From Streptomyces griseus subsp. griseus (GTDB taxonomy: Bacteria; Actinomycetota; Actinomycetes; Streptomycetales; Streptomycetaceae): 64,000 nucleotides of DNA. Both the position numbers and the translations under genes were made by a program. Below the pieces are notes generated by a model. The model saw only the letters and a list, made by a program, of their open reading frames with translations. It was not told where the DNA came from and did no database searches. The stretch lies in the NCBI RefSeq assembly GCF_003610995.1, contig NZ_CP032543.1, forward strand, positions 434,001 to 498,000, read 5' to 3'. Below, one piece after another: positions 1-64,000 of this stretch; position 1 is the stretch's first letter; the number at the start of each line of letters is the position of its first letter.

Positions 1-918
1 GGCGTCCAGCCGGGTCAGACGCGCCGACTCCTCCCACAGCGCCCGTGCCATCTCCATGTCCCGTGCCCGGGCGGACCTGCGGGCCGGTCCCGGGGCGCCC
101 CGGGTCTCGCCCAGGTGGCGGGGGCCGTAGTACGAGGCGCCGGGCGCGTCCGGAAGCGTCGCCGCGTACAGCGTGGGCAGGGCGCCGGCGGAGGCGGGCT
201 GGGTGTAGACGCGTGATGCCCTCTCCAGCTTGGCCGCCCAGTTCCGGCCGGACAGTTTCGGGCCCGCCTGCCCCAGCTCCGTCGCGGCGAGGCCCGGGTG
301 CGCGGCCAGGGCGAGCAGGTCGCGGCCGGAGGCGCGGGCGCGCCGGTCGAGCTCCGCGGTGAAGAGCAGGTTGGCCAGCTTGGACTGCGCGTAGGCGCCC
401 CATTTGCTGTAGCCGCGCTCGGCGTTCAGATCGTCGAGGTCGACGCGGCCGATGCGGTGGCCGAGCGAGGAGAGCGTGACCACCCGGGCCGGTCCCGCCA
501 CGCCCAGCAGCGGCAGCAGCTGGAGGGTCAGGGCGAAGTGGCCGAGGTGGTTGGTGCCGAACTGCATCTCGAAGCCGTCCGCCGTGCGCAGGAGCGGCAG
601 GGCCATCACCCCGGCGTTGTTCACCAGGAGGTCGAGGCGGCCGTCGGCCTCCTTCGCGATGGTGTCCGCCGCTTCGGTGACGGAGGCCAGGTCCGCCAGG
701 TCGAGGCGGACGAGGCGGGTGTCGGAGCGGGGTGCGGCGCGGCGGACGGCCTCCAGGGCGCGCCGGCCCCGCTCGGCGTCGCGGCAGGCGAGGACCGTAC
801 GGGCGCCGGACCGGGCGAGGGCGAGCGCGGTGACGGCCCCGATGCCGCTGTTGGCACCGGTGACCACGGCGGTCCTGCCGGAGAGGTCGGGCATGTCGTG
901 CAGATTCCAGGAGTGCAT
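1..918 (-). CDS. SDR family oxidoreductase, 3' end beyond window
   Basis: This is an NAD(P)-dependent short-chain dehydrogenase of the retinol-dehydrogenase-like type. The 306 codons present carry the Rossmann motif TGANSGIG near residue 17, the NNAG motif, and the catalytic pair in YAQSK. No stop occurs before base 1, so the C-terminus is outside the window. The ATG at 918 is chosen because GGAGG lies 8 nt upstream and the residues before the Rossmann motif resemble those of relatives; an internal ATG at 894 is an alternative. The upstream AhpD-like frame (919-1392) is open and in phase with this gene, so a fused product is possible. The substrate is unknown. Confidence 0.88.
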   Translation of the reverse strand, partial: MHSWNLHDMPDLSGRTAVVTGANSGIGAVTALALARSGARTVLACRDAERGRRALEAVRRAAPRSDTRLVRLDLADLASVTEAADTIAKEADGRLDLLVNNAGVMALPLLRTADGFEMQFGTNHLGHFALTLQLLPLLGVAGPARVVTLSSLGHRIGRVDLDDLNAERGYSKWGAYAQSKLANLLFTAELDRRARASGRDLLALAAHPGLAATELGQAGPKLSGRNWAAKLERASRVYTQPASAGALPTLYAATLPDAPGASYYGPRHLGETRGAPGPARRSARARDMEMARALWEESARLTRLDA

Positions 919-1392
919 GCCGCACACCTCCCCGGCGGGGGCCGCGTCACACACCGCTCGGCCGAACTGGCCCACCTGGTAGTCGCCCGCCGGCTGCTGG
1001 ACGATCACGTGCAGCCGGTCGAAGGCGTTGATGAGGACGATCAGGGAGACCAGCGCGACCCACTGGTCGTCGTCGTAGTGCTCGGCGGCCCGGGCCCGGA
1101 CCTCGTCCGGGGCCCCTCCGGCCGCGTCCGCGATGCGGGCGCCCTGCTCCGTCAGCTCCGGGGCGGGGCGCCCGGCGTCGGTGAAGACCGTCGCCTCCCG
1201 CCACACCGCGACCAGGTCGAGGCGCAGGGACGTCTCACCGGCGGCCTCGGCCTCCTCGGTGTGCAGGTCGGTGCGGAACCCGCGGCCGTTGATCTGACCG
1301 GCCCGGATCTTCACCAGCTCCCGCGTCGTGGCGGACAGCCCTGTCTCCGAGACCGCCCGGCCCGCCTGGATGTGACACGGGTGCCGCGTCAC
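919..1392 (-). pseudogene. Degenerate AhpD-like carboxymuconolactone decarboxylase remnant, in frame with the SDR
   Basis: This open frame reads as a carboxymuconolactone decarboxylase/AhpD-family protein: an ELVKIRAGQING segment, then TDLHTEEA, then INAFDRLHVIVQQPAGDYQ. In AhpD-like members the ING segment leads into a redox CxxC; here the two cysteine positions read Arg (INGRGFRTD), consistent with TGC to CGC changes. The first 20-30 residues usual for the family are missing, because the frame opens only after a TGA at 1432-1434 and its first start is GTG 1392. No stop separates it from the SDR start at 918. I infer a truncated, catalytically dead relic; an expressed AhpD-SDR fusion cannot be excluded. 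Confidence 0.6.
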
Positions 1393-1484
1393 CCGTGCGG
1401 GCCGTCCGGGAGGCCGCGCGGGGACGGCGGCTCAAGAATCGGAAGGTGCCGCGCCGAGGGAACGACAACGCCGCAGTGGAACGG

Positions 1485-2984
1485 ATGGTCCGTACGGTCA
1501 TCCGCCGACGGAAGAGGTCCCTGCGCGAGCAGGACGTCACCGTCACCGACCCGCCGAAGGTGCGCCGGGCCGTCACGGCCGCCGCCCTCGGCAACACCAT
1601 GGAGTGGTTCGACTTCGGCGTCTACGCCTACCTCGCCGGAACGCTCGGCAAGGTGTTCTTCCCCTCCAGTTCGCCGGGCGCCCAGGTCGTCTCCACCTTC
1701 GCGACCTTCGCCGCGGCCTTCCTGGTGCGCCCGCTCGGCGGACTGGTCTTCGGGCCGCTGGGCGACCGTGTGGGACGCCAGAAGGTGCTGGCGCTCACCA
1801 TGATCATGATGGCGGCCAGCACGTTCGCCGTCGGCTTCCTCCCCACGTACGCCGCGGTCGGCTTCGCCGCCCCGCTCCTGCTGCTGGTCTGCCGCCTGGT
1901 CCAGGGCTTCTCGACCGGCGGGGAGTACGCGGGCGCCACGACGTACATCGCCGAGTACGCCCCCGACAAGCGGCGCGGCTTCCTCGGCAGCTGGCTGGAT
2001 TTCGGCACGTTCGTCGGCTACTCGCTCGGCTCCGGCCTGGTCACCGTGCTCACCGCCGTCCTCGGCACCGACGGCATGATCGACTGGGGCTGGCGCATCC
2101 CGTTCTTCGTCGCGGGCCCGATGGGTCTCATCGGGCTCTACATGCGGCTCAAGCTGGAGGAGACCCCGGCGTTCCAGCGCGAGGAGGAGGCCCAGGCGCA
2201 GGCGCGCACGGAGAACGATCCGGTGGAGGAGGCGCGCCAGTCCGGGAAGGGGCGGCTCAAGGAGATCTTCACCCGCCACTGGCAGGCCGTCCTCATCTGC
2301 ATGGGGCTGGTGCTGCTCTACAACGTCACCAACTACATGGTCACGTCCTATCTGCCGACCTATATGTCCGAGACCCTCGGCGAACCGGAGACCACGTCCC
2401 AGCTGCTCGTTCTCGGCACGATGCTGCTGGTGGTGCTGACGATCACGACGGTCGGCCGCACCTCGGACCGCTGGGGCCGCAGACCGGTGTTCATGGCGGG
2501 CAGCGTGGCCCTGATCGTGCTGGCCTCGCCCGCGTTCCTGCTGATCCGGCAGGGCGGCATCCTGCTGCCCGCCCTCGGCTGCGCGATGCTGGGGCTGCTC
2601 CTGGTCTGCTTCGCGGGTACGGCGGCCTCGACGCTGCCCGCCCTGTTCCCGACCCGGCTGCGGTACGGGGCGCTGTCGATCGCCTTCAACATCTCCGTCT
2701 CGCTCTTCGGCGGCACCACTCCCCTGTTCGCCTCCGGGCTGGTGGAGGCCACCGGCAACGAGATGGTGCCCGCGTACTACCTCATGGTGGCCGGGGTGAT
2801 CGGCCTGGTGGCCACGTTCTTCCTCCACGAGACGGCCGGGCGCCCGCTGCGCGGCTCGGGTCCGATGGTGGAGACGCCCGAGCAGGCCCGGCAGCTGGTG
2901 GCCCGGAGCCGTACGACGGCGGGGAGGCAGGCGCGGGACGTCTGGCTGCGGGTGCGCCACCTGTGGCGGGGGCCGGACAAGTAG
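1485..2984 (+). CDS. MFS transporter, metabolite:H+ symporter (MHS/ProP-like) family
   Basis: A 499-residue inner-membrane secondary transporter. It carries the MHS signature NTMEWFDFG near the first membrane helix and the loop GPLGDRVGRQ between helices 2 and 3, with hydrophobic stretches compatible with 12 membrane segments and a charged central loop near residues 225-260. Relatives import osmolytes, shikimate, citrate or alpha-ketoglutarate with protons; the substrate cannot be read from sequence. The ATG at 1485 is chosen as the first start close to the conserved N-terminus, but its Shine-Dalgarno site is weak and the frame is open further upstream. It is divergent from the AhpD-like remnant. 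Confidence 0.9.
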   Translation: MVRTVIRRRKRSLREQDVTVTDPPKVRRAVTAAALGNTMEWFDFGVYAYLAGTLGKVFFPSSSPGAQVVSTFATFAAAFLVRPLGGLVFGPLGDRVGRQKVLALTMIMMAASTFAVGFLPTYAAVGFAAPLLLLVCRLVQGFSTGGEYAGATTYIAEYAPDKRRGFLGSWLDFGTFVGYSLGSGLVTVLTAVLGTDGMIDWGWRIPFFVAGPMGLIGLYMRLKLEETPAFQREEEAQAQARTENDPVEEARQSGKGRLKEIFTRHWQAVLICMGLVLLYNVTNYMVTSYLPTYMSETLGEPETTSQLLVLGTMLLVVLTITTVGRTSDRWGRRPVFMAGSVALIVLASPAFLLIRQGGILLPALGCAMLGLLLVCFAGTAASTLPALFPTRLRYGALSIAFNISVSLFGGTTPLFASGLVEATGNEMVPAYYLMVAGVIGLVATFFLHETAGRPLRGSGPMVETPEQARQLVARSRTTAGRQARDVWLRVRHLWRGPDK

Positions 2985-3019
2985 GGCCTGACTCCCCGGG
3001 CGGGGGTCCGCGCGTCGGG

Positions 3020-3502
3020 TCAGGCCCCGGCCGACGTCGGCTGGAACCAGGCCGGGCCCTCCGTGAGCGCCTGCTTGATCCGGAAGAGGGCGAACTCGGG
3101 GAGCTGCGGCAGCCCGTCAAGCGGGAACCAGCCCACCTCAAGCGACTCGTCGTCGTTGACCCGGGCCTCGCCGCCGGTCGCCCGGCAGCGGAAGGTGATG
3201 TCGAGGTACTGGCAGCGGTCGCCGTTGGCGTACTGCACGGGCTGGAGCGCCTGGGTGAGGACCAGCCGCTCGGCCACGCAGTGCACCCCGGTCTCCTCCA
3301 GCACCTCGCGCTCCGCCGTCAGCGCGGGCTCCTCCCCCGGCTCCGAGATGCCGCCGATCACCGACCACCCACCGGTGTCCGCGCGCCGCCCCAGCAGCAC
3401 CCGGCCCTCGTCGTCGAAGACGATGGCGGTCACCCCGGGCAGCAGGAGGAGCTGGTGTCCGGCGGTGGCGCGGATGGTGCGGATGAAGTCGGGAGTCGCC
3501 AT
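3020..3502 (-). CDS. Nudix hydrolase
   Basis: A 160-residue cytoplasmic Nudix hydrolase, expected to cleave a nucleoside diphosphate linked to another moiety. The Nudix box is complete (GGISEPGEEPALTAEREVLEETGV region, residues about 52-75), with the REVLEE metal-binding helix. The flanking pattern (GVTAIVFDDEGRVLLGRR before, LEVGWFPLDGLP after) matches ADP-ribose pyrophosphatase/MutT-like actinobacterial proteins. The start is the ATG complementary to 3500-3502. It lies 32 nt downstream of the end of lnt on the same strand and may be co-transcribed. The substrate is unknown. Confidence 0.9.
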   Translation of the reverse strand: MATPDFIRTIRATAGHQLLLLPGVTAIVFDDEGRVLLGRRADTGGWSVIGGISEPGEEPALTAEREVLEETGVHCVAERLVLTQALQPVQYANGDRCQYLDITFRCRATGGEARVNDDESLEVGWFPLDGLPQLPEFALFRIKQALTEGPAWFQPTSAGA

Positions 3503-3534
3503 GGATCCGAGCCTACGTGGCCGCTCCCGGGCCG

Positions 3535-5136
3535 CTACGCGGTGCCCCGCTCCCGCCGGGCACGTACCGCCGACACGCCCGCCCAGCCCAGGCCCGCCAG
3601 GGCCAGCAGGGCGATGATGCCCTCCGGCAGCGGGCCCATCCGGGTGGCCGGGGTGAGCGAGGAGCGCAGCGGGACCTCGTCGACGAGCGCGTCGGGGGTG
3701 AACATCCCGCTCTTCTCGACGATGGTGCCGTCCGGCCGGATCACCGCGCTGACCCCGCTGGTGACGGGGACGACGACGGCCCGCCCGTGTTCGACGGCCC
3801 GGACCTGGGACATGGCGAGCTGCTGGTAGGTCATCTCGCTGCGGCCGAAGGTCGCGTTGTTGCTCGGCACGGCGATCATCTGGCCGCCGTGGGTCACGGT
3901 GTCGCGTACGGCGTCGTCGAAGGCGGCCTCGTAGCAGGTCACCAGGCCCACCTTCGTACCGGCGAGGTCGAAGACACCGACCTTCGTGCCGGGGACGAAC
4001 TCGCGCTGCACCCGGTCGACGTCCTCGCTGAAGAAGCGGGCGACCTTGCGCATCGGCATGTACTCGCCGAACGGCTGGATGTGCCGCTTGTCGTAGGTGT
4101 CGACGGGGCCCTTGTCCGGGTCCCACTCGATCAGGGTGTTGCGCAGGCTGTCGGAGCCCTTCTCGACCACGGAGCCGACGACGGTGGGGACACCGATCGC
4201 CTTCACCGCGTCGTCGATGACCTGGCGGGCATCGGCGTTGAGGTAGGGGTCGAGGTCGGAGGAGTTCTCCGGCCAGAGGACGAAGTCGGGCTGCTTCGCC
4301 TTTCCGGCCCTGACCTCGTCGGCGAGCTGGGTGGTCCGCTTGGCGTGGTTGTCGAGGACGGCGCGGCGCTGGGCGTTGAAGTCGAGGCCGAGGCGGGGCA
4401 CGTTGCCCTGGATCGCGGCGACGGTGGCGGTGCCGTCCTCGGCGGAGTCGTCGACCAGCGGCAGGGCGGCGAGCGCGGCCACGACGGGTACGAGGACGCA
4501 GGCGGCGGCTGAGGCGGCGGCGGCGCGGGGCACCTTCCCGGTGGAGCGGTACGCACGGAAGCGGCGCACGGCCTCGTAGAGCCCGAAGCCGCAGAGCACG
4601 ACGGCGAAGGAGAGCAACGGGGTGCCGCCGAGCGCGGCGAGCGGCAGGAACGCGCTCTCCGCCTGGCCGAAGGCGATCTTGCCCCAGGGGAAGCCGCCGA
4701 ACGGGATCCGGGCGCGGACCGCCTCGTCCAGGGTCCAGACGGCGGCGGCCCAGAACGGCCAGTACGCGAGCCGGGTCACGGCGGCGATCCCCAGGCAGCC
4801 CACCGCGATGAAGAGCGCCTCGGCGGTGGCGAGGGCGAGCCACGGCACCGGCCCGACGTCCTCGCCGGTCCAGTGCAGCAGCGGGAGCATGAACCCGAGC
4901 CCGGACAGCAGCCCGAGACCGAAGGCGGCGCGCAGCCGGCGCCCGTACAGCACCCAGCCGAGCAGGGCGAACCCGGGCAGGACGAGCCACCAGAGCGGCC
5001 GGGGCGGGAAGCTCGCGTAGAGCAGCACCCCGGAGAGAGCGGCGGCGGCCGGACGCAGGAGCCGCTGGAGGAGTCCGGCGGCGGGGGGCGTCGGCGCGGG
5101 CGGCGGGTCGTCGACGGGGGTCATAGTGGCGCTCAC
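3535..5136 (-). CDS. lnt: Apolipoprotein N-acyltransferase
   Basis: This membrane enzyme transfers a fatty acyl chain from phospholipid to the N-terminal cysteine of lipoproteins, the last step of lipoprotein maturation. The 533-residue protein has an N-terminal block of hydrophobic helices (residues about 30-230) followed by a nitrilase-type domain with the expected triad: Glu in WPENSS, Lys in TYDKRH and Cys in TCYEAAF. A final hydrophobic helix lies near residues 500-520. The length is typical. The start is GTG at 5136, with ATG at 5124 as an alternative; TAGACT lies just upstream of the GTG, so the transcript may be nearly leaderless. Confidence 0.95.
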   Translation of the reverse strand: MSATMTPVDDPPPAPTPPAAGLLQRLLRPAAAALSGVLLYASFPPRPLWWLVLPGFALLGWVLYGRRLRAAFGLGLLSGLGFMLPLLHWTGEDVGPVPWLALATAEALFIAVGCLGIAAVTRLAYWPFWAAAVWTLDEAVRARIPFGGFPWGKIAFGQAESAFLPLAALGGTPLLSFAVVLCGFGLYEAVRRFRAYRSTGKVPRAAAASAAACVLVPVVAALAALPLVDDSAEDGTATVAAIQGNVPRLGLDFNAQRRAVLDNHAKRTTQLADEVRAGKAKQPDFVLWPENSSDLDPYLNADARQVIDDAVKAIGVPTVVGSVVEKGSDSLRNTLIEWDPDKGPVDTYDKRHIQPFGEYMPMRKVARFFSEDVDRVQREFVPGTKVGVFDLAGTKVGLVTCYEAAFDDAVRDTVTHGGQMIAVPSNNATFGRSEMTYQQLAMSQVRAVEHGRAVVVPVTSGVSAVIRPDGTIVEKSGMFTPDALVDEVPLRSSLTPATRMGPLPEGIIALLALAGLGWAGVSAVRARRERGTA

Positions 5137-5367
5137 CTGGCGGAGTCTACGGTGGGCGGCTGTGCAGGGGGGCGCTGGCCTGCGGGGGCGGGGCGGTCGC
5201 GCCGGGTGCGCTGTGCCGGGCGGGGTGCTGTCCGGGACGGGGGCGACGGTCCGAAGCTCGGCGCCGGGCCTGCGCGGTCCGGGCGGTACTGCCGGGGCCG
5301 GCCGGGCGGACGTCCGTCCCGGGGCGACGGTCCAGGGCCGTCGTGGGCATCCCCTGCCTGCGTAGGT

Positions 5368-5937
5368 TCAGTCCCGGCCCCGGTCCCGTTCCGCGCGGGC
5401 GGGCAGATGCATGCGTCGGCGGATGAACCGTACGGCGGACTCCGCGTCGTCCACCGTGACCGTGAAGGTGCGGCCGTCGCCGAGCAGGAGGGCCATCCCC
5501 TCGCCCTTGCGTACGACGACGGCGGTGCCCTGTTCGGGGCGCCAGCGGTAGCCCCAGCCGCCCCAGTCGCGCGGATTGACCTTGGCGACGTACTCCGCGC
5601 CGACCACGTGGGTGAGCAGGATCCTGCGGCGCGGCAGCCCGGCGTGGCCGCAGCGGACCTCCAGGGAGTCCCCGTCGACCTTGACGGCCACATGGACGAA
5701 GGCGAGCGTGCCGAAGAGGATGAGCAGCCCGGCGGCGAGGCAGCCGATGACGGACATCAGCAGCGGGGTGAACCCGGAGGACCAGGGCGAGTCGACGGCC
5801 AGCTCGATGCCCAGAGCCATGCACCCCGCGCCCGCCAGGGCCAGGAACCACTGGATGCGGTTGGTCGCGCGGCCGGTCCAGACGGTGGACGGGGCCTGCG
5901 ACGAGCCGTGGTGCGCGCACTCGGGGTGGTCCGTCAT
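5368..5937 (-). CDS. Membrane protein with PH-like C-terminal domain
   Basis: A 189-residue protein that I do not recognise by name. After about 25 polar residues it has two hydrophobic helices (about residues 28-48 and 56-82), then a soluble segment with alternating beta-strand character (VAVKVDGDSLEVRCG onward, GWGYRWRPE, TAVVVRKGEG). That layout resembles actinobacterial two-helix proteins with a bacterial PH-like domain. The ATG at 5937 is the only sensible start. A 48-nt gap separates it from the racemase upstream on the same strand. The role is unknown, probably at the cytoplasmic membrane. Confidence 0.8.
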   Translation of the reverse strand: MTDHPECAHHGSSQAPSTVWTGRATNRIQWFLALAGAGCMALGIELAVDSPWSSGFTPLLMSVIGCLAAGLLILFGTLAFVHVAVKVDGDSLEVRCGHAGLPRRRILLTHVVGAEYVAKVNPRDWGGWGYRWRPEQGTAVVVRKGEGMALLLGDGRTFTVTVDDAESAVRFIRRRMHLPARAERDRGRD

Positions 5938-5984
5938 ATGCGCAGCGTACCCACGTTCGGGCCGCCCGGCCCGGGGCCGTCAGC

Positions 5985-6770
5985 TCAGCGGGCGGGTGCT
6001 GCGGCCTGGAGGGCGCGGCCCTCCGCGTAGGCCAGAGCGGGCTCCGGCAGGGTGCCGGGGCGGCCGGCGAGCAGGACGGTGAGCGTGCCGGACGGTTCGG
6101 CCGTCGGAGCGGCCTCGGCGCCGATCCGGCGCAGCGCCTGGGCGGCGACGGCCCCGGCGGAGCCGTGCAGGACGAGCGGTGGGTGGCCGGGCCGCTGGAC
6201 GGCGGTGCGGATGCGGTCGGCGACCAGCTCGTAGTGGGTGCAGCCGAGGACCACGGCCCGTACGCCCGGCGGAGTGAGGGCGGCGGCAGTGGCGACGGCG
6301 CGGTCGATCCCGGCCTCGTCGCCGTGTTCGACGGCGTCGGCGAGGCCCGGGCACGGGACCTCGGTGACGTCGGTGGAGCCGGCGAACTCGGCGATCAGCC
6401 CTCGCTGGTAGGGGCTGCCGGTGGTGGCCGGGGTGGCCCAGATGGCGACCGGGCCGCCGCCCGCCGCCGCGGGCTTGATGGCGGGGACCGTGCCGATGAC
6501 CGGCAGCGCGGGCTCCAGCGCGGCGCGGAGCGCGGGCAGGGCGTGGACGGAAGCGGTGTTGCAGGCGACGATCAGGGCGTCCGGCCGGTGGGCGGCGGCG
6601 GCGCGGGCCACGGCCAGCGCCCGGGCGGTGACGTCCTCGGGGGTGCGCGGGCCCCAGGGCACGGAGCCGGGGTCGGAGGAGACCACCAGCTCGGCGTCGG
6701 GCCGCAGTCGGCGAACGGCGGCCGCTGCCGCCAGCAGGCCGATTCCGGAGTCCATGAGCGCGATCTTCAC
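5985..6770 (-). CDS. Aspartate/glutamate racemase family protein
   Basis: A 261-residue cofactor-independent amino acid racemase of the MurI/Asp-Glu racemase superfamily. Both catalytic cysteine contexts are present: ACNTAS near residue 69 and GCTHYEL near residue 175, and the N-terminal MDSGIG is conserved. These enzymes interconvert L- and D-forms by two-base catalysis. It is shorter in its N-terminal features than housekeeping MurI, so it may be a second paralog and not the peptidoglycan enzyme. The GTG at 6770 sits 6 nt after a TAGGGT -10-like hexamer, so translation is probably leaderless. It is divergent from the HpnB-like glycosyltransferase. Confidence 0.87.
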   Translation of the reverse strand: MKIALMDSGIGLLAAAAAVRRLRPDAELVVSSDPGSVPWGPRTPEDVTARALAVARAAAAHRPDALIVACNTASVHALPALRAALEPALPVIGTVPAIKPAAAGGGPVAIWATPATTGSPYQRGLIAEFAGSTDVTEVPCPGLADAVEHGDEAGIDRAVATAAALTPPGVRAVVLGCTHYELVADRIRTAVQRPGHPPLVLHGSAGAVAAQALRRIGAEAAPTAEPSGTLTVLLAGRPGTLPEPALAYAEGRALQAAAPAR

Positions 6771-6782
6771 CCGGTCACCCTA

Positions 6783-6821
6783 GCCGACACCCCTTGCGGA
6801 CCGGGCGTTGTGGGGCAGACT
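6783..6821. promoter_or_regulatory. Back-to-back promoters of racemase and glycosyltransferase
   Basis: Only 58 bp separate the two divergent starts. On the plus strand TTGCGG (6794-6799) and CAGACT (6816-6821) are spaced by 16 bp, and the -10 ends 7 nt before the ATG at 6829. On the minus strand a TAGGGT hexamer ends 6 nt before the GTG at 6770. Both spacings predict transcription starting at or next to the initiation codon. Confidence 0.5.
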
Positions 6822-6828
6822 GCGGCCA

Positions 6829-8028
6829 ATGAGCGCCGTTGCCTGGATCGCCGTGGGTTCGCTGACCGCCTGGGTGTGGCTGCTGCTGGGGCAGGGCCTC
6901 TACTGGCGGACCGACCAGCGGCTCCCCCGGCGCACCGATCCCGCTCGCTGGCCGTCGGTGGCGGTGGTCGTACCGGCCCGCGACGAGGCGGAGATGCTGC
7001 CGGTGAGCCTGCCCTCGCTGCTGGTCCAGGACTATCCGGGGGACGCCTGGATCGTCCTGGTGGACGACTGCTCCGGCGACGGCACCGGGCAGCTGGCCCG
7101 GGAGCTGGCCGCCCGTTTCGGCGGCCTGCCGCTGACCGTGGTGGAGCCCGGGGAGCCGGAGCCCGGCTGGACGGGCAAGCTCTGGGCGCTGCGGCACGGC
7201 ATCGCGGTGGCCCGGCTCCAGAAGCCGGACTTCCTGCTGCTGACCGACGCCGACATCGCCCACGAGCCGGACAGCCTGCGGGACCTGGTGGCGGCGGCCG
7301 GGAGCGAGGGTCCGGACGGCTTCGATCTGGTGTCCCAGATGGCGCGGCTGCGGGTGGAGAGCTTCTGGGAGCGTCTGGTGGTGCCCGCGTTCGTCTACTT
7401 CTTCGGGCAGCTCTACCCGTTCCGCCGGGTGAACCGGGCCCGCTCACGTACGGCCGCGGCGGCGGGCGGCTGTGTGCTGCTGCGGACGGAGGCGGCCGAG
7501 CGGGCGCGGATCCCGGAGTCGATCCGGCAGGCGGTGATCGACGACGTGTCGCTGGCGCGGGAGGTGCGGCGGGTGGGCGGCCGGATCTGGCTGGGGCTCG
7601 CGGAGCGGGTGGACAGCGTGCGGCCGTATCCGCGGCTGAGGGACCTGTGGCGGATGGTGGCGCGGAGCGCGTACGCGCAGCTGCGGCACAGTCCGCTGCT
7701 GCTGGCGGGGACGGTGCCGGGGCTGCTGCTCGTGTACGTGGCACCGCCCGCGGCCCTCGTGGCCGGGGTGCTCACGGGTGACGCGGCGGCGGCCTGGGCG
7801 GGTGGCGCGGCGTGGGCGGTGATGACGGCGACGTACCTGCCGATGCTGGCGTACTACCGGCAGTCGCCCTGGCTCGGGCCGCTGCTGCCGGTCACGGCGG
7901 TGCTGTACCTGCTGATGACGGTGGACTCGGCGGTGCAGCACTACCGGGGGCGGGGGGCCGCCTGGAAGGGCCGCACCTACGCGCGGCCCGATCGGGACGG
8001 GACGCCCGACGCCGCGCCCGGCCGGTGA
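6829..8028 (+). CDS. hpnB: Glycosyltransferase family 2, HpnB-like
   Basis: A 399-residue membrane-associated GT2 glycosyltransferase resembling the hopene-associated HpnB family. It has an N-terminal hydrophobic helix, the GT-A nucleotide-sugar site (VVVPARDEAE, VDDCSGDG, LLTDADIAH with the DxD-like motif near residue 143), the later IDDVSLAREV motif, and C-terminal hydrophobic helices from about residue 290. The conserved stretches WERLVVPAFVYFFGQLYPF and RMVARSAYAQLRHSPLLL are characteristic of HpnB relatives. The ATG at 6829 agrees with the leaderless promoter spacing. No other hopanoid gene is nearby, so the acceptor is uncertain. Confidence 0.85.
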   Translation: MSAVAWIAVGSLTAWVWLLLGQGLYWRTDQRLPRRTDPARWPSVAVVVPARDEAEMLPVSLPSLLVQDYPGDAWIVLVDDCSGDGTGQLARELAARFGGLPLTVVEPGEPEPGWTGKLWALRHGIAVARLQKPDFLLLTDADIAHEPDSLRDLVAAAGSEGPDGFDLVSQMARLRVESFWERLVVPAFVYFFGQLYPFRRVNRARSRTAAAAGGCVLLRTEAAERARIPESIRQAVIDDVSLAREVRRVGGRIWLGLAERVDSVRPYPRLRDLWRMVARSAYAQLRHSPLLLAGTVPGLLLVYVAPPAALVAGVLTGDAAAAWAGGAAWAVMTATYLPMLAYYRQSPWLGPLLPVTAVLYLLMTVDSAVQHYRGRGAAWKGRTYARPDRDGTPDAAPGR

Positions 8029-8070
8029 CGCCACGGGGCGCCGGGTCCGGCCGGGCGGATCACGCGCGGT

Positions 8071-9396
8071 TCACTTGCGGCCGGGGGTCCAGTTCATGCC
8101 CCAGCCGTAGGCGGCGTCGATGGTGCGCTGCGGGCTGACCCCGCGCTCGGGCACGAGGTAGCGGGCCTCGCGCTGCACGGTGAGGTCGCCGCCGTTGTTG
8201 GTGATCAGTGCGAGCGCGCAGACCGTGGAGGGCACGGTGCACTCGTCGAGGGAGAAGTCGATCGCCGCGCCGTTCTGCGGCTGGAGGGTGACCGTGGCGT
8301 GCAGGTCGGCGAAGCTGCGGGCGCCCTCGTAGATGGTGACGAAGATCAGTACGCGGCGGAGCAGGTCCTTGCGGTCGAGGTTGACGGTCATGTTCTCGCC
8401 GGTGGAGAGCGCACCGGTGCGGTCGTCGCCGTCGAGGTGGATGAAGGGCGGCTGGGCCAGTGAGCCGAAGGCGTTGCCGAGGGCCTGCACGACCCCTTGC
8501 GCCCGTCGGTGAGCTCGTACAGCGCGCAGAGGTCGAGGTCGAGGTCCCGTGCATCGCGACGGCCCGGCCGAGCTTGGCTCCCCAGCCCTTGAACTGCTTG
8601 CGTACCTCCCAGTTGAGGTTGACGCGCAGCGCGCCGGAGGAGCCGCCCTGCTTGGCGAGGGAGACGGACGGGGCCTCCTTCGTCAGCGTGACCTTGGAGA
8701 GCCGTACCGGCTGCGGGGATGCGGGGCGGGCGGTACGGGAGGTGCCATCGGGGCGGGCGGGGCGGCGTGGACGACCGGGGCGGGCGCCGGAGGAGGCGTG
8801 GGGGCCTGCGGTGCGGGCGCGGGCGCCGGGGTGGCCGGCCACGACGGCGCGGGGGCGGGGGCTGCCTGCTGCGGTTCGTCGACGGAGATGCCGAAGTCCG
8901 TCGCCAGACCTTCGAGACCGGTGCTGTAACCCTGCCCGACCGCGCGGAACTTCCAGGCGCCCTGGCGCCGGTAGAGCTCACCGAGGATGAACGCGGTCTC
9001 GACCGTGGCGTCCGTGGAGTCGAAGCGGGCCAGCTCGGCGCCGCCCGCCGCGTCCACGACCCGCACGTACAGGCCGCCGACCCGGCCGAAGCTGCCACCG
9101 TCCGCCGAGGCCGCGACCACGATGCGGTCGATCGCGGGCTCCACCCGGCCGAGGTCGACGAGGAGGGTGTCCGTGACCCCGTCGCCGACGGGCCGCTTGC
9201 CCTCGTGGCGGACGGCGCCGGAGGCATGGGCCGGCTGGTTGTAGAAGACGAAGTCGGCGTCGCTGCGGACCTTGCCCGCCACCAGCAGGAGTGCGGAGCC
9301 GTCGACATCGGGGGTGCCCGGGGCGGCCCGCCAGCCCAGCTCGACGCGCACGGTGCCCGCAGGCACCGGAACGTTGGTTCCCTTTTGCATGGTCAT
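8071..9396 (-). CDS. TerD family protein with two TerD domains, frame interrupted by three 1-nt deletions
   Basis: This encodes a tellurite-resistance-type TerD protein, a calcium-binding stress family. Domain 1 begins [14 protein letters not shown] and runs to about residue 155, a Pro/Ala-rich linker follows to about residue 225, then a second TerD-like domain with [11 protein letters not shown] and [11 protein letters not shown]. The reading frame breaks at three G/C runs: GGGG 8715-8718, CCC 8546-8548 and CCCC 8493-8496 (plus strand). Adding one base to each restores one continuous protein of about 442 residues, and the final segment is back in the starting frame. The protein is probably intact in the organism, with the breaks as consensus errors; decay is the alternative. 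Confidence 0.85.
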
Positions 9397-9526
9397 GCTC
9401 GCCCCATCACGATTCCGGCTGCCCGCAGGCCTTGCCCCACAACCTAATCCCTCCACCGAGCCGTCACCGGAAGGGGTCCGACGGCTACCGCTCGCCCGTG
9501 TGGGGACGCAGGACCACGAGGGGGTC

Positions 9527-9738
9527 CTACGCGGCCGCCACCACGGCGAAGGGGAACCGGTCGAGTTCGCGACAGAGGGCGACGTCGTCCGGGCGCGCGC
9601 CAGGTCTTCGTCGGCGCGCCCGTCCTCGCCGGTGACCAACGGGGCGTGGCGGGCCTTGAGCGCCAGGGCCTCGTCCGGCGAACCGGCGGGAACAATCTCC
9701 TCCGCTCCCCGGGCAAAGGCCACGGTGTAAGCACGCAT
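9527..9738 (-). CDS. Small hypothetical protein, one apparent 1-nt frameshift
   Basis: An acidic protein of about 70 residues beginning [19 protein letters not shown], which I do not recognise. Read straight, the frame is lost after about 47 residues at the GGG run 9591-9593. Adding one base joins it to a natural C-terminus, [15 protein letters not shown], with a TAG at 9527-9529. Codon use before and after the junction is typical of the window. An in-frame GTG at 9759 is an alternative start. It lies 130 bp upstream of the TerD gene on the same strand and could share its transcript. Confidence 0.55.
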
Positions 9739-10311
9739 GACATCGGCCACGACGGCCACGGACAGGACTTCGGACAGTTCGGGTATGGAGAGGAAACGTG
9801 TTCATCCGGTGATGATCGCGCGCTCCCGGGCCACCCCCCAACAGCATTACCGCGGCGGCAGGTTCACCGCACGGGCATTCAACCGGTTGGGAGGACAACG
9901 GAGTCGGGGACGGAGACAAAGGCAAAGGCGTCCCGGCAGCGCGTGGGAGAGGCTCCCCTCTTCACCGGCAGGCCCGCCATCGGGCGGCGCGCAAGCCCTG
10001 GTACGACGCCGTGTGACCCCCGCCGTCCAAGTCCCGCGTTACCGCGGGAAATGCCGTCCGCAGCAGATTCCGGGCACGGCGCCCGGCCCCCGCCGCCGCA
10101 GCTCCGCGTCCTGGCGCCTGGCGCACGGGGGTGGCCGTTTGTAGCCCGCTCGCCACTTCTCGTTAACAATACGGGCCCGGCAAGGAATGCCCCTGATAGG
10201 GGACGGCTTAGCGATGTCCTGACGGTCCGGGCCGACAGAACCGGCGTAAAAACTGATGACCCTAAGATGGGGGCTCCCCAACCAGCGCATCGTGGGCTTA
10301 ACTTGGGTGCC
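9739..10311. other. Intergenic region upstream of the DUF6643 gene
   Basis: No convincing reading frame lies in these 573 bases. A short perfect hairpin (TCCCGCG, loop TTAC, CGCGGGA) occupies 10032-10049. The region from about 10160 to 10290 is less GC-rich than its surroundings and contains CCCCTGATAGGGG near 10191-10203, so it probably holds the promoter and untranslated leader of the downstream gene. I could not assign a known riboswitch. Confidence 0.4.
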
Positions 10312-10797
10312 ATGACCTCCCCTCGCTCCGCCTTCGGCGGCGGCTACTACGCCGCGTCGTTCCCCGACACTCCGATCTACGACTCCCTGGTCGCGGAGCG
10401 GGGCACCCCGCAGATCGCCCCGATCCGCGTCCCCGCCGCGTACGACACGTCCAGCAGCTATCTGCCGGCCCTGCCGTCCGCGCTGCCGGCCCTTCCCGCG
10501 GCCCCCTCCCAGCCCGTCGGCTCCTACGGCTACCCGCAGCAGCAGCCGATGCCGCAGTACCAGCAGGCTCCCGCGCAGCAGGTGCCCGCGTACCCGGCCG
10601 GGCTGCAGAGCGCCCCGGCGCCCTACATCCCGCAGCAGCCCTCGGCGGTCCGCGGCTATCCGCAGCAGGCCCAGCCGCAGCGCCCCGCGCCCGGCACCGG
10701 GTACGAGTCGATGCGCCCGGCCTCGCCGCGCCCCGCGTCGGCCCCGTCGCCGTACGAGGACCCGTACAACCGGCCGTACCAGGGCCGGGGGTACTGA
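10312..10797 (+). CDS. DUF6643 family protein, Pro/Gln/Tyr-rich
   Basis: A 161-residue low-complexity protein with a conserved N-terminus (FPDTPIYDSLVAERGTPQIAPIRV) followed by a proline-, glutamine- and tyrosine-rich tail (for example QQQPMPQYQQAP). This matches the Streptomyces DUF6643 family, whose function is unknown. There is no signal peptide or membrane segment. The tail composition suggests disorder or a multivalent interaction region, which is inference. The ATG at 10312 starts the conserved block. Confidence 0.8.
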   Translation: MTSPRSAFGGGYYAASFPDTPIYDSLVAERGTPQIAPIRVPAAYDTSSSYLPALPSALPALPAAPSQPVGSYGYPQQQPMPQYQQAPAQQVPAYPAGLQSAPAPYIPQQPSAVRGYPQQAQPQRPAPGTGYESMRPASPRPASAPSPYEDPYNRPYQGRGY

Positions 10798-10870
10798 CCG
10801 GTCCGCAGCCGCGCGGGCTCCGCGAACAAACCGTGCGTACGCGCGGATAGGTGACTGGCAGGATGGCCGC

Positions 10871-11695
10871 ATGGCCTTTCCTGTGCTCCGGTCCATCCAC
10901 GTGTATCCGGTCAAATCGCTGGCCGCCCAGGCATCCGATGAGGCTGCCGTCGAGCCATGGGGACTCGGCGGCGACCGCCGCTGGATGCTGGTCGACAAGG
11001 CGCCGCGGGTGATCACCCAGCGACAGCAGCCGTTTCTGGCGCGGATCTCCGCGGTGCTGCTGTCCGATGGCGGGATCGCCCTCTCCGCCCCGGGCCGTCC
11101 GCCCCTGCGGGTGGCGGTGCCGGGGCCGGAGCGCCTGGTCGATGTGGCGCTGCACCGGGACACCGTCACGGTCGCCGAGGCCGCGGACGAGGCGCACGAG
11201 TGGTTCGGCGAGACCCTCGGCACGGAGGCCCGGCTCGTGCATCTCGACGATCCCGCGCACCGCAGACCCGTCGACCCCGCGTACGCGCGCCCCGGCGACA
11301 TGGTCTCCTTCGCCGACGGCTATCCGCTGCTGCTGACCACCACCGCCTCCCTCGACGCCCTCAACTCCCTGGTCGCGGCGGGCGACCGGCCGCACGAGGG
11401 GCCGCTGCCGATGGACCGCTTCCGGCCGAACGTCGTCGTCGACGCCACCGAGGCCTGGGCCGAGGACGGCTGGCGGCGGATCGCCGTCGGCGATGTGCCC
11501 TTCTCCGTGGTGAAGCCCTGCGGCCGGTGCGTGATCACCACCACCGACCAGCGGACAGCCGAACGCGGCAAGGAGCCGCTGCTGACGCTGGCCCGCCACC
11601 GCAGGGTCGGCAATCAGCTGCTCTTCGGCCAGAATCTGGTTCCGGACGGGACCGGGGTGATCCGGGTCGGGGACCCCGTCAAGATCCTCGACTGA
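10871..11695 (+). CDS. MOSC domain-containing protein
   Basis: A 274-residue protein with an N-terminal MOSC beta-barrel domain (residues 1-115, starting SIHVYPVKSLA and including GLGGDRRWMLVD) and a C-terminal MOSC domain ending VIRVGDPVKIL. The cysteine in KPCGRC near residue 220 corresponds to the conserved MOSC cysteine. The family includes mARC/YiiM-type molybdenum-cofactor enzymes that handle N-hydroxylated compounds, so binding of a sulfurated Mo cofactor is expected by homology. It precedes, by 23 nt, a small membrane protein on the same strand. Confidence 0.9.
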   Translation: MAFPVLRSIHVYPVKSLAAQASDEAAVEPWGLGGDRRWMLVDKAPRVITQRQQPFLARISAVLLSDGGIALSAPGRPPLRVAVPGPERLVDVALHRDTVTVAEAADEAHEWFGETLGTEARLVHLDDPAHRRPVDPAYARPGDMVSFADGYPLLLTTTASLDALNSLVAAGDRPHEGPLPMDRFRPNVVVDATEAWAEDGWRRIAVGDVPFSVVKPCGRCVITTTDQRTAERGKEPLLTLARHRRVGNQLLFGQNLVPDGTGVIRVGDPVKILD

Positions 11696-11718
11696 GAACG
11701 CGGGACCCGGGGGGAGGC

Positions 11719-12315
11719 ATGGGAGTGGGAGTCCTCAGGTGGCGGCGCAGTCCGCTGTGGCGCGCCACCGACCGCCGCGAGGCGTGGGTGACGCTCGGCG
11801 CGCTGGTGCTGCTGGCCGTGGGGGCACCGGCGGCCGGCTGGGCGGGCGGCTCGCTGGCCGAGGCCTCGCTCCGGCAGGAGATACGGGTCCAGCACGAGGA
11901 GCGGCGGGCCGTCACGGCGGTCGTGGTGGGCCGGACGCCCGGGGCGCGGCGGCCGGCCGGTGACCCGGACGCCGGGTCGGGGCGGAGCCCGGTGGTGGCC
12001 ACCTGGCGGGCACCGGACGGCACCCCGCGCACCGGAGAGGTCACCACGGCGCCGGGGGCGGTCCGGGAGCCCGGTGCGCGGGTGCGGATCTGGACGGACG
12101 GTGCGGGCGTGCCCGTGCCGGCGCCGATGGACCCGGGCGCGGCCCGTACGCACGCGGTGCTCGGCGGGGTGGGCGCGTTCCTGCTCGCCGCCGGGTGTGT
12201 CGAGGCGGGCAGGCGGCTGCTCGTGGGGCGGATGGTGCGACGGCGGTACGCGCTCTGGGACCAGGAGTGGGCCGAGGCGGGCCCCGACTGGGGCCGGGCC
12301 GGAACGGGCAGCTGA
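11719..12315 (+). CDS. Rv1733c-like membrane protein
   Basis: A 198-residue protein with two membrane helices (about residues 25-47 and 150-172) flanking an outward-facing domain containing VVATWRAPDGTPRTGEV and GARVRIWTDGAGVPV. This is the layout of actinobacterial Rv1733c-family proteins, whose biochemical role is unknown. The ATG at 11719 follows a strong GGGGAGG. It may be co-transcribed with the MOSC gene. The C-terminal tail is rich in Arg, Trp and Asp and would be cytoplasmic. Confidence 0.8.
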   Translation: MGVGVLRWRRSPLWRATDRREAWVTLGALVLLAVGAPAAGWAGGSLAEASLRQEIRVQHEERRAVTAVVVGRTPGARRPAGDPDAGSGRSPVVATWRAPDGTPRTGEVTTAPGAVREPGARVRIWTDGAGVPVPAPMDPGAARTHAVLGGVGAFLLAAGCVEAGRRLLVGRMVRRRYALWDQEWAEAGPDWGRAGTGS

Positions 12316-12529
12316 CAGCGGGCGGCCACCTCGACGACCTACGACGGGCCGCGACAGCACCCCGGCGGCCCGAGTCGTCAACTCCCGCCCCTCCCGCGCG
12401 CTACGGTGGTCCGACCGCGTCCGCCTCCTCGACAGACGGGCGGACGGACGGACCCGGGGCACCACAGGCCCAGGGGCTTCGCAGCACGACCCGAGGCATC
12501 ACAGCACGAGGTGGGGGCAGAGCAACTCC

Positions 12530-14950
12530 ATGGCACAGGGCACGGTCCAGGTGACGCACACCGGAACTTCGCGATGGCGCCGCCGCACGGGCGAGTACGC
12601 CTCCCTCTCCGCGGCCCTGGAAGCGGCGGCCGACGGGGATGTCCTCACCGTCGCGCCCGGGACCTACCGGGAGAACCTCGTCCTCCACCGCACGGTGACG
12701 CTGCGCGGTCCCGAAGGCTCGGTCGGCTCCGTGCGGATCGCGCCGGTCGACGGCGTCCCGCTGACGGTGCGCGCCTCCGCGATCGTCCAGGATCTGCACA
12801 TCGAGGGCCAGGACTCCGCCGCCCCGGCCGTGCTGGTCGAGGACGGCACCCCCGAGTTCACGGATCTGCGGATCGTGACGCGGTCCGCCGCCGGCATCGA
12901 GGTACGAGGAGCGGCCCGGCCCACCGTGCGGCGCTGCACCGTCGACAATCCGGCCGGGGTCGGCATCGCCGTCCTGGACGGGGCGGGCGGGGTGTTCGAG
13001 GAGTGCGAGATCGTCTCGGCCGGGCAGTCCGGCGTCTCGGTCCGCGACGGCGGCCACCCCCGCCTGGACCGCTGCCGCATCCACCACGCCTCCGGCGCGG
13101 GCATCGGCGTCACCGGCGAGGGCAGCGGTCTGGAGGCGATCGGCTGCGAGGTGTACGAGATCAAGGGCAGCGGTGTCCAGGTGACCGCCCGCGCCACCGC
13201 GCACCTCACCGACTGCACCGTGCACCGCACCTCGGGCGACGGGGTCACGCTGGACACCGACGCGGTGCTGACGCTCGCCGACTGCGACATCCACGACATC
13301 CCGGAGAACGCCATCGATCTGCGGTCGCGTTCGGTACTGACGCTGACGCGTTCCACGGTCCGCCGCTTCGGCCGCAACGGCCTCTCGGTCTGGGACCCGG
13401 GCACCCGCGTGGACGCCAACCAGTGCGAGATCCACGACAGTACGGGCGACTACCCGGCGGTCTGGGTCAGCGACGGGGCGACGGTGATACTGGACGCCTG
13501 CCGGGTCCACGACGTGCCGGACGCCCTCTTCGTCCTGGACCGGGGCTCGCGCGCCGATGTGGTGGACAGCGACCTCTCCCAGATCCGCAACACCGCCGTC
13601 TCCGTGAGCGACGGCGCCACCGCCCAGCTGGACGACTGCCGGATCCGGGAGGCCTCCACCGGCGCCTGGTTCCGCGACCACGGCAGCGGCGGCACGCTGA
13701 ACAACTGCACCATCGACACGGCCCAGACCGGGGTCATCGTGACCAAGGGCGCCGACCCGGTGATCGAGAGGTGCACGGTCACCAACCCCGCCGAGGCCGG
13801 GTTCTACGTCTCCGCCGAGGGGCGTGGCACCTTCGACAGCTGCCGGGTGACGGGCAGCGAGGGGTACGGCTTCCATGTGATGGACGGCTGCCGCACCACG
13901 CTGAACCGCTGCCGGACCGAACGGTGCGCGCGCGGTGGTTACGAGTTCGCCGAGGGCGGTGACGGGTCGGGGGCGTCCGGTCCGGCGGTCACGGACTGCA
14001 CGAGCGACGAGAGCGGTCTGCGTACGGCCCCGGCCCCGGCCGTGCTGACGGCCACCCAGTCGACGCCCGGCCTGCTCTCCGCCATGCCCGGGCAGCGGGC
14101 CGTGGAGCCCGAGCCGGTGGCCCCGGCGGCCGAGCCCGCCCGGGACTCGGCGGCGGTCCTCGGTGAACTGGACGCGCTGGTGGGGCTGGAGAGCGTCAAG
14201 CGCGAGGTGCGGGCGCTCACCGACATGATCGAGGTGGGCCGCCGCCGCGCCGAGGCCGGGCTCAAGGCCGCCTCCGTCCGCCGCCACCTCGTCTTCACCG
14301 GCTCCCCCGGCACCGGCAAGACCACGGTCGCCCGGCTGTACGGGGAGATCCTGGCCTCGCTCGGGGTGCTGGAGCGCGGCCACCTGGTGGAGGTGTCCCG
14401 GGTGGATCTGGTCGGGGAGCACATCGGGTCGACGGCGATCCGCACCCAGGAGGCGTTCGACCGGGCGCGCGGCGGGGTGCTCTTCGTGGACGAGGCGTAC
14501 GCGCTCTCCCCCGAGGACTCCGGGCGGGACTTCGGGCGGGAGGCCATCGACACGCTGGTGAAGCTGATGGAGGACCACCGGGACGCGGTGGTGGTGATCG
14601 TCGCCGGGTACACCCACGAGATGGAGCGGTTCCTCACCGTCAACCCCGGGGTGGCCTCCCGCTTCTCGCGGACCATCACCTTCAGCGACTACCTGCCCGA
14701 GGAGCTGCTGCGGATCGTGGAGCAGCAGGCCGAGGAGCACGAGTACAGCCTGGCGGAGGGGACCGGGGAGGCGCTGCTGAAGTATTTCACCGCGCTCCCC
14801 AAGGGGCCCGCCTTCGGCAACGGCCGCACCGCCCGGCAGACCTTCGAGTCGATGGTGGAGCGGCACGCGGGCCGGGTCGCCCAGCTCGCCGAGACGAGTA
14901 CGGACGACCTGACCCTGCTCTACCCGGAGGACCTCCCCGAACTCTTCTGA
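12530..14950 (+). CDS. Right-handed beta-helix repeat protein with C-terminal CbxX/EccA-type AAA ATPase domain
   Basis: An 806-residue two-part protein. Residues about 20-510 are a pectate-lyase-like right-handed beta-helix: short repeats such as SGVSVRDGGHPRLDRCRIHH and AVSVSDGATAQLDDCRI recur every 22-24 residues. Residues about 540-800 are a CbxX/CfxQ-class AAA ATPase with Walker A GSPGTGKTT near 590, Walker B VLFVDEAY near 650 and a sensor region with VASRFSRTITF. EccA of type VII secretion systems and Rubisco activase CbbX carry the same ATPase type, so a protein-remodelling role is inferred. There is no signal peptide, so the helix is cytoplasmic. Its 3' end overlaps the convergent gene by 31 nt. 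Confidence 0.9.
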   Translation: MAQGTVQVTHTGTSRWRRRTGEYASLSAALEAAADGDVLTVAPGTYRENLVLHRTVTLRGPEGSVGSVRIAPVDGVPLTVRASAIVQDLHIEGQDSAAPAVLVEDGTPEFTDLRIVTRSAAGIEVRGAARPTVRRCTVDNPAGVGIAVLDGAGGVFEECEIVSAGQSGVSVRDGGHPRLDRCRIHHASGAGIGVTGEGSGLEAIGCEVYEIKGSGVQVTARATAHLTDCTVHRTSGDGVTLDTDAVLTLADCDIHDIPENAIDLRSRSVLTLTRSTVRRFGRNGLSVWDPGTRVDANQCEIHDSTGDYPAVWVSDGATVILDACRVHDVPDALFVLDRGSRADVVDSDLSQIRNTAVSVSDGATAQLDDCRIREASTGAWFRDHGSGGTLNNCTIDTAQTGVIVTKGADPVIERCTVTNPAEAGFYVSAEGRGTFDSCRVTGSEGYGFHVMDGCRTTLNRCRTERCARGGYEFAEGGDGSGASGPAVTDCTSDESGLRTAPAPAVLTATQSTPGLLSAMPGQRAVEPEPVAPAAEPARDSAAVLGELDALVGLESVKREVRALTDMIEVGRRRAEAGLKAASVRRHLVFTGSPGTGKTTVARLYGEILASLGVLERGHLVEVSRVDLVGEHIGSTAIRTQEAFDRARGGVLFVDEAYALSPEDSGRDFGREAIDTLVKLMEDHRDAVVVIVAGYTHEMERFLTVNPGVASRFSRTITFSDYLPEELLRIVEQQAEEHEYSLAEGTGEALLKYFTALPKGPAFGNGRTARQTFESMVERHAGRVAQLAETSTDDLTLLYPEDLPELF

Positions 14951-17349
14951 CCCTTCTCGACCATGCCGCCGCCTTCCGCCTGCCGGGGCAGCCGGGGGCC
15001 GAGCTCTTCGAGGAGGGCGCCGCGCTCCTTCGCGAAGACCGGGTCGGCCTGGTAGTCGGAGTGGCCGAGGATCGGTTCGGGCAGCGGGAGCGCGGTGGTG
15101 CGTCCGTACGCCTGCGGGTCCTTCAGCGGACCCCGGTCGACGCCGGCGTCGGGGGCGGCGCTGAGCCGGACGGGCCCGCCGATCGGGTCGGTGGCCCGGT
15201 AGAGGTTGCGCCAGCAGTGCACCGAGCGGTGCAGCCCGAGCAGGGGTACGGCCCCGAAGTAGGCCGGGAACCAGCGACCGTAGAGCCTCTCGATCGGGGA
15301 GCCGTAGGTGAGCAGTCCGACCCGGCGGCGGGCGGTGTCGGGGAGCTGCCAGACGGCGGCGGCCGCGAGGACGCTGCCCTGCGAGTGGCCCGAGATGATG
15401 AGCCGGCCCTTGGTGGTGGCGGTCCAGGAGCCCATCCGGGACGCCAGGTCGGGGACGGCGCGTTCGGCGTAGCAGGGGGGCGCGAAGGGGTGGGCGGCGC
15501 GCGGCCAGAAGGTGCCCACGTCCCAGAGGATGCCGATGGTGCGCCGGGCGGAGGCGTCCCGGTAGGCGCGGCGCCCGCTCGCGACGAACAGTATGAAGCC
15601 GAAGCCGGTCAGCCAGGAGCCGGTCGACTGGGCGGCCTGGGCGATCGATTCGACCGGGGCGGCGGCCCCGTCCGAGGCGAGGCCGGGCACTTCGCCGCTG
15701 GCCCAGGAGCCCGCGATGGCCGCCGCGCCGAGGAACAGGGTGGCGGCGGAGACCACGCCGACGATCCAGGGGGCGGAGTCGGTGAGGGCGGCGGTGGCGC
15801 GGATGCGGGCGATGCGCCGGGTGCGGGCGGTGTCGGGCGGCTCGGGGGCGTACTCGGCCTCGATGTCCGGTCCCATGCGGCGGGCCCGGCGGGCGGTGCG
15901 GACGACCAGGTGGAGGAGCGGGACGAGCAGCAGGAGCAGGAGCACCGGGATGACGGAGGCCTGCCAGCTGAGCAGGACGGGCGGGCCCTCGATGATGGAG
16001 CCGCGCCCCATGCCGGGGGTGCCGGGGCCGTCCAGCCAGTCGGCGACGCGCTGGGCCACGCCGCCGGTCATCACCCCGCCCAGCGCGCAGGCGAGCAGGG
16101 CGACGGACGGGCCGCCGAGCCCGTACAGCGTGGTGCGGGGTTCGGGGGTGCGCCGGTAGAGGCTGCGGGCGACCAGCGCCATGACCACCACGAGGAGGCT
16201 CTGGCCGAGCGCGAGGAGCCGGAAGGTGGTCTCACCGGACAGGCTGCCGGAGGAGACCCACTCCGGGCGTGACCAGGCGGCGTGCACGACGGCGAGGCCG
16301 AGGAGGGTGAGCGCGGAGCCGGGAAGATACGTGATGAGGGCGCCGTCGACCCGGTTGTCCCGGACGCTCTCGCTGCGGCCCCGGCGGCAGATGACCCAGA
16401 CGACGACGAGGGCGCACAGGACCAGCGCCCCTTCGATGACGAGGCCGAACACCGGCGGTACCGCGCTGCCGACGGTCCGGTCGTGGCGGCTCGCGGCCCC
16501 CATGACGAAGGCCGCGACGGTGAGGAAGCCCGCGGCGGTGTGCGCGGCCCGGAGCCGGGCGACGAGCCGGCGGCCGTACCAGAAGCCGGGCCTGCTGAGA
16601 GCGGGCGGCACCGGGTGCGCGGACTCCGGGTCGTCGGCGTTGTCCGGGGCACCCGGCCCGTGGGCCTCCTCCGCCCCGTCCGGGTCGCCGACGCAGGCGT
16701 CCGCGGCGTCCAGGGGGCTCTGGGACTCGTAGGCGCTCCAGGTCCGGTTGGAGAGGTACCACAGGAGCCCCACCAGGGCGGCGGGCAGGACGGCGGCGAG
16801 CGCGAGCCGCCGCCCGGGCTGGGACCACCAGCCGCCCTGATGACTCGACAGGAAGCCCAGCCAGGAACGCCGCTCGGAGCAGTCGGGGGTGCCCGCGCAC
16901 TGCCAGGCCACCAGGTCCAGCGCGACCTCGCAGGCGGCGGCGGTGAGCAGCACGGTGAGGCTGAGCGCGACCAGCCGCACCACCACGCCGTACAGCCGGA
17001 CCGCACGGGTGCGGCCGGAGGCGGTGGGGCGCATCCAGTGGGCGAGGTTGACCACCATGAACGGCAGGAGCAGCAGCCACAGGGCGCGGGAGCCGTTGCC
17101 GGAGGTGAGCCCGGACCAGCAGTACGCCTCGGCGACGGGCTCGTCCCGGTAGCGCTCGGGGTGCTTCTCGCCGTGGACGTCCTCGGTGCGCCGGTACACG
17201 GCGGCGGTCGCATCCCCGGTGACCCGGACGGTACGGGGGTCGCCGAGCATCTCCTGCGGGGTGGCGCCTCCCACGCCGTGGACCAGCAGTTCCAGCGCCG
17301 CCCCGGTGTTCTGCGGGGGTGGCGGCGGGGGCGGGACGGCAGGAGCCAA
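14920..17349 (-). CDS. Large integral membrane protein with serine-hydrolase-like GHSQG motif
   Basis: A protein of about 809 residues that I cannot assign to a named family. It starts with a proline-rich segment, then LELLVHGVGG, which resembles the strand and oxyanion loop of an alpha/beta hydrolase. At least eight hydrophobic helices interrupted by Asp/Glu-rich loops occupy residues about 85-600. Near residue 653 is the nucleophile-elbow motif SGHSQGSV, followed by LLTYGSPIERLYGRWFP. The hydrolase fold therefore appears split by the membrane block. The start is uncertain: TTG 17349 follows a GAGAGAG stretch and GTG 17382 is an alternative. A lipase-like or signalling role is only inference. 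Confidence 0.8.
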   Translation of the reverse strand: MAPAVPPPPPPPQNTGAALELLVHGVGGATPQEMLGDPRTVRVTGDATAAVYRRTEDVHGEKHPERYRDEPVAEAYCWSGLTSGNGSRALWLLLLPFMVVNLAHWMRPTASGRTRAVRLYGVVVRLVALSLTVLLTAAACEVALDLVAWQCAGTPDCSERRSWLGFLSSHQGGWWSQPGRRLALAAVLPAALVGLLWYLSNRTWSAYESQSPLDAADACVGDPDGAEEAHGPGAPDNADDPESAHPVPPALSRPGFWYGRRLVARLRAAHTAAGFLTVAAFVMGAASRHDRTVGSAVPPVFGLVIEGALVLCALVVVWVICRRGRSESVRDNRVDGALITYLPGSALTLLGLAVVHAAWSRPEWVSSGSLSGETTFRLLALGQSLLVVVMALVARSLYRRTPEPRTTLYGLGGPSVALLACALGGVMTGGVAQRVADWLDGPGTPGMGRGSIIEGPPVLLSWQASVIPVLLLLLLVPLLHLVVRTARRARRMGPDIEAEYAPEPPDTARTRRIARIRATAALTDSAPWIVGVVSAATLFLGAAAIAGSWASGEVPGLASDGAAAPVESIAQAAQSTGSWLTGFGFILFVASGRRAYRDASARRTIGILWDVGTFWPRAAHPFAPPCYAERAVPDLASRMGSWTATTKGRLIISGHSQGSVLAAAAVWQLPDTARRRVGLLTYGSPIERLYGRWFPAYFGAVPLLGLHRSVHCWRNLYRATDPIGGPVRLSAAPDAGVDRGPLKDPQAYGRTTALPLPEPILGHSDYQADPVFAKERGALLEELGPRLPRQAEGGGMVEKGQKSSGRSSG

Positions 17350-17601
17350 GGCGGAACTCTCTCTCGGACGCGCCGGCCGCACGGGCCGACGGAGACAGGG
17401 CAGGGGTCGGGCGGGAGGGATGAGGGGAGCCGTGGGCTCCGGCCCGCGGCCCGGCCCCAGAATTCCCGGGGCGGGTGCGTGAGCGGTCTCACGGAATCTC
17501 CCCAGGTGGTACGCCGGACATGCCTGCGTGGCAGGATGAACGTGTCCCGCAGGCCGCTGCGGACGGACCCGTACGGCAGAGGGAAGGATCGGGCGACCGC
17601 G

Positions 17602-18447
17602 TTGAGCGAGAATCAGAATCTGCTCGCGGAGCAGCGACGTGCCCTGATCCTCGACGAGGTCCGCAGGCGCGGTGGCGTCCGGGTCAACGAGCTGACCCGG
17701 AGGCTGAACGTCTCCGACATGACGATCCGTCGGGACCTGGACGCGCTGGCCCGGCAGGGGGTCATCGAGAAGGTCCACGGGGGTGCCGTCCCGGTGGTCG
17801 AGGCGTCCACCCATGAGCCGGGCTTCGAGGCGAAGTCGGCGCTGGAGCTGAGCGCCAAGGAGGACATCGCACGGACGGCGGCGGCGATGGCCCAGCCCGG
17901 CAGCGCGATCGCCCTCTCGGGCGGTACGACGACGTATGCGCTGGCCCGGCATCTGCTGGACGTACCGGATCTGACGGTGGTGACCAACTCGGTGCGGGTG
18001 GCCGATGTGTTCCACGACGCGCAGCGTCCCGCACCGGGCCGGGGGGCGGGGCCGGGGACGGCGACGGTGGTGCTGACGGGCGGGGTGCGGACCCCTTCGG
18101 ACTCGCTGGTGGGGCCGGTCGCGGACCGGGCCATCGACTCCCTCCACTTCGACCTGCTCTTCCTCGGTGTGCACGGGATCTCCGCCGAGGCCGGGCTCTC
18201 CACGCCCAACCTCGCGGAGGCCGAGACCAATCGGCGCTTCGTCCGGTCGGCACGCCGGGTCGTGGTGGTGGCCGACCACACCAAGTGGGGGACGGTGGGT
18301 CTGAGTTCCTTCGCCACGCTGGACGAGGTGGACACCTTCGTGACGGACGCGGGGCTGACCTCGGCGGCGCGCGAGGAGATCGGCGAGCATCTGCCGGGGC
18401 TGGTGGTGGCGGGCGGACCGCCCGAGGAGACCGTCGCACCGGGCTGA
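17602..18447 (+). CDS. DeoR/GlpR family transcriptional regulator
   Basis: A DeoR-family repressor of about 281 residues. The N-terminal winged helix-turn-helix covers residues about 10-65 (VRVNELTRRLNVSDMTIRRDLD), with the following EKVHGGA. The C-terminal sugar-phosphate sensor domain has ALSGGTTTYAL and FLGVHGIS. Such proteins usually repress sugar or polyol utilisation genes and respond to a phosphorylated sugar. I prefer TTG 17602 because it yields the conserved LSENQNLLAEQRR N-terminus; ATG 17536, in frame 22 codons upstream, is the alternative. No sugar operon is adjacent, so the targets are elsewhere or unknown. Confidence 0.88.
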   Translation: MSENQNLLAEQRRALILDEVRRRGGVRVNELTRRLNVSDMTIRRDLDALARQGVIEKVHGGAVPVVEASTHEPGFEAKSALELSAKEDIARTAAAMAQPGSAIALSGGTTTYALARHLLDVPDLTVVTNSVRVADVFHDAQRPAPGRGAGPGTATVVLTGGVRTPSDSLVGPVADRAIDSLHFDLLFLGVHGISAEAGLSTPNLAEAETNRRFVRSARRVVVVADHTKWGTVGLSSFATLDEVDTFVTDAGLTSAAREEIGEHLPGLVVAGGPPEETVAPG

Positions 18448-18527
18448 CCGGGCCGTGGCTCTCCGGGGTCCGGCTGTCCGGATTCCGTTCGAGTCGCCGT
18501 ACGGCCGTGACGTCCTAGGATCGGGGA

Positions 18528-18983
18528 ATGGCCGTCTTCCGGATCGAGCGCTTCTCCCCTCTCCCCGCAGCCGAGGCCTGGCGGCGGGTGACCGACTGGG
18601 AACGGCACGCCGGGCATGTCCCGTTGACCGCCATCACGGTGGCGGGCGGGGCGCCCACCCGGGTCGGCACGGTGTTCACCGCGCGGACCGGGGTCGGGCC
18701 GCTGGCCTTCGACGACCCGATGGAAGTGGTCCGCTGGACGCCGCCCGCCGGTGGCCGGGCCGGGATCTGCCTGCTGGAGAAGCGCGGGGCCGTGGTGCTG
18801 GGCCGGGCCTCGATCGACGTGGTGCCGACGCACTCCGGTTCGCATGTGGTGTGGGTGGAGGAGCTGCGGGTGCGGCTGGTGCCCCGGTGGGGCGACCCCC
18901 TGCTGGCCTCCGCCGGGCGGCGGCTGTTCGGCGGGGTGCTGGACCATTTGCTGGCCTCGCCGGGCGGCCGGGCGAACGGCTGA
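18528..18983 (+). CDS. SRPBCC family protein
   Basis: A 151-residue protein of the START/polyketide-cyclase-like SRPBCC superfamily. It begins with the typical strand-helix pattern (FRIERFSPLPAAEAWRRVTDWERHAGHV) and ends with a long amphipathic helix containing AGRRLFGGVLDHLLA. Members bind hydrophobic ligands in a central cavity; neither ligand nor activity can be inferred. TAGGAT lies about 8 nt before the ATG at 18528, a possible leaderless promoter. It is a stand-alone gene in the direction of its neighbours. Confidence 0.82.
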   Translation: MAVFRIERFSPLPAAEAWRRVTDWERHAGHVPLTAITVAGGAPTRVGTVFTARTGVGPLAFDDPMEVVRWTPPAGGRAGICLLEKRGAVVLGRASIDVVPTHSGSHVVWVEELRVRLVPRWGDPLLASAGRRLFGGVLDHLLASPGGRANG

Positions 18984-19113
18984 AGGACGGCTGGGGCCAG
19001 GAGGTCGGCGGCGCCCGGGAGGCCGGTCCGGAGCGGGTGATGTGACCGTCACACGATTGACTCGTTTGTCGGTATGACACTCGCTCGCCACGGCCCCGGA
19101 AGGCACCGAACTC

Positions 19114-19917
19114 ATGCCGATCCATCAACCGCAGCAACGCTCCGACGCCGCACCGGGCGAGACCCTGGGCGTACAGCAGGCCGAGGCCGCGCTCGTGGAG
19201 CACTACCCGCGCCTGGTCCGGCTCGCCTATGTCGTGCTGCCGCCCGCGCTGGGCCGGCACCGCCGGGTCCTGGCCGCGCACGGCGCCGTGCAGCGGGCGC
19301 TGCCCGGGGCCGGGACCGCCCCGGACCGGATGCGCGTACCCGCCCAGTCCCGCCGCTCCCCGGAGGCGGCGGGGGCTCCTGCGAACGCTCCGTACGCGTG
19401 GATGCGGCTGCGGGTGCTGCGGACGGCCCTGGCGTACGAGCGCAGGCCCCGCTGGTGGCCCGGGCGGCTCCCGGCACCGGCCGCGCTGCGGCCGGTGCTG
19501 CCGGTGGTGTGGGGGCTGCGGCTCTTCCCCCGGGCCGGCGGCGTCGACGAACTGGCCCTGGACCGGGCCCTTTCGGGGGTGCCTGGCACCGTACGGGCCG
19601 CGTTCGCGCTCCAGTTGCTGGACGGGATGGCGGACTCCGGGGTGCGGGAGCTGCTGGCCGAGGCGGGGGCGGACGATCCGGCGGGGGCGGTGCGCCGGGC
19701 GGCCCGGCTGGGGAGGCCGGACCGGGCGGGGTCCCAAGTGCTGCTGCGGTCCGGGGAGTTCGACCCGTGCACCGTGCAGACCCGGCCGAGCGACCTGCTG
19801 CGGCGCCGGAACCGGATGCGGGCGGCGGCCCTCGCGGCGGCGCTCTGCGTGGTGGCGGGCACGCTCGCGGTCGCCGCCGAGAAGGGGTACGGGACGAGGC
19901 CCCGGGGGCGGGTGTGA
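19114..19917 (+). CDS. Hypothetical protein with sigma-factor-like N-terminus and C-terminal membrane helix
   Basis: A 267-residue protein whose N-terminal half (EAALVEHYPRLVRLAYVVLP, then AYAWMRL-type helices and DRALSGVPGTVRAAFALQLLDGM) resembles the region 2/region 4 organisation of ECF sigma factors without clear DNA-binding residues. One hydrophobic helix follows near residues 235-255, then the frame ends 12 residues later. The downstream frame starts inside a GTGA overlap and lacks a signal peptide. Adding one base at the GGGG run 19884-19887 fuses the two smoothly, so this is probably the cytoplasmic and membrane part of one protein. Confidence 0.72.
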   Translation: MPIHQPQQRSDAAPGETLGVQQAEAALVEHYPRLVRLAYVVLPPALGRHRRVLAAHGAVQRALPGAGTAPDRMRVPAQSRRSPEAAGAPANAPYAWMRLRVLRTALAYERRPRWWPGRLPAPAALRPVLPVVWGLRLFPRAGGVDELALDRALSGVPGTVRAAFALQLLDGMADSGVRELLAEAGADDPAGAVRRAARLGRPDRAGSQVLLRSGEFDPCTVQTRPSDLLRRRNRMRAAALAAALCVVAGTLAVAAEKGYGTRPRGRV

Positions 19918-21101
19918 CGGTCCCGGTCCTCGATCCGTCGGCCCTGCTGCGCACGGCGGCGGAGCAGTGGGCGGACACCTCACGGATCGACTTCACCGCC
20001 TGGCCCGTACGCGGTGACCGGAGGGACGACGCCGAGCTGCTGGGGCGCGCGCTGCGGGCCTGGTCCGAGCCGTCGGAGAACGTGCAGGTGTCGACCACGC
20101 CCGGCACGGTCGACGTGCCGCCCGCGCAGCCGCCCCGGCTGCTGTTCGCGGGTGAGGTGGACGGGGCGGCCGTGGTGCTGTTCCAGGACGGCGGGGTCCG
20201 GATCGTGCGGTACGCCGAGCCACTGGCGGGCGGTGGCGGGGCGGCGCTGGACTTCGCCCGGACCGACGACGCGGATGTGACCACGGCGGCGGCCGTGGTC
20301 GTGAGCCGCACGGGCGAGAGGGCGCGGTTCCTGCTCGCCCCCTGGATCTCCGAGACCACCACCCGTGACCTGCTCGCGCCGGACACGCCCGGACGGCCGC
20401 TGGAGGTGGGCCCGGACGGGATCACCGCCCCGGTGGGACGCCCGGCGGCGGGCGGTGCCTGTGACGCCTGGCCGGTGCTCCAGCTGCGGTCCTCCGAGCG
20501 CATCGTGGAGAAACACGCGTTCCTGGTGACCGACCTGGGTGACCTGGCCCCGGCCCATCTGACGTACACCCCGAAGCCGGGCGGTGGCGCACCCGCCCGG
20601 CAGCCGCGCGAGGCGACGGGCCCGGAGGCGCTGCTCGCCTGGGCGCGTACGGCGTGTTCCCTGCGGGCCCTGTCGGGCTCGGGGGTGCGGGCGGTCAACA
20701 ACTGGGCGTTCGCCGAGCAGCAGCTGCCCGAGGGCGAGGCGTCGGCCGAGTGGCTCTGCACCCGCGCCGACACCTGGCGCGGGCCCGGCCGGGTGCTGGT
20801 GCAGTTCCTCCAGCCCGCCGCCTCCCCCACCGCCCCGGCCGCGGTCGTCGCCGACCGGGACGACACCGCCCTGTGCAGCAGGTTCGGCCAGCACATCCTG
20901 GCGGGCACGCACTGGAAGGCCGCCTCCGGCCGGTGGTACGTCCTGGCGGCGGGCAGCCGGGCCGTCAACCGGATCGAGGCCGCCGGGCAGGTGAAGAGCA
21001 CGGCGGGCGGCCCGACGCTGGCGGTACGGGCGCCGCGCGACGCCTCCGTGCGGCTGACGGCCGGGCTGCGCGGGGGCGGGACGCTGGCGGCGGTGCGCTG
21101 A
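19914..21101 (+). CDS. Hypothetical protein, probable extracytoplasmic domain of the preceding gene
   Basis: A 395-residue soluble protein of unknown function (LLRTAAEQWADTSRIDFTAWP, then VDGAAVVLFQDGGVRIVRY). It contains several isolated cysteines, including CDAWPVLQL and SLRALSGSG contexts, which suggests an oxidising location, yet it has no signal peptide or membrane helix of its own. The GTG at 19914 overlaps the preceding stop as GTGA, which could be genuine translational coupling. The alternative, which I favour, is that an apparent 1-nt deletion at 19884-19887 splits one protein of about 660 residues with a cytoplasmic helical part, one membrane helix and this outer domain. Confidence 0.72.
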   Translation: MTVPVLDPSALLRTAAEQWADTSRIDFTAWPVRGDRRDDAELLGRALRAWSEPSENVQVSTTPGTVDVPPAQPPRLLFAGEVDGAAVVLFQDGGVRIVRYAEPLAGGGGAALDFARTDDADVTTAAAVVVSRTGERARFLLAPWISETTTRDLLAPDTPGRPLEVGPDGITAPVGRPAAGGACDAWPVLQLRSSERIVEKHAFLVTDLGDLAPAHLTYTPKPGGGAPARQPREATGPEALLAWARTACSLRALSGSGVRAVNNWAFAEQQLPEGEASAEWLCTRADTWRGPGRVLVQFLQPAASPTAPAAVVADRDDTALCSRFGQHILAGTHWKAASGRWYVLAAGSRAVNRIEAAGQVKSTAGGPTLAVRAPRDASVRLTAGLRGGGTLAAVR

Positions 21102-21177
21102 CCGCCGGCAACGCGCGCTCCGCCGTACGGAGTCCTCGTCCCGGCCTCGTACGCGATCGGGTGCGAGACTCGGACAG

Positions 21178-22752
21178 GTGACGGATCATCCTGAAGAACC
21201 CGGCGTACGTGAAGTCCCCGACGAGACCCGGCTGCGCTGCCTGGTCACCGGCGCCACCGGCTACATCGGCGGCAGACTGGTGCCCGCCCTCCTCGACGCC
21301 GGCCACCGGGTCCGCGCGCTGGCCCGGACGCCGCAGAAGCTGCGCGACTACCCCTGGGCGGACCGGGTGGAGGTGGTGCGCGGCGATGTCACCGACGCCG
21401 ACTCGCTGACGGAGGCGATGCGGGACGTCGACGTGGCGTACTACCTCGTGCACGCGCTCGGCTCCGGCAAGGAATTCGAGGAGACCGACCGCCTGGCCGC
21501 CCGGAACTTCGGCGAGAAGGCGCGCGCTGCCGGGGTGCGGCGGATCGTCTACCTGGGCGGGCTGACGCCCGAGGGGGTGCCGGAGAAGGAGCTGTCGCCG
21601 CATCTGCGGTCGCGGGCCGAGGTGGGGCGGATCCTGCTGGACTCCGGGGTGCCGGCGGCGGTGCTGCGGGCGGCGATCGTGATCGGTTCGGGGTCGGCCT
21701 CGTTCGAGATGCTGCGCTATCTGACCGAGCGGCTGCCGGTGATGGTGACGCCGAGCTGGGTCTCCACCCGGATCCAGCCCATCGCCGTTCGGGATGTGAT
21801 CCGGTATCTGGTGGGCAGCGCCACCCTGCCGTCCGAGGTGAACCGGAGCTTCGACATCGGCGGCCCGGACATCATGACGTACCGGGAGATGATGCAGGGC
21901 TACGCCCGGGTGGCGGGGCTGCCGCGGCGGGTGATCGTGCCGGTCCCGGTCCTCACCCCGACGCTCTCCAGCCACTGGATCGGGCTGGTCACCCCGGTCC
22001 CCCGGTCGATCGCCCGGCCGCTCGCGGAGTCGCTGCGCCACGAGGTGGTCTGCCGGGAGCACGACATCGTGCGGTACGTCCCCGATCCGCCGGAGGGGCC
22101 GATCGGCTTCGACCGGGCCCTCGGGCTCGCCCTCCAGCGGATCAAGGACGCCCAGGTGGTGACCCGCTGGTCCTCCGCCTCGCTGCCGGGTGCGCCGAGC
22201 GACCCGCTGCCCACCGACCCGGACTGGTCGGGCGGCAGCCTCTACCGGGACGAGCGGGAACTGGCGGTGCCGGTGGACCGGGCGGACCTGTGGCGGGTGA
22301 TCGAGGGCATCGGCGGCGAGAACGGCTGGTACTCCTTCCCGCTCGCGTGGGCGGTGCGCGGCTGGATCGACCGGATCGTCGGCGGGGTCGGGCTGCGGCG
22401 GGGGCGGCGGGACGCGCACCGGCTGCGGGTCGGGGACTCGCTGGACTTCTGGCGGGTGGAGGAGATCGTGCCGGGTGAGCTGCTGCGGCTGCGGGCGGAG
22501 ATGCGGCTGCCGGGCGCGGCCTGGCTGGAACTGTCGGTGACCACCGACGACCAGGGGCGCACGCTCTACCGCCAGCGCGCCCTGTACCACCCCCAAGGGC
22601 TGCTCGGCCATGCGTACTGGTGGGGCGTGTCGCCCTTCCACGCGGTGGTGTTCGGCGGGATGGCCCGCAACATCGCCGAGGCCGCCAGGACCGCCGCCAC
22701 GGCGCGGAAGGAGGGCCGGGAACCGGTGGCCGGCAATGGTACAGACAACTGA
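21178..22752 (+). CDS. NAD(P)H-binding SDR protein with DUF2867 C-terminal domain
   Basis: A 524-residue protein. Residues about 15-310 form an atypical extended SDR domain with the Rossmann motif GATGYIGG and the region LVHALGSGKEFEETD. Residues about 345-500 match DUF2867 (SLYRDERELAVPV, then GENGWYSFPLAW and DFWRVEEIVPG). In several bacteria this pairing is annotated as a possible sugar-nucleotide or quinone-binding oxidoreductase, but no reaction is established. The start is GTG at 21178. The next gene, an SRPBCC protein, follows after 58 nt on the same strand. Confidence 0.87.
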   Translation: MTDHPEEPGVREVPDETRLRCLVTGATGYIGGRLVPALLDAGHRVRALARTPQKLRDYPWADRVEVVRGDVTDADSLTEAMRDVDVAYYLVHALGSGKEFEETDRLAARNFGEKARAAGVRRIVYLGGLTPEGVPEKELSPHLRSRAEVGRILLDSGVPAAVLRAAIVIGSGSASFEMLRYLTERLPVMVTPSWVSTRIQPIAVRDVIRYLVGSATLPSEVNRSFDIGGPDIMTYREMMQGYARVAGLPRRVIVPVPVLTPTLSSHWIGLVTPVPRSIARPLAESLRHEVVCREHDIVRYVPDPPEGPIGFDRALGLALQRIKDAQVVTRWSSASLPGAPSDPLPTDPDWSGGSLYRDERELAVPVDRADLWRVIEGIGGENGWYSFPLAWAVRGWIDRIVGGVGLRRGRRDAHRLRVGDSLDFWRVEEIVPGELLRLRAEMRLPGAAWLELSVTTDDQGRTLYRQRALYHPQGLLGHAYWWGVSPFHAVVFGGMARNIAEAARTAATARKEGREPVAGNGTDN

Positions 22753-22810
22753 CCCGCCGGCCGCTATGGTGTGCCTCCCCATGAGCGCAGACCGCCGGGA
22801 GGTGCACAGG

Positions 22811-23290
22811 ATGGCACGCCGACTCCGTACCGTAGGACTGGAGTTCACCGACTCGGCGCCGATACGTCTGGTGTTCGCCGCCGAGGTGTCCGCGCCCCCG
22901 GACGTGGTCTACCGGGCGCTCGCCGAGGACGTCGCCTCCTGGCCCTCCTGGTTCACCGCCGTCACCCGGGCCACGCCCACCGACGGGGGCGCGGGCCGGG
23001 AGGTGCGGCTGCGCGGCGGGGTCCGGTTCCGCGAGACGATCGTGGCCGCCGAGCCGGGCGAGCGGTACGCCTACCGGGTCGACGAGACCAACGCGCCGGG
23101 GCTGCGGGCCCTGGTGGAGGAGTGGCGGCTCACCGCGGACGGGCCCGGGACCCGGGTGCAGTGGACCTTCGCCGCCGACGGGACGGGCCCGTTCCGCTCG
23201 GTGCTGGGGGTGGCGCGCCTCGGGATGGGCCGGTCCTTCCGGGACGCGGTGCGCCGGCTCGACGGACGGCTCACCGCACCGGCGACCTGA
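22811..23290 (+). CDS. SRPBCC family protein (polyketide cyclase/dehydrase-like)
   Basis: A 159-residue SRPBCC protein. The segment VFAAEVSAPPDVVYRALAED is the typical N-terminal strand and helix, WPSWFTAVTRATP follows, and the long C-terminal helix contains GMGRSFRDAVRRLDG. The ATG at 22811 is chosen because GGAGG lies 7 nt upstream. The protein is soluble; ligand and reaction are unknown. It follows the SDR/DUF2867 gene closely enough for co-transcription and converges with the PLP enzyme gene 14 nt downstream. Confidence 0.83.
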   Translation: MARRLRTVGLEFTDSAPIRLVFAAEVSAPPDVVYRALAEDVASWPSWFTAVTRATPTDGGAGREVRLRGGVRFRETIVAAEPGERYAYRVDETNAPGLRALVEEWRLTADGPGTRVQWTFAADGTGPFRSVLGVARLGMGRSFRDAVRRLDGRLTAPAT

Positions 23291-23303
23291 GCGCCCCCGG
23301 GTC

Positions 23304-24449
23304 TCAGCCGGTCAGGGTCCCGGTGGCGAGGAAGTTCTCGATCGCCGCGGTGTACGGGGCGATGTCCAGCCCCTGCTCCTCCAGCCAGGAGTCGGAGTAG
23401 TACTTGTCCAGGTAGCGGTCGCCCGGGTCGCACAGCAGCGTGACGACGCTGCCCCTCTCCCCCTGCTCCACCATCTCGGCGATCAGTTTGAGGGCGCTCC
23501 ACAGGCCGGTGCCCGTGGAGCCGCCCGCCTTGCGGCCGATGGCCCGCTCCAGCGCCCGTACGGCGGCGACGCTCGCCGCGTCGGGCACCTTCATCATCCG
23601 GTCGATGGCACCGGGCACGAAGCTGGGCTCCATACGGGGGCGGCCGATGCCCTCGATCCGGGAGCCGCAGTCGCTGCTCGCGTGCGGGTCGTTCCGGGTC
23701 CAGCCGTCGAAGAAACAGGAGTTCTCCGGGTCGGGTACACAGACCCGGGTGTCGTGCTGGAGGTAGTGCACATAGCGGGCGATGGTGGCCGAGGTGCCGC
23801 CGGTGCCCGCGGTGGCGACGATCCAGGTGGGTTCGGGGTACCGCTCCAGCTTGAGCTGCTGGTAGATCGACTCGGCGATGTTGTTGTTGCCGCGCCAGTC
23901 GGTGGCCCGCTCGGCGTAGGTGAACTGGTCCATGTAGTGGCCGCCGGTCGCGGCGGCCAGGGACGCGGACTCCTCGTACATCTTGCGGGAGTCGTCGACG
24001 AAGTGGCACTGCCCGCCGTGGAATTCGATGAGCCGGCACTTCTCCGGGCTGGTGGTGCGGGGCATCACGGCGATGAACGGCACGCCGATCAGCTTGGCGA
24101 AGTACGCCTCCGAGACGGCGGTCGACCCGCTGGACGCCTCGATGACCGGCTTGCCCGGCCGGATCCAGCCGTTGCAGAGCCCGTAGAGGAAGAGCGAGCG
24201 GGCGAGCCGGTGCTTGAGGCTGCCGGTGGGGTGCGTCGACTCGTCCTTGAGGTAGAGGTCGATGCCCCACTCCTCGGGCAGCGGGAAGCGCAGCAGGTGG
24301 GTGTCGGCCGAGCGGTTGGCGTCGGCCTGGACCTTGCGGACGGCCTCCTTCAGCCAGGCCCGGTACTCCGGGTCGCTGCGGTCGACGTCCACCGTCCCCA
24401 TGTCCGCCCCGGTGGCCCCGCGGTCACGTCCCAGCTCTTCGGTGTCCAT
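23304..24449 (-). CDS. cds1: PLP-dependent cysteine synthase-family enzyme, Cds1-like L-cysteine desulfhydrase
   Basis: A 381-residue fold-type II PLP enzyme. The PLP lysine lies in [10 protein letters not shown], the phosphate-binding Ser/Thr-rich loop is [10 protein letters not shown], and the glycine-rich loop is TAGTGGTSA. The N-terminal pattern [19 protein letters not shown] and the internal [17 protein letters not shown] are hallmarks of the actinobacterial Cds1 group, whose mycobacterial member degrades L-cysteine to pyruvate, ammonia and H2S. The ATG is complementary to 24447-24449. It is divergent from the small gene at 24679. Enzyme family is well supported; the exact reaction is by homology. 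Confidence 0.87.
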
Positions 24450-24678
24450 CGGCGTGCTCCTTGTTCGTCCGCTGTTCCGCGGCGCTCGTCCGCCCGGTGC
24501 TCCTGCCTCCACGATATGCCCCCGACCTGCACAAACGTTGACTTTGATGGTCCATAGCCCTGCCTTTGAGCAGGGCTGCCGGGGGCAGTTGGGGCGCGCG
24601 GTGCGAGCAGCGCGGGGCGGACTCCCGTGCCCTCTGGCGGTCGGCGGCGCGGCCGGGCACACTGCAACAGGAGAAGTG

Positions 24679-25020
24679 GTGACGAAGGGGGGCGAAGCCG
24701 CGATGGCGGACGCCGAGTTCAGTGCGTCGGGGGTCAGGATCGAGAGGTTCACCCGGTCGCTGACCAGGGCCGGTCAGGTGGTCGTCAAGGACGGCCGGCT
24801 GTCCCTGCTGATGAGTAACGGGCGGGAGATCGACAGCGCCCCGGTGACCACCGTAAGCGCGGGCAAACGGTGGTTCTTCGCGGCGGATTCGGCCATCGCC
24901 CGGGTGAACGGCGTGCGCTACCGGTTGACGATGGGGCAGCGCAACCGCAGACGCGACGGGGCGGCTCCGCTGCGCCGCTTCCTGGAGGCGCTGCGGAGCG
25001 CGGGAGGCCGTCGGGACTGA
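24679..25020 (+). CDS. Small basic hypothetical protein
   Basis: A 113-residue protein ([37 protein letters not shown]) rich in short beta strands and basic at the C-terminus ([20 protein letters not shown]). I do not recognise the family. AGGAG six nt before GTG 24679 decides the start; ATG 24703 is an alternative. There is no signal peptide or membrane helix. A strong hairpin 3 nt after the stop probably ends its transcript. Confidence 0.75.
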
Positions 25021-25022
25021 GC

Positions 25023-25044
25023 GCCCGGGGCCGCTCCCCCGGGC
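25023..25044 (+). terminator. Hairpin terminator after the small basic gene
   Basis: GCCCGGGG (25023-25030) and CCCCGGGC (25037-25044) form a perfect 8-bp stem with a 6-nt loop directly behind the stop at 25020. There is no T-tract, as is usual for Streptomyces. Confidence 0.55.
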
Positions 25045-25275
25045 ACCGCGCGTGGCTGCGCGAGTTGCGGAGCCGCACGGGCTGGGCCACGCTGGACCCA
25101 CGTCACTGAAGGTGCATCATCGGTGACAGAGCGATCCGCCCCTGCGGGACACCGTGGGACCGGATCGTGCGACACGAGCAGACACGACAAGAGCAGAGCG
25201 GATCCGGCAGTCAGTCGTCCGCCGGCTCCGCTCGTCCGTCTTCTTCTTCCGGACCTATTTCGGGGAGTCGCAGCC

Positions 25276-25794
25276 GTGATCAGCGAGCCAAGCAGGCACT
25301 GCACGGTGGAGCTCCAAGCCCTGCCGTCGCGGATCGGTCAGGTCCGCAGAATCATCTCGGCGCAACTGCGCTACTGGCATCTCGATCCTCTGATCGACCA
25401 GGCAGCCCTGGGCGTCACCGAACTCCTGACCAATGTGCACCGGCACGCGCAGCCGGACAAGTCATGCACCGTCGACATCGAGTTGCTGCTCGACCGGTTG
25501 ACGGTCTCCGTCCACGACCACGACCCCCGTGTCCCCACGGTGAACGAGGCGGACTCCTTCGCCACCTCGGGCCGGGGTCTGGCCCTGATCGCCGCGGTCA
25601 GCGAGAGCTGGGGCGTACGGCCGAGCGGCGCGGCCGGAAAGGCCGTCTGGTTCACCTTGCCGGCGACCTGCGAGACCTCGACCCTGCCGCCGCTCGCGGT
25701 CTACGGGTCGACTACGGACGGCCCGTTCGGGTCCGTCCCCATCACCCCCGAGGCCGTCGCGGCGGCCCCTGCCCGGTCGGCCGTCGTCGGCTGA
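25276..25794 (+). CDS. Anti-sigma-factor-type ATP-binding protein (HATPase_c, RsbW-like)
   Basis: A 172-residue protein with a GHKL/HATPase_c ATP-binding domain: N-box-like ALGVTELLTNVHRHA near residue 50, D-rich loop VHDHDPRVP, and the G-box SGRGLALIAAVSESWGV near residue 100. Streptomyces carries many such RsbW/SpoIIAB-like kinases that act as anti-sigma factors or modulators of developmental regulators. The GTG at 25276 starts the conserved VISEPSRHCTVELQ block and has GGGGAG upstream; the frame is open further upstream. No partner sigma factor or antagonist is adjacent. Confidence 0.85.
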   Translation: MISEPSRHCTVELQALPSRIGQVRRIISAQLRYWHLDPLIDQAALGVTELLTNVHRHAQPDKSCTVDIELLLDRLTVSVHDHDPRVPTVNEADSFATSGRGLALIAAVSESWGVRPSGAAGKAVWFTLPATCETSTLPPLAVYGSTTDGPFGSVPITPEAVAAAPARSAVVG

Positions 25795-25852
25795 GGTGAG
25801 GGACCTGGGTGCGGCGGTGAGGTGAGCGTGGTGCCGCGCCGCCGCACCCGGT

Positions 25853-27067
25853 TCAGGCGAGGACGGCGAGCGGGTCGTCGAGGACCGGCTGCCAGGCCAG
25901 TTCGGCGGCGCCGACCAGGCTGTTGTGGGTCAGCGTGCAGGACAGGATCGGCACGCTGCCGCTGCGGCCCCAGAGACTGCGGTCGGCGACGACGGCCCGC
26001 AGCCGCTCCGGGTCCGCCTCCAGCAGGTCGCGGTGGAGGCCGCCGAGGATGATCCGGTCCGGGTTGAGGATGTTGACGAGCCCGGCGAGGCCCAGCCCCA
26101 GGCGGTCGATGAGCGCCTCGGCCGCGTTGCGTACGTCGGCGTCCCCGTACTCCGTGCGCAGCAGGTCGCCCGCCTGCTTGAGGAGCGACTCCTCCGGGCC
26201 CGGGTCGCGGCGCGCGGTGGTGAGGAAGGCGAGCGGGTCGGTCTCCACGTCGAGGCAGCCGCGTCCACCGCAGTGGCAGGGGCGCCCCTCGGGGTTCACG
26301 GTGAGATGGCCGACCTCCAGCGCGAGCCCCGAACTCCCGCTGTGAAGACGGCCGTCGAGGACCAGGGCCCCGCCGACGCCCCGGTGGCCGGTGGCGACGC
26401 AGAGGAGATGCTGGGCGCCGCGTCCGGCCCCGTGCCGGTGCTCGGCGAGCGCGGTGAGGTTGACGTCGTTGCCGGTGAAGGCGGGGCCCGTGATGCCCGC
26501 GTCCCGTACGCAGGCGGCGAAGATGTCCCGGACCGGCGAGCCCGCGGGCCAGGCGAGGTGCAGCGGGTTGAGGGCGGTGCCCTCGGGTTCGGCGACCGCC
26601 GAGGGGACGGCGAGCCCGGCGCCGACGCAGCGCAGCCCGCTCTCGCGGAGCAGCTCCGCCCCTGCGGCCACGACCTCGCCGAGTACCTGGGCGGGGTCGG
26701 CCATCACGGCGACGCAGCCGGGTGCCGTGGCGACGATCCGGCCGCCGAGCCCGACGAGGGCGGCCCGGAAGCCGTCGGCGTGGACCTGGGCGGCGAGGAC
26801 GACCGGGCCGGCCTCCAGGACGGAGAGCCGGTGCGAGGGGCGGCCCTGCGAGCCAGCCGCGGAACCGGGGCTGGAGTCGACCCGGATCAGCCCCAGCGCC
26901 TCCAGCTCGGCGGCGACCGCCCCGGCGGTGGCCCGGGTGACGCCCAGCTCGGAGGTGAGGACGGCGCGTGTGGGGGCACGCCCGGTGTGGACCAGCTCCA
27001 GGGCGGGTCCGAGCGCGCTGCGGCCCCTCTCCAGCTTCGTCCGGGTGGTGGTCGCCTTGCCGTTCAT
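25853..27067 (-). CDS. ROK family transcriptional regulator
   Basis: A 404-residue ROK repressor. The N-terminal winged helix (residues about 15-75, PTRAVLTSELGVTRATAGAVAAEL) precedes a sugar-kinase-like ROK domain with the zinc-binding motif CHCGGRGCLD near residue 265 and EVGHLTVNPEGRP before it. ROK regulators bind DNA and are released by a sugar or sugar phosphate. The ATG at 27067 is the only start giving the usual N-terminus. It is divergent from an MFS transporter, and a perfect inverted repeat at the transporter start is its most likely operator. Confidence 0.9.
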   Translation of the reverse strand: MNGKATTTRTKLERGRSALGPALELVHTGRAPTRAVLTSELGVTRATAGAVAAELEALGLIRVDSSPGSAAGSQGRPSHRLSVLEAGPVVLAAQVHADGFRAALVGLGGRIVATAPGCVAVMADPAQVLGEVVAAGAELLRESGLRCVGAGLAVPSAVAEPEGTALNPLHLAWPAGSPVRDIFAACVRDAGITGPAFTGNDVNLTALAEHRHGAGRGAQHLLCVATGHRGVGGALVLDGRLHSGSSGLALEVGHLTVNPEGRPCHCGGRGCLDVETDPLAFLTTARRDPGPEESLLKQAGDLLRTEYGDADVRNAAEALIDRLGLGLAGLVNILNPDRIILGGLHRDLLEADPERLRAVVADRSLWGRSGSVPILSCTLTHNSLVGAAELAWQPVLDDPLAVLA

Positions 27068-27176
27068 GAGGGCGAGTCTCCCATGATCCGGGGGTGGCCC
27101 GGACGCGGAAGGAGCCCGCCGGGGGATGGGTTGCCGGGGACTCCGGGACGGGTGGCACACGCCTCCGTCAGCTCTG

Positions 27177-27232
27177 TTGCGTCCGGCGTCCGCCCACCCC
27201 TATGCTGAGTTTGTGCCGCAACTAAACAAACT
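27177..27232 (+). promoter_or_regulatory. Promoter of MFS gene with overlapping inverted-repeat operator
   Basis: TTGCGT (27177-27182) and TATGCT (27201-27206) are spaced 18 bp, and the -10 ends 6 nt before GTG 27213, which predicts a leaderless mRNA. The perfect inverted repeat AGTTTGT (27208-27214) / ACAAACT (27226-27232) with an 11-nt spacer covers the start codon. Occupation by the divergent ROK protein would block initiation directly. Confidence 0.6.
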
Positions 27233-28439
27233 GCGGACGGCCCTACCGGGGGGACCTGGCGGAGACACCGCCCCACCCTCGTCGGCCCGCCTCCGTACCG
27301 CGCTGACCGTGTTCTTCGCCCTCGACGGCTTCCTCTTCGCCGGCTGGGTGGTCCGTATCCCGGCCATCAAGCAGCAGACCGGCGCCTCCGCCTCCACCCT
27401 CGGCCTCGCCCTGCTCGGCGTCTCCGCGGGCGCCGTGATCACCATGATGCTCACCGGTCGCCTCTGCCGCCGCTACGGCAGCCACGCCGTGACCGTGGCC
27501 TGCGGGGTGCTGCTCCCGCTGAGCATCGCCCTGCCCGCGCAGACCCATTCGGCACTCTCGCTCGGCCTCGTCCTGCTCGTCTTCGGAGCGGCGTACGGCG
27601 GCATGAACGTGGCGATGAACAGCGCGGCCGTCGACCTGGTCGCCCAGCTCCGCCGGCCGGTGATGCCGAGCTTCCACGCGGCGTTCAGCCTCGGCGGCAT
27701 GGTCGGCGCCGGACTCGGGGGGCTGGTCGCGGGCGGCCTCTCCGCCTCGGCACACCTGTTCCTGCTGGCCGGAATCGGCCTGCTCGTCACCGCGTTGGCG
27801 GGGCCCGCACTGCTGCGCCACCGCCCGGCCCGTCCGGCACCCGAGCCGCACGCACCTCAGCCTCGGCCCCAGCCCCAGCGGAAGCTCGACCCGCGAGCCC
27901 GCCGGATCGTCCTGCTCTTCGGCGTGATCGCCCTGTGCACGGCGTACGGGGAAGGGGCACTGGCCGACTGGGGGGCGCTCCACCTGGAGCAGGACCTGGA
28001 CGCCCACCCCGGAATCGCCGCCGCCGGATACGCGCTGTTCGCCCTGACGATGACCATCGGCAGGCTCACCGGGACGATGCTCCTGGAACGGCTCGGCCAG
28101 ACCCGCACCCTGGTCCTCGGCGGTGCCGTCGCCGCGGCCGGGATGCTGCTGGGCTCGCTGGCCCCGACCGTCTGGCTCGCGCTGGCCGGATTCGCGGTCA
28201 CCGGCCTCGGGCTGGCCAACATCTTCCCGGTCGCCGTGGGCCGGGCGGGCGAACTGGCCGGACCGAGCGGGGTGGCCGCCGCCTCGACGCTGGGCTACGG
28301 GGGCATGCTGCTGGGCCCGCCCGCGATCGGCTTCCTGGCCGACGGGTTCTCGCTGCCGGTCGCGCTGACCACGGTGGCCCTGCTGGCCGCCGGGGCCTCC
28401 GTCCTCGGGTACGGGGCCCGCAACGCGACGCACGCCTGA
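27213..28439 (+). CDS. MFS transporter
   Basis: A 408-residue major facilitator with a short basic N-terminus and hydrophobic segments compatible with 12 helices. TGRLCRRYGSHAVT lies in the loop after helix 2 and GRLTGTMLLERLGQTR in the equivalent second-half loop; the central loop is Pro-rich (residues about 210-230). The closest pattern is the FucP/YbjJ-like group, often linked to sugar or antibiotic export, but the substrate is unknown. GTG 27213 fits the leaderless promoter. The divergent ROK regulator suggests control by a sugar signal. Confidence 0.88.
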   Translation: MPQLNKLRTALPGGPGGDTAPPSSARLRTALTVFFALDGFLFAGWVVRIPAIKQQTGASASTLGLALLGVSAGAVITMMLTGRLCRRYGSHAVTVACGVLLPLSIALPAQTHSALSLGLVLLVFGAAYGGMNVAMNSAAVDLVAQLRRPVMPSFHAAFSLGGMVGAGLGGLVAGGLSASAHLFLLAGIGLLVTALAGPALLRHRPARPAPEPHAPQPRPQPQRKLDPRARRIVLLFGVIALCTAYGEGALADWGALHLEQDLDAHPGIAAAGYALFALTMTIGRLTGTMLLERLGQTRTLVLGGAVAAAGMLLGSLAPTVWLALAGFAVTGLGLANIFPVAVGRAGELAGPSGVAAASTLGYGGMLLGPPAIGFLADGFSLPVALTTVALLAAGASVLGYGARNATHA

Positions 28440-28478
28440 ACGGAGGCCGGGTTCCCGCCCCCTGGCACAATCCCGGCC

Positions 28479-29264
28479 ATGGAGATCACGGAGCACATCG
28501 CGTCCCTGTCCGAGGAAGGGCGGCTCCTCGCGGCGGCCGCCGAACAGGCGGGCCCCGGGGCGTCCGTCCCGACCTGTCCCGGCTGGCAGATACGCCACCT
28601 GCTGCGCCACACCGGCATGGTGCACCGCTGGGCCGCCGGCTTCATCACCGAGGGCCACACCACGCCCCACCCCGACGGCGGCGAACCGGACCTGGACGGC
28701 GCCGAACTCCTCGACTGGTTCCGGACGGGCCACCGCCACCTGGTCCGTTCACTGGAGGCCGCCCCCGCCGACCTGGAGTGCTGGACCTTCCTGCCCGCCC
28801 CCTCACCCCTGGCGTTCTGGTCCCGCCGCCAGTTGAACGAGACCACCGTGCACCGGGTCGACGCCGAGTCGGCGCTCGGCGGACCGCTGACGACGGTGGC
28901 CGCCGACCGGGCGGCCGACGGCATCGACGAACTCCTCACCGGCTTCCACGCCCGCCCCAAGAGCCGGGTCCGCTCCTCCACCCCACGCACATTGCGGGTG
29001 CGGGCCGTGGACACGGACGCGATGTGGACCGTACGGATCTCGGAGGAACCGCCGCAGGCTGTACGTACGCCTCTCGCCGGCACCAAGGCGGGCGCGGCCG
29101 CCGACACCGACAGCAGCGCCGACCGGGTGGACTGCGAGCTGAGCGGGACGGCGGAGGGCCTCTACCTCACCCTCTGGAACCGCCTGCCCCTCACCGCCGT
29201 CACCCTGCGCGGCGACCGCTCGGTGGCAAGGCTCTGGACGGACAACTCGGCGGTTACGTGGTGA
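28479..29264 (+). CDS. Maleylpyruvate isomerase family mycothiol-dependent enzyme
   Basis: A 261-residue protein with a DinB/MDMPI N-terminal domain: VPTCPGWQIRHLLRHTGMVHRWA contains the first conserved His, RQLNETTVHRVDAE the second. These histidines and an acidic residue bind a divalent metal in mycothiol-dependent maleylpyruvate isomerase. The C-terminal domain contains CELSGTAEGLYLTLWNRLP. The reaction is likely a mycothiol-assisted isomerisation or transfer, with unknown substrate. CACAAT lies about 10 nt upstream of the ATG. It follows the MFS gene by 39 nt and may share its transcript. Confidence 0.88.
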   Translation: MEITEHIASLSEEGRLLAAAAEQAGPGASVPTCPGWQIRHLLRHTGMVHRWAAGFITEGHTTPHPDGGEPDLDGAELLDWFRTGHRHLVRSLEAAPADLECWTFLPAPSPLAFWSRRQLNETTVHRVDAESALGGPLTTVAADRAADGIDELLTGFHARPKSRVRSSTPRTLRVRAVDTDAMWTVRISEEPPQAVRTPLAGTKAGAAADTDSSADRVDCELSGTAEGLYLTLWNRLPLTAVTLRGDRSVARLWTDNSAVTW

Positions 29265-29584
29265 GCTTGGGGCGGGGTCCGGGGGGGGCGGACGGCGGGA
29301 TGGGGGCTGGCGGCGGCCAGGCGCGAGGCATGGGCCCCGGTACAGGGCGGGCCGGGCGCGAGGGGCGGGGTCTGCGGCTGGTGCGGGCACGGGGCATGGA
29401 GGTCCACCGTCCGGTGCGGGCCGGGCACGGGCATGGGGTCCGGTGGCCGGTGCGGGCCAGGCACGGGCATGGGGTCCACTGTCCGATGCGGGCCAGGCAC
29501 GGGCATGGGGTCCGGTGGCCGGTGCGGGCCAGGCACGCGGCCGCACGCTTGCCGGGCGCTTGTCGGGGCTGTGACACTGCGGCC
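29265..29584. other. Intergenic region holding a 36-bp tandem repeat
   Basis: No convincing gene lies here. The second half is taken up by the tandem repeat at 29412-29536, and the first half is G-rich plus-strand sequence, with an imperfect extra copy of the repeat near 29376-29411. Open frames across it on either strand are by-products of a repeat length divisible by three. Confidence 0.5.
29412..29536. repeat. 36-bp tandem repeat, about 3.5 units
   Basis: Units start at 29412, 29448, 29484 and 29520 (the last is 17 bp). Units 1 and 3 share GGGGTCCGGTGGC ends, while unit 2 has GGGGTCCACTGTC, so the copies alternate. The core GCGGGCCAGGCACGGGCATG is nearly identical in units 2 and 3. Copy number probably varies between strains. 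Confidence 0.8.
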
Positions 29585-29893
29585 ATGGGGGAACGGCGGA
29601 CGCAGGTGGAGCGGGACGCCGTGACGGTCGAGATCGGCTACGCGCTGGTCAGCTCCGCCGTCCTGGCCGGTCTCACCTACGCGGCGGTCTCCGCACCCGC
29701 CCTGCTCCTCTTCGACCTCGGCCGCCCGGCGCGGACGGTGATCCTCGGCCTCGCCACCGTGGCCGCCGCCCTGGCCTTCGCCACGCGGGTCGTCCACGTC
29801 CTGTGGCGCTTCCCCCGGCGGGAGGGCCGCCGCCTGGGCGGCCCGACCCCGAACAGGCAGGTCCGCTCCGGCTCCGCCGACTCCGCTACGTAG
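29585..29893 (+). CDS. DUF6332 family small membrane protein
   Basis: A 102-residue protein with two membrane helices (about residues 18-42 and 50-70) separated by the short loop LLLFDLGRPARTV, and a basic tail (LWRFPRREGRRLGG). The pattern matches the Streptomyces DUF6332 family, of unknown function. The ATG at 29585 is close behind the tandem repeat, so changes in repeat number would alter the distance to any upstream promoter. Confidence 0.75.
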   Translation: MGERRTQVERDAVTVEIGYALVSSAVLAGLTYAAVSAPALLLFDLGRPARTVILGLATVAAALAFATRVVHVLWRFPRREGRRLGGPTPNRQVRSGSADSAT

Positions 29894-29911
29894 AACAGCG
29901 CGTCCCGCGAC

Positions 29912-30631
29912 TCAGCCGGTGGCCGGGCTCCCCCGCAGACCGACCGAGCGGGCCAGCTCCCCCGCGGCCTGCCGGAAGAGCTCCTCGCGCGCCTCGACCA
30001 TCCGGTTGAACTGGCCGAAGAGCTCGAACGAGATCAGGCCGAAGAGCTGGGCCCAGGCGGCGACGAGGGCCGGCGCGACCGCGGGCGGGAGGTCCGGGGC
30101 GATGTCGGCGGAGAGCCGCTCGGCCTCGGCCCGCAGTCCCCGCGCGAGCGGCGGCAGGGCCAGCCCGTCGTCCTGGAACGCGTCCCGGATGAGGCCGATG
30201 AGGACCATGCCGACCCGGGAGGCGGGGCCCACCGTGTCCATGGGGGCGCTGTAGCCGGGGACGGGTGAGCCGTAGATCAGGGCGTACTCATGAGGGTGGG
30301 CCAACGCCCACTCCCGTACGGCGCCGGCCACGGCGACCCAGCGGTCGGCGTACGGGGCGGGGCGCGGGCGGACCCGGTCGGCGGTGGCGCGGGCGGTCTC
30401 CGCGGCCTCCCCGATGGCGTCGTACGCATCGACGATCAGCGCGGTGAGGAGGTCGTCGCGGCTGGGGAAGTAGCGGTAGAGCGCCGAGGAGGCCATGCCC
30501 AGCTCGCGGGCGACGGCGCGCAGGGAGAGCTTGGCCGCGCCCTCCGCCGCCAGCTGTCTTCTGGCCTCGTCCTTGATGGCGGCGGTCACTTCTCTGCGGG
30601 CGCGCTCCCTGGCCCCTCGGATGGTGCTCAT
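29912..30631 (-). CDS. TetR/AcrR family transcriptional regulator
   Basis: A 239-residue TetR-type repressor. The N-terminal helix-turn-helix is at residues about 15-65 (LSLRAVARELGMASSALYRYFPSRDDLL). The C-terminal ligand domain has the WHG-type pattern with REWALAHPHEYALIYGSPVPGY. It is divergent from the DUF385 gene, and the intergenic region carries several related palindromes that are likely its operators, so autoregulation plus control of the neighbour is expected. The start is the ATG at 30631. Confidence 0.9.
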   Translation of the reverse strand: MSTIRGARERARREVTAAIKDEARRQLAAEGAAKLSLRAVARELGMASSALYRYFPSRDDLLTALIVDAYDAIGEAAETARATADRVRPRPAPYADRWVAVAGAVREWALAHPHEYALIYGSPVPGYSAPMDTVGPASRVGMVLIGLIRDAFQDDGLALPPLARGLRAEAERLSADIAPDLPPAVAPALVAAWAQLFGLISFELFGQFNRMVEAREELFRQAAGELARSVGLRGSPATG

Positions 30632-30673
30632 GGTGATCAGTCTGCCACGCGTTCAGAGCACCGAACCGCAACG

Positions 30674-30759
30674 AGAGCAGTGCTCTTGCTTTGGAGCACC
30701 GGTTCCGTGCACACTGATCTCAAGCAAGAGCACCGCTCACGAAACCAGAGCACCGCTCT
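30674..30759. promoter_or_regulatory. Array of GAGC/GCTC palindromes, probable TetR operators
   Basis: AGAGCAGTGCTCT (30674-30686) is a perfect odd palindrome. It overlaps GTGCTC (30680-30685) / GAGCAC (30694-30699). Two further copies of GAGCACCGCTC occur at 30728-30738 and 30748-30758, exactly 20 bp apart, i.e. about two helical turns. All lie between the divergent TetR and DUF385 genes. Cooperative binding of two dimers is a reasonable inference. Confidence 0.65.
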
Positions 30760-30823
30760 CCCACCACTGGGTACCACCTCGCCCACGTCACCACTCCGCC
30801 ACTCCACGCCTCCGGGGATCGCC

Positions 30824-31282
30824 ATGTCGCAGCCACAGCCGTACTACCTCCGGGCCGGTGCCACCGCCACCCGTCTCAACAACGTCATCGGCCGTCTCGC
30901 CCGGCACGGCATCAGTCTCCTGGGCTCCGCCGAGATGTCGGTACGAGGACGGACGAGCGGCCGGATGCAGCGCATCCCCGTCAACCCGCACTCCTACGAG
31001 GGCGCCCAGTACCTCGTCTCCGCCCGGGGCCACTCCCAGTGGGTGCGGAACATGCGCGTCGCGGGCGGCGGTGAGCTGCGGGTGGGGCGCAGAACCCGGG
31101 TCTTCACCGCTGAGGAGATCGCCGACGACACGGCGAAGGCAGAGATCCTCCGGGCCTATCTGAAGCGATGGGGCTGGGAGGTCAACCAGTATTTCCAGGG
31201 CGTCACCGCGAAGTCCACGGACGCCGAACTCCTGGCGGCCTGCCCGGACCACCCGGTCTTCCGCCTCACGTTCGAGGGCTGA
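30824..31282 (+). CDS. Nitroreductase/quinone reductase (DUF385, F420-dependent Ddn-like) family protein
   Basis: A 152-residue protein with the split beta-barrel pattern of the Ddn/DUF385 group: SVRGRTSGRMQRIPVNPHSYEGAQYLVSARGHSQWVRNMR is the region that binds deazaflavin F420 or flavin in relatives, followed by GGGELRVGRRTRVF. Enzymes of this family reduce quinones or nitro compounds with F420H2. The start is the ATG at 30824. It is divergent from a TetR gene with strong operators between, so induction by a small molecule is likely. It overlaps the convergent hydrolase by 17 nt. Confidence 0.85.
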   Translation: MSQPQPYYLRAGATATRLNNVIGRLARHGISLLGSAEMSVRGRTSGRMQRIPVNPHSYEGAQYLVSARGHSQWVRNMRVAGGGELRVGRRTRVFTAEEIADDTAKAEILRAYLKRWGWEVNQYFQGVTAKSTDAELLAACPDHPVFRLTFEG

Positions 31283-31931
31283 CCCCGCCGAGCAGCTCCG
31301 CCACCAGGTCCACCACGAGCGCGGGCCGGGACACGAACGGGGAGTGACCCGTCGGCCACTCGCGTACGCCGGTGCAGCGCGCGGCCAGCGTCCGTTGCAG
31401 GGCGGGGTCGATCGCCCGGTCCCCGGCGCAGACGACATACGTCGAGGGGATCAGCTTCCAGCTGTGGTGCACGGGGACGCCCCGCCCGCACCCCGGGGCC
31501 TGCGGCCGCAACAGGCCGACCGCGCGGGCGGCGAGGGACGCGGGGCAGTCGTCGTAGAGGACGTCGGCCGCCAGGCCGGGGTCCAGATGCGTCGTACCGT
31601 CAGGCCCCTCCCCCGGCACGACCGCCTCACGCAGCTGCGCGGAGGCCCCGCCGAGAGCGGCCGCGCTCTCGCCCACGTCCGGTACGAAGGCCGCCAGACA
31701 GACCATGTGGCACGCCCCGCGCACTCCGGTGACCACCGACCCGCCGTATGAGGGGCCGAGCAGCAGCGGGGGCCGGTCCAGTGCGTCCACGGCGGCCTGG
31801 ACCGCTGCCGTATCAGCCGCCAGGGAGCCCCGGTGGAGCTCGGGAACGACCACTTCGACGCCCCGCGCCCGCAGGCCGTCGGCGACCGGGGCGAAGTGTC
31901 CGGGGCGGTGGTAGAGCCCATGGACGAGCAC
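31266..31931 (-). CDS. Alpha/beta hydrolase
   Basis: A small alpha/beta-fold hydrolase of about 221 residues. VLVHGLYHRPGHF is the oxyanion-loop start, GPSYGGS near residue 70 is the GxSxG nucleophile elbow (Pro where His is common), and TGHSPF near residue 205 holds the catalytic His. PSTYVVCAGDRAIDP is the strand before the acid residue. GTG 31931 is the first usable start after the upstream stop and begins almost at the first strand, so a slightly longer N-terminus is possible. It follows the flavoprotein gene by 32 nt and is probably in one operon with it. Confidence 0.82.
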   Translation of the reverse strand: MLVHGLYHRPGHFAPVADGLRARGVEVVVPELHRGSLAADTAAVQAAVDALDRPPLLLGPSYGGSVVTGVRGACHMVCLAAFVPDVGESAAALGGASAQLREAVVPGEGPDGTTHLDPGLAADVLYDDCPASLAARAVGLLRPQAPGCGRGVPVHHSWKLIPSTYVVCAGDRAIDPALQRTLAARCTGVREWPTGHSPFVSRPALVVDLVAELLGGVSPRT

Positions 31932-31963
31932 CGCCGCGGCCCCCGCGCCCCGCGTTTCGCCCG

Positions 31964-33181
31964 TCAGCGGTCCATCGCGCTCAGCGCCCGCTGGGCCAGC
32001 GGGTGCGTACGGACCAGCTCGGCGAGCGACGTCGTGCCCCGGGTGATCCCGGCGAACGCGTTCCAGGCCGGGCGGAAACCGGTCAGCACGGCGTGCAGCA
32101 CCCCCGGGCGGCGCTCGAAGAGCTTGAGCATACGGCGGCCCACGCCCATCTCCACGCCGAGACCGGCCTTGATGGCGAAGGCGTAGTTGAGGGCTTGGCG
32201 GCGGGCGTCCACCGCGTCGTGCGCCTCGGCGATCCTGACGGCCCATTCACCCGCGAGCCGGCCGGAACGCAGCGCGAAGGAGATGCCCTCCCGGGTCCAC
32301 GGCTCCAGCAGCCCGGCCGCGTCACCGCAGACCACGACCCGGCCACGCGAGAGCGGGGAGTCGTCGCTGCGGCAGCGGGTCAGATGGCCCGAGGAGATGG
32401 ACGGCTCGAACCCGGCGAGGCCGAGGCGGGCGATGAAGTCCTCCAGATACCGCTTGGTGCCCGCGCCGTCGCCGCGCGCCGAGATCACCCCGACGGTCAG
32501 GGTGTCGCCCTTGGGGAAGACCCAGCCGTAACTGCCGGGCATCGGGCCCCAGTCGATGAGGACCCGCCCCGCCCAGTCCTCCGCCACCGTCGCCGGAACG
32601 GGGATCTCCGCCTCCAGGCCGAGGTCCACCTGGTCGAGTTTGACCCCGACATGTGCTCCTATCCGGCCCGCGCTGCCGTCCGCGCCGACGACCGCCCGCG
32701 CCAGCACGGTCTCTCCGCCTGCCAGCACCACCGCGACCGTACGCCGGTCGGGCACGGCGGGCCCGTGCTGCTCGACCCGCACCACCGAGGCGCCGGTGCG
32801 CAGTTCGGCGCCGGCCTTCTGCGCCTCCTCGACCAGCCCGGCGTCGAACTCCGGGCGGTTGATGAGCCCGAAGAGCATGCGCCGGGAGCGGCGGGTGCGG
32901 GAGAGCTTCCCGTTGAGGGAGAAGGTGACGGCGTGGATGCGGTCCTTCAGGGGCAGTTCGAACCCCGGTGGCAGGGAATCCCGGGAGAACCCGATGATGC
33001 CGCCGCCGCAGGTCTTGTAGCGCGGCAGTTCCGCCTTCTCCAGCAGCAGGACCCGCCGGCCCGCCACGGCTGCCGCGTACGCCGCCGATGCGCCGGCCGG
33101 TCCGGCGCCGACGACGACGACGTCCCACACCGCCGACGACTCTTCGTTTTCCCGCCCGGCGTCTGCGTTCTCGCTGCTCAC
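31964..33181 (-). CDS. Geranylgeranyl reductase family FAD-dependent oxidoreductase
   Basis: A 405-residue flavoprotein. The FAD Rossmann motif VVGAGPAGASAAYAA is at residues about 22-36, the LLLEKAELPRYKTCGGGI stretch follows, and the second FAD motif VVVCGDAAGLLEPWTREGI is near residue 285. This set defines the geranylgeranyl-reductase/menaquinone-reductase-like family, which saturates isoprenoid chains of lipids or quinones. The start is GTG at 33181. The adjacent hydrolase downstream may act on the same lipid class, which is inference. Confidence 0.9.
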   Translation of the reverse strand: MSSENADAGRENEESSAVWDVVVVGAGPAGASAAYAAAVAGRRVLLLEKAELPRYKTCGGGIIGFSRDSLPPGFELPLKDRIHAVTFSLNGKLSRTRRSRRMLFGLINRPEFDAGLVEEAQKAGAELRTGASVVRVEQHGPAVPDRRTVAVVLAGGETVLARAVVGADGSAGRIGAHVGVKLDQVDLGLEAEIPVPATVAEDWAGRVLIDWGPMPGSYGWVFPKGDTLTVGVISARGDGAGTKRYLEDFIARLGLAGFEPSISSGHLTRCRSDDSPLSRGRVVVCGDAAGLLEPWTREGISFALRSGRLAGEWAVRIAEAHDAVDARRQALNYAFAIKAGLGVEMGVGRRMLKLFERRPGVLHAVLTGFRPAWNAFAGITRGTTSLAELVRTHPLAQRALSAMDR

Positions 33182-33377
33182 GATGTGCTTCTGCTCCCGA
33201 TCCGACCAGTGGCCCCAAGCTGCTCACGGCATCCTACGGCGCGTGGTGGCCGAGCCCCTCTGTGGGAGGATCGACCATGCTTTCGTCCTGCATCGCGGCA
33301 CCGCATCAACGGCGTCGCGGACGGGCGCGTACACACCGTGCCCTACCCATAACGTCGCACCCACGAGGAGCGTGCCC

Positions 33378-34742
33378 ATGACCGCCCGCCCGATTTCCGA
33401 GACCGTCGCCTCGCTGATGCCCCGCGCCCGGGCTGAGCTCGCCGAGCTGGTCGCGTTCCAGTCGGTGGCGGACCCGGCGCAGTTCCCCAGGAGCGAGTGC
33501 GAGGCCGCGGCGAACTGGGTCGCGGACGCCCTGCGCGCCGAGGACTTCACGGACGTCGCCCTCCTCGACACCCCCGACGGCACGCAGTCGGTCTACGGAT
33601 ACCTCCCCGGCCCGGCCGGTGCCCCGACCGTACTGCTCTACGCGCACTACGACGTGCAGCCGCCGCTGGACGAGTCGGCGTGGCTCTCCCCGCCGTTCGA
33701 GCTGACGGAGCGCGACGGACGCTGGTACGGGCGGGGTGCGGCGGACTGCAAGGGCGGGTTCATCATGCACCTGCTCGCGCTGCGCGCTCTCAAGGCCAAC
33801 GGCGGCGTCCCGGTCTCGGTGAAGGTGATCGCGGAGGGCTCCGAGGAGCAGGGCACCGGCGGTCTGGAGCGGTACGCGGAGGCGCACCCGGAGCTGCTGA
33901 CGGCCGACACGATCGTCATCGGCGACACCGGGAACTTCCGCGTCGGGCTGCCGACGGTCACGGCGACGCTGCGCGGGATGACGATGCTGCGGGTGCAGCT
34001 GGACACCCTCGAGGGCAACCTGCACTCGGGGCAGTTCGGCGGCGCCGCCCCCGACGCGCTGGCCGCGATGATCCAGCTGCTCGCCTCCCTGCGCGACGAG
34101 AACGGGACGACGACGGTCGACGGCCTGAGCGGTGACGCGGACTGGGACGGACTCCAGTACCCGGAGGGGGAGTTCCGGCAGGACGCCAAGGTGCTGGACG
34201 GCGTGGAGCTGATCGGCCAGGGCACGGTCGCGGACCGGATCTGGGCGCGCCCCGCCGTCACCGTCATCGGCATCGACTGCCCGCCGGTCGTCGGCGCCAC
34301 ACCGTCCGTGCAGGCGAGCGCGCGGGCCCAGATCAGCCTGCGGGTACCGCCCGGCCAGGACGCCGCCGAGGCGGCGAAGCTGCTCACCGCCCACCTGGAG
34401 TCGCACGCCCCCTGGGGCGCGCGGGTCGCGGTGGAGCAGGTGGGCCAGGGCCAGCCGTTCCGCGCCGACATGAGCAGCCCGGCGTACACGGCGATGGCGG
34501 ACGCGATGCGCGACGCCTACCCGGGCCAGGAGATGCAGTCCTCCGGTATGGGCGGCTCCATCCCGCTCTGCAACACCCTCGCGTCGCTCTACCCGGAGGC
34601 GGAGATCCTCCTCATCGGCCTGAGCGAGCCCGAGGCACAGATCCACGCGGTGAACGAGAGCGTGTCGCCGGAGGAGCTGGAGCGGATGTCGGTCACCGAG
34701 GCGCTGTTCCTGCGCAACTACGCGGAGTCGAAGAAGGTGTGA
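33378..34742 (+). CDS. M20 family dipeptidase
   Basis: A 454-residue zinc aminoacylase/dipeptidase. Metal ligands and catalytic residues are visible: His and Asp in YAHYDVQPP, the metal Asp in GAADCKGG, the catalytic Glu pair in EGSEEQGTGG, Asp in GDTGNF and the late His in IHAVNESV. The dimerisation (lid) domain lies about residues 205-330. The start is the ATG at 33378, which has GAGGAG upstream. It stands alone, with a strong terminator 10 nt after its stop. It likely cleaves short peptides in the cytoplasm. Confidence 0.93.
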   Translation: MTARPISETVASLMPRARAELAELVAFQSVADPAQFPRSECEAAANWVADALRAEDFTDVALLDTPDGTQSVYGYLPGPAGAPTVLLYAHYDVQPPLDESAWLSPPFELTERDGRWYGRGAADCKGGFIMHLLALRALKANGGVPVSVKVIAEGSEEQGTGGLERYAEAHPELLTADTIVIGDTGNFRVGLPTVTATLRGMTMLRVQLDTLEGNLHSGQFGGAAPDALAAMIQLLASLRDENGTTTVDGLSGDADWDGLQYPEGEFRQDAKVLDGVELIGQGTVADRIWARPAVTVIGIDCPPVVGATPSVQASARAQISLRVPPGQDAAEAAKLLTAHLESHAPWGARVAVEQVGQGQPFRADMSSPAYTAMADAMRDAYPGQEMQSSGMGGSIPLCNTLASLYPEAEILLIGLSEPEAQIHAVNESVSPEELERMSVTEALFLRNYAESKKV

Positions 34743-34751
34743 CACCCGGGG

Positions 34752-34784
34752 GCATGCCCCTGCCGACGGCCGGCAGGGGCATGC
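34752..34784 (+). terminator. Strong hairpin terminator behind the M20 peptidase
   Basis: GCATGCCCCTGCCG (34752-34765) and CGGCAGGGGCATGC (34771-34784) form a perfect 14-bp stem with a 5-nt loop. It starts 10 nt after the peptidase stop. Confidence 0.8.
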
Positions 34785-34866
34785 GTACCGCCCGCTACGC
34801 CCTCGGCTAAGTCGCCGGAAGCGTAGCTCCGTACGGCGGGTGCGGGGGGCTGCGTACGTTCGCGGC

Positions 34867-35556
34867 ATGGACCTCGTCGAAGTGCTCCCCCGCCGCCTGC
34901 ACATGTTCCGCTTCCGGATCGGGCAGGCCTATCTCTGGGCTGATGGGGCCGACCTGACGTTGATCGACGCCGGTGACATCGGGGCGGCGGGAGCGATCGA
35001 GGATGCGGTACGGGGGCTTGGCCTCGATCCTGGCCGGATCGGGCGTATCGTCCTCACCCACGGCCACCGTGACCACTACGGCGCCGCCCAGGAACTGGCC
35101 GACCGCCACGGCGCCGAGATCCTCGCCCACCCGCTGGACGCGCCGGTGATCCGGGGCGAGGTCCCCGTACCGGAACCGGACCTTCTCGACTGGGAACGGC
35201 CGCTGTACGAGCGCGGGCTGACGGTCCCCGATCCGCCGCCCACCCGGGTCGACCGCGAGGTGGCCGACGGCGAGGTGCTGCCGTTCGGCGGTGACGCCCG
35301 GGTGGTGCACGCGCCCGGGCATACCGCTGGGTCCATCGCTCTCCATCTGCCGCGCCACGGGGTGCTGTTCACCGGGGACTGCGTGGCGGGTGTCGGGGAG
35401 GTGATGCTCGGCGTGATGAACGTGGACCGGGCGTCGGCGCGGGGCACGTTCCGGCGGCTGGCCGCGCTGGAGGCCCGTACGGTCTGCTTCGGCCACGGTG
35501 ACCCGCTCACCGAGGACGTGGCGCGGGTCATGCGGGCGGCGGCCGAAGCGGCGTGA
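34867..35556 (+). CDS. MBL-fold metallo-hydrolase
   Basis: A 229-residue metallo-beta-lactamase-fold hydrolase. Metal-binding motif THGHRDH (HxHxDH) is near residue 65, the downstream His is in HAPGHTAGS, Asp in FTGDCVAG and the last His in FGHGDPL. This is the glyoxalase II/beta-lactamase-like group acting on esters or thioesters; the substrate is unknown. The start is the ATG at 34867. Its end lies 7 nt from the end of the convergent hypothetical gene. Confidence 0.9.
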   Translation: MDLVEVLPRRLHMFRFRIGQAYLWADGADLTLIDAGDIGAAGAIEDAVRGLGLDPGRIGRIVLTHGHRDHYGAAQELADRHGAEILAHPLDAPVIRGEVPVPEPDLLDWERPLYERGLTVPDPPPTRVDREVADGEVLPFGGDARVVHAPGHTAGSIALHLPRHGVLFTGDCVAGVGEVMLGVMNVDRASARGTFRRLAALEARTVCFGHGDPLTEDVARVMRAAAEAA

Positions 35557-35563
35557 GGAGCCG

Positions 35564-36037
35564 TTACGGATGGGCGCCGGTGGCCTCGTTGCTGTCGCTG
35601 ATCCTGCGGTCAATCTCGGCCGCCGCCACGAACTCGGCGTGTTCGGCGAACATGTGGGGCAGCGTGCGCCAGCGGGGCAGATGGCCGGGGTGGCAGGAGA
35701 GGCGCTCCGCGGCGGTGACGAGCTGGCTCCAGCCGTGGCCGGTGTTCTGGCGCCGGGTCTGGGTCTCACCGGGCAGGTCGGCCTGCCCGGTGAGGGCCAC
35801 CTGCTCCCCTGCGCTGAGCTCGTCGGCCAGGGTAACGCACGGGGACCGCGTGACGTCCCGGAAGCTGGTGACCGGCAAGTGCGGGTCGCTGCCCTCCTCC
35901 CGCGCGGCGGCTGCCTCGGTCAGGCGGGCCTCCAGGAAGCCGTGCAACGGGGTGATGTCCACGTAGGGCAGGTCGTCGGAGAACTCCAGCACCGTGGCGG
36001 GCGCCAGGACATCGGACGGCTGCTCACCAATGCTCAT
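35564..36037 (-). CDS. Hypothetical protein
   Basis: A 157-residue acidic protein I do not recognise. It contains DDLPYVDITPLHGFLEARLTEA, a central Leu/Thr-rich part, HPGHLPRWRTLPHMFAEHAEF and a C-terminal helix AAAEIDRRISDSNEA. There is no membrane segment or signal peptide. The ATG at 36037 has no strong ribosome binding site. It lies in an accessory stretch beside the P-loop/Nudix gene and a transposase remnant. The short helical pattern ending in an AEIDRRI helix recalls small mobile-element proteins, but this is weak. Confidence 0.6.
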   Translation of the reverse strand: MSIGEQPSDVLAPATVLEFSDDLPYVDITPLHGFLEARLTEAAAAREEGSDPHLPVTSFRDVTRSPCVTLADELSAGEQVALTGQADLPGETQTRRQNTGHGWSQLVTAAERLSCHPGHLPRWRTLPHMFAEHAEFVAAAEIDRRISDSNEATGAHP

Positions 36038-36111
36038 GCCGGGATTTCGCTCGGGGACCACCACTCTGTCCGCGAACCCGGCAAGTCGTGCCCGTACGGG
36101 TGGGCCGCCCG

Positions 36112-37152
36112 TCAGCCGACCGGGACGCCCGCCTCCAGATTGAGCACCGTGGACCGCTCGCGCGCCCGCAGAGCCCAGCGCAGCCGTTCGTAGCGGGTCG
36201 GGGGCAGCATCTCCGCCGCCTCTCGCTCCGTGACGAAGCGCCAGCCGCGCAGCTCGGAGCCGGGCAGCAGCAGCCGGCCGGCGTCCTCGGTGCGCAGCAG
36301 CCCACCGTCGAAGAGGAAACGCAGCCCGCCGTAGCCGGGCGGAGTGGGCGGCTCCCAGTCGACGAGGAGCAGGGTGGGGACCCGGTCGAGGCGGAGCCCG
36401 GTCTCCTCGGCCACTTCTCGTATCCCGGCCTGTGCCGGGGCCTCGCCCTCCTCCACGACCCCGCCGGGGAACTCCCAGCCGGGCTTGTACGTCGGGTCTA
36501 CGAGGAGCACCCGGTCCTGTTCGTCGAAGAGCAGCACCCCGGCAGCGACGGTCGCGGCGGTCGGCCGGGGGCTCTGGACGATCTCGCACGGTCCGGCGGC
36601 GCCGGTGCGGACGGCCTCGGCGATCCGCTCGGCGGTCTCGCGCGGGGTGAGGGCGCCGTTGTCGACGACATGGGCGTCCTCGGTGATCCAGCCGAGGGCG
36701 TCCCGGTAGGGGCCGATGTGGTCGTACGCCCACCGGTTGACCCGCTCGCTCTGCTCGCGGTCGCCGGGGTACTCCACCCGGCCCGCTATCCGCCTGCGCA
36801 GGATCGTTTCCTCAGGTGAGAGCAGCACATGGCGGACCGGGATGCGGCGGGAGGCGAGCCCGCCGAATATCTCGTCCCGGTACTCCTGCCTCAGCAGCGT
36901 CATGGGCACCACCAGCACTCCGGGCACCTCCGCGAGCAGAGCAGCCGCCGTGTCCACCACCAGCCGCCGCCAGATCCTGAGGTCCTGGAAGTCGTCCACC
37001 TCGGCCAGCTTCTTCTGGGGCAGCAGCCCGCGCAGTCCGGCCCCGGTGAGTTCCGGGTCGTACAAGGTGCTGTTCGGGATCAGATCGATCAGTTCGCCCG
37101 CGACGCTGGTCTTGCCCGCGCCGAACGCACCGTTGATCCAGACGACAATCAC
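36112..37152 (-). CDS. P-loop kinase-like/Nudix fusion protein
   Basis: A 346-residue two-domain protein. Residues about 1-180 are a small P-loop ATPase/kinase domain starting VIVVWINGAFGAGKTS (Walker A at residues 9-16), with RRRIAGRVEYPGDREQSERVNRW like a lid region. Residues about 200-330 are a Nudix domain with a complete box, GGVVEEGEAPAQAGIREVAEETGL. GTG 37152 is chosen because GGAG lies about 7 nt upstream and it begins at the conserved strand. The start overlaps the stop of the upstream remnant frame as TAGTG. The pairing suggests nucleotide phosphorylation and hydrolysis by one polypeptide; the substrate is unknown. Confidence 0.85.
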   Translation of the reverse strand: MIVVWINGAFGAGKTSVAGELIDLIPNSTLYDPELTGAGLRGLLPQKKLAEVDDFQDLRIWRRLVVDTAAALLAEVPGVLVVPMTLLRQEYRDEIFGGLASRRIPVRHVLLSPEETILRRRIAGRVEYPGDREQSERVNRWAYDHIGPYRDALGWITEDAHVVDNGALTPRETAERIAEAVRTGAAGPCEIVQSPRPTAATVAAGVLLFDEQDRVLLVDPTYKPGWEFPGGVVEEGEAPAQAGIREVAEETGLRLDRVPTLLLVDWEPPTPPGYGGLRFLFDGGLLRTEDAGRLLLPGSELRGWRFVTEREAAEMLPPTRYERLRWALRARERSTVLNLEAGVPVG

Positions 37153-37460
37153 TAGTACTCCAGAGTGGGAAGGCCGCTGACCAGCGGCGGAGTGGATGTC
37201 GCGTGATCGTCTGGGAGACGGTTGGGAGAAGGCGGTGTCCACAGCCCGGCTCTCACCGCTTCCTTCTCCCACACCTCCTGGAGATACCCCACGATCCGCT
37301 CCTCCATTGGTATCGTCACCTCGCTGTACGTACCCTCCACACCGGGCAGCTCATGCAGGCTGGTGACCGCATAGACGGTGGCAATGGTGATCTTGCCGGT
37401 CTTGCGGTCGATACGGCGGGGCTTCATCCGGACCGCCTGGCAGGCGCCGGGGATGAGCAA
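37152..37460 (-). pseudogene. Degenerate transposase fragment, probably ISAs1-like, joined to an unrelated tail
   Basis: Between 37460 and 37356 the minus strand encodes [20 protein letters not shown] then [12 protein letters not shown], which resembles the segment of ISAs1-family DDE transposases ahead of the last catalytic region. After it the frame continues into [23 protein letters not shown] and ends TLEY-stop overlapping the kinase/Nudix start. No catalytic core or inverted repeats remain. The tail may be the original C-terminus of a gene disrupted by the element, whose stop is coupled to the fusion gene. Confidence 0.5.
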
Positions 37461-37978
37461 GTCACTGACCGGTGGCGACCGTGATGCGGCGGAACCCGGA
37501 TCGGTCGTGGCCGCTGCCCCGGGTGTCGTCAGGTCCGATTCCGACCATCCCGACCGGCTCCGGCCCCGCGTCCCGAGCTGATCGCGGCCCGTGCGGCCGA
37601 AAACGGCAGCCGGCCTCGGCATCCGCCGTCCGGTCGGCCGAACTGCTGCTCTCCGGCCGCTCGATACGGCCGGAGAGGGGCGCGCCTGGACCTGGTCCTG
37701 TACCGCGATGGCCGCACGGTCCCGGTGATCGACTCGACGTACGTGATCTCCTCCACGCGGCCACCGCCCCGGGTACGGACTCCACCGACCACGCGATCCG
37801 CCGCTCCCCCGTCACGATCACCGCCCGCGCCCTGAACCTCGGCGAACGCCCCGCCGGAGTCCTGGCCGCCGTTACAGGGGCACACAGCCGAGCCGGACGA
37901 CCTCCCCGGGTGAGGGAGGAGGCCGTCTTCGTCGGGAGCGTGGTGGCGGCTTCCGGGGGAGCCCGGTTTCCGGCACCG
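37461..37978. other. Decayed coding sequence between transposase remnant and phytase
   Basis: No intact gene is present. On the plus strand [16 protein letters not shown] (about 37686-37735) and, in another frame, [20 protein letters not shown] followed by ALNLGERPAGVLAAV (about 37744-37875) look like parts of one former protein broken by a frameshift near 37740. I do not recognise it. This is consistent with the neighbouring transposase scar. Confidence 0.4.
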
Positions 37979-39307
37979 TCAGTCGTGCAGGGCGTTCATG
38001 ACCGTGCCGAGGTCGACGAACTTGAAGTTGGTCGCGGGGCGGTCTTCCTCGCCCGGTGCGTCGTGGCCGTCCTGCACGACGAGCAGACCGTTCGGATACC
38101 GGGAGCCGAGGGGCACGTTGAGCGCTGCCGCGCCGTCGCACTCCTCGGAGCCGTCGAGCCTGCTGTTCGCGGGCGCGACCCGGAACCCGCCCTCGTACGC
38201 GTTCTCGCCCTTCGCCCGCCGGTCGTACGCGGCGAAGGTGTTGTCGCCCTGGCTGGAGGCGAGCAGGTAACCGCCGCCGTGGGACTCGGTGATCAGCGTC
38301 AGGCCCTCGACGTCCGCGGAGAGCTTGGATCCGCCGTAGCCGGGGTCGTCTCCCGGCGTGCACTCCTCGGTCTCCTCGTCGTAGACCCCCGGGACGCCGT
38401 ACTCACGGACCTTGTCGATCAGTCTCGGGCGGCCGCCGGTCAGGTCGGCGCGCAGGCGCCAGATCCCGACGTTCTCCTGACCGGCGTAGAGGGTGCCGTT
38501 GTCAGGGTCGACGACCATGCCTTCGACCTGTGGGAGTTCGCCGGGCTCGCCGCAGGGAGACCACGATGTGCCGTTCGGCAGCCGGAACGTGGCGGGAAGG
38601 TTCAGGGTCCGCACCGTGCGGTAGGTGACCTTTCCGGCCTTCGTCGGGCGCAGTTCCAGCAGCGTGATGCCGGTTCGCTCGCGGCGGCTGACCAGGGCGA
38701 AAGACTTGCCGGACGAGGGATCCGTCCAGGTCGCGAGACCGTAGGCGGTCCGCTGGTCGTTGATCTCGGCCTGGTTCTTCGAGAACACGGGCGGCGCGGA
38801 GGGGTCGGTCACGTCGGTCAGCGGGCCGCCGACGCGGTCACGGTCGATGCGGTAGAAGCGCAGCCGGTCGTGACCCCGGTCGCTGACGACGGCCAGGTCG
38901 GCCCGGACCGAGGACAGCCTCAGGCCGTGTACGAGGTCCACATTGTTGAAGCGGCCAGGAGCATCGTCGGGTCCGGCGGCCGGTGGCGCGGCCAGGGACT
39001 GGAGTGTCCGGGCCTTCAGGTCGTAGACGCGCAGCCCGCCCTCCTTGGCGGTCGCGATGACGAGGCTGCGGCCGGGTGCGGCGGTGTTCCGCCAGATGGC
39101 GGGATCGTCCGCGTCGGCGCTGCCACCCGCTTCGTCGTCGTGCAGCACCTGCGTCTCCGCGCGAGGTGTGACGGCCGGCAGATCGATGACGGTACGACCA
39201 TAGGCGTTGGCATGGGCGCGGGCATGGGCAGGCGCTGCGAGAGTCGCAGTCGCCAGGGCCGACGTCACGGTCAGCGCAAGCGCCCGGACGATGGTGGAGC
39301 GAGTCAC
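37979..39307 (-). CDS. Secreted beta-propeller phytase
   Basis: A 442-residue secreted enzyme that hydrolyses phytate (inositol hexakisphosphate) in a calcium-dependent manner. A Sec signal peptide ends near residue 30 (LATATLAAPAHARA). The phytase motif DDPAIW is at residues about 66-71, and the propeller has several acidic calcium-site segments such as SDRGHDRL, QVEGMVVDPDNGTLY and KLSADVEGLT. The length fits the family. It is monocistronic, with its start 267 bp from the divergent chitinase. Phosphate-limitation control is common for such genes, but no clear PHO box was identified here. Confidence 0.9.
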   Translation of the reverse strand: MTRSTIVRALALTVTSALATATLAAPAHARAHANAYGRTVIDLPAVTPRAETQVLHDDEAGGSADADDPAIWRNTAAPGRSLVIATAKEGGLRVYDLKARTLQSLAAPPAAGPDDAPGRFNNVDLVHGLRLSSVRADLAVVSDRGHDRLRFYRIDRDRVGGPLTDVTDPSAPPVFSKNQAEINDQRTAYGLATWTDPSSGKSFALVSRRERTGITLLELRPTKAGKVTYRTVRTLNLPATFRLPNGTSWSPCGEPGELPQVEGMVVDPDNGTLYAGQENVGIWRLRADLTGGRPRLIDKVREYGVPGVYDEETEECTPGDDPGYGGSKLSADVEGLTLITESHGGGYLLASSQGDNTFAAYDRRAKGENAYEGGFRVAPANSRLDGSEECDGAAALNVPLGSRYPNGLLVVQDGHDAPGEEDRPATNFKFVDLGTVMNALHD

Positions 39308-39574
39308 GCAAGTCTCCTCTTCGAGCGGCTGTCAGGTCCCGGGTGAGCGTGGTCCGCTCATGTGGCCGCCCGGCAGCCACCGGGCGGCCGACAGCCCCGA
39401 GTTCGCGTGCACGGGCGATGAACACCATCGGCACGGGACGGACAGGCAGGGAGAACTCCTGACGAGACACACAGGAGGGCGTCTTGACAGGTCCAGACCA
39501 ATCACGCTTGGGTGATGGTCCGTCCCGTCGGCCCGCCGGGTACCCGGTGCGCCGCGCCGAAGGAGTGAGCAGCC

Positions 39575-40459
39575 CTGCATCGGATCAAGAGGTTCCTGAC
39601 CGTACCGGCGGCCCTGGCCGCGCTCGCCACCGGCTTCTTGACCGCGACCCCCGCCGCGTCGGCCGCCTCACCCGGCGCCGAGCCGTGCGCCCCGCTCCAC
39701 AGCGCCTCGGTCGACTACCGCGCCGGAGACACCGTTTCGCACCACGGACGCAATTGGACCGCGAAGTGGTGGTCCCGCAACGAGAATCCGGGTGCCGGGT
39801 CCGCCTGGTCCGACCGGGGCGCCTGTACCGGAGGTGTCTCCGACTTCGTCATCAGCCCGGAGCGGTTCGACGAGATCTTCCCGGACCGCCACCCCTTCTA
39901 CACCTACCAGGGCCTGATCGACGCGCTGCACGCCTACCCGCACTTCGCCAACACCGGGACGCCGCAGACCCGGGCCAGGGAGGCGGCCGCGTTCCTGACG
40001 CACGCGGACTTCGAGTCGGTGGGGCTGAAGTACGTCAAGGAGATCAACGAGGCCAACTACTGGCGCAAGTGCGACGACACCCAGCCCTTCGGCTGCCCGG
40101 CGGGGCGGGAGGCGTACTACGGGCGGGGCCCGATCATGTTCAGCTGGAACTTCAACTACAAGGCCGCCGGGGACGCCCTCGGACTCGACCTGCTGAACGA
40201 TCCGTGGCTGGTCGAGCGGGATCCGTCCGTCGCCTGGCGGACAGCGCTGTGGTACTGGAACACCCAGAACGGCCCCGGCACCATGACCTCGCACGAGGCG
40301 ATGGTCGGCGGCGCCGGGTTCGGTGAGACGATCCGTTCGCTCAACGGAGCCCTGGAGTGCGACGGCGGCAACCCGCAGTCCGTGGCCGCGCGCGTGCAGC
40401 GGTACGAACGCATCACCGGCATCCTCGACGTGGCACCGGGGTCCGGCCTCACCTGCTGA
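39575..40459 (+). CDS. GH19 chitinase with N-terminal chitin-binding domain, probable CTG start
   Basis: A secreted chitinase of about 294 residues. The signal peptide is RIKRFLTVPAALAALATGF then ATPAASA. A CBM5/12-type chitin-binding module follows (YRAGDTVSHHGRNWTAKWW), then the GH19 domain from FVISPERFDEIFP. The two catalytic Glu positions remain (DFESVGLKYVKEIN, nine residues apart), though the usual HETGG reads FESVG and GPIQLSWN reads GPIMFSWN. No ATG, GTG or TTG precedes the signal peptide after an in-frame TGA at 39566; CTG 39575, 9 nt after AAGGAG, is the best start. TTG 39638 would remove the signal. Confidence 0.85.
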   Translation: MHRIKRFLTVPAALAALATGFLTATPAASAASPGAEPCAPLHSASVDYRAGDTVSHHGRNWTAKWWSRNENPGAGSAWSDRGACTGGVSDFVISPERFDEIFPDRHPFYTYQGLIDALHAYPHFANTGTPQTRAREAAAFLTHADFESVGLKYVKEINEANYWRKCDDTQPFGCPAGREAYYGRGPIMFSWNFNYKAAGDALGLDLLNDPWLVERDPSVAWRTALWYWNTQNGPGTMTSHEAMVGGAGFGETIRSLNGALECDGGNPQSVAARVQRYERITGILDVAPGSGLTC

Positions 40460-40534
40460 GGATCCGGAGGCCGCTCCGCCCCTGGGCGAAGGCGCACGCT
40501 CCGACGACCTGCCGGCGCAGCGGTATGCCGACGA

Positions 40535-41998
40535 TCAGCGAGTTCCCTGGGGGACGGCGTGCGGCTTCGGCCGGTGGACCGTCACCTCCCCGTGGGCCGC
40601 GAGGGCGGTGGGCAGGTCGGTCGGGGCGCCCCGGAGCACGGCGTCGAGGAACGAGAGCGAGGCGGCGGCGGTGATGCGGTGACCCTCCGTGCGGCCCAGG
40701 GAACCGACCACCCCGGATACCGGCGGCAGGTAGAGCGGGGCGTCCGTGAAGGTGAGATGCGCCGTGCCGGGCACGGTCAGCCGGTAGTTGGTCGCGGCGC
40801 CGAGTTCCAGCACGCGGGTGAGCCGCGGCAGGTAGTCCGGGTCGGTCCCGGGGCCGATCTCCTGGGTCAGCGCCAGTACGGGTTGCCCGAGGTGCCCCCC
40901 GGTGGGGCCGTGCGGGAAGCCGTCCAGGTCGATGACCGCGTCGAACCGCCGGTCCTGGCGGGCCGCCTGCAGAGCGGCCGCGCCCCCGATAGAGTGACCG
41001 GTCACCGCCACCCGGCCGGTGTCGAGGCGTCCGGCCAGGATGCCGTCGGCCTCCCCCCGGCCCATGCGCGTCAGCCTGGTGAGCACGGTGCGCAGGTCCG
41101 CGGCGCGGGTGCGTGTCCAGCCCTCCGCCCGTGCCGCGTCCTCCTCCGGGTCGCCGGTCGCGGAGACCCGCGTACGCAGCGTGCGGCCGTCCGCGAGGAC
41201 CACGGCGGCGGAGTCGTAGGGGTGGTCGACCGCGGCCACCACGTAGCCGTGGCTTGCCAGTTCCTCCGCCCAGGCGGTGTTCTGCGTACGCACTCCGCCC
41301 AGTCCGGGGGAGAACAGCACCACCGGGAAGCGTCCGCCCTCTGGGGCGGCGGGCGCGCCGGGCACCGCGTGGCTCCGGGCGTGCGGCAGACCGTCGAGCA
41401 GGAAGCCGGGGACCCCCGCGTAGCCGGCCAGCGCCGAGGACACCGTGCGCGACTCGGCCTCGGTACGCCCGAGGTACGGCATCCGCGGCGCGTCCGGGGC
41501 GCTCCGCCCGGCGGGATACCAGAGCTGTGTCACCAGCGTGCGCCCCTCGTCGTCCCGGCCGTCTCCTTCGGGGCGCGTGGAGAACTCCAGGACCTGGGTG
41601 CCGACCGGGAAACGTCCTGAGGGCTCGGGGAACTCGGGTACGGGCAGGGCCCACGCGGAGACCGGGCCCGAGGCGATCAGGGCGGCGCACACCGCGGACC
41701 CCGGCAGAGCCAGCCACCACCGGGCACGCCACGGAGTGCGCCCGGTACGCCGCCGGACCATGGGGACGAGCGCGAACGGCGCCGCGACGGCCGCCGCGGC
41801 CACCACCGGAACCATCTGCCATCGCAGCTCCCCGACGACGAGGACGGTCACCGACCCCACGAGCAGGGCGCCGGCGGCGAGCGCGGCCGGGCCGCGGAGG
41901 CGGTCGGGAAGCCAGCGGGCCAGTACGAGGGTGATGGCGCCGAACACGGTGAGGGCTTCCGGGACGGACAGCGGGAGACCGGTGATCGCTGAGGGCAT
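40535..41998 (-). CDS. Membrane-anchored alpha/beta hydrolase, platelet-activating-factor acetylhydrolase-like
   Basis: A 487-residue protein with four hydrophobic helices in residues about 10-120, followed by an outward-facing hydrolase domain. VVLFSPGLGG is the oxyanion region, VTGHSIGGAAALQAA near residue 333 holds the nucleophile Ser, DLDGFPHG the acid region and PGTAHLTFTD the catalytic His. This is the PAF-acetylhydrolase/lipase pattern of actinobacteria, acting on lipid esters. ATG 41998 is preferred; GTG- or ATG-type starts up to 42034 are also in frame. It is divergent from the HELGH protein gene. Confidence 0.87.
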   Translation of the reverse strand: MPSAITGLPLSVPEALTVFGAITLVLARWLPDRLRGPAALAAGALLVGSVTVLVVGELRWQMVPVVAAAAVAAPFALVPMVRRRTGRTPWRARWWLALPGSAVCAALIASGPVSAWALPVPEFPEPSGRFPVGTQVLEFSTRPEGDGRDDEGRTLVTQLWYPAGRSAPDAPRMPYLGRTEAESRTVSSALAGYAGVPGFLLDGLPHARSHAVPGAPAAPEGGRFPVVLFSPGLGGVRTQNTAWAEELASHGYVVAAVDHPYDSAAVVLADGRTLRTRVSATGDPEEDAARAEGWTRTRAADLRTVLTRLTRMGRGEADGILAGRLDTGRVAVTGHSIGGAAALQAARQDRRFDAVIDLDGFPHGPTGGHLGQPVLALTQEIGPGTDPDYLPRLTRVLELGAATNYRLTVPGTAHLTFTDAPLYLPPVSGVVGSLGRTEGHRITAAASLSFLDAVLRGAPTDLPTALAAHGEVTVHRPKPHAVPQGTR

Positions 41999-42080
41999 GG
42001 GCTCATCGTCCGGGCGGGCGGCACCCTGCCGCATCGGCCTGACGTCGCGGTCCGGTGCGACCTGAGACGCATACGGAGGT

Positions 42081-42793
42081 GTGCAGGATCAGCCTGTACG
42101 GGTATACGTCGACCGGCGTCAGACGGTGCTCCCGTCCTCGGGCCCCGTCCCTGCGGACTTCGCCGGCATCCCGGCACAGGTCGAGGAGCCGGTCGGGCGG
42201 GTCTGCATGGTGATGGGGGGCGACCCCGGTGACGTACGCGTGCGGCGTTTCGACCGCGCCGACGAAGCGTCCGTTGCCCTGCGGAGCGGCGGCCGCAGGC
42301 ACCGGACGGTCGGCAGGCACCACCAAGCCGATGGTCACGCCGTGATCGAGCTGGACCTCCGCGAGGCCGGGCAACCGGCTGTGCTCACGGCCATCATCGC
42401 CCACGAGCTCGGCCATGTCCGTCTGCTCGACGAGGACCGTACCCAGGGTCTCGATGTCGACCACGAGAGGCTGACCGACCTGGTGACGGTCTTCCTCGGC
42501 ATGGGGTTCTTCACCGCCAACGCCGCCTACACCTTCACCAAGTCGGTACAGAGGTTCTCCGTCCTCCCTCTGGGCGACCTCACCGAACGGATGCTCACCG
42601 GAACCGCCTTGGACCCCACCCACCACCTCGGCTATCTCACCGAGCGCCAGTTCGGCTACGTCCTGGCGTGCTACTGCCTGCTCCGGTGCGAAACAGATCC
42701 GCCCTGGCCCCTCGGCTGGAACCCGGCGCCCGGGCCGCGCCGCAACAGGGGCTGCGGTATCTCCACCGTCGCCCGCCCGCGAACCGCGACTGA
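42081..42793 (+). CDS. HELGH metallopeptidase-like protein, one apparent 1-nt frameshift near the end
   Basis: A protein of about 237 residues with the zinc-protease motif in TAIIAHELGHVRLL near residue 115, followed by DHERLTDLVTVFLGMGFFTANAAY, a conserved third-ligand-like region, and LTERQFGYVLACYCLLR. It is a conserved actinobacterial protein of unknown role. Read straight, the end is unnatural. Adding one G at the GG of 42706-42707 gives a C-terminus ending GLRYLHRRPPANRD with a stop at 42791-42793, which looks like family members. GTG 42081 is very close to its GGAGG, so the start is provisional. Confidence 0.7.
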
Positions 42794-42840
42794 ACGGCGC
42801 ATCCCACTCATCGGCCCCAGGGGCATGACCTCGCCCGACC

Positions 42841-42856
42841 CTGACCGATCGGTCAG
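42841..42856. promoter_or_regulatory. TetR operator CTGACCGATCGGTCAG
   Basis: A perfect 16-bp palindrome ends 12 nt before the ATG of the TetR gene. Its TGACCGATCGGTCA core is the classic form of TetR/AcrR operators, so autoregulation of the TetR-MMPL unit is likely. Confidence 0.75.
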
Positions 42857-42868
42857 CTACCATGACGC

Positions 42869-43417
42869 ATGCCTCGTCCGCGTTCCGAGATGCGTCGTCA
42901 CATTCTCGATGCCGCCCTGCGCCTGTTCGCCCACCACGGCTTCAAGGGGGCTTCGTTGCAGGACATCGCGGCTGAGGTGCCGTGCTCGAAGGCCTCCCTG
43001 CTCTACCACTTCGCCGAGAAGGAAGCGATCCTCACCGAACTGCTGACGCCGCCGGCCGAGGGGCTCTCCGCCCTCAACGGCCAACTGGACGCTCTGGAAG
43101 GCTCGCACGCGGTGGAACCGGCCGTGACGGGATATGTCGGCCTCGCGCTGCTGTTCCACCTGGAACTCAAGATCATCTTCGCGGAGCTGCCGCAGATGCT
43201 CGGACATCCCGCTCTGGCGGTCATCCCTCCTGCTGTCGACCGGCTCGCCGACGCGCTGGCGGGCCGCTCGCGGGAGCCCGGCGCACTCGTCTCGGCCCGC
43301 ATGGTGATCGGCGGGGTGGCGGTAGCGGTCGCCGGCGGCGTCGATGTCCCACCCGACGTGATGCGCGACGAACTGATCCGAGGGGCGCGCAGAACCCTCG
43401 GGCATCCTCACAGCTGA
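42869..43417 (+). CDS. TetR family transcriptional regulator of the adjacent MMPL exporter
   Basis: A 182-residue repressor. The N-terminal helix-turn-helix is at residues about 5-52 (ILDAALRLFAHHGFKGASLQDIAAEV, then SKASLLYHFAEKEAIL). The C-terminal half is a helical ligand-binding domain. The ATG at 42869 lies just behind a perfect operator-like palindrome. The MMPL transporter starts 38 nt after its stop, so regulator and exporter form an operon in which the pump's substrate probably acts as inducer. Confidence 0.9.
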   Translation: MPRPRSEMRRHILDAALRLFAHHGFKGASLQDIAAEVPCSKASLLYHFAEKEAILTELLTPPAEGLSALNGQLDALEGSHAVEPAVTGYVGLALLFHLELKIIFAELPQMLGHPALAVIPPAVDRLADALAGRSREPGALVSARMVIGGVAVAVAGGVDVPPDVMRDELIRGARRTLGHPHS

Positions 43418-43455
43418 GACAGGCTGTGCAACCGAAGAGAAAGGCGCCGCTTCGC

Positions 43456-45621
43456 ATGGCTGTTCTCCTGTACCGGCTCGGCCGGCTGTCCTTCCGCCGT
43501 CGAGGGCGGGTACTCGCCCTGTGGCTGCTGCTGCTCGCGCTGCTCGGTGGCGGCGCGATCGCCTTCAGTGCACCCGCCACCACCGAGTTCTCCATACCCG
43601 GCACCGAGTCCCAGCAGGCCTTGGACTCGCTCGCCCGGGAGTTCCCGCAGGCGGGGGGTGCGACAGGCACGATCATCGTGGCCGCACCCGAGGGTGAGAA
43701 GCTCACTCCCGCCGCCGTGGCCCCGGTGGTCGCGGAAGCGGCCGAGGTGCCCGGTGTCCTCGCGGCCATCGACCCGTTCGAGGCCCGGGCGCTCTCGCCG
43801 GACGGACGTTACGCCCTGGTCCAGGTGCAGTTCGACTCGGTAGCCGACAGCGTCACCGACGCGCAGCGGGAGTCGTTCACCGAGGCAGGCGCGTCCGCCG
43901 AGGGGCTCCGGGTGGAACACGGGGGCGAGATCATGCGGGGCGCCCCCGAGATCGGCTCGACCGAGATCATCGGTGTCGGTGTGGCGGCGCTCGTGCTGGT
44001 CCTCACGTTCGGCTCGCTCGTGGCGGCCGGGATGACGCTGCTCAATGCCCTCGTCGGGGTGGCCGCAGGCATGGCCGGTCTCTTCTCCCTCAGCAGCATC
44101 GTCGAACTGACCAGCACGGCGCCCATTCTGGCGCTCATGCTGGGCCTGGCCGTGGGCATCGACTACGCGCTCTTCATCACCTCCCGCTACCGGCAGTACC
44201 TCGCGGACGGCATGGAAGGGGAGGAGGCCGCCGGGCGGGCTGCCGGTACGGCCGGATCCGCTGTCGTCTTCGCCGGTGCCACGGTCGTCATCGCGCTCGC
44301 GGGACTCGCGGTCGCCGGCGTCCCCTTCCTGACGGTCATGGGTCTCGCCGCAGCCGCCACGGTCGCCCTCGCGGTACTGGTCTCCCTGACCCTGCTGCCG
44401 GCCGTCCTCGGATTCGCGGGCGTCCGTGTCCTGCCCCGCGCGCGGCGCACGCAGGACCCCGCGCCCTCGTCCGCCGGTACCGGAACGTCCTTCGGCTTCC
44501 GCTGGGGCCGGGTCGTGGCACGGCTGCGCGTCCCCGTCCTCCTCGTGGGCGTCGTGGGCCTCGGCGCACTCGCCCTCCCCGTACAGGACATGCGTCTGGC
44601 CCTGCCCGACGCGAGCACCGAAGCGGCCGGTTCACCCAACCGCGAGGCCTACGACCTGACGACCGAGGGGTTCGGCGAAGGCTTCAACGGTCGCCTCGTC
44701 GCCGTCGTCTCGGCGGCCGACGCGCAGGCGACCGCACAGGCGGCCAAGGAGGCCACCGCGCTGATCTCGGACACCGACGGCGTCCTGGCCGTCGCCGCCC
44801 CGCAGCTCAATGAGCGGGGCACGACCGCCCTGCTGGCCGTGATCCCCAAGACGGGGCCCACCGCCGCCGCGACCGAGGACACCGTGCACGCGATCCGCGA
44901 CCGGGTGGCGGGCGTTCAGGACGCCGACATCGCGTTGACCGGGGTGACCGCCGTCGGAATCGACGTGTCGGAGAAGCTTGCCGCCGCCCTGCCGGTCTAT
45001 CTGCTGCTCGTCGTGGGGCTGTCGGTCCTGCTGCTGATGCTCGTCTTCCGGTCGGTCCTGGTACCGCTGAAAGCCGCCCTCGGCTTCCTGCTCACCATCG
45101 GTGCCACTTTCGGTATCACCGTCGCGATCTTCCAGGAAGGGCATCTGTCGCAGCTGGTCGGCCTCGACACCCCTGGCCCGCTGGTGAGTTTTCTGCCCAT
45201 CCTCCTGATCGGGATCCTCTTCGGTCTGGCCATGGACTACGAGGTCTTCCTCGTCTCGCGGATGCGGGAGGACTTCGTCCACGGAACCGAGGCGCGCCAC
45301 GCAGTCATCAGCGGCGTCGGCCACAACGCCCGGGTGGTCACCGCGGCGGCGATCATCATGACCGCCGTCTTCGGCGGATTCGTGTTCATGCACGACCCCG
45401 TGATCAAGTCCATCGGATTCGCCCTCGCCATCGGCGTTCTCATCGACGCCTTCGTCGTCCGCATGGCCTTGGTGCCCGCGGTCATGCACCTTCTGGGCCG
45501 CGCCGCCTGGTGGCTGCCCCGCACTGTCGACCGGGTCCTGCCCGACCTCGACATCGAGGGCGAGCGGCTCAACCAGGCGATTCCCGAACAGCGACCGGAA
45601 ACAGAGCTCGTGAAGTCCTGA
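43456..45621 (+). CDS. MMPL family RND transporter
   Basis: A 721-residue inner-membrane exporter with the duplicated RND layout: one helix near residue 20, an outer domain (about 40-170), five helices (170-310), another helix near 370, a second outer domain (about 390-520) and five C-terminal helices. Family motifs GLAVGIDYALFITSRYR and GILFGLAMDYEVFLVSRMRE carry the conserved Asp-Tyr pairs of the proton path. MMPL proteins export lipids or hydrophobic metabolites using proton motive force. It is the second gene of a TetR-regulated operon and ends in a hairpin. Confidence 0.93.
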   Translation: MAVLLYRLGRLSFRRRGRVLALWLLLLALLGGGAIAFSAPATTEFSIPGTESQQALDSLAREFPQAGGATGTIIVAAPEGEKLTPAAVAPVVAEAAEVPGVLAAIDPFEARALSPDGRYALVQVQFDSVADSVTDAQRESFTEAGASAEGLRVEHGGEIMRGAPEIGSTEIIGVGVAALVLVLTFGSLVAAGMTLLNALVGVAAGMAGLFSLSSIVELTSTAPILALMLGLAVGIDYALFITSRYRQYLADGMEGEEAAGRAAGTAGSAVVFAGATVVIALAGLAVAGVPFLTVMGLAAAATVALAVLVSLTLLPAVLGFAGVRVLPRARRTQDPAPSSAGTGTSFGFRWGRVVARLRVPVLLVGVVGLGALALPVQDMRLALPDASTEAAGSPNREAYDLTTEGFGEGFNGRLVAVVSAADAQATAQAAKEATALISDTDGVLAVAAPQLNERGTTALLAVIPKTGPTAAATEDTVHAIRDRVAGVQDADIALTGVTAVGIDVSEKLAAALPVYLLLVVGLSVLLLMLVFRSVLVPLKAALGFLLTIGATFGITVAIFQEGHLSQLVGLDTPGPLVSFLPILLIGILFGLAMDYEVFLVSRMREDFVHGTEARHAVISGVGHNARVVTAAAIIMTAVFGGFVFMHDPVIKSIGFALAIGVLIDAFVVRMALVPAVMHLLGRAAWWLPRTVDRVLPDLDIEGERLNQAIPEQRPETELVKS

Positions 45622-45638
45622 GAGGGGGCCAGCAGACC

Positions 45639-45657
45639 CCGCCGGGAACTACGGCGG
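45639..45657 (+). terminator. Hairpin behind the MMPL gene
   Basis: CCGCCG (45639-45644) and CGGCGG (45652-45657) pair with a 7-nt loop, 17 nt after the stop. The stem is short, so this is a moderate candidate. Confidence 0.4.
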
Positions 45658-45812
45658 TCGGGTGTGACCTGCGCGCCGCTGAGGAAGGGCCCTTGGCGTA
45701 GACACCGATATGGCGGTGGCCCCCGGGTTCAGCCTGGCGGGCCCAAGTCCCCTCGGCGGCGATGGCCCACGCGCCCCTGGTCGACCGAACGGTCCCGGAT
45801 CTGGGACTCCCA

Positions 45813-45864
45813 AAGATCTGTCTCCCATCCGTCTCCCATGGGAGACGGATGGGAGACAGATCTT
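45813..45864. repeat. 52-bp perfect palindrome
   Basis: The sequence from AAGATCTGTCTCCC to its mirror GGGAGACAGATCTT is self-complementary over all 52 bases with no loop; the centre is at CCCA/TGGG (45838/45839). Each arm itself contains two CTCCCATCCGTCTCCC-type subrepeats. It is longer and less GC-rich than terminators nearby. It may be a fused pair of transposon ends, a recombination site or a cruciform-forming element. Confidence 0.85.
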
Positions 45865-45885
45865 GCTAATCAGGGCTGGCCACGA

Positions 45886-45984
45886 CTAGCTGAAGCCAAG
45901 CAGGGCCAGGTTTCGGAGCCCATAGCAGCAGGTGGGACGCCGACCTGGCCTTTTGCAGACCCCACCGTTGATCCAGACGATCAC
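45886..45984 (-). pseudogene. Truncated start of a P-loop kinase gene
   Basis: From GTG 45984 the frame reads VIVWING, the same opening as the P-loop/Nudix fusion at 37152 (VIVVWINGAFGAGKT), then diverges into a Cys/Arg-rich out-of-family tail and stops at 45886. A GGGGGG run upstream of the GTG would serve as ribosome binding site. Only the first strand survives; Walker A and everything after it are lost. It marks an ancestral related gene cut by deletion or insertion. Confidence 0.5.
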
Positions 45985-46211
45985 GGTTCCCCCCTTCGTA
46001 GCCCCCTGCGACTTGCCCGCAACACCCTGCCGGGGAAACCCCGCGGTGGCGACGGCGTTGCCGGGATGGGGGGATCCGGACCGGCATGAAGGCCCGATGG
46101 TACGAAGCCGAATTCGGGGGCACCCGTATCCATGACGGACAACGCTCGTTGAACAGCTAATAACCAGGCCTACGGCATGGGCTGGCGGCACAGGACAACT
46201 GGGGGTGCGCC

Positions 46212-46388
46212 GTGCGGCGGACAATTCTCGAACAGTTCCCGGCAGGAGATCCGCGCGGCAGCCGTGCGGCCGAGGAGTTCGCGGCCGCCCGCCGTGGCGA
46301 GGGTCTGGCGGCGGAGGTCGTGATGAATCTGGACCAGGACGTCTTCCTGGTGGTCGTACCGCAGCAGCCCGCGAACGCGGGGCGCTGA
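46212..46388 (+). CDS. Short hypothetical protein
   Basis: A 58-residue frame, MRRTILEQFPAGDPRGSRAAEEFAAARRGEGLAAEVVMNLDQDVFLVVVPQQP in outline, with helix-then-strand character and codon use like the rest of the window. I do not recognise it. GTG 46212 has only a G-rich stretch upstream. It could be an intact small gene or the C-terminal piece of a longer one lost in the decayed region. Confidence 0.45.
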   Translation: MRRTILEQFPAGDPRGSRAAEEFAAARRGEGLAAEVVMNLDQDVFLVVVPQQPANAGR

Positions 46389-46487
46389 CAGGCCGACTGA
46401 CGGGCCATGAGGTCCCGAGGGAGTGCCCGACGGGCGGGGCGCTTCTGCCAGCTGTGGGGTGCCCGACGGACTGGGGTGGGCTCCCTT

Positions 46488-46780
46488 GCCTGACGGGCGA
46501 GGTATGCGCAGCGGTCTGTGGGCTGCCCTGCCTGACGACCAAGGCGACCGGCTGCCTGCGGGTGGGCGCCCCGCCTCACGAGTAGGTCGTCCGAGGGACC
46601 GTGGGGTGCTCCGCCCGACGTACGGACCGTCCGGCTGCCTCTGGTGGGTGGCCTGCCTGACGAGCAGGGCGCCCGACTGCCTCCGGTGAGTGACCCGCCC
46701 GACGAACAGGGCGCCCGACAGCCTCCCGTAGGTGCCCCGCCTGACGAACGGGGCTCCCACCGAAGCGGGTAGGGGCCTTG
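46488..46780. repeat. Degenerate 42-bp tandem repeats, about seven copies
   Basis: Units beginning GCCTGACGA or GCCCGACGA start at 46488, 46530, 46573, 46613, 46655, 46697 and 46739; spacing is 40-43 bp, mostly 42. The last three are best conserved and share ACAGGGCGCCCGAC-type cores. On the minus strand the unit encodes 14-residue repeats such as SGALFVGRVTHRRQ. The copies have diverged strongly, so the array is old. Confidence 0.6.
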
Positions 46781-46792
46781 CGATCACACCCA

Positions 46793-46818
46793 CCGGAGGC
46801 CGCGCGGCCGCCCTCCGG
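46793..46818 (-). terminator. Hairpin behind glucokinase
   Basis: CCGGAGG (46793-46799) and CCTCCGG (46812-46818) form a 7-bp stem about 28 nt beyond the glucokinase stop. The 12-nt loop is itself self-complementary (GCGGCCGC-like). Confidence 0.5.
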
Positions 46819-46845
46819 GCGAGGACGGCAGTCTGAGGACAGGCC

Positions 46846-47775
46846 CTAGCCCAGCGCGATCGCCGCAGCCGCCGCGCCGACCAGCCCCGCGTCCGTGCCC
46901 ATCACGGCAGGCGCGACCGTGAGGCCCCGGACGAACGAGAGCGTCGCGTAGTCGCCCAGGCTGCGGCGCAGCGGCGCGAAGAGCACCTCGCCCGCGCCCG
47001 CCACTCCCCCGCCGATCACCGCGATGTCGATCTCGACCAGGGTCGCGGTGGCGGCGATGCCGGCCGCGAGCGCCTGGGCCGCCCGCTCGTACGAGGCGAG
47101 GGCGACCAGGTCACCGGCGCGCGCGGCGGCGGCCACGGCGGCGGCCGTGGTGTCGCCGTCCGGGCCGGGGCGCCAGCCGCCCTCCAGGGCCCGGCGGGCG
47201 ATGTTCGGGCCACTGGCGATCCGCTCCACGCAGCCGCGCGCGCCGCAGGGGCACGGGTCGCCGTCCAGGTCGACGCTGATGTGGCCGATGTGGCCGGCGT
47301 TGCCGGAGGGGCCCGGGTGCAGCGTGCCGCCAAGGACCAGGCCACCGCCGACGCCCGTCGAGACGACGAGGCAGAGCGCGTTGTCGTAACCGCGCGCCGC
47401 CCCGAGCCAGTGCTCGGCCGCCGTCATCGCGACCCCGTCGCCGACCAGCGCGACGGGCAGCCCGCCGATCGTCTTCTGCACCCGCTCCACCAGCGGGAAG
47501 TCACGCCAGCCGGGGACGTTGACCGGGCTGACCGTGCCCGCGCCCGCGTCGACCGGGCCCGCGCTGCCGATCCCCGCGGAGCCCGCGCGGTCCCACAGCG
47601 GCGAGGCCGTCAGCTCGCCGAGCACCTCGTCCACGGCACCCATCACCGCCTCGGCACCCTCCCGGGCGGGCGTCGGCCGCTGCGCCCGTACGAGGAGGTT
47701 TCCGTCCCCGTCGACCAGCGCGCCGGCGATCTTGGTGCCGCCGATGTCGAGTGCGGCGACGAGGTCGGTATGCAT
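46846..47775 (-). CDS. ROK family sugar kinase (glucokinase-like)
   Basis: A 309-residue ROK kinase without a DNA-binding domain. The phosphate-binding loop is LDIGGTKIAGAL at residues 9-20, the catalytic Asp is in LVGDGVAM, the zinc site is CPCGARGCVE near residue 165 and GHIGHISVDLDGDP precedes it. It phosphorylates glucose or a related hexose with ATP or polyphosphate. The ATG is complementary to 47773-47775. It is divergent from a LacI-type regulator with a LacI operator between, so local control by that regulator is likely. Streptomyces GlkA is a related but separate protein. Confidence 0.9.
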   Translation of the reverse strand: MHTDLVAALDIGGTKIAGALVDGDGNLLVRAQRPTPAREGAEAVMGAVDEVLGELTASPLWDRAGSAGIGSAGPVDAGAGTVSPVNVPGWRDFPLVERVQKTIGGLPVALVGDGVAMTAAEHWLGAARGYDNALCLVVSTGVGGGLVLGGTLHPGPSGNAGHIGHISVDLDGDPCPCGARGCVERIASGPNIARRALEGGWRPGPDGDTTAAAVAAAARAGDLVALASYERAAQALAAGIAATATLVEIDIAVIGGGVAGAGEVLFAPLRRSLGDYATLSFVRGLTVAPAVMGTDAGLVGAAAAAIALG

Positions 47776-47849
47776 CGGTGTGGCTTCTCCGGATGAGTGA
47801 AGGGCGGGACCTGCGGGTTCAGTCAATAGTCTGCACAGTCTCCCTGGGG

Positions 47850-47876
47850 TTGACAACGTTGTCCAGGGCCTATGCT
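47850..47876 (+). promoter_or_regulatory. LacI-type operator overlapping a promoter
   Basis: The palindrome GACAACGTTGTC (47852-47863) has the central CG-containing form bound by LacI/GalR proteins. It overlaps TTGACA (47850-47855), with TATGCT at 47871-47876 as a possible -10, although the 15-bp spacing is short. It lies between the glucokinase and LacI genes and could control either or both. Confidence 0.6.
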
Positions 47877-48032
47877 CGGAGCCACAGCCTCCGTTCGTCT
47901 CCGCAACAGGCTCCGCGGGCCGTCCGGAGGTGCCCGTTTGCCGCCCGATCACCGCCCGAATCGGCTACCGCCGACCCGCCCCACACCGTAAACCGACGCC
48001 CCCGCCCGTATTCGACGACAGGACAGCGCACT

Positions 48033-49061
48033 GTGGACCGGACCACCCGCCATTCCGAGACCCGTTACGGCAACCGGCCGACCATGAAGGACGTGGCCGC
48101 CCGTGCCGGAGTGGGCCTCAAGACGGTCTCCCGGGTGGTGAACAGCGAGCCCGGCGTCACGCCCGACACCGAGCGCCGCGTGCAGGAGGCGATCGACGCC
48201 CTGGGCTTCCGCCGCAACGACAGCGCCCGGGTGCTGCGCAAGGGGCGTACGGCCTCGATCGGCCTGGTCCTGGAAGATCTGGCGGACCCGTTCTACGGCC
48301 CGCTGAGCCGGGCCGTGGAGGAGGTGGCCCGCGCGCACGGGGCCCTGCTCATCAACGGCTCCAGCGCCGAGGACCCCGAGCGGGAGCAGGAGCTCGTCCT
48401 GGCCCTGTGCGCCCGCCGGGTGGACGGTCTGATCGTGATCCCGGCGGGCGACGACCACCGCTATCTGGAGCCGGAGATCAAGGCGGGCATCGCCACGGTC
48501 TTCGTGGACCGCCCGGCGGGCCGGGTCGAGGCGGACATGGTGCTCTCCGACAGCTTCGGCGGCTCCCGGGAGGGCGTGGCCCACCTGATCGCGCACGGCC
48601 ACCGCCGGATCGGGTTCATCGGCGACCAGCCCCGCATCCACACCGCCACCGAGCGCCTGCGCGGCTACCACACGGCCATGACGGACGCGGGGATCACCGT
48701 CGAGGACTCCTGGGTCTCGCTGGGCACCACCGACCCCGGCCGGGTCCGGGCGGCGGCCGAGGCGATGCTCGGCGGGCCCGAGCCGGTCACCGCGCTCTTC
48801 GCCGGGAACAACCGGGTGACGGTGACGGCGGTCCGGGTGATCGCGGAGCAGGAACGGCCGGTGGCGCTGGTCGGGTTCGACGACATCGAGTTGGCCGATC
48901 TGCTCGGCATCACCGTCATCTCGCAGGACGCGGCGGCCGTCGGCAGGACCGCGGCCGAGCACCTGTTCCGCCGCCTCGACGGCGCCGACCACGCCCCGGC
49001 CCGGGTGGAGCTGCCGACCACTCTCATCCCGCGCGGTTCGGGCGAACTACCGCCCGCCTGA
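48033..49061 (+). CDS. LacI family transcriptional regulator
   Basis: A 342-residue LacI/GalR regulator. The DNA-binding domain is at residues about 15-70 (TMKDVAARAGVGLKTVSRVVN with the hinge RVLRKGRT), followed by a periplasmic-binding-protein-like sensor domain (IGLVLEDLADPFYGPLSRAVEE, FVDRPAG, ALFAGNN, ALVGFDDIE). GTG 48033 supplies a short N-terminal extension; ATG 48087 at MKDVAA is an alternative. It is divergent from a ROK sugar kinase, which fits control of hexose use. Confidence 0.9.
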   Translation: MDRTTRHSETRYGNRPTMKDVAARAGVGLKTVSRVVNSEPGVTPDTERRVQEAIDALGFRRNDSARVLRKGRTASIGLVLEDLADPFYGPLSRAVEEVARAHGALLINGSSAEDPEREQELVLALCARRVDGLIVIPAGDDHRYLEPEIKAGIATVFVDRPAGRVEADMVLSDSFGGSREGVAHLIAHGHRRIGFIGDQPRIHTATERLRGYHTAMTDAGITVEDSWVSLGTTDPGRVRAAAEAMLGGPEPVTALFAGNNRVTVTAVRVIAEQERPVALVGFDDIELADLLGITVISQDAAAVGRTAAEHLFRRLDGADHAPARVELPTTLIPRGSGELPPA

Positions 49062-49080
49062 GGCCCACCAGGCCGCGATC

Positions 49081-49106
49081 GGACCCGCGCGATACTGCCC
49101 GGGTCC
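49081..49106. terminator. Hairpin between convergent LacI and hydrolase genes
   Basis: GGACCCG (49081-49087) pairs with CGGGTCC (49100-49106) across a 12-nt loop in the 90-bp gap between two convergent genes, so it may serve both. Confidence 0.45.
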
Positions 49107-49151
49107 CGCCGAGCCGCGTGCGGAACGGACGCCTGAGTCCGGTCAAGGCCG

Positions 49152-49976
49152 TCAGGTCCCCGCGCGGAACTCCCGCTTCAGCAGCGCCAGAAGCCGTGCC
49201 GGCGCGTCCTCCGGGGTCGCGTGTCCCGCCCCCTCCAGCCAGTGCAGCTCGGAGTGCGGGATCAGCGCGTGCAGCTGCTCGGCGAAGGGCGGCGGCAGGA
49301 ATCCGTCCTCCCGCCCCCAGATGATCCGGGTCGGCACCGGTACGGACCCCAGCAGATGGCGGAACTCGTCGGTGGCGGCCTGCTCCAGCTGCCCGTACTG
49401 GCGGTAGTACGCCGCCCTGCCCTGCTCGCCGCGCCACGGGTCGAGGTGGGCGGCCAGGACGTCCGGCCGGTAGCCGGAGTGGCTCGCGAAGCGCAAGTGG
49501 CTCTCGGCCAGCGCCTCGTGGGCGTAGACGGGCAGCTGCTCGAAGACGTGGACGTTCTCCCGTACGAGCCGGAACAGCCCGGTCCCCCAGTCGCCGCAGG
49601 CCACCGAGTCGACCAGGGTGAGATCGGCGTACCGCGCGCCCTCCAGCAGCAGCGCCCGCAGCGCCACCGCCCCGCCGATGTCGTGGGCGATCACCCTCGG
49701 ACTCTCCAGCCCCCAGTGGTCCAGGAGCCCGGTGAACACCCGTGTGTGCGCGGGCAGGCGGAGATCCTGCCCCTCGCGCCGCTCCGACTGTCCGAAGCCG
49801 AGCAGGTCGAAGACGTAGACCTGGTGGTCCTGGGCGAGCGCCGGTGCGATCTCGTGCCAGATGCGCGAGGAGAGCGGGGTGCCGTGGAGCAGGACGACCG
49901 GATCGCCCTCCCCCAGCACGTCCCAGCGGACCTCCCCGCCCGGGGTCTCGAATGTCCTGGTGAGCCGTCCGTTCAT
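49152..49976 (-). CDS. Alpha/beta hydrolase, haloalkane-dehalogenase-like
   Basis: A 274-residue alpha/beta-fold enzyme. VVLLHGTPLSSRIWHEI is the oxyanion region, AHDIGGAVALRAL near residue 103 places Asp as nucleophile (as in dehalogenases and epoxide hydrolases), IIWGREDGFLP gives the acid region and EGAGHATPED the catalytic His. The reaction is probably hydrolysis of an ester, epoxide or C-halogen bond. The ATG is complementary to 49974-49976. It is divergent from the CGNR regulator, which may control it through the inverted repeat between them. Confidence 0.88.
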   Translation of the reverse strand: MNGRLTRTFETPGGEVRWDVLGEGDPVVLLHGTPLSSRIWHEIAPALAQDHQVYVFDLLGFGQSERREGQDLRLPAHTRVFTGLLDHWGLESPRVIAHDIGGAVALRALLLEGARYADLTLVDSVACGDWGTGLFRLVRENVHVFEQLPVYAHEALAESHLRFASHSGYRPDVLAAHLDPWRGEQGRAAYYRQYGQLEQAATDEFRHLLGSVPVPTRIIWGREDGFLPPPFAEQLHALIPHSELHWLEGAGHATPEDAPARLLALLKREFRAGT

Positions 49977-50020
49977 GACACGCCTCCTGTTTGCCGGGTA
50001 CAGAACCTGCCGGACTTCCG

Positions 50021-50053
50021 ACGTTACCAGAGGACGCCTCTTGTAGGTAACGT
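50021..50053. promoter_or_regulatory. Nested inverted repeat between hydrolase and CGNR regulator
   Basis: ACGTTACC (50021-50028) and GGTAACGT (50046-50053) form a perfect repeat, and AGAGG (50029-50033) / CCTCT (50037-50041) is nested inside it. TAAAGT follows 7 nt before the ATG at 50070 and may be a -10 of a leaderless mRNA. It is the likely operator of the CGNR protein for both divergent genes. Confidence 0.6.
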
Positions 50054-50069
50054 TGGTAAAGTGGGGATC

Positions 50070-50636
50070 ATGCGACGGAACCCGGCACCCGCGGAACTCG
50101 AACCGGTCGAGGCGTTCTGCAACACGGCAACCCTTCTCCACGGCGGGGACGAGTTCGCCCGGCCGCAGACGGCGGGCGGCTGGTTGCGGGCACACGGCTA
50201 TCCGCAGGCGGTCGCCCCGCCCGAACGGGCGGCGCTCATGGAGGCCCGGGAGACCGTACGGGCGTTCCTGGTGGAGCGGACCTCACCCGAGGCCCTCGAC
50301 GCTCTCAACCGGCTGATCCGCTCCGTGGCGGGCGCCCCGGTCGTGCGCCCGGACGGCACACTCGCCCTGCGCCCGGCCGCCCAAGGGCCGGTGGCGGAGG
50401 ACGGGCCGGTGGCGGAGATCGTACGAACGGTGCTCGAAGCCCTGCTGCGGGACGGCCTGACCGGGCGTCACGCGACGCGGCTCAAGGCCTGCGCGGCGCC
50501 GGAGTGCCGCTGGGTCTTCTACGACCGGGCTCCGTCGTCGAACGGCCAGTGGTGCGACATGAACGTGTGCGGGGCCCGGCACAAGATGCGGGCCTACCGC
50601 GCCCGTACGGGGGCCACCGCACGCAGGGACGGCTGA
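50070..50636 (+). CDS. CGNR zinc-finger domain regulator
   Basis: A 188-residue protein with an N-terminal stress-responsive ABATE-like domain (residues about 10-130, EAFCNTATLLHGGDEF) and a C-terminal CGNR-type zinc finger: KACAAPECRWVFYDRAP followed by WCDMNVCGARHKMRAYRAR near residues 145-182. Proteins of this type are regarded as stress-linked DNA-binding regulators. The ATG is at 50070. In the finger, the name-giving residues read CGAR instead of CGNR. It is divergent from an alpha/beta hydrolase it probably controls. Confidence 0.88.
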   Translation: MRRNPAPAELEPVEAFCNTATLLHGGDEFARPQTAGGWLRAHGYPQAVAPPERAALMEARETVRAFLVERTSPEALDALNRLIRSVAGAPVVRPDGTLALRPAAQGPVAEDGPVAEIVRTVLEALLRDGLTGRHATRLKACAAPECRWVFYDRAPSSNGQWCDMNVCGARHKMRAYRARTGATARRDG

Positions 50637-51096
50637 GGCCGTGGCCCGTCGGGGCCGTCGAGGTGGCCACCGAGTCTCCCGGGGCCGTGGTGCCGCCGGA
50701 TCGGCGGGGGCGGTTCCTGACGTCGGACGCTGACGGCCCCGGGCCCGTAAGGAACGCTCCGGCTCGCCCGGACGGCGGGCCGTCGCCTCCGTGGCGCCCC
50801 CCGTTCCCGCTCGCCCCGACCCGGTGGAGCGCGGACCGCGATGCGCCGCCCTCTTCCCGGGCCGGTACGGCAGCGGGCGGGACGTCCAGAACAGGCGCGC
50901 ACCCATGATCCGTGCGGCGCCGGCCATGACCCGGCCCCGTGGTCCCGTCCAACCGGGCCGAAGGCGTCTGCGGCGGCGGTCACCCGCGCGGGCGCTGCCG
51001 GTACGCGGCGGCCGGCGGACCCTGTCCGTCACATGCCTGCACGCCCCGGCTGGACTTTCCGTGCCACCGCCGGGGCGTAACGCCTGCTGACGGGCC
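50637..51096. other. Intergenic region without convincing gene
   Basis: The 460 bases between the CGNR gene and the convergent DUF6986 gene contain only GC-rich open frames with atypical composition on both strands. No repeat, RNA gene or strong hairpin was recognised. Confidence 0.4.
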
Positions 51097-52395
51097 CTAC
51101 GGAGCCGTGACGGTCAGGTCGCCCCGGCGCGGCGAGGCGAACGCGTCGAGGTCGGCGCGGGTCAGGCCGGTCAGCCGGGCGACCTCGGCGGTGTCCAGCG
51201 CGCCGCAGTCGATGCCGCGCAGCAGATAGCCGCTGAGGGCCTTGGCGGTGGCGGGCTCGTCCATGACGTCACCGCCGGCCTTGGCGACGTACGCGGCGAG
51301 CCGGGCGGCGGCGGGCTCCAGCCCTTCTCGGTAGAAGGCGTAGACGGCCGCGTAACGCGTCGGCAGGTGCCCGGGGTGCATGTCCCAGCCCTGGTAGTAC
51401 GCACGGGCCAGAGCGCGGCGGGTGAGGCCGTAGTGGAGCCGCCAGGCCTCGTGGACCTGAGCGGTCGGGCCGACGGGCAGCACGTTGGTGGAGCCGTCGG
51501 AGACGCGTACGCCGGTGCCTGCGGCGGCGACCTGCATGACCGCCTTGGCGTGGTCGGCGGCCGGGTGGTCACTGGCCTGGTAGGCGGCGCTGACGCCGAC
51601 GCAGGCGCTGTAGTCGAAGGTGCCGTAGTGCAGTCCGGTCGCCCGGCCCTGGGCCGCGTCGATCATGCGGGCGACGGCGGCGGTCCCGTCGGCGGCGAGG
51701 ATGGACTGGCTGGTCTCGATCTGGATCTCGAAGCCGATGCGGCCCGCGTCGAGGCCGTGGGCCTTCTCGAAGGCGTCGAGGAGCCGGACGAAGGCGGTGA
51801 CCTGCTCGGGGTACGTCACCTTCGGCAGCGTCAGCACGAGCCCCTCGGGGAGCCCGCCCGCCGCCATCAGCCCGGTGAGGAAGACATCGGTGGTGCGGAT
51901 CCCCCGGTCGCGTACGCCGGCCTCCATGCACTTCATCCGGATGCCCATGTACGGGGCGGCGGTGCCGTTCGCGTACGCCTCGGAGACCAGGCGGGCGGCG
52001 CGGGCGGCGGCCTCGTCCTCCTCCGCCTCCGGGCGGGGGCCGTAGCCGTCCTCGAAGTCGATGCGCAGGTCCTCGACGGGCTCACGCTCCAGCTTCGCGC
52101 GCACGCGGTCGTGGACCGGCCCGGCCAGCTCCTCGGGGATGCCGAGGACGGCGGCGAACGACGCGGCGTCGGGGGCGTGTTCGTCGAGGGCGGCGAGCGC
52201 CTGGTCGCCCCAGGAGCGGAGGGTGCCGGGCTCGAAGACATCACCGGGGACGTAGACGGTGTGCACGGGCTGGCGGGTGCCGGGGTCTCCGGGATAGCGG
52301 CGCGCGAGCTCCGCGTCGACCGCCGTGAGGGAGGCGCTGATCTCCTCGCTGACCGTGCCCGCGAGGCTCGTCGCCACCTTCTCCTGCTGACCCAT
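51097..52395 (-). CDS. DUF6986 family HpcH/HpaI aldolase-like protein
   Basis: A 432-residue TIM-barrel protein of the HpcH/HpaI aldolase/citrate-lyase-beta superfamily. LRIDFEDGYGPR near residue 115, IQIETSQSILAADG with the conserved Glu, and GLHYGTFDYSACVGVS near residue 265 give the metal- and acyl-binding pattern, and GWDMHPGHLPTRYAAV lies towards the end. It probably cleaves or forms a carbon-carbon bond in a 2-oxo-acid or acyl-CoA. The ATG is complementary to 52393-52395. A less GC-rich patch (52440-52480) with TTGACG and TATAAC on this strand, 15 bp apart, is the likely promoter. Confidence 0.85.
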   Translation of the reverse strand: MGQQEKVATSLAGTVSEEISASLTAVDAELARRYPGDPGTRQPVHTVYVPGDVFEPGTLRSWGDQALAALDEHAPDAASFAAVLGIPEELAGPVHDRVRAKLEREPVEDLRIDFEDGYGPRPEAEEDEAAARAARLVSEAYANGTAAPYMGIRMKCMEAGVRDRGIRTTDVFLTGLMAAGGLPEGLVLTLPKVTYPEQVTAFVRLLDAFEKAHGLDAGRIGFEIQIETSQSILAADGTAAVARMIDAAQGRATGLHYGTFDYSACVGVSAAYQASDHPAADHAKAVMQVAAAGTGVRVSDGSTNVLPVGPTAQVHEAWRLHYGLTRRALARAYYQGWDMHPGHLPTRYAAVYAFYREGLEPAAARLAAYVAKAGGDVMDEPATAKALSGYLLRGIDCGALDTAEVARLTGLTRADLDAFASPRRGDLTVTAP

Positions 52396-52575
52396 GACCG
52401 TATCCTCCACGCTCTCGCCGTTTCCGCTTCCCGGAATCAACAATCCGTATAGTGAAGTTATAAGGCCACTCGACCTGCGTCAATGGTCGCCCGGAACGGC
52501 GCTGGGCCGCGCGGTGGGGTGCACCGTGCGGCCCAGGGCGGGGGTGTTGCTGGGTGGTGGGTGTTGTTCGGGGTG

Positions 52576-53538
52576 TCAGTTCTTGCGGGTGTTGATCTCT
52601 TCGGTGAGCTGGGGGACGACGGTGAAGAGGTCGCCGACGATGCCGTAGTCGACGAGGTCGAAGATCGGGGCTTCGGCGTCCTTGTTGATCGCGACGATGG
52701 TCTTGGAGGTCTGCATCCCGGCCCGGTGCTGGATCGCGCCGGAGATGCCCGAGGCGATGTAGAGCTGGGGGGAGACGGACTTGCCGGTCTGGCCGACCTG
52801 GGAGGTGTGCGGGTACCAGCCCGCGTCGACGGCGGCACGCGAGGCGCCCACCGCGGCACCCAGGGAATCGGCGAGGGCCTCGATCAGGGGGAAGTTCTCC
52901 GCCCCGTTGACCCCGCGGCCACCGGAGACCACGATCGCGGCCTCGGTCAGCTCCGGACGCCCCGTCGACTCACGCGCCGTGCGCGCGGTCACCTTCGTCC
53001 CCGTCGCACCCTCACTGAACGACACCGGCAGCGCCTCGACCGCACCGGCCGCCGGGGCCGGCTCCACCGGGGCGGAGTTCGGCTTGACCGTGATGACGGG
53101 AACACCCCTGGAGACACGGGACCGGGTGGTGTAGGAGGCAGCGAACGCGGCCTGCGTGGCGATGGGGCCCTGCTCACCGGCCTCCAGATCGGTGGCGTCG
53201 GTGATGAGGCCCGACCCGGTCCGCAACGCGAGACGGGCGGCGATCTCCTTGCCCTCGGCCGAGGACACCACCAGCACCGCCACCGGCGACACCGCCTCGA
53301 ACGCCGCCTGCAACGCATCCACCTTCGGAACCACGAGATAGTCCGCGAACTCCGCAGCCTCCGCGGCCAGCACCCTCACCGCACCGTGCTCACCCAGCAC
53401 ACCCGCGGTCCCCTGCGCCCCCACACCCAGAGCCACCGCGACCGGCTCACCCAGACGCCGCGCCAGCGTCAGCAGCTCCAGGGTGGGCTTACGGACCGCA
53501 CCGTCCACGTGATCGACCAGAACAAGAACTTCAGCCAT
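52576..53538 (-). CDS. etfA: Electron transfer flavoprotein subunit alpha
   Basis: A 320-residue alpha subunit of ETF, which collects electrons from acyl-CoA dehydrogenases and passes them to the quinone pool. The C-terminal FAD domain has the signature [43 protein letters not shown] and [15 protein letters not shown]. The N-terminal domain pairs with the beta subunit. The ATG is at 53538. etfB lies immediately upstream on the same strand with a 72-nt gap, the usual order. Confidence 0.96.
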
Positions 53539-53610
53539 GACAACGCACTCCAGACAGGAAGAGGAAAGAGACGACAGAAAGGAAGGGGGGGCGGGTGGCC
53601 GTGCGGGCGG

Positions 53611-54396
53611 CTAGATGAACTTCTGGCCCGCGAGGAACTCGGCGAGCTGCTTGCCGCCCTCACCCTCGTCCTTCACGATCGTGCCCGCCGTACGCGCCGG
53701 ACGCTCGGCCGCCGAGTCGACCGCCGTCCACGCACCCGCCAGCCCCACCTCGTCCGCCTCCAGCCCCAGATCATCCAGGTCCAGCGACTCCACCGGCTTC
53801 TTCTTCGCCGCCATGATCCCCTTGAACGAGGGGTAACGCGCCTCACCGGACTGATCGGTCACCGACACCACCGCCGGCAACGACGCCTCCAGCCGCTCCG
53901 AGGCCGTGTCACCATCACGACGCCCGGTCACCACACCACCCCCGACCGCGACCTCCGACAACAACGTGACCTGCGGAACACCCAACCGCTCGGCCAGAAG
54001 AGCCGGCAGCACACCCATCACACCGTCGGTCGAGGCCATCCCGCAGACCACCAGGTCGTAACCGGCCCTCTCCACCGCCTTCGCCAGCACCAGCGACGTC
54101 CCCATCACATCCGTGCCGTGCAGACCATCGTCCTCGACATGAACAGCCCTGTCCGCACCCATCGACAACGCCTTGCGCAACGCGTCCTTGGCATCCTCAG
54201 GACCCACCGTCACCACGGTGACCTCCGCACCATCCGCCGCACCCGCGATCTGCAACGCCTGCTCGACCGCGTACTCGTCCAGCTCCGACAACAGACCGTC
54301 GACATCCTCACGATCCAGCGTCAGGTCATCGGCGAAATGCCGGTCACCGGTCGCGTCGGGCACGTACTTCACACAGACAACGATCCTCAAGCTCAC
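53611..54396 (-). CDS. etfB: Electron transfer flavoprotein subunit beta
   Basis: A 261-residue beta subunit of ETF, binding AMP and forming the heterodimer with EtfA. Conserved features are IVVCVKYVPDATGD at the N-terminus, LDEYAVEQALQI, VVTVGPEDAKDALRKALSMGADRAVHV and the late RYPSFKGIMAAKKKPVE. GTG 54396 has AGGAG upstream (sense strand) and TATGCT further up. It is the first gene of the etfBA operon. The C-terminal 30 residues after the AKKKP segment are typical for actinobacterial EtfB. Confidence 0.96.
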   Translation of the reverse strand: MSLRIVVCVKYVPDATGDRHFADDLTLDREDVDGLLSELDEYAVEQALQIAGAADGAEVTVVTVGPEDAKDALRKALSMGADRAVHVEDDGLHGTDVMGTSLVLAKAVERAGYDLVVCGMASTDGVMGVLPALLAERLGVPQVTLLSEVAVGGGVVTGRRDGDTASERLEASLPAVVSVTDQSGEARYPSFKGIMAAKKKPVESLDLDDLGLEADEVGLAGAWTAVDSAAERPARTAGTIVKDEGEGGKQLAEFLAGQKFI

Positions 54397-54603
54397 GCCG
54401 GCTCTCCTACTGCATCGTCATTTCTGGGCTGCCTTGTTGCACGCAGCATAGGCGCCTTACAGGGCCGTTTCCGGTCGGGCCGACCGGGCTCCCGGCCGAT
54501 ATTACTCGCCAGTACACCCAGTCGCTCACCCCTGAGCAAGCGCTCGCCACTGTGACCTTGCCAACGGTGGAAGCGTCCCCGCACCGCCCTCGGCCGCTCG
54601 CCC

Positions 54604-55110
54604 TCAGTCTCGCAGAGCCGTGAACCGCCCCTGGTGGTAGACCAGCGGCCGGCCGGCCCCCGACGGGTCGCCGGCCACGGCCTCGGCGATCACGATCCGG
54701 TGGTCGCCCGCCGGGATGCGGGCCACGACCCGGCAGACCAGCCAGGCGGAGACGCCGGCCAGCAGCGGAACGCCCTCGGGGCCGCTGCTCCAGTCGGTGG
54801 ACGGGCCGAAGCGGTCGGCGCCGCTGCGGGCGAAGGTGGCGGCCAGCTCCTGCTGGTGCTCGCCGAGTATGTGGACGCCGACGTGCTCGGCCTCGGCCAG
54901 GACCGGCCAGCTGGAGGAGGACGTCCCGATGCCGAAGGAGATCAGCGGGGGCTCGGCGGCGACCGAGTTGAGCGATGTGGCGGTGAATCCGACCGGCCGG
55001 TCGCCGGTCGCGGTGATCACCGCGACGCCTGCGGCATGGCGGCGGAAGACGGAGCGCAGGAGTTCGGGCGAGGCCGTGCGGGAGGAGGCGAGTTCGGGCG
55101 ATGCCGTCAT
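54604..55110 (-). CDS. Flavin reductase family protein
   Basis: A 168-residue split-barrel flavin reductase. LLRSVFRRHAAGVAVITATGDRPVGFTATS is the FMN/FAD-binding region, SLNSVAAEPPLISFGI the substrate side and GDHRIVIAEAV the C-terminal strand. Such proteins reduce free flavin with NAD(P)H for two-component monooxygenases. The ATG is complementary to 55108-55110. It lies 207 bp upstream of etfB on the same strand; a monooxygenase partner is not in the window. Confidence 0.9.
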   Translation of the reverse strand: MTASPELASSRTASPELLRSVFRRHAAGVAVITATGDRPVGFTATSLNSVAAEPPLISFGIGTSSSSWPVLAEAEHVGVHILGEHQQELAATFARSGADRFGPSTDWSSGPEGVPLLAGVSAWLVCRVVARIPAGDHRIVIAEAVAGDPSGAGRPLVYHQGRFTALRD

Positions 55111-55306
55111 GGAGGTGTCCTTCTGCGGGAGGGGCGTACGGGGCCGTGGTTGCTCAGGCACCCGGACAGCGCGCACTCGCGTGGCGTGCGAGGTCCACAT
55201 GGACCCGGCCGTAGAGAAGGAGTTCTGGCGGCATAGCGTCAGACTGACGATGCGTGGTGGGCGCAGTCAAGTGTGTACCGCCATGTGGGAGATGCGTCAC
55301 GGTCCG

Positions 55307-55660
55307 TCATATGGCGCGTCCCAGCGCCGCCACGACGTCGGCGGTACGGGGCTGCCCCGACGCGCGACGGACCACGTGGCCCGCGCGGTCGAGGACGAGC
55401 ACGGTCGGTGTCTTCGTGATGCCGAGGTCGCGTACGAGCGTGAGATGCGCCTCGGCGTCGATCTCGATGTGGGCGACCCCCTCGACCATGGCGGCCACGT
55501 CCACGAGCGTGCGACGGGTGGCCCGGCACGGCTGGCAGAAGGCGGTGGAGAACTGGACGAGGGTCGCCCGTTCGCCCAGTTCCGCACCGAGTTGGGCCGC
55601 GTCAAGACGCTGCCCGGGTGTTCCGCCGTCCACGGTCGCCTCCTGATCAGAGCTCGTCAC
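55307..55660 (-). CDS. Thioredoxin family protein
   Basis: A 117-residue thioredoxin-fold protein. The active site CQPC sits in VQFSTAFCQPCRATRR near residue 42 where classical thioredoxin has CGPC, and the cis-proline loop is in GITKTPTVLVLD. The Gln in the motif and the TAF before it define the actinobacterial group often annotated as thioredoxin-like. GTG 55660 is the start. It is divergent from the acyltransferase gene and likely a cytoplasmic disulfide reductase. Confidence 0.9.
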   Translation of the reverse strand: MTSSDQEATVDGGTPGQRLDAAQLGAELGERATLVQFSTAFCQPCRATRRTLVDVAAMVEGVAHIEIDAEAHLTLVRDLGITKTPTVLVLDRAGHVVRRASGQPRTADVVAALGRAI

Positions 55661-55862
55661 AAGGAGTCAGCACCGGCCGGGCGCTGGACATTCCCGCAGC
55701 TTGGAGGGGGCGCGCACGTGACGAGAATCTCGCGCCCCGGGCCGACCGGGACTGGCCACGGGCCCGCGCATGGGGCACCATCGCCACAATGCCGAAAACC
55801 TACGGCTGCGTAACTTCCGCCGGGAGAACCCTCCCCAGGCACTGAAGAAGGGTCTTCTCCAG

Positions 55863-56584
55863 ATGGCAGAACTCGTCTATCGACCGGTCATCGGCGCCGC
55901 TCGCACACTGTTCAAGGCGCTCGACCTGAAGATCGACACTCAGGGTTCGGAGCACATCCCGAAGACCGGTGGCGCGGTGCTGGTCAGCAACCACATCAGC
56001 TACCTCGACTTCATCTTCACCGGCCTGGGCGCTCTGCCGCAGAAGCGGCTCGTCCGCTTCATGGCGAAGGAGTCGGTCTTCCGGCACAAGGTCTCCGGTC
56101 CGCTGATGCGCGGGATGAAGCACATTCCGGTCGACCGGAAGCAGGGCGAGGACGCCTACGCGCACGCGCTGCGGTCGCTGCGTTCCGGTGAGATCGTCGG
56201 CGTCTTCCCCGAGGCCACCATCTCCCAGTCGTTCACGCTGAAGAGCTTCAAGTCGGGTGCGGCGCGCCTGGCCCAGGAGGCCGGGGTCCCGCTGATCCCG
56301 ATGGCGCTCTGGGGCACGCAGCGGATCTGGACCAAGGGACGGCCGCGCAACTTCAAGCGCAGCCACATCCCGATCACCATCCGGGTCGGCGAGCCGGTGG
56401 AGGCGCCCGCGGACCAGTACGCGGGGCGATCACCCGGCGGCTGCGGGAGCGCGTGCAGGAGCTGCTGGAGGCCGCCCAGCGGGCGTACCCGGTGCGCCCG
56501 AAGGACGCGAGTGACACGTGGTGGGTCCCGGCCCATCTCGGCGGTACGGCCCCGACCCCGGCCCAGGTCCGCGAGCTCGGCTGA
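55863..56584 (+). CDS. 1-acyl-sn-glycerol-3-phosphate acyltransferase-like protein, one apparent 1-nt frameshift
   Basis: A PlsC-type acyltransferase of about 240 residues that esterifies lysophosphatidic acid or a related lipid at the membrane. Motif I is VSNHISYLDF (HxxxxD variant) near residue 42, motif III is GVFPEATIS with EGTR-like function near residue 120, and PLIPMALWGTQ follows. At the GGGG run 56423-56426 the frame breaks. Adding one G gives AITRRLRERVQELLEAAQ and an end VRELG-stop at 56582-56584, as in relatives. ATG 55863 starts the conserved block; an upstream in-frame start is possible. Confidence 0.85.
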
Positions 56585-56599
56585 CCGGATGCCTCCTCC

Positions 56600-56627
56600 G
56601 AGCCCCCGGCGGGTGCCGCCGGGGCTC
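56600..56627. terminator. Bidirectional hairpin between convergent acyltransferase and transglutaminase genes
   Basis: GAGCCCCCGGCGG (56600-56612) pairs with CCGCCGGGGCTC (56616-56627) with one unpaired C and a 3-nt loop. It sits on the end of the minus-strand gene and 16 nt behind the plus-strand stop. Confidence 0.65.
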
Positions 56628-57222
56628 AGAGCTGTGCGGGGAGGTTCCGCCAGAGCTCGGCGCGGTCCCGGGCGTGCCGCAGCGCGCGCAGGATCGCTCC
56701 CGGGGCGTGGCGTGGACGGTCGGATAGTCCACCTCCCCGATCTCCTCCCGTACCGCCCAGGCCAGCCGCTCGGCCCGAGGGAGAACTGCGCGTCGACGCC
56801 CGGCTTGTTGCCCCGGGGTCGACCCGGGCCCAGCGGTCGTGGCCGGGGAGGCGCAGCGCGACCAGGCCGTGGACCACCGGGTTCGTCCCGTCGTCGGCGG
56901 TGAGCCGCTGGTAGCAGAGCCCGGCCGGGATGGCGCGGGCCCGGAGCAGCGCGGTGAGCGCAATGGACTTGGCGTAGCAGATGCCGTTGCGGGTGGCGAG
57001 AACGTCGGAGGCGCGCCAGGTGACGCGTGGATCGCCCGAGTCCGCGGAGTGCGGGATGGCGTCGCGTACGTAAGCGAAGGCGGTACGGGCGTATGTGTAT
57101 GCGTCGTCACCGTCGTGTGCCAGGGCGGCCACGGCTTCCCTGACCACGGGGTGCTCGTGGTCGATGGCCTCGTCGGCTGCCAGATAGGCGGCGATCTCCG
57201 GATGCTGCTGGATCATCTCCAT
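56626..57222 (-). CDS. Transglutaminase-like domain protein, three apparent 1-nt deletions
   Basis: A protein of about 199 residues with a transglutaminase/protease-like domain: RNGICYAKSIALTALLRA holds the catalytic Cys near residue 80 and NPVVHGLVALRLPG the His near residue 118, with the third residue in DRWARVDP. The frame then breaks. Single bases added at GGGG 56815-56818, GG 56772-56773 and GGGG 56702-56705 (plus strand) give PRGNKPGVDAQFSLGPERLA and an ending RAELWRNLPAQL, in the starting frame again. It is therefore probably intact. The start is the ATG at 57222. Confidence 0.85.
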   Translation of the reverse strand: MEMIQQHPEIAAYLAADEAIDHEHPVVREAVAALAHDGDDAYTYARTAFAYVRDAIPHSADSGDPRVTWRASDVLATRNGICYAKSIALTALLRARAIPAGLCYQRLTADDGTNPVVHGLVALRLPGHDRWARVDPGATSRASTRSSPSGRAAGLGGTGGDRGGGLSDRPRHAPGAILRALRHARDRAELWRNLPAQL

Positions 57223-57240
57223 GACCCTGGAGCGTACGAA

Positions 57241-57278
57241 GCGGCCGACCGGAGATCAATTGATTTCCGGTCGGCCGC
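57241..57278 (-). terminator. 38-bp palindromic terminator behind the threonine aldolase operon
   Basis: GCGGCCGACCGGA (57241-57253) and TCCGGTCGGCCGC (57266-57278) form a perfect 13-bp stem, and the inner GATCAATTGATT is itself nearly self-complementary. It lies 27 nt beyond the aldolase stop and 19 nt before the next gene. Confidence 0.8.
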
Positions 57279-57304
57279 ATACTCATGCGTAGGTAGGACT
57301 CCTG

Positions 57305-58366
57305 CTACCGCGCCATCTCTTCCTTCAGCGCCTGGAGGAAGGCGTCGACGTCGTCCTCCCGGGTGTCGAACGCGCACATCCAGCGGACGTCACCGGCGGT
57401 CTCGTCCCAGAAGTAGAAGCGGAAGCGCTTCTGCAACCGCTCGCTGACCGCGTGCGGCAGCCGGGCGAAGACGGCGTTGGCCTGGACCGGGTAGAGGATT
57501 TCCACGCCGTCGACGGCGCGGACGCCCTCGGCGAGCCGCTGGGCCATGGCGTTGGCGTGGCGGGCGTTGCGCAGCCACAGATCCTTCGCGAGCAGCGCCT
57601 CCAGCTGGACGGAGACGAAGCGCATCTTGGAGGCGAGCTGCATGGAGAGCTTGCGCAGGTGCTTCATCGCGCGGACGGCGTCGGGGTTGAGCACGACGAC
57701 GGCCTCGCCGAAGAGGGCGCCGTTCTTCGTCCCGCCGAAGGAGAGCACGTCGACGCCGACCGCGTTGGTGAACGTCCGCATCGGGACGTCCAGGGAGGCG
57801 GCGGCGTTGGCTATCCGGGCCCCGTCGAGGTGCACCTTCATGCCGTGCCCGTGGGCGTGGTCGCAGATGGCGCGGATCTCGTCGGGGGTGTAGACGGTGC
57901 CCAGCTCGGTGTTCTGGGTGATCGAGACGACCTGCGGCATGGCCCGGTGCTCGTCGTCCCAGCCGTACGCCTGCCGGTCGATGAGCTCGGGGGTGAGTTT
58001 GCCGTCCGGCGTGGGTACGGTGAGGAGCTTGAGGCCGCCCATCCGCTCGGGCGCGCCGCCCTCGTCCACGTTGATGTGGGCCGACTCGGCGCAGATGACC
58101 GCGCCCCAGCGGTCGGTGAGCGCCTGGAGGGCCACCACGTTGGCGCCGGTGCCGTTGAAGACCGGGAAGGCCTCGGCGGTGGGGCCGAAGTGGCTGTGCA
58201 TGACGCGCTGGAGGTGGCCGGTGTAGTCGTCCTCGCCGTAGGCGACCTGGTGGCCGCCGTTGGCGAGGGCGATGGCCGCGAGGACCTCGGGGTGCGCGCC
58301 GGCGTAGTTGTCGCTGGCGAACCCGCGCACCTGCGGGTCGTGGTGGCGGCGCGCGTCGGTCCTCAC
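57305..58366 (-). CDS. Low-specificity L-threonine aldolase family protein
   Basis: A 353-residue fold-type I PLP enzyme that cleaves threonine or allo-threonine to glycine and acetaldehyde, or related beta-hydroxy amino acids. GFASDNYAGAHPEVLAAI opens the conserved region, FNGTGANVVAL and ESAHINVDEGGAPE bind substrate, VHLDGARIANAA holds the Asp that contacts PLP and SFGGTKNGALFGE the PLP lysine near residue 203. GTG 58366 overlaps the stop of the upstream SDR as GTGA, so translation is coupled; GTG 58384 is an alternative. It is the last gene of the DUF6421-SDR-aldolase operon. Confidence 0.9.
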   Translation of the reverse strand: MRTDARRHHDPQVRGFASDNYAGAHPEVLAAIALANGGHQVAYGEDDYTGHLQRVMHSHFGPTAEAFPVFNGTGANVVALQALTDRWGAVICAESAHINVDEGGAPERMGGLKLLTVPTPDGKLTPELIDRQAYGWDDEHRAMPQVVSITQNTELGTVYTPDEIRAICDHAHGHGMKVHLDGARIANAAASLDVPMRTFTNAVGVDVLSFGGTKNGALFGEAVVVLNPDAVRAMKHLRKLSMQLASKMRFVSVQLEALLAKDLWLRNARHANAMAQRLAEGVRAVDGVEILYPVQANAVFARLPHAVSERLQKRFRFYFWDETAGDVRWMCAFDTREDDVDAFLQALKEEMAR

Positions 58367-59130
58367 GTTTGCGGGGTCAGCCACAGGCGCTTTCCGTTCA
58401 CTTCGGGGGCGGGCTTGTCCCAGACGCCGGCGATGGCCTCGGCCAGCTCCGTGACGTCGGTGAAGCCGGCGAACTTCGCATTCGGGCGCTCGGCGCGCAT
58501 GGCGTCGTTCACCAGTGCCTTGACCACCAGGATCGCAGCAGCGGCGGCGGGGCCGTCGTCGCCCCCCGCCTTGCGGAAGGCGTCCCCGAGCGCCAGGGTC
58601 CACGCCTCGGCCGCCGCCTTGGAGGCGGAGTAGGCGGCGTTGCCCGCGGTGGGCTTGCCCGCGCCGGCCGCGCTGATCAGCAGGTAGCGGCCCTTGTCGC
58701 TGCGCTGGAGGGGCTCCTGGAAGGCGAGCGAGGTGGACTGGACGGTGCGGATCAGCAGCTTCTCCAGGGTGTCCCAGTCCGCGAGGCTGGTCTCCTGGAA
58801 GCTGGGGCTGCCGCGCCAGCCGCCGACGAGGTGGACCAGGCCGTCGATCCGGCCGAACTCGGCCTCGGTCCGCTTGGCCCAGTCCCGGGCGGCGTCGAGG
58901 TCGAACAGGTCGACGGTCTCCCCGGTGACGGTCGCGCCGCCGTGGGCGTAGCGGGCGGCGTCCACCGCCTCGGCGAGCCGCTCCGGGTTGGCGTCGCAGC
59001 CGACGACGGTCGCGCCGGCCTCCGCGAGGCGCAGCAGCGTCGCGCGCCCCGCGGGCCCCGCCGCTCCGGCGACCGCGATCACAGCGCCTTCGAGCACACC
59101 CGTCCCCTCGCCCTTACCGATTCCGTTCAT
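58363..59130 (-). CDS. SDR family oxidoreductase
   Basis: A 255-residue short-chain dehydrogenase. The Rossmann motif is AVAGAAGPAGRATLL near residue 20, and the catalytic YxxxK is AAYSASKAAAE near residue 160, with Ser in LLISAAGAG. HLVGGWRGSPSF takes the place of the usual NNAG region. ATG 59130 is preferred because GAGGAGG lies about 8 nt upstream; GTG 59160 is in frame. It lies between DUF6421 and threonine aldolase and probably oxidises or reduces a hydroxy compound handled by that operon. Confidence 0.88.
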   Translation of the reverse strand: MNGIGKGEGTGVLEGAVIAVAGAAGPAGRATLLRLAEAGATVVGCDANPERLAEAVDAARYAHGGATVTGETVDLFDLDAARDWAKRTEAEFGRIDGLVHLVGGWRGSPSFQETSLADWDTLEKLLIRTVQSTSLAFQEPLQRSDKGRYLLISAAGAGKPTAGNAAYSASKAAAEAWTLALGDAFRKAGGDDGPAAAAAILVVKALVNDAMRAERPNAKFAGFTDVTELAEAIAGVWDKPAPEVNGKRLWLTPQT

Positions 59131-59156
59131 GGCCACCGCCTCCTCGGGAGATGCGT

Positions 59157-60554
59157 TCACGCGGCTGCCTGCTCGGCGCTCGCGGCGGTAATTCCCTTGG
59201 TGGAGGCAATCACGTGCTTCAGCTTCTTGGCGAGCGCCTCATAGAACATGCTCAGGGGAAACTCGTCCGGAAGCACGTCGTCGACGAGCTTGCGAGGGGG
59301 TTGTGTGAGGTCGAGGGCGTCGGGGCCCTTGGCCCAGGTGGATCCGGGGTGCGGGGCGAGATACTCGGCGACCAGGTCGTAGGCGGCGAACCAGTGGACC
59401 AGCTTGGGGCGGTCGATGCCGTCGCGGTAGAGCTTCTCGATCTCGGCGCAGAGCTGGTTGGTGACCTGCGGGGCACGCTCCCAGTCGATCTTCAGCGTGT
59501 TGTCGGTCCAGCGGACGACGTCGTGCTTGTGGAGGTAGGCGAAGAGCAGCTGCCCGCCGAGACCGTCGTAGTTGCGGACGCGCTCGCCGGTGACCGGGAA
59601 GCGGAACATCCGGTCGAAGAGGATCGCGTACTGGACGTCGCGGCCGTGGGCGTTGCCCTCGGCCTCCAGCTTCACGGCCTCCTTGAAGGCGGTGAGGTCG
59701 CAGCGCAGCTCCTCCAGGCCGTACATCCAGAACGGCTGGCGCTGCTTGATCATGAACGGGTCGAACGGCAGGTCGCCGTGGCTGTGGGTGCGGTCGTGGA
59801 CCATGTCCCACAGGACGAAGGCCTGCTCGCAGCGGCTCTGGTCGCCGATCATCTCGCGGATGTCCTCGGGCAGCTCCAGGCCGAGCAGCTCCACGGAGGC
59901 CTCGGTGACGCGACGGAAGCGGGCGGCCTCGCGGTCGCAGAAGATGCCGCCCCAGGTGAAGCGCTCGGGGGCCTCGCGCACGGCGATGGTCTCCGGGAAG
60001 AGGACCGCGGAGTTGGTGTCGTAACCGGTGGTGAAGTCCTCGAAGGTGATCCCGCAGAAGAGCGGGTTGTCGTAGCGGGTGGCTTCGAGGCCGGCGAGCC
60101 ACTCGGGCCAGACCATCTTCAGCACGACCGCTTCGAGGTTGCGGTCCGGGTTGCCGTTCTGCGTGTACATCGCGAAGACGACCAGGTGCTGGAGGCCGTC
60201 GACGCGGTTCTGCGCGGGCTGGAAGGCGAGCAGCGAGTCCAGGAAGTCCGGCACGCGGAAGCCGTCGGCGGCCCAGCGGCGCAGGTCGGTGACGAGCGCA
60301 CGGTGGTAGGCGGCATCGTGCGGCAGCAGCGGGGAGAGCTCCTCCACCGCGCCGATCACGCGCTCCAGGACGCGCTCGACGGTGGCCGGGGACGGGGCGT
60401 CCTCGGCCTCGAAGTCGATGGAGCCGTCCTTGGACTGCCAGGGGCGGATCTCCTCGACGGCATCCCTGAGCACGGGCCACGCCGGGTGCTCGATCACCCG
60501 TGGGGCAGCAGCTATCGCGCCATCAGTGGCATCGTGCACAAGAATTTCCGTCAT
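59157..60554 (-). CDS. DUF6421 family protein
   Basis: A 465-residue protein of the uncharacterised DUF6421 family. Conserved-looking blocks include FAMYTQNGNPDRNLEAVVLK, VWPEWLAGLEATRYDNPLFCG, LWDMVHDRTHSHGDLPFDPF (a His/Asp-rich patch near residue 265 that could bind metal) and YLHKHDVVRWTDNTLKIDWE. There is no membrane segment or signal peptide. ATG 60554 has GGAGGAAG upstream. It is the first gene of the operon with the SDR and aldolase, 26 nt upstream of the SDR. An enzyme role is likely, but the reaction is unknown. Confidence 0.85.
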   Translation of the reverse strand: MTEILVHDATDGAIAAAPRVIEHPAWPVLRDAVEEIRPWQSKDGSIDFEAEDAPSPATVERVLERVIGAVEELSPLLPHDAAYHRALVTDLRRWAADGFRVPDFLDSLLAFQPAQNRVDGLQHLVVFAMYTQNGNPDRNLEAVVLKMVWPEWLAGLEATRYDNPLFCGITFEDFTTGYDTNSAVLFPETIAVREAPERFTWGGIFCDREAARFRRVTEASVELLGLELPEDIREMIGDQSRCEQAFVLWDMVHDRTHSHGDLPFDPFMIKQRQPFWMYGLEELRCDLTAFKEAVKLEAEGNAHGRDVQYAILFDRMFRFPVTGERVRNYDGLGGQLLFAYLHKHDVVRWTDNTLKIDWERAPQVTNQLCAEIEKLYRDGIDRPKLVHWFAAYDLVAEYLAPHPGSTWAKGPDALDLTQPPRKLVDDVLPDEFPLSMFYEALAKKLKHVIASTKGITAASAEQAAA

Positions 60555-60861
60555 AACACTTCCTCCACGGGAGAACCTCGCGTTCAGCCACCGTAGCCGC
60601 GCGGGGTTACTTCGCACAAGTGAAGCTCCGGAAATTATCCTGTCGAACCCCTATGGTCACCGCTGTTTTTCCTGTCGTACGCCAGGTAGGCACACAGTTC
60701 CATCAGTCGTTCCGGTGTCCGGCCGACCCGGCCCGCGCAGCGGCAGACATCCGCGGCCCCGGCCGTTACCCTCCCCAGTGCCGTCATGCCGGATCTCCGT
60801 CCGTAATCTCCGTGCGGGCAGGAGCAGTTGGCGGTCAGCCGCCGCCGGAAACGAGGTCGCC
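60555..60861. other. Divergent intergenic region between DUF6421 and GDPD genes
   Basis: The 307 bases contain no gene I can support. The part near 60610-60690 is less GC-rich and has CTTCGCACAAGTGAAG (about 60610-60625), an imperfect palindrome with CTTC/GAAG ends that could be an operator. Promoters for both flanking genes are expected here. Confidence 0.4.
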
Positions 60862-61545
60862 TTGTCCTTTCTCACCCTGGGTCACCGTGGAGTGATGGGC
60901 GTAGAGCCCGAGAACACCCTGCGCTCCTTCGTCCGCGCGGAGGAGGCGGGGATGGACGCCATCGAGTTGGATCTCCATCTCAGCAAGGACGGCGCGCTCG
61001 CCGTGATGCACGACGCCGACGTGGACCGTACGACCGACGGCACCGGGCCGATCGCCGGCAAGACCCTGGCGGAGCTGCGGGAACTCGACGCCGGGAAGGG
61101 TGAGCGGATCCCGGTCTTCGAGGAGGTCCTGGACGCGGTGCGGGCCCCGCTCCAGGCCGAGATCAAGGACGTGGCGGCGGCCCGGGCGCTGGCGGAGGTG
61201 ATCCTGGCGCGCGATCTGGTGGCGCGGGTGGAGGTCTCCTCGTTCCACGACGAGGCGGTCACCGAGATCGCCCGGCTGGTCCCGGGGGTGCGTACGGTCC
61301 TCATCGCCAGCCGCTGGAGCGGGGACATCGTGGAGCGGGCCAAGGCGGCGGACGCGGCGACGCTGGCGCTGAACATCCGCCGGCTCACGCTGGAGGTGGT
61401 GGAGCTGGCCCACGCGGAGAGCGTCAAGGTGATCGGCTGGGTGGTGAACACCCAGGACCAGCTGCGGCTCGCCCGGGCGCTGAACCTGGACGGCGCGACC
61501 ACCGACTTCCCCGAGATCCGCCGCACGGGCCGCTTCACCGCGTGA
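60862..61545 (+). CDS. Glycerophosphodiester phosphodiesterase
   Basis: A 227-residue GDPD enzyme that releases glycerol 3-phosphate from deacylated phospholipids. GHRGVMGVEPENTLRSF holds the catalytic His and the metal Glu-Asn, ELDLHLSKDGALAVMHDADVDRTTDGTG the second metal pair and catalytic His, EIKDV the third metal Glu. TTG 60862 starts just before the first strand; the frame is open upstream but without a family-like sequence. There is no signal peptide, so it is cytoplasmic. It converges with the GNAT gene 15 nt downstream. Confidence 0.92.
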   Translation: MSFLTLGHRGVMGVEPENTLRSFVRAEEAGMDAIELDLHLSKDGALAVMHDADVDRTTDGTGPIAGKTLAELRELDAGKGERIPVFEEVLDAVRAPLQAEIKDVAAARALAEVILARDLVARVEVSSFHDEAVTEIARLVPGVRTVLIASRWSGDIVERAKAADAATLALNIRRLTLEVVELAHAESVKVIGWVVNTQDQLRLARALNLDGATTDFPEIRRTGRFTA

Positions 61546-61560
61546 GGCCCCCGGCCCCTC

Positions 61561-62118
61561 TCAGGCCGTGGCGATGTTCTTGACCAGGAGCTCGAAGGCC
61601 AGGTCGTCGCGTTGCGGGACGCCGAAGCGCTCGTCGCCGTACGGGAACGGCGTGAGCTGCCCCGTACGCCGGTAGCCGCGCCGCTCGTACCAGGCGATCA
61701 GCTCCTCGCGCGCCGAGATCACCGTCATGTGCATCTCGGCCACACCCCAGCTCTCCCGGGCCGTGCGCTCGGCCTCGGCGATGATCACCTTGCCGAGGCC
61801 GCCGCCCTGCGCGCCGGGACGGACCGCGAACATCCCGAAGTACGCTGCCTCGCCACGGTGTTCGAGCTGGCAGCAGGCGATCAGCTCACCGTCGCGCTCC
61901 ACCGCCAGCAGTCGCCCCCCGGGAGCGTTGATGACCGCGCGCACGCCGTCCTCGTCGGTCCGCTGCCCCTCCAGGAGATCGGCCTCGGTGGTCCAGCCGG
62001 CGCGGCTGGAGTCGCCGCGGTAGGCGGACTCGATGAGCGCCACCAGCGCGGGCGCGTCCGCGTCGGTCGCGTCGCGGAAGGTCAGGCGGGCCGAGCCGGG
62101 GGGCGTGGCGGTGTCCAT
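61561..62118 (-). CDS. GNAT family N-acetyltransferase
   Basis: A 185-residue acetyltransferase. LTFRDATDADAPALVALIESAYRGD is the first strand-helix unit, MFAVRPGAQGGGLGKVIIAEAE is motif A with the acetyl-CoA pyrophosphate loop, and MTVISAREELIAWYERRGYRRTG is motif B. The substrate is unknown, possibly a small amine or peptide N-terminus. The ATG is complementary to 62116-62118; the frame extends upstream to 62172 without family similarity. Confidence 0.9.
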   Translation of the reverse strand: MDTATPPGSARLTFRDATDADAPALVALIESAYRGDSSRAGWTTEADLLEGQRTDEDGVRAVINAPGGRLLAVERDGELIACCQLEHRGEAAYFGMFAVRPGAQGGGLGKVIIAEAERTARESWGVAEMHMTVISAREELIAWYERRGYRRTGQLTPFPYGDERFGVPQRDDLAFELLVKNIATA

Positions 62119-62348
62119 GGTGGAACGCTCCGTTCTCTGCTGTTTCTCTGCTGCTCTCCACGTGCCGTGCACGCGTGCGGGTCGAGAGTAACGCGACCCG
62201 GAGCGCCCCTTCCGGGCCCCGGCGCACCCCCTTCACGCCCCTGCGCGCCGGGTTCGACGGACCGCGCTCGGGCATCGACTACAGCGGTGCCGTACGTCGC
62301 TCCACGGCGCCGTACGTCCGGCTGTACGTCCGAGGGGGGAGGTTCGCC

Positions 62349-62969
62349 GTGCACGGAGGGGTCCTGGCCGGCTGGCTGATGGTGGCGTTGTGCGCGGTGA
62401 GCGGCGCCTACTGCCTGCTGCGCACCCGCACCGGCACCCCGCGGGAACGGCGGACCGCGGGCGGTGAGGCGCTGATGGGGTTCGGCATGGCGGCGATGGC
62501 CTTGCCCGCGGCGGTCCTGACGCTCCCGGAGGGGACCTGGGCGGTGTACGGCGTGGTGTTCGGCGCCGCCGCGCTGCAAGCGCTCCGGTCGGCCCGGCGC
62601 GGCGCCCACCATCTGCACCACCTGATCGGTTCGCTGGCGATGGTCTACATGGCCGTGGCGATGGCCCCGGGGGCGGCGGGCGCGGGCGGCCATGCCGGGC
62701 ACGGGGCGGCGGCCGGGGCGGGGGGCGTCCCGCTGCTGACGGGGGCGCTCCTCGCCTACTACGCGCTGTATGTGCTGCGCTCCGCCGGACATCTCATTCC
62801 GGCGGGCACGGGCGTGGCGAGCTTCGCGGGCAGCACGGCGGAAGGGGTCGTACGCGGCGGTGGGGGCGGCGCCATGGGCGGCGCGGCGGCGGGCGGGGGA
62901 AACGAGCTGACGACGGCCTGCCGTCTGACCATGGGCATCGCCATGTTCGCCATGCTTCTCACTCTGTGA
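62349..62969 (+). CDS. DUF5134 domain-containing membrane protein
   Basis: A 206-residue protein with about five hydrophobic helices (residues 5-25, 38-58, 60-75, 90-110 and 115-135) and the His-rich loop ARRGAHHLHHLIGS that could bind metal, then AGGHAGHGAAAG. A last helix ends the protein. The pattern matches DUF5134, unknown in function. GTG 62349 follows a strong GGGGGGAGG. It is followed after 97 nt by the M56 peptidase gene, and the pair may be functionally linked. Confidence 0.83.
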   Translation: MHGGVLAGWLMVALCAVSGAYCLLRTRTGTPRERRTAGGEALMGFGMAAMALPAAVLTLPEGTWAVYGVVFGAAALQALRSARRGAHHLHHLIGSLAMVYMAVAMAPGAAGAGGHAGHGAAAGAGGVPLLTGALLAYYALYVLRSAGHLIPAGTGVASFAGSTAEGVVRGGGGGAMGGAAAGGGNELTTACRLTMGIAMFAMLLTL

Positions 62970-63066
62970 GACAGATCGCGAGACAGAGCCCTTCCAAACC
63001 GTGGTCTACGTCACTTGCCGGGCACAGCCGTACCCGTGGATCGCCCGCCCCTCATAGGCTGACGCC

Positions 63067-64000
63067 ATGCTGGTCTCCCTCGCGCTGCTGCTGCTCGGTG
63101 CACTGACCGCTCTGGTGACCCCGCGCCTGATGGCCCGGGCCCGGTGGCCGGAGCGGGAACCGGTGGTGGCTCTGTGGGTGTGGCAGTGCGTGGTGGCCGG
63201 GGTGCTCATGTCGTTCGCGCTCTCCATGGTCCTCAGTGCGGCCGCCGCCTGGCAGGCGGTACGCGGCCATGTATTCGCCCCCGCACCGCATGCCGTGGTC
63301 GAGGCGTACGCCCTGGCCGCGTACGGCCCCTGGTCGGCGGTGATCGCGGTGCTGCTGGCGCTGGGGGGCCTGTGGAGCGGCGCGATGCTCCTGCGGGAGG
63401 TCGGGCGGGCGCGGCGCCGCCGCAGGCAGCGCCGGGCGGAGCTGCTGGTCCGCTCCCCCCTGATGCCGGGCGAGGAGCCCGGTCCCGACCGGCTCGTGGT
63501 GCTGGAGGGCGAGCGCCCGGACGCCTGGTGGCTGCCCGGTGCGGCGCCCCAACTGGTCATCACCACCGCCGCTCTCGGGCGGTTGAAGGGCCGTCAGCTG
63601 GATGCCGTGCTCGCCCACGAGCAGGGCCACGCACGGGCCCGCCACGACTGGCTGCTGCACTGCTCGTCGGCGCTGGCCATCGGCTTTCCGCAGATCCCGG
63701 TGTTCGCCGCGTTCCGCGACGAGATGCACCGGCTGGTGGAGCTGGCCGCCGATGACGTGGCCTCCCGCCGCTTCGGCCGGCTGACGACCGCGCTCGCCCT
63801 GGTCGGCCTCAACGAGGACCGTGGGGTCTTCGGCCCCTGCCCCACCCCGGACGCCCAAGTGCCGCTGCGCGTCAACCGGTTGCTGGCCCCGGTCGACCGG
63901 CTGACGGCGGGCCGCCGACTGCGCCTGACGGCTGCGGCCGCGCTGGTCCCGGTCGTCCCGCTCGTGGTGGCCTTCGTCCCGGGGCTGCGCGCGCTGGGCT
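63067..64000 (+). CDS. M56 family metallopeptidase (BlaR1-like), 3' end beyond window
   Basis: A membrane zinc peptidase of the BlaR1/MecR1 type. The 311 codons visible show helices near residues 1-20, 40-62 and 85-115, then the active-site motif AVLAHEQGHARARHDWLL near residue 180 (HExxH) and LVELAADDVASRRFG with the third ligand Glu. The N-terminal penicillin sensor domain typical of BlaR1 is not part of the visible sequence. The ATG is at 63067. The C-terminus is cut by the window end. A BlaI-type repressor, if present, must lie outside. Confidence 0.88.
   Translation, partial: MLVSLALLLLGALTALVTPRLMARARWPEREPVVALWVWQCVVAGVLMSFALSMVLSAAAAWQAVRGHVFAPAPHAVVEAYALAAYGPWSAVIAVLLALGGLWSGAMLLREVGRARRRRRQRRAELLVRSPLMPGEEPGPDRLVVLEGERPDAWWLPGAAPQLVITTAALGRLKGRQLDAVLAHEQGHARARHDWLLHCSSALAIGFPQIPVFAAFRDEMHRLVELAADDVASRRFGRLTTALALVGLNEDRGVFGPCPTPDAQVPLRVNRLLAPVDRLTAGRRLRLTAAAALVPVVPLVVAFVPGLRALG

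Follow-up and report, generated by a model that had tools for sequence, protein, structure and literature searches.

Residual homopolymer errors of long-read assemblies are the closest described counterpart of the breaks reported here. In the available text of three studies (PMC9262707, PMC8812927, PMC12007338) such errors appear genome-wide as net losses in short runs, with frameshifted genes and intact relatives, and the locus below shares all of these traits; it differs in that the runs are short (mostly four bases as written), consist of G as well as C, and are bunched. Pseudogene decay is a second process to compare. One of the sites treated here, 9591, is like it in showing a large internal loss, in-frame stops and no second copy, whereas the other nine sites lack in-frame stops, and two of the genes concerned, for which near-identical intact copies exist, show almost no substitutions. 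As for natural mutation, wild-type Streptomyces mutation-accumulation lines gathered 147 substitutions and 9 indels, the indels being 6 deletions vs 3 insertions; losing NucS had no considerable effect on the indel rate (PMC11109965, in the part of that paper available). A literature search on Streptomyces, nanopore and frameshift found nothing specific, and one on NucS and frameshift found no papers.

We analysed a window of 64,000 bases (434,001-498,000) from the single 7,238,194-base contig (7.24 Mb) of a Streptomyces griseus subsp. griseus genome that is rated 100% complete. A preliminary description, made from the letters of the sequence, had listed ten one-base-short breaks spread over seven genes and proposed comparison with close relatives as a check. 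That comparison finds one base short at nine of the ten sites, where relatives' proteins step over the break; the tenth, 9591, is a gene remnant, and the genes number six by our count.

Materials and methods

Among the named loci found, the nearest by DNA is that of Streptomyces microflavus JCM 4496, with 86-94% identity to the window across aligned blocks. Predicted proteins of relatives were used as queries in a custom protein-to-DNA aligner that steps over frame changes and was checked on made-up sequence. A first pass over the window gave 927 good alignments; a fuller pass drew on 1,993 distinct relative proteins, and 1,101 of them aligned at thresholds of 50% identity and 60% coverage. 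Frame events were subjected to a flank test, and only passing events were counted in the genome comparison. Sampling beyond the window took in 200 kb around it and 100 kb near 4.6 Mb, for a total of 364 kb (5% of the genome).

Results

The TerD-domain gene (8074..9396, reverse strand; PF02342 match on its longest piece) lies in three frames, being one base short in each of 8485-8505, 8538-8592 and 8700-8780. All 26 spanning relatives' proteins, each distinct, step one base short at 8493, and all 26 do so at 8546; at 8715 the step is made by 23 of 25, the other two being distant (51% and 54% identical) and without the event. The best 120 of the 5,215 homologues found agree at each of the three sites (120/120), although, here and below, overlap between homologue sets and common ancestry of the genomes mean that per-site counts are not independent. 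An uninterrupted protein of 442 amino acids, P0131, is identical to the pieces of the gene at 438 of 439 residues, with the three frame changes falling between them; the longest contig bearing it has 222,754 bases, so P0131 does not come from the contig of the window. At several sites, 8493 and 8546 among them, relatives have a different base at the corresponding position, and a run error is not directly legible there. Around the gene start, mostly just 5' of it, a probably non-coding stretch (9394..9408) is also one base short against each of the 16 loci of relatives that align with at least 80% identity; several of these loci overlap and come from the same genome. The first cluster, given earlier as four breaks in 1.1 kb, shrinks to three coding sites in ~0.23 kb together with this stretch.

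At the other end of the window, a transglutaminase-like gene (56629..57222, reverse strand; PF01841 match) has three intervals that are each one base short (56685-56722, 56764-56792 and 56808-56825). The shortfalls, at 56702, 56772 and 56815, are each seen against all 66 spanning relatives, and the best 120 of 2,622 homologues found agree at each site (120/120). Again there is a near-identical uninterrupted protein, P0253 (199 amino acids), matching the gene pieces at 193 of 196 residues with three frame changes between; its longest contig has 114,749 bases, and P0253 is therefore not from the window's contig either. The neighbouring PlsC-type acyltransferase gene (55770..56581, forward strand; PF01553 match) is one base short in 56395-56430, the site at 56423 being short against 105/105 spanning relatives. 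Between the two genes lies a terminator-like stem (56612..56628) that is one base short against S. microflavus. This shortfall is seen in two of three loci, L214 and L082, which are one and the same S. microflavus sequence, and L087 differs by four bases; the comparison hints weakly at a base lost in the stem as well. A further one-base-short signal at 57239-57251, which passes in 2/6, lies upstream of the transglutaminase start and was attributed to an over-extended start.

Two genes carry single breaks. (i) A gene without Pfam match (19171..21098, forward strand), of ~649 amino acids in S. microflavus, is one base short in 19865-19905; all eight spanning relatives (75.5-91.0% identical) show the step at 19884, and a separate 9-base difference lies nearby. 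(ii) A hypothetical gene (42108..42790, forward strand) is one base short within 42702-42714, toward its 3' end. S. microflavus has no counterpart of the region of 42706, nor did any relative sampled from the genus match it well, so database homologues were used instead; the closest listed is P0001 (212/221 identical). Among the best 120 of 142 homologues, 102 step one base short at 42702-42714, and the other 18 comprise 11 that end short of 42735 while over 15 residues remain, three that end there near their own terminus, and four that continue without the step.

The alignments spanning the nine sites, whether of relatives' proteins or of the homologues used for 42706, contain no in-frame stops. 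At the eight sites tested with relatives' proteins, none of the spanning proteins supports a one-base-long reading, and one-base-long signals within the window fail the flank test in all 11 rows. The claim that every break is a deletion, with no insertion among them, holds for the nine sites; the remnant at 9591 shows an apparent gain of one base. Long events at 6825-6828 (7/7 alignments in the first pass) and at 27107-27194 were judged to come from relatives' reading frames over-extended upstream, antisense to the predicted genes 5985-6770 and 25853-27067, respectively. Other one-base-short signals (24400, 29813, 53772, 54397, 55067 and 55601) fail the flank test, and one at 55130 passes in 1/8 spanning relatives. 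No tRNA or Rfam matches were found within the window.

The remnant (9500..9801, reverse strand) is of a 2-phosphosulfolactate phosphatase-like gene, the intact relative matching PF04029 (2-phosphosulpholactate phosphatase). It has lost ~350 bases internally and contains in-frame stops: our genome keeps only residues 5-61 and 154-226 of the 228-residue relative, with a TGA and a TAG, and no second copy was found in it. The ~350 net bases are missing relative to at least three of ten relatives searched, counting those in which both gene pieces are among the matches listed, and in these at least three relatives both gene parts stand elsewhere in the genome. Among seven relatives' proteins, two make a one-base-short step here, in each case accompanied by 119 skipped codons and a stop; the remaining five align partly and step one base long at 9645-9651. 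From these alignments, 9591 is read as true gene decay, not a run error.

Breaks of the same kind recur outside the window. When S. microflavus proteins were compared with the 364 kb sampled here, 249 of them aligned (83,091 amino acids), with 22 passing events, 20 one short and two scored one long; eight lie inside the window and 14 outside. Of the 22, the event at 9401 probably falls in non-coding sequence here. With Streptomyces sp. ADI96-02 as the source of the proteins, 160 aligned and 11 events passed, eight short and three long. The control comparisons were nearly clean: ADI96-02 proteins against S. microflavus gave one passing event (158 aligned) and the reverse none (160 aligned), and this genome's own proteins gave one passing event against S. 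microflavus (253 aligned) and none against ADI96-02 (161 aligned). The third one-long event against ADI96-02 (genome position 4,602,706) cannot be counted as particular to this assembly, as the same ADI96-02 protein is one long against S. microflavus too and constitutes the single control event. A DNA check against S. microflavus covered 23 events, namely the 22 and one at 8727 that fails the flank test. Each of the 23 proves to be a net loss in this genome: 17 lose a single base, two lose two bases, and four, which may be natural, are larger or mixed. The two events outside the window that had been scored one long are the two-base losses.

Among the broken genes beyond the window is alr (genome 4,604,689-4,605,794), which gives two matches that abut at 4,605,381/4,605,390, lie in different frames and account for 3-231 and 235-368 of the 369 model positions. 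No further alr copy was found in this genome, where the split gene is the sole match. In S. coelicolor, alr null mutants showed no D-Ala prototrophy (PMC5943314, in the text available), from which we infer that alr is needed in this strain too; the break would not be expected in cells cultured without D-alanine. A PcrA-like helicase gene, its family assigned from two pieces of the relative, is broken as well.

The description had also held that every break is repaired by a single added G or C within a run already present, and this finds partial support. For runs of four or more the association is strong: 14 of the 21 one-base-short events touch a G/C run of at least four, against 13.8% of 20,000 random coding positions (P = 4e-8), and seven touch none of that length. 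Runs of 2-3 prove nothing, because a run of at least two is within reach of 94% of random coding positions. Among the 17 events with a net loss of one base in DNA, eight have, as counted by eye, the same run one base longer in S. microflavus, and at several sites the relatives' run is of five where this record has four. Over all DNA aligned with S. microflavus the skew is mild, runs of 5 being equal in 402 cases, shorter in 11 and longer in four, and runs of 4 equal in 1,599, shorter in seven and longer in two; homopolymer length spectra show no visible difference from relatives.

Clustering, which had also been proposed, proves to be beyond chance. Among 22 positions in 264 kb, entered by hand and including two sites judged non-coding as well as larger losses, there are seven neighbouring pairs no more than 300 bases apart, and 0 of 20,000 simulations match this, whether positions were uniform or drawn from 2,497 four-base G/C runs. 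A subset of 16 coding sites, in which one event is four bases short at the DNA level and another has a separate loss of 9 bases, was put to the four-base-run simulation only, again with 0 of 20,000. GC in the 100 bases around events is 0.758 vs 0.724, a rise too slight to explain the bunching.

Discussion

The comparisons with relatives argue strongly that the nine breaks are residual consensus errors of the assembly, and we hold this very probable. A base would have been lost from the consensus, often in or beside short G or C runs, and the living strain most likely keeps intact genes. Across the sampled chromosome such errors would amount to roughly one in every 11-12 kb of coding sequence aligned, locally bunched; reads would be expected to show longer runs, and the bunches may mark stretches where coverage was poor or polishing failed, an unevenness that would account for the clustering. 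Consensus error had been offered for all ten sites, in part from the one-sidedness of the changes, an argument that is weak by itself, as natural indels are deletion-biased as well (PMC11109965, available part). Consensus error withstands the present comparison at the nine sites, where relatives' intact frames, the recurrence of events elsewhere in the genome, the association with runs of four or more and the shortfall at the probably non-coding stretch 9394-9408 agree with it, and fails at 9591. The case is made chiefly by the broken single-copy alr, by the near-identical intact copies, which exist for two of the six genes, and by control assemblies that are nearly clean. Counting against it are the status of the record as one contig rated complete, the mild skew of run lengths over all aligned DNA, the seven one-base-short events away from any run of at least four, and the 18 homologues that do not make the step at 42706.

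Replication slippage favours runs and deletions, and the breaks might be real, representing recent gene loss through slippage in G/C runs, perhaps in an indel mutator. The 6:3 ratio of deletions to insertions in the mutation-accumulation lines agrees with this, and the absence of a considerable effect of NucS loss on indels suggests that they may escape that repair path (PMC11109965, as far as its available text goes). Yet the two genes with intact copies would have acquired three breaks each beside only one and three amino-acid differences from those copies, and three indels next to one or three amino-acid changes are far from the 147:9 of the same lines (PMC11109965, same portion). True pseudogenes are recognised by nonsense codons and excess substitutions; we found 0 stops at the nine sites and 1/439 and 3/196 differences in the two genes, with stops only at 9591. 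Moreover, the sole alanine racemase match and the PcrA-like gene would be broken, and the clusters cross two convergent genes. Real loss is thus very unlikely. A living strain with real bursts of recent one-base losses in G/C runs, several per few hundred bases, is scarcely credible; it would call for local slippage-prone repair synthesis, and for survival through a mixed population or bypassed breaks. G/C runs can be slippery, and many of the changes are at such runs, as would suit programmed frameshifting or recoding in which the frame changes are translated through. In relatives, however, a single continuous frame runs through the corresponding positions of these proteins' genes, so that there is no conserved recoding site, up to three changes in the same direction fall in one gene, and the probably non-coding site at 9394-9408 is affected too; the chance that recoding accounts for the breaks is practically nil.

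A mixed outcome, with mostly consensus errors and one or two of the nine sites being true recent frameshifts, is less easily dismissed, though still improbable. The likeliest candidates would be 19884 or 42706, both single breaks in genes of unknown function. The former has its 9-base neighbour and a mere eight spanning relatives; the latter sits near a 3' end in a region that S. microflavus does not share, with 18/120 homologues lacking the step. Both sites nevertheless conform to the rest in direction and size and have no in-frame stops, and at 19884 the spanning alignments are unanimous (8/8).

With consensus error as the preferred reading, the pattern at the nine sites is almost certainly a data-quality problem and not biology, as judged by comparison with relatives. 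Nine of the breaks spotted in the raw sequence by its reader were true and one was false, and the false one shows that genuine decay can sit beside artefacts. Extrapolation from 22 events in ~249 kb suggests that the record may contain some hundreds of falsely broken genes. Despite the 100% completeness, claims of gene loss, pseudogenes or biosynthetic clusters drawn from this record should be compared with relatives beforehand.

Frame breaks beyond the window

Outside the window, 14 more frame-change events pass the flank test of the frameshift-aware protein-to-DNA alignment, and these lie in two parts of the genome, 353-546 kb and 4.60-4.67 Mb. The genes hit by these events encode, among others, a SulP-type transporter, a PcrA-like helicase, a C26 peptidase and a Ser/Thr kinase; a GNAT acetyltransferase gene carries two breaks, and the break in the gene for a carbonic anhydrase-like protein amounts to four missing bases at the DNA level. 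For alanine racemase, the sole match of the assembly (genome 4604689-4605794; alr locus, handles L280 and L281) is divided between two frames.

Individual regions of the window

A remnant of a 2-phosphosulfolactate phosphatase-like gene occupies window 9500-9801. Among the matches listed, intact versions of this gene are found at other places in the genomes of relatives, and a search of the own genome for a further copy found none.

Window 52496-54408, a stretch of 1.9 kb, carries two electron-transfer flavoprotein genes and is duplicated with 99.4% identity at genome 6,393,906-6,395,817. The ends of two S. microflavus contigs fall within this stretch, and several other draft assemblies terminate near its right edge.

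Window 37374-46827 (~9.4 kb) has no aligned counterpart at the same place in S. microflavus, where 2.7 kb stands. This segment carries genes for a phytase, a GH19 chitinase, a PAF-acetylhydrolase-like protein, an MMPL protein and a regulator of the TetR type, as well as the hypothetical gene at 42108-42790 with site 42706. Alignment of that hypothetical gene to one database homologue, P0011 (Streptomyces sp. NPDC056454), shows one event in each direction, which suggests that the protein recorded for that strain may itself be frame-shifted too.
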